Below the pieces are notes generated by a model. That model was not told where the DNA came from. It searched no databases and worked only from the letters and a program-made list of their open reading frames with translations. Below, piece by piece: positions 1 through 64,000 of a stretch of DNA of 64,000 nt. Within the stretch, counting starts at the first letter, position 1; each line of letters begins with the position of its first letter. The stretch covers positions 9,744,001 through 9,808,000 of the forward strand of contig NC_090723.1 of the NCBI RefSeq assembly GCF_040954835.1. Direction: 5' to 3'. The position numbers and the translations under genes are program-made. The DNA is from Lepisosteus oculatus. Taxonomy: Eukaryota > Chordata > Actinopteri > Semionotiformes > Lepisosteidae.

Positions 1-130
1 TGGATCTATGTGGACAGCGGGAGAGAACCAGATCACTCACACTAAGCCCTTGTGAACCAAGCCAAGGTGCCCCAGCCTGGAACTGAACCCAGGATCCATA
101 TCGGCAGCACAAAACACCAGGACACAATTT
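1..130 (-). mobile_element. tRNA-derived SINE remnant
   Basis: On the minus strand the stretch reads like the tRNA-type head of a common fish SINE: GGATCCTGGGTTCAGTTCC (B-box-like) followed by AGGCTGGGGCACCTTG. It belongs to the same family as the copies at 10.9 kb and 11.5 kb. It is diverged and cut by the window edge. Confidence 0.4.
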
Positions 131-3100
131 ACCCCCAATTTAACACTCAAAGCACAATGTCCTAGTGCACCAGTCAATACCTGGCAGCAGTGGGTACTGT
201 ATTAATCTGTGAAACAAAGTGGAAAACACTATAAAATGTTAATTAACATCATGGAGTGATTATGAAAAACTGTCCTTTCTCTGCAAAGGAAAGCAATTTA
301 GATATTAAAAAAAAAAACAATTTCAGGCTGGCAGAAACAACTGACTAGGAAACAAGGTTCAACAGCAAAAACAAGAAAATCAATTTTTTGCTCAAAGCTC
401 ATGTCTTGAGTATCAAATTCTACAAGTCCCATCATAACAAAGAAGATACAACCATATTCCTTGGTGCCAGGCTTTTACATCCTGCAAGGCTGAAGAGATC
501 AAACATTTTCTGAAATAACTAAGGATGACATGAGAAACAGTGCTAACTCAACTGTCTGGTACAATTTTGGAATAAATAAAAACATGCTTTTATTTTAAAA
601 CGGCATTGAAAATAATTCAACAGTATATTTGCTACTTAATATTACAAAAAATTGGGACTTCAAAAAAAAAACTTATTTACAATTCTGTGTGACTGTCACC
701 CGTACAGGCAGGTTCTATTATAATAGAACAGAAGGGAAAACACATTTTCTCTTTATCATATATGAAAAAGTGGAACTCAGTCCCGCAATAGGATTCCTAA
801 AATTGTTTTTAGGAATTGCTGTCCTGTAGGGAGCTGCTGACAGATACAGGGATGATGGGGCCCTGAGTGTCCGAACTGATGAGGCGCATCGCTACTCGCT
901 TACACACAGATGAAAGGTCACATGGCCATGTCAAGAAATAATCCCACATGAGTGAAAATAGCCCTGAATACATCAAACAAATGCACTGCACATGTGTGTT
1001 GCAGGCATGTACGCCAGTTAACTCACACGTACACAGAAGCACAATCACATGACGTGCACCCACTTCACTGCTTTCATTGCTACTTGAGGCCTCCTCGCTG
1101 GTTTTGAAACCATGGGAAGCTCTTTTGCGTTTTCTAAAAAAACACGTCGACGATCCGTTTAAAAGCGCGTTCAAAACGAGTCATTAATCGCTGCCGTTCT
1201 AGCCAGCTGTCCCTTGGGTCCTCGCAGACGTTTAAAACGTGAGAGGAGGATGGGTGACCGGAGGGGCTCAAGGGGTGCGAACGCGCCGCTCAGACTGTTA
1301 CCAGACTGAGAACAAGAGACAGTTTAATAAAAAGGCAAGCAATGTGTTTACCGGACCATCGGTTCAGGCCCGTGCTCTCTCCCAGCGAGAAAGAGAAACT
1401 GCCACCTCGCTCTTTTCCTCTCGTGGAGCTCGGGCTGGTGTGTGGCAACAGTCACCAGGTCCCCACAGCGCGGCCCGGCGCCGGGGCACCGAGAGCACCA
1501 CGGCATGAGCCGATCGGGCCCGGGGCTGGGGGGGGTACTTCTGTAAAATCAAGAGTGAGCTGCCGCTGCCAGGAGCAAAGAAATGAATCACTGAGGTGTA
1601 GGAGCCGGTGTAAAGATCATGAGAAAAGCACGACATCCTTTTAAATCAAATCTTGTTGCTTTTCGGAGCATATACATGCACAGAAAATCCTCGAGCCAGA
1701 GGAATTACATGAACATTGTGTTTATGAATAATCTCAGCTGGTACTGTCATAAAATAGCTGTCACTGTTCAGAAAGCCTCCTGTTGCTCCGAAGAAATATA
1801 CAGTACGTGAGCACGCAGGTATTCAACAGAGAAAGCCACCTCACAAGGCCAACCAGGAGAATAGGGCACAGAGTTACAGTTCTCCAGGGAAACAAAAGAG
1901 TGATATTCTGAACAGCAGTTTAAAAACTATCTTTCAAACACAAACCAAAACTAGAGAAGCCAAAATCTATCTTTTAGAAATATTATAATAAGTGTCACAT
2001 ATCTGTAAAATGATTAGATAGACCCAGGTAAGTGATCAGACCACAGTGGTTATTTTTTTACAATGGAAATTCCCCATGTTCTGTTAACTGCACTGAGCGA
2101 TGGCAGCAGTCAGCCCATGAAGACACAGTGTGCCCGGCGTGTGATCTCATGTGCTCCCCGGGGGCTGTGAAGGACCTGAACACTGGGCTCAGCCTTCCCA
2201 CAGGCCTGGGACAGAGTGGCTCTGCACAGGCCAAGGTGAAGTACAACGTTCGAACTCCGGGGCACGAGTCAGCTCTGGACTCGCTGAAAGCAAGGTGCCG
2301 ACTGCAGGTGTGGAAGGGAGACCTCCTCATCCAACATGTTTCTTTTCACTTAATATCGATTTGAGATTTCGCTTCCAATTCTGCACTACGGCAAAAAAAA
2401 ATACTGCTTACTGCAAAATGACAAATAGAATAGAGTGGAATAAAAGCAGAACCATCACGATCAACACCCAGCAAAAAAAAAAAGAAAAACGTTTTGAGAT
2501 TGATCAATGCAAACACTGGGATAAAACCCATCTCTCCCGTGATGATCCCTGGCGAGACGCTCTATCAGCACCTCACATGATGTCAGAGTGAAAATCCCCT
2601 GCCCCACACGTGCTCACACATTTGCGTGGTTGTTCTGCCCATTTTCAAATTTCCCTTTCACACTAAGCCTGCTCTTTTCTCCCTCCTTCACCCTACAGGG
2701 GTCAAACGCCTGATGTTCACCTCTGGCGAAGAACTAGCTAGCCGGTCCATCATCTGAGAGCAGGAAAGCCCCATTTCACTGTGCACCCTCCACTAAAACA
2801 GCTCTAAGAAAATAACTCCAGACATATTCGCTGACAAATGTCTGCCAAAGATTCTAGTGTTCCATTCCATTTTAATTAAATATTTAACCATCCAGTCTTC
2901 AAATGCAAAATCTAAACTAAGCAAGAATTAAATATTCTAAACATTAAATGGAATAAAATCAAAGCTTAACTATTTGTTAAAAATCACACCGACGCACTTC
3001 ATACCTGTTACTTTTTACAAAAGCTACATGGAAGAAATCCCAGCCTATTAACTAAGTTTTTATTTTCACATGAACTAGTTAATAGTTGAAAATTATTAAC

Positions 3101-3909
3101 ACCACTTTGAAAGTAACACAAGAGTTTTAGAAAGGCAGGATCTGTCCCTGACAGAAAGCTGTCTTGCCATTTTCAAGCCATCGTGTCTACAGAGTGCAGT
3201 TACAGCTGGGAGGCAGGGCACAGTCCCGGCACATACTTCCAGCAAGCGAGATGAAAGCGAACACTGAATCAATAATAAAACCTGCAATCTAAATTCTAGC
3301 CAAAAAAACAACAGATCGTCATTTACCCCTTTGACTCAATTCCAAACAAGGCAAGCAGCATGACATGACACACAGTGAAAGCAAAAGGAATTAAAAGCAT
3401 CACTTTGCAGCGTTAAATAACTTGCAGAAGCCTTCAAAAGATAACAGCGAAAAAAGAAATTCCAGTACCTGTGCTTTACATAGCGCCTTAATCATTTCTG
3501 AGTTTCTTCGTGTATTTTTTTCAGAATCACAAGCTTTTCTCAACAACCCTAAGTAGGTGCCTGCTTTATATGGTAAAGCGTTACCACAAAGAATGACAAA
3601 GCAAGTGAAAGCCAGCCGTGACAGCAAGTGCCTGCGCTGAGGCTCGAGGGCTTTGATCAGCACGTTCGGCCGCCACAGTTCTTATTTATTCGAGAATGGA
3701 AACATCAGCTCTGCAGAAGCCGGCGGCGGGCTGGAGCCCGGCAGTTTCGGCGGGGCAAACGGGCCGAGCCGCGGGCCGCCTCTTCACTCCTGGCAAAGGT
3801 GGTCGCCATCGTTAACCCCCCTCACCACCTTCCACTGCTCCTCCTCCTCCTCCTCCGAATCCGGAAAGCTAACGACACTAAAACAGACAAAGAGCCATAA
3901 AAAACTTAC
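1..3909 (-). other. ikzf3: IKZF3 intron 7 (partial)
   Basis: AT-rich non-coding sequence between exon 7 and the last exon, which is outside the window. The expected C-terminal finger pair motif (HMGCHGFRDPFECNMCGY) was looked for on the minus strand and not found. A SINE remnant occupies the first 130 bases. A short GC-rich patch is at 3700-3800. No other gene is seen. Confidence 0.7.
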
Positions 3910-4026
3910 CGATGAACTTCTGAGGCATGGAGCTCTTCCTCTTGGCCACGTTGCTCGCCAGTCGGTCCAGTACTAGAGCTCTCTCTGTTCCCATCTGTGT
4001 TCTGGGAGCCTTGGTGTCTTCAGACT
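3910..4026 (-). CDS. ikzf3: IKZF3 exon 7, linker with nuclear-localisation-type motif
   Basis: The exon is 117 nt, with a gaaacag acceptor and an ATCG|GTAAGT donor. It encodes [20 protein letters not shown] followed by [20 protein letters not shown]. The second half is one of the most conserved non-finger motifs of the Ikaros family, and MGTERALVL parallels the MGSERALVL of mammalian Aiolos. The AKRKSS basic stretch is the likely nuclear-localisation and phosphorylation area (inference). Confidence 0.96.
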
Positions 4027-7000
4027 CTGTTTCAGACAATCTGGATGTCAGTTACTTCTGCTGAGATATTTGGCGAATATGTCATTAATCTGACCACTTC
4101 TCAAGGCTGCAGAAATGCAACCGGATTTCTCTTTGCTTTTCCTTTTTTTTTAGGATTAACGGCTCCACGATAAGTGTGCTAGAAAAAAAAAACTGCTTGT
4201 TTCTGTAGCTAGGAGGAAGTTGATCGGCGACAACTGACGTAACTCCGAATTTTGCCAGTGGGTGAGAGGCACAGTTGTGGCCAGCGTGGAAGCAGAGAGT
4301 GAGCGAGAGAGACAGTGAGAGCAAGAGAGACAGAGAGAGAGAGACATCCTGTGGTACCTGGAGCCTCTGATGGGGGACCCAGCCAGTGCTGAGCCTGCTG
4401 TGTCTGCAGAGGAGGAACTCGCAGAGCAAGACAGGCTCTGGATGGTTGTGTGCAGAGGCAGCAGGCTGACACCCTGCCTGGCAGCACTTATAGCAGCCCC
4501 ACTGACACCTAATACAAATTCTACTGTGGTGTACCATACAGAAAAGAAAAGAGAGAAGAGTAGTAACACACAAAAGAGCCTTGTGTGCTTAAGCTTAAGA
4601 GAGGAGCAAACTGTGGAAAAATAAGATGAATGCATGTCGAAATGAAACTGCAGAACACAGCGAACTGTACAAAAGGCCAGATCTGGGGAACAAGATCTGT
4701 GTCCAGCTCAGTAAATATTTCAACAACACCGGACCCCAGTACTGAAAAATAAATACTCCCAATATTCTTCATTTTGAAAACTTTCCTGCTCTGTGTACAC
4801 CTGCACTTCCTCACTTCTGGTCTAAAAATCAAGCTTCTGCATGCAGGTCTGCATCGGTCACAAGGTCTGCAAGGCAGTGCTGCCTCTCCCACACTGCTGT
4901 GTCCCTCTCATCCTGCCTGTGCTCCAAGGCCCCTGGGCCTCTCCATAACCTCAAGTCAAGCACACAGCTGTGAACGAAACAGGCCATGCCGATACACCGA
5001 TCTACTGACCCCAATGTGCAAACCCTCCTTCCGGTCCCCAGCTGCCTCGTCTATCCTGCTTGCGAAGTGAAAAGGACTCTAGAGATGCCCCTCTGCCCCA
5101 CCCCAGCGAAAAAATAAAGCCAGTTATTCCCCAGGTTTCCAGCCTTCCTCCACAGTGACAGAGCCATGTTACTGAACATTCTGTCCCTCTTCTCTAACTT
5201 CTCTAACCCAGACTGGAACTGGACTTAGATGTCATAAGGTACAAGATAAATGAAAGTAAAACAAAACAGAAAACTTTAAATAAGCCTTCTTTGATTAGCA
5301 AATTACTGGAGAAGGAAACCACAAGCAGACCATAGCCGCAGTATGTGCAGGTCTCTCCACACAAGAATTCTTATTTACTTTAACCCTATTTTTTACGTTA
5401 AAAAATAAAAACCAACCAAAAACCAGACCTGCATCCTGACCAGCGTTCTCCCAGCACGCCGCTGTGCGGAATATACTCCCACAGGGATGGTGGAGTGAGC
5501 AACATCCTGGACTTTGCAAGCGTTCAAAAGATGCCATAAGGAATTAACTCTTTTAAATGCGCAAATAAGACGTTATTAAAGTCAATCCCAGACAGTACTT
5601 CTTTTAGTTATTATGTATAACCTTTTATATATAACTCCTTTTATGTATAGCTCCTTTCTGCAATTGTTTCTGCTTTTCTTCAGTACACTCTTCTCTTTTA
5701 CACCAGACTCTCCGCGCGACGCGACCTCACTGTCAATCTGCCTTGCAGGCTGTGTGGAGGCAGCTGGCACTGTTGTGAGTGAGGCAGCTCTGATCGTGTG
5801 ACCCTCTCCTCCCGAGAAAAACAGTCACATACTGAATTTTGTTGTAATACTTGCAATGAAGACTTCCTTGAGCTTCCTGTGTCCTCCAGGTCAAGAGTTT
5901 GGGAATCTGTTTGGAAGGTGTTTACCATGGTAGATTGCTGCATCAAGTAAAAGAAAAACTGACTGATTGATCTTGGGGGGAGGACTGGAGAAGACATGCA
6001 GGTTATTTTTCCCCTTGAGTGAAGCATGACAAACCCACTGAAAAAGGAAGTGTCTGCATTCTCTGCGTTCTTACCGAACACAGCGAGCCTAATGAAAATG
6101 AGCAACGGATGATGAGGTGGCGAAGGGCGTGGGGTAGGGGGGGGATTGGGAAGGTCAATTTAGATGAAACCACAGTTGCTGAGTATAAAGAACAGAAAAG
6201 AGGCAATGCTTCCTGTGTCAGCTCTCATGTGGTTGAAAAGGGATGGAGCGAGGAGCGCGGAGGTGAGGTGTTGTGCAACTGGAGAGCTTTATCTGATAGA
6301 GCGATCCGAAGCTTGGGGACTTCTGTCAGCCGCCCTGCACATTAGAAGCCTGCGCCCGGAGACTGGGAGACTGCAGTGCTCAAGTGCTGCTTCCTTTAAG
6401 AACCCTCTATAAGTGTTTATTGATGCCCGCAAGATAACAAAGGAGACCATTTGACATCACTTCCTGGCACATTGCATCACCTCAGCACCACTAGTTCCAG
6501 AGCACAATGAACAGGCAAATACAGGCTTTGTTCCTCAAGCTGAGCATCCCTCTGTAAAGACGCTCAACACCCCTGTCTGCTCGGACTGTTTGTGCTAGTG
6601 AGGCATACAGTACGTAACATTAAACTACTCAAAACACACAACATCCGGAGCGACAGTTTTCTGCCCAACTCTCCCAACACCAAAATCTTGACCTACATTA
6701 AATCAAACAAGGCTTTCAGTTACATACGAGGCCGTACCCATGGCCTACATCGAACACAGCTCCCCAATACTACACAGATCAAGCAACACCCTCAATGAAG
6801 CACAGAGATCTGACCCCATTGCACACAGGTGAGGGCCCCTCCAGAGCCTGACATTTGGAAAACCTGGAATGATCAGTACGTCCTGCATTGGCAACGTAGG
6901 AAACCAGTGCTTTCCAACACTGTTATCAAATCCCTGAACGGCTGCAACAGACATCTCCCTCTATCACAAAAATCTCTGAGGACCAAGAGCTGTCACTGCT

Positions 7001-10000
7001 AACCTGAGCTTGGAAGGTAACTACTACTGTGTTACTGTACCTGCCAGACATGGCCACTCCGTTCCCTGAACTAAGCATACTGTATGTATCAACACACTTC
7101 CAGAAGACTTGGGAAATGTTCCAATATTAGTAAATAAATACTCTCTACACTTTCTGTTTCCCCCAAAAAACCCAGAAAACATTCATTATTTAATCATATA
7201 TACTGTATATATTGTTTTACCTTTTGTAGCTACAGTGATGCCTTACATCCCATATATATCTGAATGTATAATGTTAGTAATCTTCATTTTGTTCTACTAT
7301 CTACATGCAGAACATCTCAAAACACCCAGATAGAAAAGAAAAAACAAACCGACAGAAGTGTAACACAGCTGCAAATAAACACTGCTCAAGATAAAAACAA
7401 ACAGTACAATACATCAAACCAAACCTCGATGAAACAGCAAGATATGAAAATGAGTTTTACAGTTGTTGTTTAAAAACATCCCAATTTAGACATTTCAGTG
7501 CCTGTGGAAAAGAGTGTGCTCCAATGAAATGTAACTACATACACAGAAGCAATAATCTGTACAGTTCATAGCTTCAGTCACAGACAGTATTGGCATTGTC
7601 CATCTCCAGCAAAGGTATTCATTATTATTAGTAAAAATGACCTTAATCTCTTCTATGTTTATGCTTGGGGCACTATCTGATTTCCGAGAAGGTGGTAATT
7701 AAGATGCTTATTAAGGTGTATATTATAAGATGCAGGGTGTTATGTACAAATAGAGGGGTTATGAATATAGAAATAATAAATATCTTGAAACGGGTTAATC
7801 GGGTCTGCTGCTCTGAAATCAGTATCTATTGAGGACCTGCATTTGTGTTTTGTTTTTTTAAAAACCACAGCTTAAGCTTTAAAACACAAAGCATCAAGTA
7901 AAAGCAAAGGTCTGCTTCTGAGTGCCAGTGTTGCATGTCGTAATCTTTGCAAAAGAGAAAGGCTTTTCACTCGTTTTTTTCCACTGTCTTAACATGGTTT
8001 CATAAAGTTCGCTGGAATTGATTTGGAGCACAAATAAATAGCGGAGACCCACACAGCTTCCTTGCAAGCCCCCTTTCCCAGAGCACCCTCTGTGAAAACT
8101 AGTGCTCAGACAACCACCGCAGAAGGGCCGAAACTTCATTTAGTCTCGGACCACTCTCTGCCAGGCTTGAGCCCGCTGAAGCTACAGCACTGTGTTGGTG
8201 TTATAAACCAATGCAAAGGGCCATCATAGCTCCTGTGGAAAAAAAGGTAAAGACTGGGGTCCAAGACAAACTCGAAACACTCTGCAGTTGCACAAGCCTC
8301 CTGCCACAGATTGTAGATGGGATAGTGTTGTTCAATGTGTCCCTGACACTACGCAGCTCAATTTAGTGTTTTTCGGAAACTGAATTTCATACCACGTGCC
8401 TGCCTGAGACTTTTCCACTGATCAGAACTTACGAAATCAGTAAACGTCCTCCTAAACATGAGCTTTCTGCAGAAAGAAAGCTCACAAACCTCTGAATTTC
8501 ACAGCAGTTGGCAAAATAGGTCAAACAGACAAAATGCGAGTTCTGAACACAGGGTGATGGGAATTGAGTGAAGTCAACTGCCTATTATGCATATAATCTG
8601 TACGAAGCGGTTATCTATAGATTTGATGACATGAATTTGCCATCCCACAGTCTATAACAAGGCGTTGAGTGGTTTTTACTAACATACTTTACAACGTAAA
8701 ATTCTGCTGTTCTATAGTTTCTTCGTCTGGAGAAGACATGCACCTGTGTTAGGAGAATCATGCATGCAAGCAAAGTATTTATCAATCTTTTTTCTGAGCA
8801 TATTTTGTAACACAGCCTCGCCCCCAAAAAACTCCGTATTAAGTTTAAAGACCCTTCAGCTGTAGTCAATATTTTCCACTACTCTTAGGCCTAAGGCACA
8901 TTATTATAATAGGAAAAACACTTGCCAAAAAAAACAAAAGGGGAGTGAAATGTTTCCTGACTCTTAACAGCAGTTTAAATCTTTGAAGGCCGGTCTTTAA
9001 GGATGCTTCCATCCTTGTTCTGGGCTCAAAACCTATAGCCCTGCCAGCGGCTCACTGGGCACCGCCCTGAGAGGGGCAGGCCCAGCTCGTGACCCTGCTT
9101 GCGCTTTGTCCTTGGGGTGAGACGCAGGCTGTACGGCGACGGACTCGCCCTCTTTGGAAGCAAAACGGGCGGAGTGACGGGCGCGCGGTCAGTGGCCGTA
9201 CCTCCTTCGCTGTGGCCCTTGCTCTGGATGTACACGTGGCACCTCTCCTTGTGCTCCTCCAGGGAGCTGCGCTGCTTGTAGCTCCTCCCACAGTAGTTGC
9301 ACTTGTACGGCTTCTCCACTGCAAAACCAATCCAACAACCAACCAGACAAGTTAATAATCCCACACTGAAAACACAGAAAGTGACAGTAATTCACAGCGC
9401 CTGCTGTTATATACGTAGACCATCTGTCTTGAATACATCTGTTAAGAAAAACACAGCTGTTATATCATAATTTGAATGAACTGGTCAGCAACACTACAGT
9501 TCGATGTTCTTTCTTTGGAAAGGATGTGCCTAAGACCTATTCAAAGTATCACATACAGTACCATATTGTACTATTTAATGACTATTACCAGTCAAATCCC
9601 TGCCATGGACTTTCTGCTGTGTAAAAAGGTTTTAATCCAGGACAGGTCTGACTAAGCAGAGCTTTCCTGCTTCCTACTAGTCTGACTCAAGATAGTCCTT
9701 ATGTGAAGATTCGTTGCGATTTGTACAAACTGGCTAACATCAGTCGATTTCATCAGTTTTGTCTTTTTGTAGCAGTGTATTGCAACACTTGTTTTCTTTT
9801 TTGCACTTTCACAATGTGAATCATTTGATTGGCACATTATGGAAAACAACATGCTGTTAGTAAAAACATTAATCAACTCCCCAGCCTTTGTAAGATATAT
9901 ACATGGTATAGATTTTCTTCTTTCCAATTTCCACTTGAGCCTGGTTTGGGTCTTTAAAATACAATAAGCTGTAGGTGTTAAAAAGTGCCAGACTTCACAC

Positions 10001-13000
10001 TCAGGTAAGGATAAAAAGTACAAGGGTACATGTTCCTTTACATGATATTTTCAAAATCCTGATTATATTACATTTTTCAAAAATGATATATTTTAAACAT
10101 TATAAAGGCATATCTTACTCTTAAAAACAAAATGTATTCTTAAAACTTTGAGAGAAAATGGAAAACTTGGGTGGGATAGACATTGAATTCAAAATGCGGC
10201 TGAAACACAGGGTTCAACAAAATATATTTGTTAAAAACAAAAAAATAAAGAGAGCTGAAGATGAGTAAGACTCCACCCTTAGGAGAGCTAAGGGCATGGC
10301 TTTCCTTCCAATGCTGGAGATAATGACGATGCACTTAAAAAAGCTGTTTGTATTGTAACGTGTGATGTATAATCTGACTTGTGATAAGTCAAGTTTGCCG
10401 TACCTGCCCCCTCTGCTCACAGATGAGTCACCGAGTCAGGTTATGTGGTGTGAAAAGATGTGGTTCTCTGTGACATAACGACACCAGACAGCAATCACTG
10501 CGACCATGCTGCCGCTGTCCACACACGAGAGGGCAGGTGAGTGGCTACCAGGAGTCCTCTCCAGCTTCGGCCGGGCCGGGGGCTAGGATTGCCGGCCGCA
10601 CCACTCACCGATTCACACTTACAGGCACACTTGCACCAGTGAGCACGTTTCACACCGTAGTCACAGGTTTCTCATTGACGAGCGCGATCACAAGTACTGA
10701 TACCGGCAAGTTTCTTGCATCGGGAATAAAAAAAAATAAGTATCACTTCTCTGAAATGATACAAATGCTGATGGATCTGAGATAAGAAGAGAATGAAATG
10801 CTCCAAAAAAATCAGCTGAGGTTTTAACTGGATTACCATTGAAGTTTTGAAATGAATACGTCTCGGTCATGGAGTCATGCATCAGAGTCTTGAAACAAAC
10901 GTGTGTTGGCAAGAGCTGATGCCTCACTGCTCCAGGATCCTGAGCTCTGCTCTGGCCTCAGGCGTCTGTCTCTCTCGCACGTTTTCCCCATGATCACATG
11001 GGTTTTCACCAGGTGCTCTGGTTTCATCCCACCTTCGCTCGCCTATGCTGTTCGTCACTTCCGTCCCGCTGTGGACTGGCCTCCCGTCAAGGGCGAGAGC
11101 CACCCTCTGCTCTCTGGCCCAGTTCACACCTTGTGCTTCCAGGAGACAAGATGCTGTAACCCTGAACAGTGGAAGCACAGCTTTCAGGTACCACATGGAT
11201 GGACCTGCTCCTGCTAGACATGGTCCTTCAAAGCAATGCTGAGTTCTCAAGTACCCATAGACAAGGTTTAATCACATTGCACAGATGGCATCTTTAAAGT
11301 TAGGAGATCTGCTGGATCAGTTTTAGAACTAGCTTTTGGGAAAGCATTTCAGGTTTTTTACCAAGATTAACATGCTTTGCTCCACAATTCTATTTTAATT
11401 ATTTCCATTTCAACCACTGCTTCTCTAGGACAGGTGTGGGTGGTGGCAACGTTACCACTGGGCACAAGACTGGCCCACCCTGGTCATGGGAGAGAGGTGG
11501 TCAGCAGCACATACTGCCTCATAGATCCAGGGTCCAGTGCCCAGTTCTGGGGTGGGGCGCCATGCTCTTCCTATGTTTGCTTGGGTTTTCACCAGGCATT
11601 CCCCCCTCCTCTCAAAAACATTCCATTTCGTGTTGACTAGCTACTCTGATATTTTCCTTTCTACTGGTGGTGGGGTTCAGATATTTCATGTTTGGTGTCC
11701 TGTGTCTCTAACTGGAAGTCTGTTCCCAGTACTACCAGTCAGAAGGGGGCACAGCCTAGGTGATAAGATGCACAAGTTGCACAGATTTCTCTCCTCTGCA
11801 GCCCTTCTGATTCCTCTGATGCTCAGCAGTAGGTCTCCTCCCACATGGGGAAAATTAGATTACTCTGCCAGTCTGGTCAACAGAGACCCAGGCTGAGCTC
11901 AGTAGAAAAATCCTGACAGACACCATTGTGCTGCTGGTGGAACTCTCCTTGCTCCAGAAGGTGATTCTGCACATGAGCAGAAAGCAAGTCAAGATAATGT
12001 TTAAAGAATGGAGCAACATAAAGCAGAGAAAGATACTGCTACGAATACTGCACCATCATGGACAGTACTGAGACAGGTTGTTGAAGGCAGATCCCAGTAA
12101 TAACCCCAAGAAAATGGATTGAATGTATAATTGGTAGTTGCATCAATAAATTGGGTTGAAAATTTCATCCATTTTCTTTTCCTATATTATATGTGTTGCC
12201 TCCAAGTACTCAGGACTCCCTACTGTTGCAGGACCTTTGCAAACCTCTTGTTTTCTTCACTCCCCCTTCCTTCTCGGTCACTCGTGTGGGTGAATCTCAG
12301 AATCTGAGTCTATTACCGGCAGCCAGTCTTCACAGATAAAAAAACAACACCTAAAGCTGGTGAAGCCCAACTTCATCTTGTGTTTTTGGCCATTCGAGGG
12401 CACATCAGATGGAACCACACTTGCAGAATCAGACAAACAACACACCAGCTACACCAGTGTTGGGTTTTGGTCCTTGTTTTTGCGACCACGAAGTGCATAG
12501 CGAAACCTGAGACATTAGTGAAGGGGAAATGTTGCTTTAAGAACAATAAAAACAGAACCTTTAGCTATATTGTAACTTTGAATTTTTTACGTGTTTTTCA
12601 AAGAATCAACCTTGAGGACATTCTGTTTTTTAAGGAAGCCTGTTTTATGACATCAGCTATGTGTCATAGTCCATAGATGAAAATGAATGAAATACAGGAA
12701 CAAGATGAAAGAAAATTCTATACTTTTATCTTAAGGAAAGAAAGCTCAGAATATGACTACCCGGTAGAAGAGACTATCTTTTTCTTAACTGATTACAAAT
12801 GCATGATAAAATCTTGCGATAAAAATGTCTTCAGCACTGCAACTCATACTGAAAATATTGGTGGAATCACAGTTCTCTGCAGATACATGTAGATGGGGAT
12901 AGAAGTACTAGCAGCCACCCAAGAAAAGAGTAAAAAGATCAAAGCCATGATTTTTAAAAGCACTGTCTGATATTATGTAAGTCAACCACTAAGACTACAC

Positions 13001-16000
13001 TAACACAGTTTCCAGCCACACAGCAAAAAACATCTTCTGACCTGACTCTGAGCAGAGATGGCTAACTGAATTTTGAGATACAATCTGCATACACACCTTT
13101 GTCTAGACAGGTACATTTCATAAATACTTTCCTGGTATTTTCTCTTACTTTTATGCTTTCCAAAGATTAACTGTTATGTTTTTATTGTGTTCCAGGCAAA
13201 AGCCTATATTGGTACAAAGGAGATCTTAACTTAAAAAATAAGACCTGCACACTTCTTAACTGATGGGAAGTTGATGGACAAAGAGAAGTCAATACATGTC
13301 TTCAACATAAAACTTCCGAGAAAAGCTGCTACCATTCTTCTGCTTTTATGAACTCTGTCCTTAAGTGTCAGAGAAGAACAGCTGCAAGATCGTATCTGCA
13401 ACAAAAGAGTGATAGTTTTATCATCTGCTACTGTAGCTACAGTAGATATTATACTTTAAGCCTCTCACTGCAGCTTCTCAAAGATAATCATCAAAATTTG
13501 ACTGGTCAAGTTCTCAAGATTCTGCAGGTTCTTGAAGTCGAGAGGCCTGTGTGGTAATACAAGTTCATTCTTTATTTGTTAGCAGTTGGACATGTATTAT
13601 CAACTCTCCCTCTAACCTCACAGCAGAAAAACTGTCCGTTAAACAAAGACCATGTGGACTGTGACTTTTACAATAAACTGCGATTTTAACTTCAATAATA
13701 AGCAGAAGACACAGCGGCACCAAACCACAGCGCAATGCAAAATCACATTCTCACATTTTTTAAATAACTTATCTGAGGTAACTTGCAACATACAATTAGG
13801 GCTCTGAAGAACCTGAAACCAGAATTCACTCATGTAAAACTCTATTCATGATTGAACCTGCAAATGTTTTAAAGAAACTCCTTCTGAAAGTATCAATGCA
13901 ATCAACAAATGGATATACATGACGTCTGAGTCCCAGAAAGCAAACAGGAAAATGAGTGGTGGGCTGAAAGGAGAAGGAGAAGGAGAAGGACGCTCATGCA
14001 CACCTGGAGAGGCACCACAGCTACAGCCCTGGGTGTTTCTGAGTCGCACACTGATGTAGGGGCCTGCCAGGGGGCGGCGGACCGGGCCCAGCTGGGCGGG
14101 CCCCGGGCGTGTGCGGGTGGAGGTGTCGGGCGCGCGGGGCGGCGGGGGAGGGTTACCTGAGTGCGTGCGGAGGTGCCCGCTCAAGGCGTCCCGCCGACGG
14201 CAGGCGTAGCTGCACATGTGACACTTGAAGGGCTTCTCCCCGGAGTGCAGCTTGATGTGGCGCAGAAGGTTCCCCTTCTGCGTGAAGGAGGCGCCGCACT
14301 GCGTGCAGTGGAACGGGCGCTCCCCTGAAACGCCAGACACGGGACGCGGGTCAGCCGCGGCGGTGCGTGCTGGGCGCTCGAGCACCGCGCTGGCGCTTCT
14401 TTAGTCTTACAGGGTGCCCGATCCCCGTTTTCACATCCTTGCAAATGTTCACCACAGCAAATTTATGAAACAAAATATTCTATTCACATCATTGTTTACC
14501 TTGTTTCTGCAAATGGATGCCCATGTTTTTAAAGCTTACAGTAAATCAGTAAAAAACAGTAAATCATGGTACAGTAAATCATTCCTTAGAAACATCTGCT
14601 CTGGTAGATCATGGTGTTCCTAGGTGCTACAGACGGTAACGCAAACCACGGTGAAAGGAGATCCATAGTAAACGATGGAGTGAACTAAGAGACTCCAGTC
14701 TGGTTCAAGCACTACGGAGAAGCTGCGCCTCCTCCACTGTTACTGTGAGTAGGGGCTCTGTACAGCGGGGGAGCTGAGGGTCAGAACCAGTCTGCTCTGT
14801 GGAGACAGGCTGAGCTCACAGAACACTGCGGAGGAAAGCAGCCCTGGGGTTCACTCTTGCGCTCGGACAGGGGGGAGGCAAGCAGGGCCAGAGAGCCGCC
14901 GCAGACAGGGACGACTGCTCGGGCGCTTACCAGTGTGACTGCGCTTGTGCACCAGCAGCACGTTGAGGCTGACGCAGGCCAGGCCGCAGATGTCGCAGCT
15001 CAGCTTCCCGCTGCCGGCCCGCGAGCCCAGGTAGGAGCCGGCCGAACCGTCCGCGGGCGAGTTCTCGTACCGCGCGTAATCCAGGGGGGAGAGATACTGG
15101 TCCGCGTCCGCCTCCTCGCGGCACTCCCCCCCTTCCTCGCTCCTGACGTACTCCTCCTCCCGCTCGTTCTTCACCTGGACCTCAACTGGGGAGGGGGCAA
15201 ACGACAACAACACAAGGACACATGAAAAGAGGAAGCGAGAAGGAGGAGGAAACACACACACACACACACACAGCAGTTACGCCCTGGCACTTTCCAGGAG
15301 GTACAGGGAGTTGCATTCCCTGCCGAGAGCCGAGGGGACCAGCGGCACGGGCCCACCGCGCCTCTGGCGGTTACAGGCACCGTGTCGGGGACAGGGCCGG
15401 CCCCGGGAGGTGTGAACGCAACCAGAAGCGGCTGCTCGGCGTCTCTACAGGGCCGTGACAACCGCAGCGGCTGGCCAGAAACCGTCGCACTTCAACCTCT
15501 CTGTTGCTTACTCTGCAACACCTCGGAGTCGCAAGTGTGAGAAAAGCTTTCCGCGCAGCTTTAATGGAAAATTAGTCAGGGGACCACATTGATATAGTGC
15601 TTTGTCATCCCCAGCAAGAACTCCTGGGTGTTTCATTAATTTCTGCTTCTGGCTGTTTTCTCTCTCCTGCCCTCAGCGGCGCTGCGCCTCGAGGCATGTG
15701 CTGCAGGAGGCGTTCCTGCCCTGCGCACACACCCGTCCGCACGCGCGGGACACAGCCCTCACCGCACTGCTTCTGCTCTTGCCTGACACGCCCTGGCACA
15801 CACACGGCAATTAGAAAGACTGTTACTGAGACAAGAAAAAAAATGGCCAGGGATTTTTTTCTTTTGGCTTTGTCTTTTTTTATAGCTCGCAGACTTGTAT
15901 GCAGAGATATCAACGCAGACCGCACAGACCCGGTGGTTTCAAGGAGGTGTCAACTGAGTCGCTAACAAAGAAAATGGGCACATTCTGCACATGGAGCTTC

Positions 16001-16394
16001 ACTGCACTGGTGTCACAGCTGTTGTCTTGGCCAATAGACAGCCATTAGGAACACTATACAAATATATAGACATCAAAAATGTGAATACAATACATGTATA
16101 CGTAACACATACATGGCTGGGGACACGAACGTCCACAAGACAATTAATTCCAAATGTCCTACTGAAAGATGTAATTTATATCTGTTCAGTTTTATAATAA
16201 AACAAATTGCTGCTATGGCTTTCTTTTAACCAAAATTAAAAATAAAACTTGGTTACATTTTTCAACAATCTCTATTTGCACTCCTCTATGTGTGGAGTCT
16301 CTCTCATTCAGTGTGCTTCACTGCTCTGGGCGCTTTCACTAACTCAGTTCTGCTGCGTACCCAAGACGGAGGGAAAATAGCTTAGACATGAGGT

Positions 16395-16441
<47 letters not shown>

Positions 16442-19400
16442 CAATGAGAACAAGAAGTTTAATTTGATTTTTAACCTTTGGATACTGGTACCCACGCAAG
16501 AGTTGCTAAACCAGTGATGTCTACCCAGCCTGTAGCGAGCCTGTGCGTTCAACATGCATTCGTTTCAGAAAGTAATACAGAGTTCCAATACAGCGGATAA
16601 CTCCTTCAGCATTTTCAGGACTGCAGGAAGCCCCTGAATCCGTGACGTAAAAGTGTAACCACTGCTGTTGCAAATACTGTACAGGACCATGCAGAGGCGC
16701 ACTCCGGGCTGAGAAGCAGAAAGAAGGAGAAGGACGCTCACGCGTCACCTGAAGAGGCTCCACAGCTGAAACTCTGGGCGTTTCTTTCAGCCACACACTG
16801 ATGTGGCTGGAGCATCAGTCTCTTCACAACTGTATTCTACCTATGGGTTGCTGTGAATACAATTATCTGTACTGCAATAAGTAAGCTGTTTGCGCATTTA
16901 GTTTAAATCTGCAAGTTATAAGATTTTTGTAGGATTTCTGACAGTTAAAAGCATTTAATACACAAGCAGTAATTTACATTGTACCATGTACATGATGTAA
17001 ATGGGGTCTGAACACCAGTAATAACAATACTGTTAATGTAAGCTTTCTATTCCTCGTATTTTTCTACTTGTGGATTGTGTATAAATACAAGTGTGACTAA
17101 TAGCTGAAGACACCATTTTGACGGTTTTATCGCAGATGAATAAAATGAAAACCTGTACAAGTGTGGGCAATAAACGCACATTCAGCCATTATTAAAAAAG
17201 GCAATTATTCTGGGCAAGAGCCACAGTGAGCTTATTCCCAAAGCATAAAGACAAATTATGGGATACACTCCACTGCACCCCACACACGGACAGTTTAGAG
17301 ATGCTAATTAACCAATTAAAGGTGGGAGGACACTGGAGGATCCTGGGGAGTCATGGAAGTGTGGAACAGGAGGCTTGGGTGAGGGGAGTAAGTCACGCCC
17401 AGCAGAACCGTCCCCTGTTCACCTCACAAGAAAGCTGCTGTAACCCTAGCAGCATGGGGACAGGTGTTGTCCTGCTGGGGTGTTGAAACATCAGGACTGA
17501 AGGACAGGAAGCAGGAGAGCGGACAGGACTGGACTGATGTAGCACCAGGGAGGCAGGCTGCCAGCAATCACTACCAGTGGAGTTCTATAGCAACCAGATA
17601 ATCCCGCCCAGACAATCACAGTAGAATGGACTTCGAAGACCCAGGGTTTGGGCATACACACACCACATATTAAGATGTACTCTCCGTCTTCTTGTTCTTA
17701 TCAATTCTAAAACTAAAAAAAAAAATACTTTGCAAAATATTTCTTATACAGTACATGTGTGCTCCAAGACCGTGAGAGAGTAAGAAAAATAAAAGCACCC
17801 CAAAACACCTAAAGAAAGCTACAGAGAAAAGGAGCTTCTGCAGGGCCAAAGAGAAAATGCAGATGGATATATAAACAGCTGCAGCTTGTCCAATTTGTCT
17901 ACAGCCAGATTTTCATAAGAAACTAGAATAAAAAAATTGCTCAACAAACCCAAAATATCTGAGAAGGGGGGCTCCTTCCTGAGTTGTGCTAGGTCTTCCA
18001 AAGCAGCTCGCCCACCCCTATGAGAATTCACGACTCTGCCTCAGCCCAGCACCACCATCTCCACCGCAAACCCCGAAACCCCAGAAATGCACAGGCAATA
18101 AGAGCTAAACAGCCCCCCTGGCCCCTCCAGGAGCCCCCCGTGCTCCCCGGATCTCATCCTCACACAGAGTGCCGCGACAAACCACGCAGACTGCAAGCTG
18201 TCTGTCTCTATAATCATTTTATTGTTTTATTCTGGGTCTGGTTTGAGGTTTTTCTTTTACCTTGGCCTGATAAAGGTCAAAGATATGAGCATAACATTGT
18301 GAAACAGGGCTGGAGGAGTGGGCTGCAGCTGAAGACAAACCTTCTGCACATTACTACACAGATACACAGACACGCATGTGCAGAGGTCACACATCTGCAA
18401 CGCGATCAAGCGTGGCAAACAGCAGACACGGAATGGGTATGATGCATGAAAACCCCTGGACAATTGGTTTACGACTGTGTTACAAATTTGTTCTTGCAGA
18501 TATCCTGAGGTTATGGTAGTATGTGCATCTGTACTTCAGCTTTCCCAGAGTTCATCATTAAGAATGATCATTTTCATGTGCAGAATTGACTTCAAAGAGC
18601 CTGGCTTCGAGACTACACACTTCACACAATACGCTGTGTTCTCCGTCTTCTTGCTCTTGTTAATTCTAAAACTAAAACTTTGAACAATACTGAATTACTC
18701 ATCAGTAGATTTTTCTTACAAATGGATTGTGAAAAAATAAATGGAAAGTTCTGAATCATGTAACAAGGCTTTCAGTTTCACATTTCATATATGGTGACTG
18801 ATGGTGACTGATTGACTCGTAGAGGTTTAATTTGAGGGGTGAGCACAGGCAAAGCATTTACATCTGACTACACTGACACAAAACACAGGCGTGTTTTTGT
18901 TGAAAATAGAACAAGACGAAGGTACTGCATGCTCCTGAACTGGAATAATGACTTCAACCATGAACTGCATGATTCTAGGGATAATTCCCCACTTTACACT
19001 TGTAAGTGGCTACGCTGAATTGGAAAGCAGAAGGTTTAAACAGAAGTCAGTGCAATTATTTAGCAAAGCCAGAGAGAACAGGAACAAGTCAGTCAATAAA
19101 ATCAGCTAACTGGAATTCAATGAACCCAGAAAGGCCAAAATAAACACAAGATAAACAGTTATTCTTTCGGCTGTTTGTGTGCATGATGTCATTTGACAGG
19201 TATCGTGCAGAGACAGACGCCAACAACAAAATGTGCTTCTCAGTCTTTGAGTGTTTTCATCTGGATGGCTTCAAAACCCTGGCGGGGGGCCTGCAGCAGG
19301 GGATTCTGAGTGCTCAGACAAGACCCCCTGCCCTCCAGGTGAGGGTTCGTCCGCCTTGCGATATGAAAAGAAGAACAACAAAGGCAAAGAGCACAGCCGA

Positions 19401-22400
19401 GGCGCGAGCGGCGCTCCTCTAACGGAAACTGCAGCCGGGGGGCTCAAAGGCTGCCAAAGGAAGAGGGCGCTCGTCAGAGAGCCCCTCGCGGAGCTATCGT
19501 GCCGTCATCTGGCCTGCGGGGGGAGAGGGTTAGGGGCTGCACACCTGCAGACACACCTGCGGGGACAGAGCAGGAGGACATCTCCCCAGCCTCCCAGGCT
19601 CTCCCTGCTGCCTCTCTCTCTCACCTTCGGCACTGTTTGACGCCTTCAATGGCCTTCGCTACGCCAGAGGTAATATTTCTATTTCATTTTTTCTGCTGTT
19701 TACAACACACGGGCCTAGATGCTTTAAATAGGATTCCTTTAGCTGAATTATTTCTTGTCATTTGTTTGAAGTCATCTGTTGCAGCTAGTCACATTTTTGT
19801 GTGTTCTTTGCAATGGTAAACCTTGGGTATCAGCTCCTCCCCTATGCCACCTAAAACTCTAAGACTACAAAGATGATCCAGCTCAATTGCAGCACCCCGG
19901 GATAACGCTTCCCCTTTGTGTTTTGAGCAGAGAGGAGATTAAGAGCCTTTGCCCCGTACTCAGAGACCGAATGCAGCAGCAGGACACTGTGGCTCGGAAA
20001 ACAGAACCATAAACCAGTTTCAACTACAGCACCTCATTTCACTTTCCATGGCAGAATCCGAAGCTAAATTTTCAAAATGCAAAAGCACCCCATAAAACCG
20101 GAAGGGTCACTCATGAGGGTCCGCAGTCCGAAGGAAACTGCATGCAAGAAGATTTCCTCGCGAGTGCCACTGCAGTACTGATGAAAAGTCTGAAAGGCCT
20201 ACCCCCTGCAAGAGCTTCAATCGGCCACCTCGCCATGTCCGTGGGATTGGGGAGACTATGGAAAACGGGACCTGATCTGGGCTGCTAAGGCACTGGCCCC
20301 AGCAGGCTGGGGGTTAATGAGCGCCACTCTGCTGATGCAAGACAGCATCCTCCCCACCAAGAGATGGGGTTAGCTCTGGGCTCGGGAGATGCGAGGCTCT
20401 GATAAAGGCGCACTTCCTTTCGAGGCACGAAACAGCGCGAGCTGTGAGCAGTGCCGCTGGAACCTCAGCTAGCACCATGGCAGGGCTTCAGCACTCCCAT
20501 TGCACTCCAGCCCGAAACACACACAGCCCCCCTTCCTCCCCCCTCCCCAGCACCCCCACCGACCCTCCCCCGGCGCGCGAGCTTCTCAACACCATCCAGA
20601 AACCACAGCGTGGTTAGAAAACGCGTGAAGAGCTGCAAAAACAACTTGTGCGCGCACACACACACACACGAAGAGAGAGAGCTGAAGTGTGATGGAAACT
20701 GTAACAAAAAGCATCAGAAGTCCCTTTTAAATATAGTCCAGGGCCACAATGCCCCCATTTACAAGAATGACTCGCGCCATCTCTAGAGCTGCACCCTCGG
20801 TCCCGCGGATTTCTGATCGACTGTGCCTGCGGGCCCTGCAAATGTTCCGCGGGTTTAAGTAGAAAAACTGGGTTTTTTTTTTCAGAGCGATCTTGTTTCC
20901 ACCACCATGGTTTGAATATAATAGTAATCATTGAAAGGTGTTAACCTACAGAAGTGACTATTGTGGCCAGGGCAATTAATTTTTTACCTGCCTCTTCAGA
21001 AAGGTCGCGGGGGGAGTTCAGTTCATGTCGAGGAAAGGTCGCACCTGTGTCAAAAGATTTGAAAGCCATCCCAAAAAAACAGCCTGACAGAAACAAAGGG
21101 ATTTTCCACGACTAAAAGTGGTCTGTTTGCAGGTCGCTGGGTCTGGCTGAGCAGAACGAAAATTAAAAGGGTATTTATTGATTCATTTTCTTTCACTCGT
21201 GTGTGTTAATTTTCATCATATAATCTTCACCTTCTGGGAAATCATAAATACACCGCTCATGCGTGAACACCTTGTGCTAGAGAAACCCCTTCACTGAGCT
21301 AAGACAGAGGTGTGCTGAACAGAGATAGCGTGTAAGATGTGGGTGAAGTATGACTGGAACTGTAGCATTTACTGCTTTTGAAATGGTAAAAAAAATACAC
21401 ACACTTAAGATATTTATAAAGTCAGACAGAATAGCTTGTCTGCTAAGTTTCCTTCTTTCGTCAATCCGTTTTCCGTTTTTCTTGCTCTCAAGGGGAACTT
21501 CTAGCAAAAATTATTCTGATATTCGCTACCTTGTGTGGTTAACCTTAAAATACCAATTCAAGTGGGTGGGCAATTATTTTGTTTACAGGGGTTAGATTGA
21601 ATTCATATGTTTTAAGAACGCATCGATGTTACACAAATAAAGAAAGGATATGACAAAACAGAAGGAGATGAAGGACAAGAAAAGGGCACCCCAGCAGTAC
21701 CTTCTGTACAGTGTTATGCCTAAATGCTCAGTAAATGCTCAGAGTGCATCCCCAAGGAGAGACAGAGAGGCCATGTTTACCCGAGACAGACATCACCCTG
21801 TAGTGTCTGCAATGGTTTTGGAAACTTTATCAATGAATTCAACAGCTCGCTCAAATCTAACTTTATATCAAGAAGAACTGACTTAATGCCATCACACAGG
21901 GCACTCTTCTTGATCCTGTTCTTTTGCGTTTCCTTGTGTCACTACTATATGAAATACTTCTATGGTAACAGTTAGGTATGGTATCGGTTTCTATTATTTA
22001 TGCTGATGACACCCAGATTTATGTTTGCACGAAACCGGACATTAATCAAACACTATCTGCCTTGTCAAACCGCTTATATTACATTATGTGAAAAACTGGA
22101 TGCAAAATATTTTTTTAAGTCTCAGCTCTAGCAGGACCAATGTTATGCTGATTGGCTATCACCTCTGCAACTGTGCAAATTTTGTTTTGATGGTGTAGGA
22201 ATCGTTTTAAGCAAGCAGGAATATATATTTGTAGCATTGCAAAGATGTATGTTTTTATTGTCAGAACATTGCTCATATCTCATCGAGTGCGAGCCAGCCT
22301 GATAAGTAGAAGTTGATTTTCTAGGCTTCATTACAGTAATGTTGTTCTTGCAAGTACATACAGTACAAACATCTTCTTAAGTTGCAGTACAATATGTTCA

Positions 22401-25400
22401 GAACTGCTTGGAGCTAAACTGAAATATAAAAGCATGAGCACACTGTCTCCCTGTTGATTTCCCAATAAAATTCAAAACACTGCTGCTCACCTTTAAAGGC
22501 TTGAACAGCCTGGCACCAGACTACATCAGTGATCTGCTAACACTTGCCCTGGCTCTTGGACTCTTCAGACTTCTTTTGGTTTCCTGTATGAGGCACCGAA
22601 CCCCTGGGGGACCATGTTCTGCTGCTCCAGGACTATAGGTTGATCTCCCACCCCCAGAGCGGATCTTGCAAATCAGTCTGCATTTTTAAAATTCAATTTA
22701 ACACACTTCTTATTAATTTGGCTCAGTTTATTGTACTAGATGTTTCTAATGTTTTTGCTATTTCTTCCTTTTATAAGTATATAAATTTTATAAGTGCTTT
22801 CAGAGATGATGCATTTTGAAAGGCGCTCTATAAAATAAAGGATTACCAAGTTGTCTGCACTGTGTCACATAATGATCCTTTAATCATGTGTGAGACTGAA
22901 TAGATCAATCACAGCAGCTAAGGATTCTGCAGTGAAAGAAAAGATCAATCACAGCGCCCTGTAATCAGACATCCCCTCTTGGGGAGCTGCTGCCTCGACA
23001 GTCTGCTGCAGAGCAGGCTGGGAGCAGGCCCTGGCTCCCAGCCTGCAGTCTCAGCACCAACCCACAGGAAGCATGAGAGACAGCGAAAGGAAACCCTGGG
23101 ACTAGTGTGAAAAATAAGTGTTTTTTTGTCATTTTCCCATCCGGCTGTGCTGTGATCATGAGCCTGTGGAGGCACGCTGCTGCAGGTATTTTTGAACATG
23201 GCTGCGGAAACCAGCTCAGAGTGCACACAGACCCCATTAAAAGCAGGCCATCTGCACTGATCCAGCCCGAGCAGCCCCAGTACCCCCACCAGACACTCCA
23301 GTGAACAGGACTCTGAATGCCTAGCAGGCTGGTCCAGTTCCATGTTTTGCGGGAAGCTTTAGTCTTTTATTTAAGACCGTCCACTACAAGGTAAATGGTT
23401 CTCATCAGCTCCGTTAGTTTTGCACAAACAAAGCAAACGTGACTATTTAACACACTGCTGTTGTGCTTCACCAGCACTGTTTGCTATTTGTCAGGGCTCA
23501 TGGTTCATGATGCCTGGAAAGAGTCAAATCGCTGTGCAATGGGAAAACTCAGTACTGCAGAAAAGTACAGCGGCGAGATACCAAGGGGTCCTGTATTTCA
23601 CCCAGAAGAGTGGTCGGTGCCCTGGTGAATGTGACCTAAGACATTCCAGAGGGGTCCTTACCTGCCAATTATCCAATTTTACAGACCAACTGTAGCAGCC
23701 AATGCACTAGAGGTGCACCAGAGGTGCTTTAGGAGACTGAACACGGTTTATTGCTAGCCTTTGTTTAGGGTAATAAATTAAACATCAATGACTCAGCATA
23801 CATCCACAAATTTCTTTTGAGGCAAAGAACCTTTCTTTGATTTAGAAAATAATTGCTTTTTTCATTTAAGACAGAACAATCAGTAAGTCGATTCATCTCT
23901 CACAATCTGTTTTTTTTCTGCGCCCAGGTGTGCAAGAGGTGTCTTCACCAGCAACTGTGAACACTACGTATTCCACAGAGCGTTTTTCAGAGGTCTTTTA
24001 TTTTCATATCAGAAGAGTCTGCATGACTTGCCCCAACTGATAACACAGCTGTGACAGGATTATTATCTGCTCAGGAATCCCCCAGAGACTCCGGGGAGCA
24101 GGTTTGTGCTGAGAGCCTGCGTGTCTACACACCGCTTTAGGTACCACACCTGGGTCAGCGTCTGCATCAGGGGCTGAGGGGTCAGCGCAGTCGCCCTCCG
24201 TCTCTTGCTCTGAGGTCTCGCACTCCTCGTGCTCCTCTTGGGTGCGCTGGATAGACAAATCTGTGCCAACTGTCGGACTGCCTGCTGGAACATGAACCAC
24301 AATTAGCTTTATCCATCCGCCAAATGGGAAAAAGAAAGCCAAATGGTCAAACCACAGTGGTATTTTAAAATGGTGCTGCTGATAGTGCACTGGAATGTAG
24401 TTAAGAGGAGTCACTAATGTTTCTTACCAATACTATTCCGTTTGAGGTCTTATGATATTTAATGTGTGTTGCACACAGTTAATTAACCAACTTTGTGAAC
24501 TCTGGTCTGCAGTCTCGTTGGAAGATCAGTGAGCCATGCTGCTGCACAGATACAGGGATACAGGGAGATGAAGAGTGGGTTTGCTGCTTGGATCTACACT
24601 GGTGCTGATGAGGAAGGTTAGTAGACCGCGGCCAAGATGCCCTCCTAGAGTACTTACAATGAAGAGGACACATTAAAAGAGCTTGCAGAAACACTCTAAA
24701 CTATGAAATCTGACTGGGTACCTGAGAGAATATCTGAACGCCTCCAGACATTCCTCTCAGTTGTGAAGTCATTGTAGCTACCCGTGCAGGTCAAATTAGG
24801 GTGCTCCAATGAGATGAGATCAGTTTAAATATAGAACAAATGTATTGAAAGAAAGAAGGGTGAAAGGCTATACAGCTCCCATTTTAAATGTCACTGTGGT
24901 TTAGCTTGGCTAACACAGAGCAGAAGGCAAGAAAGATTAAAAGAAATCATAGTAAGACCCAACACAAGCCAGGGTAAAAAAACAGAAAACTTTGAACTGA
25001 GCAGAGAAAACTTCCTTCAGGAAATGTTACTATATTAAACCCAAGGTATAAGTTAATAAATTAGTTTTGTAGTGTGAAGAAAGCATGTGGTTATCGTGTT
25101 TTGTATGTAGAATTTCTCCTACTCTGCTCCGCATTCAATTGTGGGCATTTGTATTATTTCAGACATCAACAGGAGGTACCTAGAAATGGTTGTTTTGGAG
25201 ATTCCCATGTAAAAATCTACAATCCAGTATGGTCGGACTGCGATTTTAAAAAATCTTATTAATGTGAAAAAGACAGGTTTAAGCAACAGTTAACTTTAAT
25301 TAAATTACACTATAATTTAAATACTTAAGCTAGTTATTTTATATTTTATACAAAGGTATAGAAGTAAAAGTCCTGATATCGAATTGCAAAAACAACCTTT

Positions 25401-28400
25401 CATTTTAATGTGTGCATTTAAGGATCAAACAATTGATTTCTCTGGGATGCAAAGACTTCAATTATAGTTCATTTTGCACTGGGGACTGACAGGGTCAAAG
25501 AATTGAACCTTTTAGTCCTGAACAGAGAATTCAGAATCAACAGTGAAAAGCAAACCGATGGACCCCAGTGCACACTAAAGAAAAGTACAAAACTACTTCT
25601 TTATGCAAAGAATTCTGGGGTCTAGAACACACTTTCCAGCCAAGTTACCAGTTTCCTTGGATCAATTCAATCAATACTAGAAGCCAAATTAACGAAAGAG
25701 GGCTAATGGGCTCCTCCCATCTGTCACCCATGTAAAAACAAGAGCCTGTTTAGGACTCACGACAAGGCCCTGGGGCTCCGGCTCCCCCGCGCCCCTGAGC
25801 TGGAAGAAGCAGGCAGGAAATGGAGGGCTGCACCAAGGCCCCCCCACTTACGCCACGTTGTCTGTGGCCAGTGAGGCCGAGCCACCCGGTAGAGCAGGTG
25901 ACCCGGTCTCTTACGCAGACAGAGGGAAATCACACCGGCGAATCGCGCGGACGTACCTGCCACAGGCGCCTGCTCCTGTGATTCGCCCGATTCCATGTTC
26001 ACGGAGGCCGTGGTGGAGTTCTCTTCTAGGACACAAACACAAAAGCAGGAGACTCGTGAGATGAACGGATGACAGACCCTCGGCAATAATAAACGAGCAC
26101 CCCGTCTTCCTCACCCGGACCCTCGGTACCTCTAAAAAAGATTTCCTGGCACCCCATGGGGTAAACACCAGCCAGGGTCAGGCCCTGCTTCTCCCACTAG
26201 GCCAAGGAGAGTCTAACTGCCCAGTGTTCCTCTGCCCCGCGAGACACCCCTCTCGACACACTCACACGTTCGGATACAGGAGGAAATCCAGAAAGACGGG
26301 ACATTTGAATGACTGTAACGCTCTTCTAAATCAATTCCATCTTATGTGCACTGCAAAAACTTTCTTCTCTTTTTCAAACTACTATTTACAATACAATTTG
26401 TTTAGAACTATTTAATTATGAGGAAAACACAGAAGGCCGAAAATACAGAAAATCTGAGGAAGAAAACAAGAACCTTCACAGGAATAAACAAACCTCTTAA
26501 CGGCAGTCTCTAGGTACGTGAATATGCACACGCACACTGCTAACTCGTCTTCCACGATGTACTACAGACACCGATGTCCAAGTGCTGGCAGTTCAGGGCC
26601 ACATTTCCAGGGCAGAAAAGATGCACAACTGGGGAGGAGGTGTGTGTTGCCAGCTTTCAGCTGTCTTTGAACACACAATCTCACTTTCTGCTAAGTTTTG
26701 TTCTTCAGCACCTGTACTGAAATGGTTGGGCGACATCCTCAGATCCATTAGCTACTAATTACCCAACAGCACAGACAGGCCAAAAGGTCTCCTCTTGAGT
26801 GTAATCTTTCTTGTGTTGTTATGTTGTAGAGCAGTGCTTCCCAGTTCTGGTCCTGGTGAACCACTCGCCTGTTGGCTTTTGTTCCAGCTGAGCCTCCAGT
26901 CACATAAACAAACCCTTCATTGACTTACTGATTATGAGATCAATCTGAACTGTTTGTTCCCAGCTCTTAAACATGCTGGAGCTTTATTTATTTCATTACA
27001 AAATGACTTATTTGGTAAGTGAATTAAAATCCCAGACTTGTGACTGGAAACAAAATGTATATATTCAATTGAAGCAACTTCTTAGCTCAAGCAAGGACTC
27101 AGTGATCTAATGAAGGCGGGTTGGAATGCAGTGGGTGTGTGGGGCACCAGGTACAGGACTTGAAACCCCTGCTTGTAGAGAATGAAAATATCATTCTCTC
27201 TCCAAGCCTCTGTCTAGGTTGTGCTTCCAAATCTTCCAATAAGCTTACACCCAAAGAAGGCTCAACAGCCAAAACGTTGTTTTCTTTCTTCTCTTTTCAG
27301 CATGGAATAAACCTATTACTTGTTCCAAATATATACAGTATAGACTTATACACATATGAACACTGAACACACAAAGACACACAAAAGTATAAACATACGT
27401 ATCTACACTTTACTATATAGTAACCCTATATAGGTTTCCTGATGATTGCTCCTTCCACACCATCTATTAAATAAATCCCTTATGAGAAATACAGACCTTG
27501 AGAGAAGTGATACAGGAGTGATACCTGAGCAAACAAAATCTACTGCTGCTGCTGCTATCGACAAAACAACAAACATGCTCCCGGCACCCAACTCAAAATC
27601 CTATCTTCATTAAAAAAATGCAAAAAAATACACCAGTTCACAGCTCTTAGTCACCTCTTTTGAACTTTCGTGCATCAAAGGCAAGGAAAAAACCAATCCT
27701 AAAAAGTATTCGGTGCTGAAGCAATGGTATAAATTGTCGGGCCCTATGGTGTGTAGGAGGCAGCCGCTAACCACTACTTGTGCTTCGCCAGGATTACTTA
27801 ACCTCAGTAAATAAGTTGAGCTTTTTTCCCTCAACAGAACTGTGGAAACAAAGAGCTGTGATCTCATCTTACTGCTCTGGCACAATTGCACAATGCTTCT
27901 GACAGATGACTCTGTTTGAACGTGAGTCTCAGCCTTTTAAGTAGGTTATATCAAAAGCAGGTCACACTTGAAACCGTATTGTCACGGTCATACGAACTGG
28001 CACCCTCCAAATGAGGGAGGGAAAGTTTTCGAAAGTGTACTTATTGACAATGAGGTTTCTTCCACCTTTACTGAAAATCCCTTGTTTTGGTGGAGTTATA
28101 ACATTGTAGATATAAACTGCACTCTTTAATCAGAGAACTGCAAATCCTAATTACCACTTGCTTAAGTAAATGGGTATTCAATAATCTAACTTCAGCCTAT
28201 CACTATCAAATAAGTGCTGGAAGATGCTATGCATTAAAGTCAGCCAGTTATAAGCACTGCCTTCTAGTTCCTTCACCAGCAACGAGGTACACAACACACT
28301 GTAAGAGAGAAATCAGCTGTATAGGCTTGGGAGCTGCTTTGGAATAATGAGGTTTGAAATCTACTAAATTCAAGATTTGTTTCACTCAGGGGACACCTGT

Positions 28401-31400
28401 TGTGCAAAAAGAACACAAACTAAACTATAAATGGCTATAAAAAAGACGCAGAAGCATTCAAAAGGGTTTCAACTGGGCAGGAAAATCGGTCTGTAAAAAA
28501 CAAAACAGTCATACTGCCGAAATCAATTTGGAACAATGAACAGTACGGCCCTTTCAGAAGTTTAACAGAGCTACCGGGTCGAGCGAGGCATGGAGAGACC
28601 CCAGTCTCCACTGCCGCCAGCAGCACTAGGAATGTGCTGCAGTGTTGATTTGAGTCAGGTTTTCCTGAAACCCTGAAGGCGCAGCAGTGCCTACTGCGAA
28701 ACAGATCTTCAAACACGAGTGGAAACCACGAGCAGAAAAACAAATTTAGGACGGGAAACAGGAGGCACTTCATTACAACAGGGGTCATGGGATAAATCGC
28801 ACAGCTGCGCTGCTGAAACTAGCCACTGGGATCCATGCAGAAACAGGTGGGCCAGACGGAGGAGCGACAAATCGAGCACGAGGAACCGACTGGAGCCCCG
28901 CTCATCTCTTACGACCCTCCCTGCAACAGTAACAGAACCATCGCTCTTTTTCCGTTTTTTTTTTCTCTCTGCTTTTCGGACATTCACATGTGCTCAGAAC
29001 GTTCGGGCTGGAAAAAACAGGTGGGAACTCCAAACACTAACACGCCAACCTGCAGTTCAGATTTAACCCTGTGATGGCATAAACCACCCACGCACAAACT
29101 AATTACAGTGCATCTGGAAAATCAGTGTAAACTCCAGAAAGAATAGGAGTGTAAGTGTCACAGGGGGGCTGTGCTGCCTCTCACAGTTTTGCCCACTCTT
29201 TCCCCACACACAGAGACTTTCAAGAGCACTGTATTTCGGTTAGAAAGTGGGAGTGTGGTCACCAGTCTTCTCATGCAGAGAGTTCTAACTGCCTGGGAGT
29301 TGTTAGCATGTGCACACACAACCATGAAGAGCAGCGATTCACACATCATGTTCACGAGAATTCACACCCCCCTTCACACGAGAAAACTTTGCCACCTTTT
29401 CCATGAAGTACTGAACGCCACTTAGCAGGCCAGAGGGCAATGCACTGCACCGAGCTACAGCACAGAGCATCAACCTGGCTCGACAGCTGATTTACTTGCA
29501 TATTATGCATGCATATTATATCAACATACTTCACTATATATATATACACACACACGCAGGCACAAAATGCTTCAAACTGCTCTCTGCAAGATATTCCAGG
29601 AGCCTTAACAGTGCAAAACAAGATTTCAAAGACAGAAATCTCAAACTCGGATGACACTGCTCCCCAACTATTGGATTGGATAGAAAAACAAACACAGGAA
29701 ATCATTATGGGACTGAAGAGGTTCATCAACATAAGAATGACATAAACTGTCACTGTGAACGGGTTTAGTACATCCGAAGACTCCGGAGCATTCCTTCTCA
29801 GCGCGGGCTGCACACATGAAAATAACCAGCGGCCTGCACTCAGAACTGGGACTCGAGGTTATTTTTTAAGGGCAGTTCCGGCCACAGCACATAGCGCAGA
29901 CCCTCCCTTCACAGTTGACATGCACGTCTTGCAGGTCACTCCCATCACCAGCCCTTCCGGCCGGTTCGTTCACTTGCACTGCGCGACTCGCCCCGTCTTT
30001 TCTGCTGCTGCCGCGGCTGGAGCTGTGTGGGACTGCAATGGCTGCCCTCTCAAGAGGCGCGAGTGTAGCCCGGGGCCTGAACGCCTCCGGCAGTAACGGG
30101 GCAGAACTACTTTCCGCCGTGGGCTGGCGCGATGCTGGGGAAGGCGGTAGGTGGAGGCCCGGGAGCCCGCGGCCGCTGGCTGCAGCCTGTGCCGTTTTCA
30201 CGCAGTGTACCTGCGGGCCGGGACGAGCTATAAATACCGCGCATCAGAAACACCGACGGCTCCCGCAGCGCCCACTCGGAACCGCGCGCCCACCGGAGCG
30301 GGCCGGGGCTCCACGGGCGCGCGCTGCAAATTACTCGCAATGCGCACGCGCTGAAAACCCGAAGAAACACCGCACGCCGAGCTGTGAAAAAGCCTCGACT
30401 GTCAAGCCTCCACACACATACACGCACACCAGAGCTTCGCAGGGCGCCCCGCACACGCTCTGTCGTTCTTTAACAAGCGAGCAGACACGCGCGCGTCCTG
30501 ATGTGCTCCAGCACAGCCCCGACAGCGCGCGGCCAGCCTCCCGGCACTGGGCACAAACCGGACGTGTCGGGCACAGGCCGCCGAAGGTCTCGGTGCTCCA
30601 GACCCGACAAGGGCGAATAGGGCTGTCGTGGGGACGCCACGGGGCCGGGACTGGACTTGTCATTCTGCGATTGCACAATTCCGTTGCCTTGTGTGTTTAA
30701 CCCAAGAGGTTATTCACAGTGCATGCAAGATGACACGAAAGGTCTAAAAACCGGGGGAACCGGCAAACAAGCAACACGTCTGCCCCCGTATGCTTTCAGA
30801 CTTTGTCAAGAGGTTTTTTTTTAGTTGCAGAAAACCAATGAAAGGCCTTTCCCTTACACCCGGGCTGGACAGGACACACACGCGTCTCCCCAGCTCAGAA
30901 TTCACCGTGTTCACGGGAAACAAAGCTTTAGGTTCTTTTTAGCTTCAGGTTAAAACGTTGCTGGACAATGAAAACTGCGGTGCACTGCGATTTCAGAACA
31001 AGTTTCACCTGCGGCTCGACAGAAGTGATACTGTAAAGTGCCGCACCGGCTGACCCGAAGGCCGGTGAGCAGAGTCGAGCCGGACCGGAACCCGACCCAG
31101 AGAGTCCACAGCCTCCAGGCAGAAAAGTTCAATCCTTCCTTCTCAGCAGCCAGTTTCTCTACCTGCTGTGTCAAATAAATCCAGGTGCCGCTTAATCGAG
31201 ATGCCCTGCCCGCTTTCTCGTTCGGATCACCCCACACACCTCTGCAGATGTATTTTTGTGAGAACGTTTCAACAGTTGTACAAGAACTGCGGCAGGCGAA
31301 ACCCCGCATCAGCTGGAACAGACGACCGGTGAACCGACTGCCCGACTCGCTCATGTTCACTGCAGCTGCGGCCGGGTACAACGGACTTCTCTCCGTCAGC

Positions 31401-32496
31401 TGCGTATTATTCCGACTTGACCCTCCCGGGACGTCCCGTGGGCTGAGGGCTCTCTCCGACCCCCGTCCCGCTGGGACGCGGAGAGCTTCCTGATCAGAGC
31501 GATCGCCTATCGATACGTGCGTCACATGCTTGCATTAACAGACACTTATTAGCCATCTTCCCTGCTGGGTTTCACATGTGCCACAGAGTCTAGGTGCAGA
31601 AACAGTAATTTACGATCAAAGTCTGAGTAATTTACAGTAAAATCATTCCAACCTCTAAAAAAAAAATGCAAATTAAACATCAAACCCCATAACTCACACC
31701 CTCCTTCCCCTTTATCATCTTGACTTCATGAGAAAGAAGACTCCTGTGCTTTTTTCGGGATGACTAACCACTTTCTGATACACTTGATCTGACACACTGG
31801 CGGCTATCACAGAAGCACAAAGCCGAGTCTTCGCCGACTTTAGATGTAAGGGAAGGGTGATCCTCTCCAGTGAGCATAATCCAGGTTTTCGCATTAAAAT
31901 AAAAAAAAAAACACGGCAGGGATGAAAATCGAAGAAGTTGCCGAACGCAAGCTACCCGTCCAATGCGCACACCTGTTCTTTTCGCGATCAAACACAATCC
32001 ACCTGTCGCGCCATCCCTCGCCAGCAAACCGGCTGACATCCAGACTGCTCCCGCGAAGGTCTCTCAAGACTCTCCTACCCGCACCGGGAAATTGTAACAC
32101 AATCTAATGTCATCAGAATTTTGTTTTATTTAAAAAGGGGGGGATCAATAAGGGTTTTCTAACCTTTTGCCCCCCAAGTACTACTCAATTCCCAAGAAAT
32201 ATCAGTGTCTAACATTCAAAAATAAAACACCGGACCTCTGTTTCCTGCCCTAGTGTGCCCAGCTGTCGTGTTAATTGATTATTTAAGCGCAGTCCGCCGG
32301 GGCTCCACACTCGTACGAGGGATGCGGCGCCCCCGGGACCAGAGGCAGGGGTCCGCCACCCCGTACCTCACTTTCTTCCCATCTCCGCCTGTCGCTCTCA
32401 CACCCGCTCCCTTGTCCAATTCTACCCCTCGCAGTTTACAGAGTTTTTCCGCTCAGAAAGTACGGCTCCTCTCCCGCTCCGTGTCCTACCTGCCAT
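3910..32496 (-). CDS. ikzf3: IKZF3 (Aiolos)-like zinc finger transcription factor, 3' end missing
   Basis: This is an Ikaros-family C2H2 transcription factor, a nuclear DNA-binding regulator of lymphoid genes. Seven coding exons run right to left: 32496-32490, 26025-25957, 24281-24150, 15185-14931, 14324-14157, 9318-9202 and 4026-3910. Every junction has GT/AG signals and is phase 1, giving 288 codons plus one base. Fingers seen: ZF1 (C133, C136, H149, H153), ZF2 (C161, C164, H177, H181), ZF3 (C189, C192, H205, H209) and ZF4 (C217, C220, H233, terminal CH at 237-238). ZF1 has [14 protein letters not shown], nearest to Aiolos (SFNVLMVHKRS) rather than Ikaros or Helios (GPNVLMVHKRS). The N-terminal [13 protein letters not shown] also resembles Aiolos. 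The large last exon with the two C-terminal dimerisation fingers is not present and should lie left of position 1. The family call is certain; the IKZF3 assignment is strong. Confidence 0.93.
4027..9201 (-). other. ikzf3: IKZF3 intron 6
   Basis: Non-coding. A purine-rich GA tract with degenerate GAGAGA repeats lies at about 4296-4346. The rest is AT-rich unique-looking sequence with no gene, RNA or further repeat that I can name. Confidence 0.7.
4296..4346. repeat. GA-rich low-complexity tract
   Basis: A run of GAGAGA/CAGAGA units in the plus strand, about 50 bases, inside IKZF3 intron 6. It is low complexity, and the reading frames across it are not genes. Confidence 0.7.
9202..9318 (-). 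CDS. ikzf3: IKZF3 exon 6, zinc finger 4
   Basis: The exon is 117 nt, with a tttgcag acceptor and a GGAG|GTACGG donor. It encodes [20 protein letters not shown] and [26 protein letters not shown] at the start of finger 4 is typical of Aiolos (VEKPYKC), whereas Ikaros and Helios have VGKPHKC. The length and phase equal those of the mammalian exon. Confidence 0.97.
10905..11040 (+). mobile_element. tRNA-derived SINE copy
   Basis: The plus strand has the order typical of a widespread fish SINE: GCCTCACTGCTCCAGGATCC, then a CACGTTTTCCCCATGATCAC segment, then TGGGTTTTCACCAGGTGCTC and TGGTTTCATCCCACC. These correspond to the consensus head (GCCTCACAGCTCCAGGGTCC) and body (GGGTTTCCTCCGGGTGCTCC). It is diverged and truncated. 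Confidence 0.55.
11480..11640 (+). mobile_element. tRNA-derived SINE copy
   Basis: Same family as the copy 0.5 kb upstream: GGTGGTCAGCAGCACATACT (A-box side), GCCTCATAGATCCAGGGTCC, TTCTGGGGTGGGGCGCCATG and TGTTTGCTTGGGTTTTCACC. It is somewhat better preserved in the head but lacks an intact B box. Confidence 0.55.
13962..14058. repeat. Diverged dispersed repeat, copy A1
   Basis: Shares GGAGAAGGACGCTCA, a CACCTGGAGAGGC-type stretch, CCACAGCT, GGG(T/C)GTTTCT and CACACTGATGT, in the same order and orientation, with 16708-16808. The two are about 2.7 kb apart in different introns of IKZF3. The family is not recognised. Confidence 0.6.
14157..14324 (-). CDS. ikzf3: IKZF3 exon 5, zinc fingers 2 and 3
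   Basis: This 168-nt exon has the canonical length and phase of the Ikaros-family exon carrying the two core DNA-binding fingers. ZF2 contains [18 protein letters not shown] and ZF3 contains [14 protein letters not shown]. Both are nearly invariant in Ikaros, Helios, Aiolos and Eos, which contact the GGGAA core. ZF2 carries the Gln170/Gly172 positions (QKGN) that form part of the IMiD-cereblon degron in mammals. Here FHCTQCGAS replaces FQCNQCGAS. Confidence 0.98.
14325..14930 (-). other. ikzf3: IKZF3 intron 4
   Basis: A short 606-bp intron between zinc-finger exons. It contains a small cluster of GTAAATCA-type repeats at about 14536-14582 and no other feature. Confidence 0.75.
14931..15185 (-). 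CDS. ikzf3: IKZF3 exon 4, zinc finger 1
   Basis: The exon is 255 nt, with a ccccag acceptor and an ACTG|GTAAGC donor. It starts [18 protein letters not shown], contains the Aiolos-like stretch [13 protein letters not shown], and ends with the first zinc finger [20 protein letters not shown] and HTG. Finger 1 in this family adjusts DNA-site preference rather than providing core binding. The KNE motif resembles the VKDE sumoylation-type region of mammalian Aiolos (inference). Confidence 0.95.
16396..16438. repeat. (CA)n microsatellite
   Basis: Perfect CA dinucleotide run of about 43 bases. A shorter run is at about 15249-15272. Confidence 0.95.
16708..16808. repeat. Diverged dispersed repeat, copy A2
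   Basis: Partner of the copy at 13962-14058. The same blocks are conserved with scattered substitutions and small indels, so this is an old duplication or two insertions of one element. Confidence 0.6.
17623..17720. repeat. Diverged dispersed repeat, copy B1
   Basis: Shares GAATGGACTTCGAAGA (versus GAATTGACTTCAAAGA), a CACAC segment, CTCCGTCTTCTTG and AATTCTAAAACTAAAA, in order, with 18582-18680. The copies are 960 bp apart in IKZF3 intron 3. Element type unknown. Confidence 0.65.
18582..18680. repeat. Diverged dispersed repeat, copy B2
   Basis: Partner of 17623-17720, same orientation, similar length, ending in the same AATTCTAAAACTAAAA block followed by an AT-rich tail. Confidence 0.65.
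21780..22850 (+). mobile_element. Degenerate L2-clade LINE (reverse transcriptase and 3' end)
   Basis: Translation in shifting frames gives the non-LTR reverse transcriptase core YADDTQIYV (about 21993-22025), followed by a [15 protein letters not shown]-like stretch and then MLIG. Near 22454-22550 there is [20 protein letters not shown], the usual L2 C-terminal motif. The 3' end has an AAAGGCGCTCTATAAAATAAAG-type tail at about 22817-22840. Stops and frameshifts show a dead copy. It is 5'-truncated, as LINE copies generally are. Confidence 0.8.
24150..24281 (-). CDS. ikzf3: IKZF3 exon 3, acidic region
   Basis: This 132-nt exon, with a ccagcag acceptor and a CCCAG|GTGTGG donor, is phase 1 on both sides. 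It encodes a Glu/Asp-rich stretch beginning [20 protein letters not shown] and ending near DADADP. Mammalian Aiolos has an equally acidic exon at this place (ENVDSGEGPANEDED). Composition, length and phase all fit. Confidence 0.8.
24282..25956 (-). other. ikzf3: IKZF3 intron 2
   Basis: AT-rich 1.7-kb intron. Its 5' portion near exon 2 (25.75-25.95 kb) is GC-rich. No gene, RNA or repeat was recognised. Confidence 0.7.
25957..26025 (-). CDS. ikzf3: IKZF3 exon 2
   Basis: The exon is 69 nt, flanked by a tcctag acceptor and a CAG|GTACGT donor, phase 1 on both sides. It encodes [20 protein letters not shown] and a few further residues. The SQEQAPVA part aligns with the start of mammalian Aiolos (TQEQSVPA). 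It is acidic, Ser/Thr-rich and has no finger. The small size and low conservation are usual for the Ikaros-family N-terminus. Confidence 0.75.
26830..26965 (+). mobile_element. Probable dispersed fish repeat
   Basis: AGTGCTTCCCAGTTCTGGTC and GTTGGCTTTTGTTCCAGCTG resemble a short element common in fish and other vertebrate genomes (CCCAACCCTGGTCCTGGAG... TTTTTGTTCCAGCTGAGC). The boundaries are guesses, and I cannot name the family with certainty. Confidence 0.45.
29900..31500. promoter_or_regulatory. Intronic CpG-rich block, possible alternative promoter
   Basis: Dense CpG compared with the flanking intron, with a plus-strand TATAAAT at 30229-30235 in a GC-rich setting. No coding exon in either direction is recognised. 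It could serve an alternative IKZF3 first exon or an antisense transcript. Confidence 0.35.
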
Positions 32497-32720
32497 CGCC
32501 GCGGTGTCCTCGCGCCGCGCCGCGCTCTCGGGAGCCGTTTGAAATTGCCTCGCTCGCCTCGAGACTCCGCAGGGGACAGCCGCGAGATTCCCTCTTCCCC
32601 GCCTGGAGCTCGCTGGGGCTTGGATACGGCGCTGCTGACGTCACACGCTATCCCTTGGAGACGGGCGTCTTAAAGGCGCAGCGCACTAAAGACAGGCGCG
32701 GCGGCTCTCGGTGGAGGAGA
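32430..32720 (-). promoter_or_regulatory. ikzf3: CpG-rich IKZF3 promoter with palindromic CRE
   Basis: The stretch is dense in CpG, has no TATA box on the minus strand, and surrounds the first coding exon. A perfect cAMP-response element TGACGTCA sits at 32636-32643, about 140 bases upstream of the ATG on the minus strand. This is the normal placement for CREB/ATF control of a CpG-island promoter. The transcription start itself is inferred, not seen. Confidence 0.55.
32490..32496 (-). CDS. ikzf3: IKZF3 exon 1, coding part (Met-Ala plus one base)
   Basis: Only ATG GCA G precedes a CAG|GTAGG donor (intron begins at 32489) within a CpG-rich first exon. Splicing G to the AA that opens the next exon yields a continuous start, [12 protein letters not shown], in exactly the frame that downstream exons require. 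The frame match, the donor and the CpG context support this as the true start. If it is wrong, the internal Met at 25996-25994 (MESGESQEQ) would be the start. The non-coding part of the exon extends to higher coordinates and its 5' end is not visible. Confidence 0.65.
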
Positions 32721-33640
32721 GATTCTTTTCGACTTTCCATCTCATTTTGTATTGTGTCTTTAACCTTTTCATGAAAGTTTGTTTTCAAATTGGATGGATA
32801 TTTATGGAGTTTAGCTCCGCGATTGTAAACCCTGCCAAAACGCAGTCGTGAATTTCCAGGTCTACCACGCTAAAAGCAGTTTTAACAGATCAACAGATTT
32901 GAGTTTCCAAAGTACTGTACTGTAGAGGTGGTGCCTTTAAACGTTCTTCATATACAAACCATGCATTTGTAATATTTAAGACAATGCCCACATATATCTA
33001 GTTTTTTTATTGAGGGATACAGGTGAAGTACTAAGACATCTCTCGGAAAATACATCTGGAAGGAGAGACGCTGTGCTCATCTCGAGCCAACCGCTTCCAC
33101 ACCTGCTCAGACCCAGTGGACTCGCAGCGGCGCATTGCGCCCCCTAGTGGCCACCGGTGAACACTGCGGTTACAAACGCAGAGGCAGAAGCCGTAACATC
33201 ACAAGCAAACCACAAAGGCTTTTCGGTAAACGAACACATATTTTAATTATATTCACTAGAAGCCGGATCAGCGCAGGCCATCACTGACGCCACCTGCGGT
33301 CCATTAACTCGGGGAAAAAATGCTTATTCCAAAGTAAATGCTGTGGTCAGCTGGGAAATGTATTTTATTTTTTTCCTTTTTTGGAACTACAGTACATATT
33401 TTATTTGATGAAAGTTACAGAGAATAAAGTCTATAGTTTGTGGGAAATCCTGGACTCTTAAGGACAACCTCTGCCCTTATCCTAGATTGTCACTATTCAA
33501 TTCATATATATAAAGAAATGTTAACAGTTCATGCAAGTTCAAGGTCTTTATTATTCGGCATTAGTACAAACTCATTCACTGCTGTATTTACATATGGGGT
33601 CATTCATATTGTTGCACTATTGCACAGTAGTGTAGTGTGC
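32721..33640. other. Intergenic gap between IKZF3 and the 55-bp array
   Basis: AT-rich sequence upstream of IKZF3 with no recognised gene. ZPBP2, the neighbour of IKZF3 in mammals, was not found here. Confidence 0.6.
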
Positions 33641-36600
33641 TCTGGGTTTAACAGTGCTGTCAGTCAGACTCCCAGTGCAGAGCAGTTTGATCCACTCCAG
33701 GTGTGACAGTGCTGTCAGACTCCCAGTGCAGAGCAGTTTGATCCATTCCAGGTGTGACAGTGCTGTCAGTCACTCCCAGTGCGCAGCAGTCTGATCTGCT
33801 CCAGGTGTGACAGTGCTCCCAGTCAGACTCCCAGTGCGTAGCAGTCTGATCCGCTCCAGGTGTGACGGTGCTCCCAGTCAGACTCCCAGTGCGCAGCAGT
33901 CTGATCCGCTCCAGGTGTGACAGTGCTGTCAGACTCCTAGTGCGCAGCAGTCTGATCCGCTCCAGGTGTGACAGCGCTGTCAGACTCCCAGTGCGCAGCA
34001 GTTTGATCCACTCCAGGTGTGACAGTGCTGTCAGTCACTCCCAGTGCGCAGCAGTCTGATCTGCTCCAGGTGTGACAGTGCTCCCAGTCAGACTCCCAGT
34101 GCGCAGCAGTCTGATCCGCTCCAGGTGTGACGGTGCTCCCAGTCAGACTCCCAGTGCGCAGCAGTCTGATCCGCTCCAGGTGTGACAGTGCTGTCAGACT
34201 CCTAGTGCGCAGCAGTCTGATCCGCTCCAGGTGTGACAGCGCTGTCAGTCACTCCCAGTGCGCAGCAGTCTGATCTGCTCCGCTCCAGGTGTGACAGTGC
34301 TCCCAGTCAGACTCCCAGTGCGTAGCAGTCTGATCCGCTCCAGGTGTGACAGTGCTGTCAGTCACTCCCAGTGCACAGCAGTCTGATCCACTCCAGGTGT
34401 GACAGTGCTCCCAGTCAGACTCCCAGTGCGCAGCAGTCTGATCCACTCCAGGTGTGACAGTGCTGTCAGTCAGACTCCCAGTGCGCAGCAGTCTGATCCA
34501 CTCCAGGTGTGACAGTGCTGTCAGACTCCCAGTGCGCAGCAGTCTGATCCGCTCCAGGTGTGACAGTGCTGTCAGACTCCTAGTGCGCAGCAGTCTGATC
34601 CGCTCCAGGTGTGACAGCGCTGTCTGTCACTCCCAGTGCGCAGCAGTCTGATCTGCTCCGCTCCAGGTGTGACAGTGCTCCCAGTCAGACTCCCAGTGCG
34701 TAGCAGTCTGATCCGCTCCAGGTGTGACAGTGCTGTCAGTCACTCCCAGTGCACAGCAGTCTGATCCACTCCAGGTGTGACAGTGCTCCCAGTCAGACTC
34801 CCAGTGCGTAGCAGTCTGATCCGCTTTAGGTGTGACAGTGCTGTCAGTCACTCCCAGTGCGCAGCAGTCTGATCCGCTCCAGGTGTGACAGTGCTCCCAG
34901 TCAGACTCCCAGTGCGTAGCAGTCTGATCCGCTCCAGGTGTGACAGTGCTGTCAGTCACTTCCAGTGCACAGCAGTCTCATCCACTCCAGGTGTGACAGT
35001 GCTGTCAGTCAGACTCCCAGTGCGCAGCAGTCTGATCCACTCCAGGTGTGACAGTGCTGTCAGACTCCCAGTGCGCAGCAGTCTGATCTGCTCCAGGTGT
35101 GACAGTGCTCCCAGTCAGACTCCCAGTGCGCAGCAGTCTGATCCGCTCCAGGTGTGACAGTGCTGTCAGACTCCTAGTGCGCAGCAGTCTGATCCGCTCC
35201 AGGTGTGACAGCACTGTCAGTCACTCCCAGTGCGCAGCAGTCTGATCTGCTCCGCTCCAGGTGTGACAGTGCTCCCAGTCAGACTCCCAGTGCGTAACAG
35301 TCTGATCCGCTCCAGGTGTGACAGTGCTATCAGTCACTTCCAGTGCACAGCAGTCTCATCCACTCCAGGTGTGACAGTGCTGTCAGTCAGACTCCCAGTG
35401 CGTAGCAGTCTGATCCGCTCCAGGTGTGACAGTGCTGTCAGTCACTCCTATTGCGCAGCAGTCTGATCCGCTCCAGGTGTGACAGTGCTGTCAGTCAGAC
35501 TCCCAGTGCGCAGCAGTCTGATCCGCTCCAGGTGTGACAGTGCTGTCAGTCAGACTCCCAGTGCGCAGCAGTCTGATCTGCTCCAGGTGTGACAATGCTT
35601 CCAGTCAGACTCCCAGTGCACAGCAGTCTGATCCGCTCCAGATGTGACAGTGCTGTCAGACTCCCAGTGCGCAGCAGTCTGATCTGCTCCAGGTGTGACA
35701 GTGCTCCCAGTCAGACTCCCAGTGCGCAGCAGTCTGATCCGCTCCAGGTGTGACAGTGCTGTCAGACTCCTAGTGCGCAGCAGTCTGATCCGCTCCAGGT
35801 GTGACAGCACTGTCAGTCACTCCCAGTGCGCAGCAGTCTGATCTGCTCCGCTCCAGGTGTGACAGTGCTCCCAGTCAGACTCCCAGTACGTAGCAGTCTG
35901 ATCCGCTCCAGGTGTGACAGTGCTGTCAGTCACTTCCAGTGCACAGCAGTGTCATCCACTCCAGGTGTGACAGTGCTGTCAGTCAGACTCCCAGTGCGTA
36001 GCAGTCTGATCCGCTCCAGGTGTGACAGTGCTGTCAGTCACTCCTATTGCGCAGCAGTCTGATCCGCTCCAGGTGTGACAGTGCTGTCAGTCAGACTCCC
36101 AGTGCACAGCAGTCTGATCCGCTCCAGGTGTGACAGTGCTGTCAGTCAGACACCCAGTGCGCAGCAGTCTGATCCACTCCAGGTGTGACAGTGCTGTCAG
36201 TCAGACTCCCAGTGCGCAGCAGTCTGATCTGCTCCAGGTGTGACAGTGCTGCCAGTCAGACTCCCAGTGTGCAGCAGTCTGATCCGCTCCAGGTGTGACA
36301 GTGCTGTCAGACTCCCAGTGCGCAGCAGTCTGATCCGCTCCAGGTGTGACGGTGCTGTCAGACTCCCAGTGCGCAGCAGTCTGATCCACTCCAGGTGTGA
36401 TGGTGCTCCCAGTCAGACACCCAGTGCGCAGCAGTCTGATCCACTCCAGGTGTGACAGTGCTGTCAGTCAGACTCCCAGTGCGCAGCAGTCTGATCCGCT
36501 CCAGGTGTGACAGTGCTGCCAGTCAGACTCCCAGTGCGCAGCAGTCTGATCCACTCCAGGTGTGACGGTGCTGTCAGACTCCCAGTGCGCAGCAGTCTGA

Positions 36601-36812
36601 TCCACTCCAGGTGTGATGGTGCTCCCAGTCAGACACCCAGTGCGCAGCAGTCTGATCCACTCCAGGTGTGACAGTGCTGTCAGTCAGACTCCCAGTGCGC
36701 AGCAGTCTGATCCGCTCCAGGTGTGACAGTGCTCCCAGTCAGACTCCCAGTGTGCAGTAGTCTGATCCGCTCCAGGTGAGACAGTGCAGCAGTCTGATCC
36801 GCTCCAGGTGGG
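33641..36812. repeat. 3.2-kb minisatellite, ~55-bp unit
   Basis: Roughly 60 tandem copies of a unit made of the blocks GTGTGACAGTGCT, CCCAGTCAGACTCCCAGTG, CGCAGCAGTCTGATCC and GCTCCAG. The full unit is 55 bp. Common variants lose 4-5 bases (GTCAGACTCC or GTCAGTCACTCC forms) or gain a second GCTCC. A 596-bp segment containing several variant units is itself repeated in tandem (about 34,960-35,555 and 35,556-36,150). All reading frames crossing it are by-products of the repeat. Confidence 0.97.
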
Positions 36813-37318
36813 TTCAACCAGCCCTCTACACTCTATACACATTTTACCTTATTTAGAATAACACAGCACAGTCGCATATAAACGCACATATGCAAAATAA
36901 AATAAAACGCAAAAAACATCTTTGCTTTTCTGCCTGATCATTAGTTTGTGCGACAGCCATAAGCTTGTCAAACGTGGAACGGATCAAAAAAACGGTGCGA
37001 CATTCCTGGAGAGCATATTTAAATATTCAGAAGTGGCTCGTCTAAAACGGCTTAGCAACAACAAGCAAGGTTTTGTCTTTCTAAAATCGAATACCCGATG
37101 TTCGTCTAAACAACAGATGAGGGAGAATGGGTTCTCCTCCAGGTGTAAACACCTGACGTGCTATCCTACAGCGATGGGCACTCAGCCGGGTGGCAGGACA
37201 GGCGACAGCGGGGGGAAGTGGGAAAGGAACAGCGCCGTCTGTCAGTCTGGGCGGCGGGGACACGTCTCGGTGTACTGTGCGCGCACCTGGCCTCGTGGCG
37301 CTACCTTCCCTCGCGCAG
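36813..37318 (-). other. Downstream flank / 3' UTR of the brorin-like gene
   Basis: About 500 bases between the array and the stop codon. It probably holds the 3' UTR. No clear minus-strand AATAAA was identified in it, so the transcript end is unresolved. Confidence 0.4.
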
Positions 37319-43651
<6,333 letters not shown>

Positions 43652-43790
43652 AACCCCTCCCCGCCGCAGCCCAGCTCGAACCCTCGACTTGCCGCTGAGA
43701 GTCTTGCACAGCTGCGCGGTGTCTCCTGCCTTGAGACCTGTCTGTAGCCACCAGTATACAGTATGTGAATGTGAGCGTGGCAAATTAATC

Positions 43791-43796
43791 AATAAA
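43791..43796 (+). terminator. Poly(A) signal of the C1QL-type gene
   Basis: AATAAA 140 bases after the stop codon, followed by a TTTG-rich stretch (about 43829-43853). It is placed correctly to end a short 3' UTR. Confidence 0.8.
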
Positions 43797-43859
43797 GCCC
43801 TTGACCTGCTCCACCTGTTTCCGAGATCTTTTGTTTGTTTGTTTGTTTGTTTTGCAAGC

Positions 43860-45281
43860 CTTTACAAACCCCCCTCAACCGCCACCCCATTTATAATCGA
43901 TCAGCGAACCATTAGAAATGAGAGGCCAGTGCCTCTCCGGTCCAGCAGGGGGCGAGCGCTCCGGTGGCCCGCCGTCCCTCCCCGCCCGCTGATTGGCTGC
44001 CGCGGTCAGCAGGCTTCCTGCTATGTGGCGCTCGGGGCGTCATGTGCCGGAAGGGGCGCTGGGGCTCGTGCTGGTCAGGTTGTGTGTAGAAATGGAAGGG
44101 AAGCGCACGCGGCGGAGTTTCCAGGATGGAGCAACAGCTCACGTGAGGCGCAATGGCGCCAAGCGGGGCTTCTTGAACAGTGGCAAAATAACAGCCTGTC
44201 TACGCCACAGGCTCTGCGAAAAGAAAAAAAATGATTTAGAGTTAGAACAAGCGTTAATAATAAACTGAAGTCTCAGCGCGTTGAAAGCATTTGGAACATA
44301 TAAAGTGAGGAGTGATTTAGAGGTTAGTCATAATAATCCAGAAAACAGTTAAGTGACTTCAAAAGTAAGATTTAACATGTTTTCTTCTATTATTAACACC
44401 CTTTTTACGCTGTTTACACGGAGACTCCAGTATAGTTGATGCCCCCCCATCTATAAAATCTTTGTCCTCCTACCATCTGGGAGAAGATATCGCAGTGTAC
44501 GGGCCAGCTCCACCAGACTCTTAACAGTTTCTTCTCGCAGGCTGTCAGGCTCCTCAACAGCCTGGAATCTACTTGTACCCACCCCAATTCCAGAAACAGG
44601 GTTTAAATCCCCCCAGTGGGTTGTGTAGATTGTATTATGTATTTGCCTTGTAATTTGCACTATCTGCACTTGGCACTATGTGTGTCCTGTCTACAATGTC
44701 TATGTCAGTGTCCTGTCTGTCCTGCCTGTATTTGCACCGTGGACGAGGAGGAGCGATATTTCCTTCCACTGTATACTTGTAAATGGCTGGAATGACAAAT
44801 AAACGTGAACTTGAACTTTTCAAAAAGCAGCCTTTTTTCTTTTAACACTTTCAACAAGCAATATCCTACTGTCTCCATCTTCACACATCCAGTCTCAAAC
44901 TCTGCAACACCTTTATAATGAAAAAAAAAATGCTTAAGGGTTAAACAAAGAAAACGGGATTAAAGACCTTATCCAGAAAAATAATCCATGTATTTAAAAG
45001 TACGGGTGAAGTATTTCTTCTTTATGCTGCAGATTGCGCCTTAAAGCTGAATAGGTCGCCCTGTTAGACGCAGCGCGCGTCTGTAGTGTGGAAACACGGG
45101 GACGCGCGCAGCGCTGGTGACGGCATCCCCGACTGCGGCGCCGCTTCCAGCGTGTCCTCCCGCGCGGCCCGCGGCCACCAGGGGGCGCGCGCCGAGCGCT
45201 TCCTGGAAACGGGGAAGTGGCAGAGACTCGCGCGCCGTCAGGGCTGCCCAGGTGGAGCTGTACGCGCTGTCAGCCCGGGGG
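43860..45281. other. Intergenic, C1QL to ARL gene
   Basis: Contains a CpG-rich patch with a CCAAT-type box (GATTGGCTG at 43991-43999) at 43.92-44.15 kb, a LINE 3'-end fragment at 44.45-44.82 kb and then AT-rich sequence up to the CpG-rich ARL promoter. No gene is certain. Confidence 0.6.
44445..44822 (+). mobile_element. LINE 3'-end fragment
   Basis: Contains CATCTGGGAGAAGATATCGC, AGGCTGTCAGGCTCCTCAAC, then a TTGCACTATCTGCACTTGGC 3' UTR-like part and the ending GGAATGACAAATAAACGTGA followed by ACTTGAACTT. This order is typical of a fish non-LTR element end (terminal coding motif, UTR, short tail repeat). The exact clade is uncertain. Confidence 0.6.
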
Positions 45282-45289
45282 TATAAATA
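45282..45289 (+). promoter_or_regulatory. TATA box of the ARL gene
   Basis: TATAAATA in a GC-rich setting, 277 bases before the ATG. Transcription would start near 45312, giving a 5' UTR of about 250 nt with no intron needed. Confidence 0.8.
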
Positions 45290-45565
45290 TGAGAGCCAGG
45301 CAGGCAGGCGGGACAGCACAGATTCTCTCAGCCCTGGAGAGGCAGAGACCAAGAGAGCCCGCGAGCCTTTCTGATCCTCCTGCAAGCGAGACGCAGCGAC
45401 TCTGCCGGCAACTTCTTCAGATCATCGGCTGTTCCAAGTATATTCTCGCGCCCAGAGGACGCCGGAGCTGAGCTGCTTGGGCTGACCGAGCTTTCCCCTC
45501 TCTTCCTGCCTGCTCCGGCACCAGATTAGAGAACAGCAAGAGCGAGCAGCGAGCCGGGAGGCAGC

Positions 45566-46198
45566 ATGGGCCTGATCTTCAGCCAGCTCTACCAGGCGCT
45601 GCCCGGCCTGCAGGCTCGGATCCTGCTGCTGGGGCTGGACGGCGCGGGGAAGACCACCGTCCTGTACAAGCTGAAGCTGAACGAGGCCGTCTGCACCATC
45701 CCCACCATCGGCTTCAACGTGGAGCCGGTGGAGCCGGTGCGCGGCGTGTCCTTCACGGTGTGGGACGCGGGCGGCCAGCAGCAGATCCGGGCGCTGTGGC
45801 GGCACTACTACAGGGGCGCCCAGGGGCTGCTGTTCGTGGTGGACTCCGTGGACGGCCCGCGCCTCGCCGAGGCCCGCGAGGAGCTGGAGGCCATCCTGGC
45901 CCACGCGGAGATGAGCGGGGTGCCCTTCGTGGTGCTGGCCAACAAGCAGGACCTGCCGGGGGCCCGGGGCCCCGCCCGGCTGGCGGACGCCCTGGGGCTG
46001 GACAAGCGGAGCGGGCAGGACTGGCACGTGCAGGCCTGCTGCGCCACGAGCGGCGAGGGCCTGACGGGGGGGGCCCTGGCGAGGGCGTGCGTCTCCAGAC
46101 CGCTGCCTTGGCTCACCCGCGGGATCCCTGTGGCCCTGTGTCGCAGCGTCGCGGGATGTGAGCCCCACAATTCAATTCATTCGATTTATCTGTCGTGA
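45566..46198 (+). CDS. ARF/ARL-family small GTPase with altered C-terminus
   Basis: A single-exon 210-residue frame. Seen: Gly2 for N-myristoylation ([10 protein letters not shown]), P-loop GLDGAGKTT (23-31), switch 1 [10 protein letters not shown] (44-53), switch 2 WDAGGQQ (66-72), NKQD (126-129) and CATS (159-162). These cover all guanine-nucleotide motifs, so nucleotide binding is expected. NVEP and [11 protein letters not shown] point to the ARL11/ARL14 branch rather than classical ARFs. After GEGLT (167) the usual EGLDWL helix is absent. Instead, about 43 unrelated residues follow, beginning [19 protein letters not shown] and ending NSIHSIYLS, in a stretch that looks repeat-derived. A run of eight Gs (46066-46073) lies at this point, but neither alternative frame restores the family end. 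ARFs normally act in membrane traffic. Function here is inferred. Confidence 0.88.
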
Positions 46199-46782
46199 TC
46201 CTTCCACGGGTGCATAGTATAGTGACAAGTGTTTCTCATTAGTCTCTCAGGTGCAGTATATAAATAGAAGACAAGACAATAGACTGTAACACAATAACTG
46301 TGTGGTAACAACCAGGACAAAGCAGAGAGAGGTGTTCTTCTCAGCACCCGTTTGAGTTATAAAGTCTGTTTAAAGGACGCAGTCTTGTTCACCACGGCTT
46401 GTGACTTTGCCTTCTTCAGTTTGACGGTTGAGACGGGTCACCGGTGGCCACTCATGTTATATCTGAGGCTGGGCGTGGTCTCAAGCCTGTACGAGATCAA
46501 GAGGAAACTCTGGGCACCTGGCACCTCATCTCGCCTTCTCCTCTTTCCTTCGTCTGGGCACTGTTTCTGGGGTTTCGTCCCTCAGCAGGACAAGCATTCC
46601 TGTTTTCGTGCTCCGTAACGCAACTTTGATGTCAGTGCGTGTTCATGCACTTTAATGTACAAAAATGGGTTTTTTAAATATATATTTTTTTCAATTTAAA
46701 GAATGCCTTTTTTTTTCTAAAAAAGAATGTAAATCTGTCAGGTATCTGCTCTGATTGTATTCTTCCTGACTGTAAAAATCGA

Positions 46783-46788
46783 AATAAA
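46783..46788 (+). terminator. Poly(A) signal of the ARL gene
   Basis: AATAAA 585 bases after the stop, following an AT-rich 3' UTR. Together with the TATA box it outlines a single-exon transcript of about 1.5 kb. Confidence 0.75.
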
Positions 46789-46809
46789 CAGAAGTTCTCA
46801 ATCTGGTGT

Positions 46810-49800
46810 CGGTTTGTCGCTCCCACAGCCGAGAGTTGCAGAACTGGGCTGAGCCGCCCCGCCTGTGATCCACGTGTCAGAGAGAGACGGGCCGACAGTT
46901 ATCACAGGCGAGCAGCAGGGCCACTGTTCCTCAGCCAGTGTCCGCACCTGAGTACTCTCGAGTGGACAAGTCCACAGAGCTCATTCAGGCTTCCTGTTAA
47001 TTCTCTGGGCCACAGCACCAGCTCTGTATGAATGAGTTTGCCTCACACATGGCCCCGGCGTCCCTGGATAAGCCTGATCTCTGCAGGTGTATGAGGTAGA
47101 GCTGGGCTTGTTCAGCATTTGCACAGACCAGCCCTTGAATTCCAGGAGCACAGATCGGTTTGCTTCTGTGTGCCTGTAGAGGGCGCCAAGATCCCACACA
47201 TTTCTGCTTTTCTTTTGGCACAGTTCAGTCACAGCCTGCTGACTGCCTGCTGGACACTGTCTCAGAGGGGGGGTTTGACACAAAACCAGAAGACACATCA
47301 GCAGTGATCGTTTTGCTTTAGTTATCAGTGGAAGGCACTGAAAGTGCACAGTACATTAACACAACAGTGAGAGGATTGGCTTAGACAGAAGACAACAGTG
47401 AAATAAATGAATGAATGAATATCCACTTTACTCATTTCCTGCTTAAGGTGGAACAAGCCTCCTGTGTATCTAAGTACACTGCTGGGAAGCTCTGATCTTG
47501 CAGGGCCACGGCACAGGGTTTGCAGCTGGTCTTGAATTCAGCCAGCAGCTCACAGCTGGTAGCCCACTGAAGCTCAGCAGGTTTGGGCCTGGTCAGTACC
47601 AGGAGACTCCTGGGAAAGCTGAGGTTGCTGCTGGAGGAGGTGTAAGTGGGGCCAGCAGGGGGTGCTCACCATGTGGTCTGTGTTGATCCTAATGCCCCAG
47701 TATAGTGACGGGGACACTATACTGTAAAAAGGCACCGTCCTTCGGATTAGACGTAGAACTGGGGTCCTGACTCTCTGTGGTCATTAACAATCCCAGGGCA
47801 TTTCTCAAAAAGAGTAGGGATGTTACCCTGGCCTCCTGGCCAAATTTCCCCCTGGCCTTTACCCATCATGGCCTCCTAATAACCCCCATTCCTGAACTGT
47901 CTTCATCACTCTGCTCTCCTCCCCACTGAGAGCTGGTGTGTGGGGAGCGTTCTGGCGCACTATGGCTGCCGCTGCATCATCCAGGTGGGGCTGCACACTG
48001 GTGGTGGTGGAGGGGATCCCCATTATCTGTAAAGTGCTTTGAGTGGAGAGTCTAGAAAAGTGCTATATAAGTGTAAGGGCATTATTATGATACCTGGAAA
48101 GTGGCTACATTTGTTCAATTCAGTAAATTAAGGGGTTCAGTTAGGTAAATAAAAACCCAGGGCGAAGGAAAACCAGGAGTGGCCGCTGCTTCTGAGGACC
48201 TGTGGGTCGCTGTTGTCTGAAACTGGGTGGAATCATAGAGATCTGCCATTAGATGGCGATAATGTACTATCAGTAGCAGGACTGGCCGCTCTCTGGATTG
48301 CTCACAATAAAGTGAGTGGGGCCATGTAAAAGATCTGACCAACATTTCACGTGTCCAGAAACTGATTGCTCTTCCACAAGAAATACGAAAGCATGTCACC
48401 AGTGTACATGTAAATTATAGTGCTGCTGTGATAGAGAAGCATGCCGTCAGCTGCTAGAGCTCTCGCTGTGAAGTGATGATTGGAGGTCAGTTTTGGTAGA
48501 TCCTGGCCAGGTCACTAGAGAGGTAGAAAGAGCCATCTGTCTTTTCTCCATCTTCTATACAACAAAGAGGGAGACAGGATGACTTCAGCACCGACCTTCT
48601 GCATGAATATCTGTGTCTCCCTCTGTGATGCATCAGGAACATCTTCCTGAACCTTCTGAGTGTTTGGGGCTGCTCAGTTTTATGTTCAGTGTTAAGCTGC
48701 ACACATATAGCCCTTTTGGCTTCTTGCTGGAATATGAAAGGTTTTTTTTCCAGATTAAAAAATTCTTTCAAAAAATACGCCTCACAACTCCCTACTGTCC
48801 ATTCCCCTCTCTCACAGTCCAGCAGGGTCCAGCACTCCACCAGTCCCAAGTCTGATACCTCAGGTGCAGCTTTCTCCTAATTTTTTTGTCAAGCGGAGCT
48901 TCAAAACGAAACAGTTGAGCTCCCAGGAGGCCTGTTTTTTAAACACGGACAGTTTTGAGACAACATACAAGTTACAAGCCAGCGTTCGGATCAAGCCCCT
49001 GGTGCCTCTGGAGAGTGGCTCCCCAGCGGGATTGTGGGAAGGAGCGGAGCTGGGTGCAGAGCCCAGTCCCTGACCGTGTTGTTGTCACGGCCGCCACAGA
49101 GAGAGCACCGCCCCTCCCAGAGGCCTTCCTGTGCCACAGGGTTCCCATGGAAACACTTCCCTTGCCTGCTCTGTGTTGGAATGGGACTCAGGACTGGTCA
49201 GGCTCTCTCTCTGGCCTGTGGCTGATTGACAGGGCTGTTCCGTCCAGCTGCTGCTTCTGAGGGTTAAAGCTGGGCGCCACCAAGCACCCAGTCTGTTCTG
49301 TTCTGTTCTGTTCTCTGTCCTGTAGGCCAGGGGTCCCCACGGTGCTAGTGGCCTCCCTTATACTGATGGCAAAGCAAAGCAGTTTCCTTATAAAAAACAT
49401 GACAAATTGAAAAACGAATCAATAGCTCATGAGGAAAGTAAAAAATGTGACATGACAGACTAGTCTTTGGCCTCGCCCCTTCCTAGCCTGTGCAGTGCCC
49501 TGGCCAGTGCGTGCTCACAGTTCCCAGCAGAGCGACACCTGCTGGCAGCCTGTGCACACTGCGGCTGAGGGACGGGAGGGCAGTGTGGGCGGGCCAGGCC
49601 CAGTTCGAGCCAGGCCTTGTGGGAATCAGGCAGCGATCAGCTGCGCAGGCCAGCGGAGAGCCTGCAGTGCTCAGAAGGAGTACTGTCCGCCGCCAGCACA
49701 CAGACTCTGGGCACATCCTGCAGCGGTTGTGGGTGTGACAGCCCCCACCCTTCCTCCCAGCTGCGCCACCTGTCCGAGCTCACCATGTCTTGCCTGCTGG

Positions 49801-50410
49801 TGCAGCTCGAGGACAATGTTTCACAATTGCTCTGCCCTTGCCTGTAACAGCCGATAATGGTGTCCTTCAGCTTGGGGAAGGCTGTCACGGTCGACGTGTC
49901 CCAGTTTACTGGCGGACAGGACTGGACACTTGAGACCCCAAAAGACCTGGTTAGTCCATCCTCTGTCACACCGCAGCCAGTGGTGGCAGGAGCACCGCGT
50001 GAGAAAGGAGCAGTGGGATGATTCAGTGAGAGACCTGGGAGAACTGGGAGAGCTGGGAGCACACCGGACTGCGTCCCTCTCAGTCCAGCTGGAGAGCTCT
50101 GCACATTCCTGCTGCCTGCGTGCCAGGCTGCCTGAGCGACTGAGCCCCAGAACTGCGAGCAGGGATACTGCCTGTTTTGTAATTAGCACAATAACTGCTG
50201 AACTCCTTGTGTGTGCAGGGGTGGGTGGGACTAGGGAGGTGGTTTCCAGAGGGGGGAGGAGGGGTTACTGGGGTAGGGGGAGGGGAGGTGGTGTTGGGGA
50301 GGGGGGGGGTTTGCCTGCTAGTTCTTCCCAGTGTGAGAGCTCCTCCACCGGGCTGCCCTCCCCCTCCAATCCCTGGAGCTGCCTGGAGGATGGAGGAGGC
50401 GTGTCTACAG
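46810..50410. other. Intergenic, ARL gene to IGFBP4
   Basis: 3.6 kb with no recognised gene. It holds a near full-length 5S-type SINE (47.5-48.1 kb), an (AATG)n run at about 47402-47420 and a (TTCTG)n run at about 49288-49315. A G-rich stretch (50,215-50,310) lies just before the IGFBP4 TATA box and could be promoter-proximal. Confidence 0.65.
47545..48092 (+). mobile_element. 5S rRNA-derived SINE with L2-type tail
   Basis: The head GAAGCTCAGCAGGTTTGGGC, CTGGTCAGTACCAGGAGACT and CCTGGGAAAGCTGAGGTTGC matches the internal-promoter half of 5S rRNA (GAAGCTAAGCAGGGTCGGGC, CTGGTTAGTACTTGGATGGG). The body contains CATCATGGCCTCCTAATAAC and GCGTTCTGGCGCACTATGGC. The tail GTAAAGTGCTTTGAGTGGAG then AGTGCTATATAAGTGTAAGG ends in ATTATTATG. 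It is a SINE3-like 5S-SINE transcribed by RNA polymerase III, nearly complete. Confidence 0.8.
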
Positions 50411-50415
50411 GCCTG

Positions 50416-50421
50416 TATAAA
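50416..50421 (+). promoter_or_regulatory. igfbp4: TATA box of IGFBP4
   Basis: TATAAA in the context CCTGTATAAAGTCC, preceded by a GC-rich, G-tract region. The ATG is 677 bases further on, giving a long 5' UTR. Long leaders are also known for IGFBP family genes such as IGFBP5. Confidence 0.65.
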
Positions 50422-50878
50422 GTCCAAGGAGCTACTTCTGTGGAGCCATTCTAGAGTGCTTCCCTGTGCAGAGAGCGTGCGCACGAGAGAGAGAGAGACA
50501 GAGCAACAGGGAAAGGGCCTCCGCGCTGTTTCGTGCTATCAGTCATCAGCACCTGGGCCTCTGCAGATCCCCGCCTGGGTGGACTTTGTGCTGCCAAGCT
50601 GTGCTTCAGGGCGCTTTCCACTTTAAAGGGACCTGGGCGTCCGAGGAGATTTTCTTTCAGAAGCTAATGAACAGATCATTCTTTTAAAGGCAACTTTTTT
50701 TTAAAAAAAGCATTCAATGTCTACCTGTAAATTACCGGTCTGAACCAAAGCAAGCCCTCGCGTTCCGACGGAACGAGAATCCCCCCCTGGCAGGGAGCAG
50801 CTCCTCGCCCTCGGAAGAGCCCCTCGCAGAGGCACGCAGCCCGGAGGAGGGACCACCAGCCTCCTGCACCTGCCCCAG

Positions 50879-51060
50879 CTCAGGCTCCGGCTCCTGCTCC
50901 GGCTCCGGGTCTTACTCCTGCTCCAGCTCCAGGTCCCACTCCGGCTCCGACTCCGGCTCCGGGTCTTACTCCTGCTCCAGCTCCAGGTCCCACTCCGGCT
51001 CCGGCTCCTGCACCTGCCCCCAGCTCCAGTTCCCGCTTCCGGCCCCTGCACCTGCTCCGG
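50879..51060. repeat. TCC-rich 60-bp repeat in the IGFBP4 leader
   Basis: Imperfect hexamer-like GGCTCC / AGCTCC modules organised into a roughly 60-bp unit (GGGTCTTACTCCTGCTCCAG, then CTCCAGGTCCCACTCCGGCT), present about twice with flanking partial units. It lies between the TATA box and the start codon, so it would be transcribed in the 5' UTR. Confidence 0.85.
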
Positions 51061-51097
51061 CTCCTCGGCTAGGGGGGGGAGAGAGAGTCCGTTCCCC

Positions 51098-51437
51098 ATG
51101 GGGCGCGAGCCTCGGACCAGTGCCCTGTGGGCGGCGTCCGCGCTGCTGCTGGCGGCGCTGTGCCTGACGGAGGAGGCCATCCGCTGCCCGCCCTGCTCCG
51201 AGGAGAAGCTGGCGCGCTGCAGCCAGCCGGCCAACTGCGAGGAGACGGTGCGCGAGCCGGGCTGCGGCTGCTGCCCCACCTGCGCGCTGCCCAAGGGCGC
51301 CCCCTGCGGGGTGTACTCGCCCCGCTGCGGCTCCGGCCTGCGCTGCTACCCTCCCCGCGGCGTGGACAAGCCCCTGCACTCCCTGATGCACGGCCACGGC
51401 GTCTGCACAGACGAGCGGGAGGTGGAGCAGCTCATGG
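51098..51437 (+). CDS. igfbp4: IGFBP4 exon 1 (signal peptide and IGF-binding N-domain)
   Basis: 113 codons plus one base, ending at an ATGG|GTAAGG donor. A signal peptide ([16 protein letters not shown], about 8-24) is followed by [17 protein letters not shown], the family GCGCCPTC motif (55-62), and [20 protein letters not shown] followed by [15 protein letters not shown]. This aligns closely with IGFBP4 ([46 protein letters not shown]) and much less with IGFBP5 (PRQDEEKPLHALLHG). The domain binds IGF-I and IGF-II outside the cell. The exons for the linker and the thyroglobulin type-1 domain (CWCVD) were not found before the window end, so intron 1 exceeds 12.5 kb. The phase 1 exit is normal for IGFBP exon 1. 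Confidence 0.95.
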
Positions 51438-51639
51438 GTAAGGGAGGGGCGCTCTTCGCTCTTTCTGTTCCGTCTTCCGGGTGTCCCCCCCCCCCTTTCC
51501 TGAGTCTGTGAAACCCTGTCTCTGCATGTGTCCGTCCTGCCAGGAGCACGCTCTCCCTCGCAGGCTGGATCCTGCTCAGTGTTTGTGATGGTTCCCCTGG
51601 CTCTGCTGCGCTGTGGGAGGCTTTGCTCTGCAGACCAGA

Positions 51640-51925
51640 TAAGATCAGATCACTTTATCAGCCCTGTACAATTTCTTGCATTAGGAATTTGTCTTTTCGC
51701 AGACCCCTGCTTGCTCTCCCTGAGACACGCAGACAGGGAGAGAAGCTGGGGGTCAGAGTGCAGGGTCAGACATTTATACGGCACCCCTGGAGCAGCTGGG
51801 GTTAAGGGCCTTGCTCAGGGGCCCAACGGAGTAGGAGTCCTCTGCCGGCTGTGGGATTTGAACCAGCAACCTTCCAGCCACAGGCGCAGATCCTGAGCCA
51901 GAGGGCCACTGCTCCACCCCAATCC
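51640..51925 (-). mobile_element. tRNA-derived SINE
   Basis: On the minus strand, GTGGCCCTCTGGCTCAGGAT (A-box) and AAGGTTGCTGGTTCAAATCC (B-box GGTTCAAATCC) form a tRNA-like head. GGGCCCCTGAGCAAGGCCCT and a 3' end with GATAAAGTGATCTGATCTTA follow. The plus-strand view shows the familiar fish repeat GGGGTTAAGGGCCTTGCTCA. Confidence 0.75.
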
Positions 51926-52866
51926 CGCCGCCCCCGAGTATGAGCCGGGCAGTTTCTGAGCCCCATGGCCCCCCAGGCTCTCTCCTGTCCAGCAGCAGGA
52001 CTCCGTGCCTGGCAGGCTGGCACCGTGCCCCTCATGCGAGCTGCTGTGCCGGAAGAGCCCAGCGCAGCGCGGGCCCCAGGCGCGAGGAGCAGGGCGCCAG
52101 CCTCCTCTGAGGGTCAGTGCGTGTGCGCCGTCCTCACACAGCTTGCGGGGAAACGGAGCCTCTCGGTCGCTCAGCTCTGTCTGCGTGCGCCCTGCGATAT
52201 GTGTGGAAGCTAAATTGTGAAATTACCTCCCTTGTTTGTCCCTTTATCGTGGCTTAGTACGTCATTCCTGGAAGTCTCACGCCGGAGAAAGCCGAATCGA
52301 ACAGCTCAGTTAGTGAAAGGTGAAAAGGTTTCGCGGGGTCTGAGCGTCCGTTTGAAGGATCGTCTGTGTGGTGTGACCCGCGTCCAGCGCTGCCTCAGCG
52401 ATGAAGACAGGGAGGGAGGGGCTTGTAAGGTCACCAGCAGAGCTGAGCCTCATGGAGGAGAGATGGGCCGAGTGGAGAGACCCCTGTGCTCTGGGCTGCT
52501 GGGAGCAGGTGTGTGACAAGGGGCAGGGTGTTCATTTGTAATCAGCGGCTCAGGGCTGGGGGGAGAGGGGACACCTGTGCTCTGGACAGAGAATGTGAGA
52601 CAGTTGTGGTCAAGGACTCTGCTAGACAGACAGGAGGCAGGAGTCACCCGTGCAGATAAAGTGGGGCGGGCCTGCAGTCCAGAGAGGTCCATCCAGCCAC
52701 TGGCACAGACTGGCACAGGCTGACATCTGTACCTGCCTGAGAAAGACATGGCTGATATCAGTCAAGGTGGCCACCATGGGCCCAGTGATGTTAGCCGAGC
52801 TCTGTCCCGTTGTGTTATTTCCACTTACTGACCTGCTCTTTCGATGCTGCGTCTTCTGTGCGACAG

Positions 52867-52922
52867 AGGTACCCAAGCCCCCCAAACAGCGGGTTCTCAG
52901 CCGAGCTGTCTGATTAAATAAA
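52867..52922 (+). other. Candidate alternative terminal exon of IGFBP4
   Basis: A pyrimidine-rich tract and CGACAG acceptor are followed by a segment that, joined to the phase 1 end of exon 1, reads EVPKPPKQRVLSRAV and stops (TGA 52911-52913). AATAAA follows at 52917-52922. This would give a truncated, N-domain-only IGFBP4. It is a sequence-based possibility only, and chance is not excluded. Confidence 0.25.
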
Positions 52923-53309
52923 CGCTTGCTATCATCGTGAGTATTATGACCATTGGACAGAGTGTCCTTCTGTTTCCTGAGAGGATTATGCTAAGAATCC
53001 GAAGTGGGACAGGAAAAGACATTCGCTGGGTTCTGGGTTCTGCATCCCCAGCTCCTGTCTCTGTGACTCGCTGCGCCCCGAGATTGGCGTCACAGCAGGG
53101 ACCTCTTCAGGCCAGTGAGTGAAGTGTTGAGAGGCTGTTTCTCATCAGAAAGACGAACCGTTCGCACTGGGCTGCGCCAGTCAAGTGGAGTGAAGAGCAC
53201 AGCACCGACAAGTCAGTTCCGGAATAATAATGAAATCTCGTAAATTCCGAGATTTCACAGAGAAACCCCAGGGCGCTGTTCCGCGTTCCTGGGGGCAGAG
53301 GCTCCTGTT

Positions 53310-53490
53310 CTGGGCTCTCGGAGGTTAACCGGAGGGTCGTGGGGTCGGATCCCAGGTTACACTGCTGCTGCACCCCTGAACCGTGGGGGCGCCCTCCCGA
53401 ACGGCCCCTGCAAAAGTCCCAGCGGTGCGGACGGGCGCAGACGGAAGTCGCTTCGGATAAAAGCGTCAGCCCGAGAAAGTCGTGAAACGC
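53310..53490 (+). mobile_element. tRNA-derived SINE with GATAAAAGCGTC tail
   Basis: GGAGGGTCGTGGGGTCGGAT (B-box side), GTTACACTGCTGCTGCACCC and the tail AAGTCGCTTCGGATAAAAGC then GTCAGC match a very common fish SINE 3' end (AAGTCGCTTTGGATAAAAGC then GTCTGC). The head and tail are both recognisable, and the middle is shortened. Confidence 0.75.
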
Positions 53491-55550
53491 AGACAGGAGC
53501 GGGCCCTGCCCCAGGGGCGAGAGGTGAAAAGTCACAGGAAACACAGAGTTAACGAGCGAGGCCTCTCGAATCGAGAGCCTCTGTTCTTGAAAGTTCTCTT
53601 AAATGCCTGGAATTCTAATTTCAATTTGGAAACCCCACCCCCCCCATGTCTCCAGCTGCTGTGTCATGACAAAGCAAGTATGCCTTTTAAACAAATCTGA
53701 CATCACCGCCGTGCTGCAGCCCATGACATACTTTTCTTTGGATCGAAACAAAAAAGAAAAGAAAATCTGACTTTCACATCTGTGGCACAGTCGGCGGAGT
53801 TATCCATTATTAAATGGAGTGGAGTGAGTATTCTGGAGATGGGAGCTCTGCAGCCCAGAGTCCTAGCAACAGCGAACAGACAACAGTTATAAATAGCAGG
53901 GAGCTTAACAAACTCTCCGTATTAACAAAGCCCATGTAAAAAAGGCTGGCGTTTCAGCCTCTCAGAGCGCACCGAAAAGACGAAGAACTAGCGCCTGATA
54001 CAGTCCCAGCTTGCATCTTAAGGCGTGCACTGAAACACCCCAGTCTGCCAGGGGTCCCCCTGGGGAGTAGGAGGCTGTTTCCTACTGTCCAATTTGCGAG
54101 ACTGAAAAACAAACAAGAAAGAAAAATTGCTTTTGTGAATCGGAGCCTGCCAAGCACACACACCCAACGTGCAGCTCAGCTCAGCAAACAAAGAAGGCCG
54201 AACTCTTTTTTTTTCCCCCTCTGCGGGCAGACCGTCCCCTCTGCAGCAGGCCCGACAGGAAGACAGGGTCAGAGTGGGGAGTCCGCTCAGGTGAAATTCA
54301 GGGCGTGGGGGAGAAGACAGAGACACAGGGCAATGCCAAACCGGGCAACTCTGGGGCTACAGCCGTTTTGGACACAAGCGCCGAAAGGACTTGAAAGCAT
54401 CTGGCGAGGTGGGCGGGTTTGGCTGTTTTGCAACTGAGAGGCGGACGGGACTGGGGAGGAGTAGGGGGGATCAAGCTCTGGGGAGCCTGGAGGAACGTCA
54501 ACATCCAGAACTCTCAGTCAGAGAGGCTGGCGCCCAGGAAAGGCCCGACCTGGGGTATTCAGTGTGGATGGACGGGACAGCACAGCACCCCACAGAGATC
54601 CAGGAAAGTCTGTCATTTGCTGGCCGTAGACGTGCGCACTGGGATCGAGGCAGTGGGATACGATAGCCGGGGTAAAACACAGCAGACATTTTGGGAAGGA
54701 GCCCCCCAGGGATCCCCCCAGCTCCTTGCAAGGAGATCGGAGCAAAATGAAAACCGCACTAACTCTACCCACCTCTAGAGGTCTGGAGCCGCCCAGGACT
54801 CAAGACTTCCAGAGAAACCTGGCAGACTGGGATCGCGACAGCATGTAAGAAGCGGGTTCGAACAGAGCAGGTGTTCGACTAAAGCCAGAAGGAAAAACCC
54901 GGGGTCGAATCTGTGTCACCAAGGGCCGTGGGCCCAGAGGGACAGAAGGGACTCTCCGGGCGGGGGCGGCGCTGCCCCTGCAGGCCCGGGACCGAGACGG
55001 GTGCACGCTGAGGAGCCGAGGGCAGAGGAGCTGCACGATAAGATGAGTCTCCTGACGCAGGAGCCACGGGTCGCCTTACTTAATCAGTAACTGCGCTGCT
55101 GAACCCGGGTTTGACTTCGACTGGCCGGCCGTGCAGCCCGAAGGGAGGCTGCTGACGGAGCACAGGGGGGCATGGTGGGGCTGTTTATTCTGGCTGATAA
55201 GGGATATGGGGGGGGTCAGGTCGAGGGAGGGGAGATGCAAACACATAACACAGCTGGTGAGCGGGCAGCGCAGCTCGTCTCCTCTTCCAGCTGCGTTTTC
55301 ATGACAGCGATGCTTGTTTAATACCCTGCCTTGGCAAACTGGCCAAACTGGCCATCAGTCCAAACCTCCAGTTCCCCCAGCCAGCGAGCACCTCCAGCCT
55401 GGGAAGGAAACACTTAAAACACCGGCTCTCCTGAGACACGGAGTCAGATCCTGCAGCCTGTCGATGACACTGTCAAGCAGCATCCCTGCAGACGCCCGCA
55501 GCAGCAGGGAGAGGAGAGAGGGAACTGGTCCCGTCTGAAGCTTCTCTCAC

Positions 55551-55648
55551 CCAGCAGAGCTCCTCCTCAGCCTGGATGGTATTGAGCTGCTGCAGCTGGT
55601 CTACATGGCCGTGAGGTCTCGCCCAGCCTGGTGCGGCTGCTCTCTGAC
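55551..55648 (+). other. Unassigned exon-like segment
   Basis: After a TCTCACCCAG acceptor-like site, the frame ELLLSLDGIELLQLVYMAVR runs to a CTGG|GTAAGAG donor. A one-base slip after AVR would continue as SPSLVRLLSDLGKS. It could be a decayed exon or chance leucine-rich sequence. I do not recognise the family. Confidence 0.15.
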
Positions 55649-56337
55649 CTGGGTAAGAGCCTCTTCCATCACGAACTGCACTCAACCCCTCTCCCGTAAG
55701 AGGAGCTCTTGACATCCTCCTTCACAAACTCCTAGCAAGGGCTTTAATATTTGCATGGAAGGGGCTTTGTGCCATTTCAGTACCTACTACTACATATTCA
55801 TATTGTCTTACAGGGATAAAAAAAACTTTTTCAGTGCCAGTTTGCAGAATCCCAGAGCCCATCTTTGACAGCAGGCAGGGGATCAGAGTGTTTTCACAAT
55901 GCAGACTCCCAGGCATTGCCCCTCTCTCAGCCCCCTCCCCAAGACCTCAACCCAGGTAGCCCTGAGGAAGAATGTGCCCGTCCCAGAGAGAGTCTTCCTG
56001 GAGCTTCTGTTGGGCGGAATGCTGCCTCCTTCCCAAACAGAAGGGAAAGAAAATCCGGAGAGCTTATCGGATCGTCACTCCTGATCCCTGATGCCCTGGT
56101 CTGGTACCACAGTCCGCCACAGATCCAGGCTATTAGAGAAGCGGGCAGACAGTTCTGCTGACTGCTTGTCCACCTGTTGCTGAGAGTCCTGATCTGCGGG
56201 ACTAAGCAGGTCTGACATACGGGACACACCGCCCGGCACAGAGCGGAGAAGACACACACAGCACAGTGTGGCGTGGCTAAGCGCATCATGTGGGGCCTGA
56301 CGCAGATGCTCACGCAGGAGGAAGTGGAGGTGCTGCA

Positions 56338-56590
56338 GTTCAATTCAATTCAATTCCATTTAGTTTTCTATAGCGCCTTTCACAACAAGGTTGCCCCAGG
56401 GCGTTTAACAATGCAAGTGATCACACATGAGAATACAGAACAGAAAAGACCAGAAGACAACGGAGGAGAGGAACCAAAAACTCCTCAGTAAGGAGAAAAG
56501 AAACCTCTAGGGTTCCAAGGTCAACTGGCTGCCCAACCCCTTTGGGCATGCTAACATTATACAATTAAAAAAAGAAATAAATGAATGAGG
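56338..56590 (-). mobile_element. SINE/LINE-derived repeat with GGCGCTATA end
   Basis: The plus strand shows TTCAATTCAATTCCATTTAG, CTATAGCGCCTTTCACAACA and AGGTTGCCCCAGGGCGTTTA, then GAGGAACCAAAAACTCC and GAAACCTCTAGGGTTCCAAG. This order is typical of an abundant fish element whose 3' tail (GGCGCTATAGAAAA) lies on the minus strand. Confidence 0.65.
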
Positions 56591-57254
56591 GTATTAATCC
56601 ATCCATCATGTCTTCTGTATGTCACTACTCCATGAAAATCTCTGTAGACCAGCAAAATCCTCCTAAACCATAGCTATATCCACGATGTCCCTCAATTTGT
56701 GTCCACGATGTCACACAGTTCAAACCAGACATTTCTCTTGCTGCTCCCTGCGATGTTGCCTGGCCTGACAATTAACTCTCAGTGTGTGCTGGAGCTCAGT
56801 CACACACAAAGCAAAGGACTGACGTCACAGGTTCAGGCAGGGTCACCATATCTCAGCATTGTTTTCACAACATGCTTCTTAGAAAAACGAGCCTGGCAGT
56901 TGGACCTGAGCTGCAACAGTGCCTGTTTGCTTGTAGTAGGGTCAATCATTAACGTCTGAGCTCTGTCAGGGCAGAACACTGTCATTTACTTAGGAACTCT
57001 CTGAACTCCAGAGATACCACCCTGTTCCCATCACAGGGGCAGGTGACATGCCACACAATCCAGTTTCAGAACAAGCAGCCGTCTTGTCCAGCAGCCTATG
57101 GAATCTCTTCTCTGCAAGTACACACTGGAGGAAAATGAGCAGGTGCTCAGATATCACAGCGTTTTCTTACACCTGCTGCTCAGCCTCCTCCTGGCACTGC
57201 TAGCACTGGTGTTGTGTTAACCACCTGCTACAGATGGGTCTGGAACAGCGCTGC

Positions 57255-57940
57255 CTGGGGTCAATGGTGTCTGGGGGTCAATGTGTCAGTGGAATCTATG
57301 GGTCAGTAATGTCTCTGGATCAGTAGTAATGGTGTCAGTGGTGTCTATTGTGTCAGTAGTGGCTCAGTAGTATCTATAGTGTCTGTAGCTCATTGTGTCT
57401 ATAGTGTCAGTAGAGTCTGTGGTTCAGTGTGTCTATAGTGTCAGTAGAGTCTGTGGTTCAGTGTGTCTATAGTGTCAACAGAGTCTGTGGTTCAGTGTGT
57501 CTATAGTGTCAGTAGAGTCTGTGGTTCAGTGTGTCTATAGTGTCAGCAGAGTCTGTGGTTCAGTGTGTCTATAGTGTCAATAGTGTCTGTGGTTCAGTGT
57601 GTCTATAGTGTCAGTAGAGTCTGTGGCTCAGTGTGTCTATAGTATCAGTCGAGTCTGTGGCTCAGTAGTGTCTATAGTGTCTCAATGGAACATCAAGTAT
57701 CAATGGAACAGCAGCATCTTCAGTGTCTGTATGTCAGCAGTGTCTATAGTGTCCGTGGATCAGTGGTGTTTGTAGTGTCTGTGGGTCAGCAGTATTTATA
57801 GAGTCTGTGGGTCGCAGTGTCTGTCTCTGCAGTGTGTGTCATCACTGCCTGAGAGTCTATAGTGTCAGTATGCCTGCAGTAACACCGAGTCAGTGGTGTC
57901 AGCGGGTCAGTGGGTCAGTGGGTCAGCGGGTCAGTGGGAA
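57255..57940. repeat. 34-bp minisatellite in IGFBP4 intron 1
   Basis: Central copies (about 57390-57660) share GTGTGTCTATAGTGTCAGTA and GAGTCTGTGGTTCA in tandem with a 34-bp period. The flanks degrade into looser GTGTCTATAGTGTC and GGGTCAGTGGGTCAGC repeats. Confidence 0.93.
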
Positions 57941-59599
57941 AGCTGTCGGAACACTTTGAACACAAACAGACCCTCCTTGGCTGCTCCTTTCTGGATACAG
58001 GAGGTCCTGCATAGGCCTGCGTCCCAGCCAGCTGGAGAAAACACTCCACAAGCACAGTCCTCCAGCTTACTCGCTGACAGGACAAAGCTGATCAGAAGCA
58101 GCTCAATCCCTCTCAGGCCCGGGTTCAGGACTGTGTGGGCCACAGGGAAGAGTCGAACCTAGAGTTTGACCTCCGATGAGTTTGGAACATTTACCTAGAA
58201 CATTCAGCTCCAAATCCCTTCACCACCTGCAGCCCCAGCCCAAACCCCATCCTTCACCCTCACCTGCACTGGCTGCAGGGCTCAGTCTTGGTAAAGGTCA
58301 ATAATTAGGCTTAACCCAAAAATAATGCCCTTGGGACACAACTGCAAGCCCAGAAGAGACCAGGCACAGATTCGTTATTTTGTACCTTGGGCCTTGTGCA
58401 TAAAGTAGATCCTGATGCAGATGTTTGTGTTTAAGATTCATTTCTAATAAGGCAGGGCTTTGTCATGAAACACTTCCAAGAGCATTATCTTCTCTTTTTT
58501 CAAGGCAATTTTTAAATTGCAGCAAAGGAAAGGACTTGATAAGCATTGTCTCCCATGGCTCGTGTTGCTGAGAGATATTAGATCTCCTGAGCTTTGTCAA
58601 GCATGTCACAGCTGAGGGAGGCGGAGGAGAGGAGGCAGAGAAGCCCGGCAAATTGCCGGAGGAGAACTGAGCTCTGCGATCTGCCGGGAATGTTAATGCT
58701 CAGGCTGTGCGCAAAGCAGACCTGGCTGGCCGAGCTCTGCAGCAGGATACCTTCAGAGCAGCGCCAATCACTCTCCCCACAGCCCTGCCTTCCAGGAGAG
58801 AAAGCGCAGCCCCCAGTGCAGGCTGAACAGTCCAGATTCTCTGCATTGCGCAAGTGTAGCAGTGAGCATCTGTGTCAGGACCTGCAGGTACCAGATGCTT
58901 ATATGTTTGTGCCTGTTCCTTCTTGGACTAGGTGTTTTGCAGCATTCATATTCTTCACACTGTGCTATACACAGATTTTTAGGACTTATTTTCAGAGGGT
59001 TTATTCTGTGCAGGCTTTATAGCTATCTGTTCAAAAGCGAAGGCCAACTCCACTACGGTGTTACCCCAGATCCCTTCAGCAGGCTGCAGAAGACACAGTC
59101 AACTTCGTGTGCTGGCAACTGCTCGCACACACTCTGCACGGCCTGTTTCAGCTGCCTCGAAAATAAACGGACAGCAGTGATAATAATACAAACACTAAAA
59201 TTAATCCCACAGCCTTCCCTGTCACCTCTGGTATTTTCAGCTGTGTATTTTAAGCGCTGAAAACACAATGCGCGAGACCCTAGAAGGGCATTTTAAATCT
59301 CCGCGCAGGCATTAAGTTTCTCCACACCAGGCCAGGCGGGCAAGTCCTCTAAAGGAGGAACAGTGCTGAAAACAGATCAGCGAAGACGGGAGGCGCTGGC
59401 CCCAAGCACAGCGAATACAGTTGTTTTAATGGCAGCTGTGATGTTTTAGGCCGCGGCTCTACAGCTAAAAAAGAAATAAAAGCACACACACACACACAAA
59501 TGAAAGAGAAGAGTGAAAAACAAGACTCCAGGGAGAAGCGAGCACAATCACTCTCCGCCTCCCACACAGGAAAAGCCCCGATGACTGTGCCACCGCCGC

Positions 59600-60800
59600 G
59601 CGGAGCTCAGGAAGCAGCGCGGTGATGTCATGACGAAGGAGCAGGCCGCTGCGCCGCTCTGCAGCCCTGGCCTGGGAGGACCCTGTCCTCAGGTGAACCC
59701 GGGAAGGGGGCGGGGCCAGCGCTGCAGCCGGGGGGGGGGGGGAGGGGAGGGGCTTCACTGCTCTTCCCCGCCCCCGCTTTCCAAGTGCTCTCTCTGTCTC
59801 CAGCAGCAACACGCCGGCCCGCAGGCTGGCGCAGCCCCACTGGCGGGAGGGCGACGGGCGCCCCGCGCGGCCGGGGGCTCTGAGCAGGCGGCCCGTCCTC
59901 GCCTAGCGAGCGTCCGGCCCGCCGCTGTTGCAGGCCCGCGGGCCATCCCAGCAGCCCCAGGGCTCGTCGGGACTGAAAACAAACCCCCCCCGTGGGACCC
60001 CCTCTGCTGCAATTCCTGCCGGGACCGGGTCGGACTGACCCGAAACTCTCCGGGCCTGGAAAGCTTCCCGATGAGGAATTAGGAAAAAGGTGGGGGCGCA
60101 CACTGTAGGTGGGCACGGGGGGGGCCACATGCCACTGTGCGTCGGCTTTCCGAGACGAGACGGGGGCGGCAGCTGAGACCAGACCAGGTTCTGCCTTTCC
60201 TTCCTGTGCAGCGCTGAGGCTCGGAGAGAAGGGCTCGAGACCGACGCGCTCCGCAGCCTTCTCTGTAAGAACCCGCATGGCAGCTCGGGGGCCGGAGCTT
60301 TAGATAAACAGTGTGAGCTAATGTTTCCAGAGCGGGAGGAGAGGAGGAGAGAGGGAGAGAGGGAAGGAGGAGAGGGGCAAGGAGGAGGCGGGGTGGTGTT
60401 GGAAGAAGATGGAACACGAGCTGGAGGGAGAGCAGAATGAATTCTGGCACCAGGAAATACCTGTGGAGAGACGGGGAGTAAAAAAGATAGACCAGCAGCC
60501 TTCCCGTTTCGTCCTCGGCACCTTCCCTCACATCCCAGACTCCCTGCCCCGGGACCGCAGGCCCCCCCCGAGGCCGGCGGACAATGGGGCTGGGGCTCCG
60601 GGGGTCGACAGCAGGAAACCCAGGGCTCCTTCCTCTGTTGCCGTGGTGACCGCAGGCAGGGAAGGAAAAGGTTCGGACTCCAGGATGCCGCGTGAGCCGC
60701 GGCGCTGGATCGGCCCGGGCCCGTGCTCACAGCTGACACACGGGCCGGCTCCGGTCGCCTAGCAACACAGCTTGACGTCCGGATCCATTTCTTGGAAAAG
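59600..60800. promoter_or_regulatory. CpG-rich block, unassigned promoter or exon
   Basis: High CpG and GC against moderate flanks, with a run of Gs (59731-59742) and purine-rich GGAGGAGAGG repeats (60330-60395). A plus-strand frame at 60409-60762 (starting MEHELEGEQNEFWHQEIPVE) and minus-strand Pro/Arg-rich frames exist, but none shows a known domain. It could be the promoter of an unannotated transcript. Confidence 0.4.
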
Positions 60801-61077
60801 AGTGTTGTTTTTGAACGGCGCACTGCAGCACCTGGATACAATAGAAAGAGTTTCTCTCTTAATTAATTTTAGCTCAGCCCCCTCCCCCCCCCCAGCCTGT
60901 TGGCCTCTGTTCGGTGACAGTAAAACTTTACAGTAGCTCGGTGCACCTAATTGTCTCCTGGGGGGTTTAAAACCCTTTTAATCCGGCCTGTTCAAGGGCA
61001 GAGCCTGGCACACACTGTGGGAGTAAAGTGTTAAACAAAACAGCCTTCAGACCAAACGGGCCTGCCACCCCACAGGA

Positions 61078-61577
61078 CACTGAGTTAGTACCGAGTAACG
61101 AGTGAGTACCGAGTGAGTACTGAGTGAGTACAGGGAGCCCTTTAGAGATTACTGAGTTAGTACCAAGTAGCGAGTGTGTACCAAGTGAGTACAGGGAGCC
61201 CTTTAGAGATTACTGAGTTAGTACCGAGTAACGAGTGAGTACCGAGTGAGTATGGGGAGCCCTTTAGAGATAACTGAGTTAGTACCGAGTAACGAGTGTG
61301 TACCGAGTGAGTATGGGGAGCCCTTTAGAGATAACTGAGTTAGTACCGAGTAACGAGTGTGTACCGAGTGAGTATGGGGAGCCCTTTAGAGATAACTGAG
61401 TTAGTACCGAGTAACGAGTGTGTACCAAGTGAGTACAGGGAGCCCTTTAGAGATTACTGAGTTAGTACCGAGTAACGAGTGTGTACAGAGTGAGTATGGG
61501 GAGCCCTTTAGAGATTACTGAGTTAGTACCGAGTAACGAGTGTGTACCGAGTGAGTATGGGGAGCCCTTTAGAGATC
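61078..61577. repeat. 61-bp minisatellite
   Basis: About eight tandem copies of a unit built from GAGTTAGTACCGAGTAACGA, GTGTGTACCGAGTGAGTATG and GGGAGCCCTTTAGAGATAAC. Copies differ by a few substitutions, so the array is fairly young. It is immediately followed by a SINE fragment. Confidence 0.96.
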
Positions 61578-61594
61578 TTGCGGAATAATAATTA

Positions 61595-61985
61595 TACTAA
61601 TCATAATAATTGCTTACACTTATATAGCGCTTTTCTGGACACTCCACTCAAAGCGCTTTACAGGTAATGGGGATCCCCTCTACCTCCACCAGTGCGCAGC
61701 CCCACCTGGATGATGTGACGGCAGCCATAGTGCGCCAGAACGCTCCCCACACACCAGCTCTCAGTGGGGAGGAGAGCAGAGTGATGAAGCCAGTTCAGAG
61801 ATGGGGATTATTAGGAGGCCATGACTTGTAAGGGCCAATGAGAAATTTGGCCAGGATGCTGGGGTTACACCCCTACTCTTCGAGAAACGCCCTGGGATTT
61901 TTAATGACCACAGAGAGTCAGGACCTCGGTGTTACGTCTCATCCGAAGGACGGCGCCTGTTTACAGTATAGTAATGGAATGGGAG
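61595..61985 (-). mobile_element. 5'-truncated copy of the 5S-type SINE
   Basis: The reverse complement of this stretch repeats the body and tail of the element at 47.5-48.1 kb: GCGCACTATGGCTGCCGTCA, GTAAAGCGCTTTGAGTGGAG and AAAGCGCTATATAAGTGTAA, with an ATTATTATT end. The 5S-like head is missing. Confidence 0.8.
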
Positions 61986-63384
61986 TCTTGGAGTAAACAG
62001 GGAACTCAAGCAGGACCGGAATGTTGTAGGGAGGTCAGGCATGCAAGCGCCCCTTCTAAATGCTTACTGGGATGACCCACAGGAAATGCACTGTGATGGG
62101 CATTGTGGGAGTATGAAGTGAGTACTGTGGGAGTGTGGATAAATACTGCCCAGCCATGGTTTTGAGGCAATATTTGGGCTTCTTTCAAGAAACATCTGGA
62201 TACGATTCAGGGATTAATTAGCTACTACTGACCCAAAGGGCTCCTCTCATTTATGACCTGTGTTGTGTTCTGATTGATCAGGTCAGAGTCAGCCTGGTCC
62301 GGAGTTGAACCTGGTTTCTAAAGCATGAAGTAAAAAGAGGGGTGTACAGACATGAGGACTGCATGTTAAAAAAAGTGTATTAAGGCCCACTGAAATCATA
62401 GTAAAAGCACCCTATAGATGTGGTAAAGCGTGGTACCAGATGCGTGGAATCATGGGGCAGCACAGCAAACGCAAGGCCAGAGTCTGACTGCAAAACATTC
62501 CAGGGGTTTGGGGTTCCAGGGGTCAGGGGTCGGGGGTCAGGGGTGAAAGTGCCAAGAGCAGGGTGGTCTCCTGAAGTCGGTGCCTCGGAAGAGGCGACAG
62601 AAAAGACTCTGCGCTCCGTGCGCCTGGCCTCCCCTCCTCCACCCGCCTGCCTCTCCGGCTGCCCGATCCGATCCAGCTGTGGGAGCTGGCTGGCTCTCCG
62701 GCCTCCTTCTGAGGAGAACCTGCCTGCGGCCGCGCCAGGGCGGGGGGGAGGGGGGCGTGGCCAGGCGCCAGGCCCAAGGAAAACCATTCTAATCCCAAGG
62801 CCTGGCCCAGCTCCACATTCCCATAGGCCCCGAACAGAGATTAAACTCCCTGCTCCACGACACGAGAGAAGGGAGGCAGGAAAGCAAGAAAGAAAAGGCA
62901 GCACTTGAGTTTTCGGGCATCAGATCAGTTCTGCTCCTCGGCTCACAGGCGTGTTTATTTAAAGACGTGGAGCTCGGGGTTGGCACAGAGAGGAATGCAC
63001 AGCAATCCCCGTGAGAAACGCAGGCGAGAGCGGTGGGCTCCAGTCCCCCCCCACAGCCACTCGCTCTTCAGAAACAGTGAGCAAGATGGCAGGACCCCCC
63101 TGTGCTGCTCGGGGCTGCAGAGAGAGGCGATTGAAACAGCTGGAAAACAGAGAGGAGAGAGAGGAGGAATAATCACCCCAATGCCCCTCTCTTCCTGTCC
63201 TGCAGAGAGTGCCTTACTCGGGGTTTTCACCCATGGGCCACCATGTAGCTGCTTATGGGGCGTAAAGGTCAGTGCTGGTAACACAGCTCCCCTGTGATAC
63301 ACAGGGCTAAGGTATGACCTGGTTTCCAACACAGTTCAAATACTCTTCTGATTAGACAATGATCAATCCTAACAATCGTGCAAT

Positions 63385-63430
63385 AACAATCATCTGCAGG
63401 CTGGCTGATGCTTTTATCTAAGGCAAAAAA
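63385..63430 (-). mobile_element. SINE tail fragment
   Basis: GCTGGCTGATGCTTTTATCT followed by AAGGC is the reverse complement of the fish SINE tail seen at 53.46 kb (GGATAAAAGCGTCAGC). Only the tail is recognisable. Confidence 0.5.
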
Positions 63431-64000
63431 TCCACAATTCACATAACGTAGTCTAATTGTCAGAATTCAACAGTATGTTTATGCCTTAAGTATGCAATCA
63501 TGCAGAAATCGACATGTGGACTACATACAGTAGCTCGGCCTTTTACCTTTTTTGACGGGTACATCTGAGAAATAGCTCCAGATGTCTTCCTGAAATGACA
63601 GATTTCTTCCAAATCTGTCTTTCCTGTGTCCCTCAGTAACGGTGAAGATCGTTACCAGGTGTTTTGGAGTTGCAGTGCAGGTGACTTTCCCTTGAACATT
63701 TCTGTCAGTAACTTATAGCGCTTTTTAAATCTAGCACTGATGCGCAATGCATTTAACACTAAATATAAAATGCCTGTAGTGCACAATCTACAAGGGCAAA
63801 TAAAAAGACTTGGTTGTACCACGGTATTGTATAGGGACCACTTGCTGAGAAGCATCAGTACAGCAGTGTGAGAGGAGAGTGTGTCGATACCTAATCAGCC
63901 CTCTCTCCTGACCGCTGCCCCTGGACAAGCTGGAGGTGTGGGCAGTTACTCTCCAGCCACTGCAAGGTCCGACCCAGGGGAGTGAGCAGGCTGAGCTCAG

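Follow-up and report, generated by a model that had tools for sequence, protein, structure and literature searches.

A brorin-family gene between IKZF3 and IGFBP4 in the spotted gar, probably a third vertebrate brorin

The literature presents Brorin (VWC2) and Brorin-like (VWC2L) as Chordin-type BMP antagonists, secreted and neural (PMC5407822). Both are also listed as AMPA-receptor interactants about which very little is known (PMC6502786), and binding of VWC2L to CD36 has been observed (PMC9578707). The zebrafish brorin gene adjoins ikzf1 and fignl1 on chromosome 13 (PMC5407822) and, in the spotted gar, VWC2, C7orf72, IKZF1, and FIGNL1 are found together on LG11 (PMC5446266). In humans, a variant at 2q35 has been mapped to the vicinity of IKZF2, SPAG16, VWC2L, and ERBB4 (PMC12141474). 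Since, on the published maps, VWC2 lies by IKZF1 (zebrafish, mouse, and gar) and VWC2L by IKZF2 (human), the member still to be expected is a brorin gene beside IKZF3. A co-duplication of ERBB, IKZF (ZNFN1A), and IGFBP genes has been proposed for human chromosomes 2, 7, 12, and 17, with 7 and 17 the closest (PMC2235844). The locus described here resembles that paralogon of HOX-bearing chromosomes in the linkage of IKZF3 and IGFBP4, as on human 17q, but it adds a brorin gene between the two, a family not mentioned in the portions of that paper considered here (PMC2235844).

We analyzed a continuous stretch of 64,000 nucleotides of Lepisosteus oculatus (below, the window), in which exons were located by tblastn with working copies of human protein sequences, written out independently of database records, as queries; these copies are also the human references in the comparisons below. 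The initial annotation had placed an IKZF3-like gene, a VWC2/VWC2L-like gene, and IGFBP4 exon 1 within 47 kb, and this is confirmed by the tblastn matches, the Pfam domains, and the splice borders: a span of 47.5 kb holds the IKZF3-type exons, a whole brorin-family gene, and exon 1 of IGFBP4. The two limits given for the span (3910..51437) are indeed exon ends, position 3910 being followed by the GT donor of an IKZF3-type exon and position 51437 by GTAAGG in IGFBP4. The internal borders of the exons of these three genes are GT/AG. Pfam support above the curated cut-offs is present for the brorin domains, for IGFBP in the IGFBP4 exon, and for C2H2 fingers in the IKZF exons, and the tblastn and Pfam matches at the three genes are far beyond chance. 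Between the brorin gene and IGFBP4 lie two genes absent from the initial annotation, one of them C1QL-like and the other an ARF-like frame. At E up to 0.01, Pfam gives no domain in 10 long open frames elsewhere in the window, which also has no tRNA gene and, at gathering scores, no match in Rfam.

The brorin-family gene is complete, with three exons on the minus strand (40650..37319) encoding 262 amino acids. Exon 1 (40198..40650) runs from the start codon through a hydrophobic leader and the first cysteine-rich domain to EEFM in an open frame, with a GT donor in phase 0 (Pfam VWC2L_1st, 77.5 bits). Exon 2 (38496..38625), with AG and GT borders, contains the second cysteine-rich (VWC) domain, LSPCERC...CKN (VWC2L_2nd, 65.2 bits; VWC, 36.9 bits). 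Exon 3 (37319..37524) follows an AG acceptor and carries the C-terminal domain, minus two cysteines, and the stop codon (VWC2L_C, 68.6 bits). The three VWC2L domains occur in the order of the family, each against a Pfam cut-off of 27 bits, and the coding region is interrupted by two introns, of phases 0 and 1; two introns are also reported for the coding regions of zebrafish and mouse Brorin (PMC5407822). With human VWC2 as the query, tblastn finds the three exons of the window at E values of 1e-38, 8e-19, and 1e-11. The predicted leader, judged by eye, is a hydrophobic run of 17 residues that comes after 36 residues. In the PDB, there are no sequence relatives of the protein up to E = 1, and a single-sequence AlphaFold model (mean pLDDT 41.5) is too poor for testing cysteine pairing or the secretion signal. 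As expected for an animal gene, pattern matches in prokaryote genomes (92) and in viral contigs (7) gave no confirmed relative.

The core of the protein keeps 24 of the 26 cysteine columns common to human VWC2 and VWC2L. Both BMP-type domains retain every shared cysteine, and the two that are missing belong to the C-terminal domain, where DEC is replaced by DAR and the last cysteine is absent. The paired loss suggests, as far as the alignment goes, that a disulphide of that domain has been lost. The tail is also longer than in the human proteins, with 26 residues after the last cysteine of the C-terminal domain. Because two cysteines are gone and the tail is longer, the third domain appears to have diverged, unlike the two BMP-type domains, which are intact. 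Such a loss and such an odd tail could be read as the marks of a decaying pseudogene copy. We regard decay as highly unlikely, given that the 262 codons contain no internal stop and no frameshift, that all four splice borders are GT/AG, that the other 24 cysteines are retained, and that the 5′ end is CpG-rich. The CpG-rich stretch (40000..41499) covers exon 1 together with the interval that separates the brorin and C1QL-like genes, with a GC content of 0.60–0.68 and a CpG observed/expected ratio of 0.90–0.91 (0.55 for the whole window); it is not unique, since 500-base blocks at 37.0–38.0, 43.0–43.5, 44.0–44.5, and 45.0–45.5 kb score 0.87–1.17.

The gene shares with VWC2 the three brorin domains, the two coding introns, an IKZF neighbor, and a C-terminal domain of the ...GTW.I..QA.C type. 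It shares with VWC2L the three domains, an IKZF neighbor, and the short N-terminal linker, the long linker of VWC2 being absent. The C-terminal domain has the longer form of VWC2 (a stretch of 14 residues, letters not shown) as opposed to ...HNGDWWKPAQC in VWC2L. Unlike either, it lacks the two C-terminal cysteines and lies by IKZF3, whereas VWC2 lies by IKZF1 and VWC2L by IKZF2. Three proteins were compared, that of the window and human VWC2 and VWC2L, both as working copies, with no outgroup. Core identity is 102/177 (57.6%) with VWC2 and 94/173 (54.3%) with VWC2L, against 108/173 (62.4%) between VWC2 and VWC2L. Of 34 sites where the window protein agrees with just one human protein, 20 are VWC2-like and 14 VWC2L-like (p = 0.39). 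Column bootstraps place it nearer to VWC2 than to VWC2L in 82%, which is not significant, and place VWC2 and VWC2L nearer to each other than the window protein is to VWC2 in only 86%. The mixture of VWC2 and VWC2L residues that had been noticed in the initial annotation is thus real, the protein being about equally distant from both. In a three-taxon WAG+G4 analysis, the branch of the window protein is the longest (0.46, vs. 0.23 for VWC2 and 0.35 for VWC2L).

Zebrafish and mouse Brorin are about 82% identical outside the N-terminal region (PMC5407822), so that a fish orthologue of VWC2 is expected to be far closer to its mammalian counterpart than this gene is. Its identity with human VWC2 falls well short of that level, and its neighbors are IKZF3 and IGFBP4, neither the IKZF1/FIGNL1 pair that adjoins VWC2 nor the IKZF2 that adjoins VWC2L. 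The gene could nevertheless be the species' genuine orthologue of VWC2L or of VWC2, moved beside IKZF3 by a rearrangement and with no third copy, and the short N-terminal linker is as in VWC2L. Against such a move are the identities of merely 54–58% to either protein, the absence of the short C-terminal form of VWC2L, and the fact that the gar is reported to retain VWC2 by IKZF1 (PMC5446266); we give it very little credence. A later, lineage-specific duplicate of VWC2 (from a teleost duplication or a segmental copy, for example), fast-evolving and settled beside IKZF3, is unlikely as well, if somewhat less so. The slight excess of VWC2-like sites, the VWC2-like C-terminal domain, and the longest of the three branches speak for such a copy; the branch length and the two lost cysteines, taken from the sequences, would also fit it. 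Identity with VWC2 is, however, lower than that between VWC2 and VWC2L, and it is far under the zebrafish–mouse value (binomial p 7e-14, a figure that ignores rate variation). The introns are kept, so the gene is not a retrocopy, and a copy inserted at random is unlikely to end up beside an IKZF gene: for assumed genomes of 0.7–1.5 Gb, it would fall within 25 kb of one of the four IKZF genes in about 2–5 cases in 10,000.

Four coding exons of the IKZF3-type gene are in the window, on the minus strand (15185..3910), all found by tblastn and with their borders checked. The first (14931..15185) encodes an acidic N-terminal region with zinc finger 1, the second (14157..14324) zinc fingers 2–3, the third (9202..9318) zinc finger 4, and the fourth (3910..4026) includes a stretch of 28 residues before the last donor, of which 27 are as in human IKZF3 (24 in IKZF1 and 14 each in IKZF2 and IKZF4). 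The first and fourth exons also gain support from a tree. The exon of fingers 2–3, taken alone, does not favor IKZF3: its best tblastn E values are 3e-31 with IKZF1 and 2e-30 with IKZF3 (human proteins), and it is slightly nearer to IKZF1 (50/55), IKZF2 (51/55), and IKZF4 (50/55) than to IKZF3 (48/55). Over the four exons, the identities are close, 140/216 (64.8%) with IKZF3 and 135/218 (61.9%) with IKZF1. Among the Ikaros-family chains in the PDB, Helios scores 173 bits, Ikaros 169, and a 58-residue Aiolos chain 105, a ranking that does not decide the paralogue because the chain lengths differ. Among the sites common to the window gene and exactly one paralogue, 17 of 27 are those of IKZF3, and an unrooted JTT+G4 tree of five sequences (218 spliced residues of the window and the working copies of human IKZF1–4) groups the gene with IKZF3, over IKZF1, IKZF2, and IKZF4, in 100% of 200 bootstraps. 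The gene is IKZF3, and the grouping with IKZF1 or IKZF2 that the initial annotation had named as contrary to its reading is not seen. With the human queries, no tblastn match to the upstream exons of IKZF3 or to its C-terminal exon (fingers 5–6) occurs in the window; the C-terminal exon presumably lies beyond the left edge. An open frame at 24004..24423 was considered as an upstream IKZF3 exon and dropped, having no domain and a translation unlike IKZF3.

At the other end, exon 1 of IGFBP4 (51098..51437, plus strand) contains the Pfam IGFBP domain and stops at the donor GTAAGG. Human IGFBP4 finds it by tblastn at E 9e-48. Its best match in the PDB is IGFBP4, with 146 bits vs. 88 for IGFBP5 and 83 for IGFBP3, a margin of about 58 bits that concerns exon 1 only; the assignment to IGFBP4 already made is clear from these scores. 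Exons 2–4 give no convincing tblastn match in the window and are presumably beyond its right edge.

With both flanking genes identified, the brorin gene of the window is a real, new member of the family in the expected place, a useful finding and not a startling one. It is probably a third vertebrate brorin, an ohnologue left by the two early whole-genome duplications on the IKZF3–IGFBP4 copy of an ERBB–IKZF–brorin–IGFBP block. The IKZF1 copy of the block would then carry VWC2, and the IKZF2 copy VWC2L. The brorin gene lies upstream of IKZF3 and in the same orientation, and human VWC2 and IKZF1 have, we assume, the same arrangement, with VWC2 upstream. No brorin gene is known on human 17q, and the third brorin may have been lost in the mammalian 17q lineage. 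The ohnologue origin and the independent branch had both been put forward in the initial annotation. The ohnologue origin, which we infer here, is favored by the identities of IKZF3 and IGFBP4, by the about equal distances to VWC2 and VWC2L, and by the published maps. The independence of the branch needs a narrower wording: the branch may be sister to VWC2, a position that the published ERBB, IKZF, and IGFBP trees would predict and towards which the sequence leans without significance, so that “independent” does not mean equidistant at the root.

No description of a third brorin was found among the literature titles and openings of abstracts that were listed, a search outside which most subscription papers fall. 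In genome annotations, the gene may carry an automatic “brorin-like” label. If it is an ohnologue, the third slot of the IKZF–brorin–IGFBP block is filled, which gives reconstructions of the two genome duplications in early vertebrates one more family of markers. Should the gene be common to several fish lineages, work based on two brorins has missed one member of the family, and studies of fish “Vwc2” should check which of three genes is concerned. The “Vwc2” enriched in the lateral line of the paddlefish is one example, the paralogue not being distinguishable from the account (PMC11936418).

By analogy with the family, the product is most likely a BMP-binding protein that neural cells secrete. 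The two chordin-like cysteine-rich domains would bind BMPs and so damp BMP signaling around those cells, and, like Brorin and Brorin-like, the protein may join AMPA-receptor complexes. The neighbor upstream, a C1QL-like gene, also belongs to a family of secreted neural proteins. That gene is complete on the plus strand (41493..43651), with two exons and a shortened collagen part. Exon 1 (41493..41954) is head-to-head with the brorin gene, and exon 2 (43469..43651) follows a CAG acceptor and ends with YLLYED and a stop; the spliced product has a C1q domain of 117.9 bits in Pfam. In that domain, 71 of 128 residues are identical to human C1QL1 and 73 of 128 to C1QL3, whereas 115 of 132 are identical between human C1QL1 and C1QL3 (all human sequences as working copies), and for this reason the gene looks like a separate, divergent branch of C1QL. 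As the two starts are head-to-head and 0.84 kb apart (gap 40651..41492) in the GC-rich stretch, the brorin and C1QL-like genes may have a bidirectional promoter in common.

A fuller picture would start from at least three brorins in early vertebrates, one for each of the IKZF1, IKZF2, and IKZF3 blocks. The third would survive in this lineage with a remodeled C-terminal domain and share a CpG-rich bidirectional promoter with the divergent C1QL-like gene, the two forming a pair of secreted neural proteins between IKZF3 and IGFBP4 that mammals have lost. Taken as a whole, this combination is tentative, its chances being a little short of even.

Farther along the plus strand, an ARF-like open reading frame (45566..46198) matches Pfam Arf with 191.7 bits; its best PDB match is ARF1, and 98 of 168 residues are as in ARF1 (working copy). 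Past GEGLTGG, where eight G stand in a row, its end is unlike that of ARFs; a frameshift, a sequencing error, an unseen intron, or a truncated copy are possible causes. Upstream of this frame, the segment 44430..44820 was judged by eye to be the 3′ end of a LINE-type element, of a kind that we take to be typical of fish. The GC content of the 64-kb window is about 44% in the IKZF3 part and climbs to 60% at 40–44 kb, a marked compositional step that would be in keeping with the patchy GC of gar genomes. Several minisatellites are present. Just downstream of the brorin gene, a 55-base unit is repeated about 58 times (33651..36794), and in brorin intron 1 about 39 copies of a 19-base unit (39408..40134) take up nearly half of the length. 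The intron of the C1QL-like gene contains another array (41993..42884), and two more follow IGFBP4 exon 1 on its downstream side (57335..57681 and 61104..61576).
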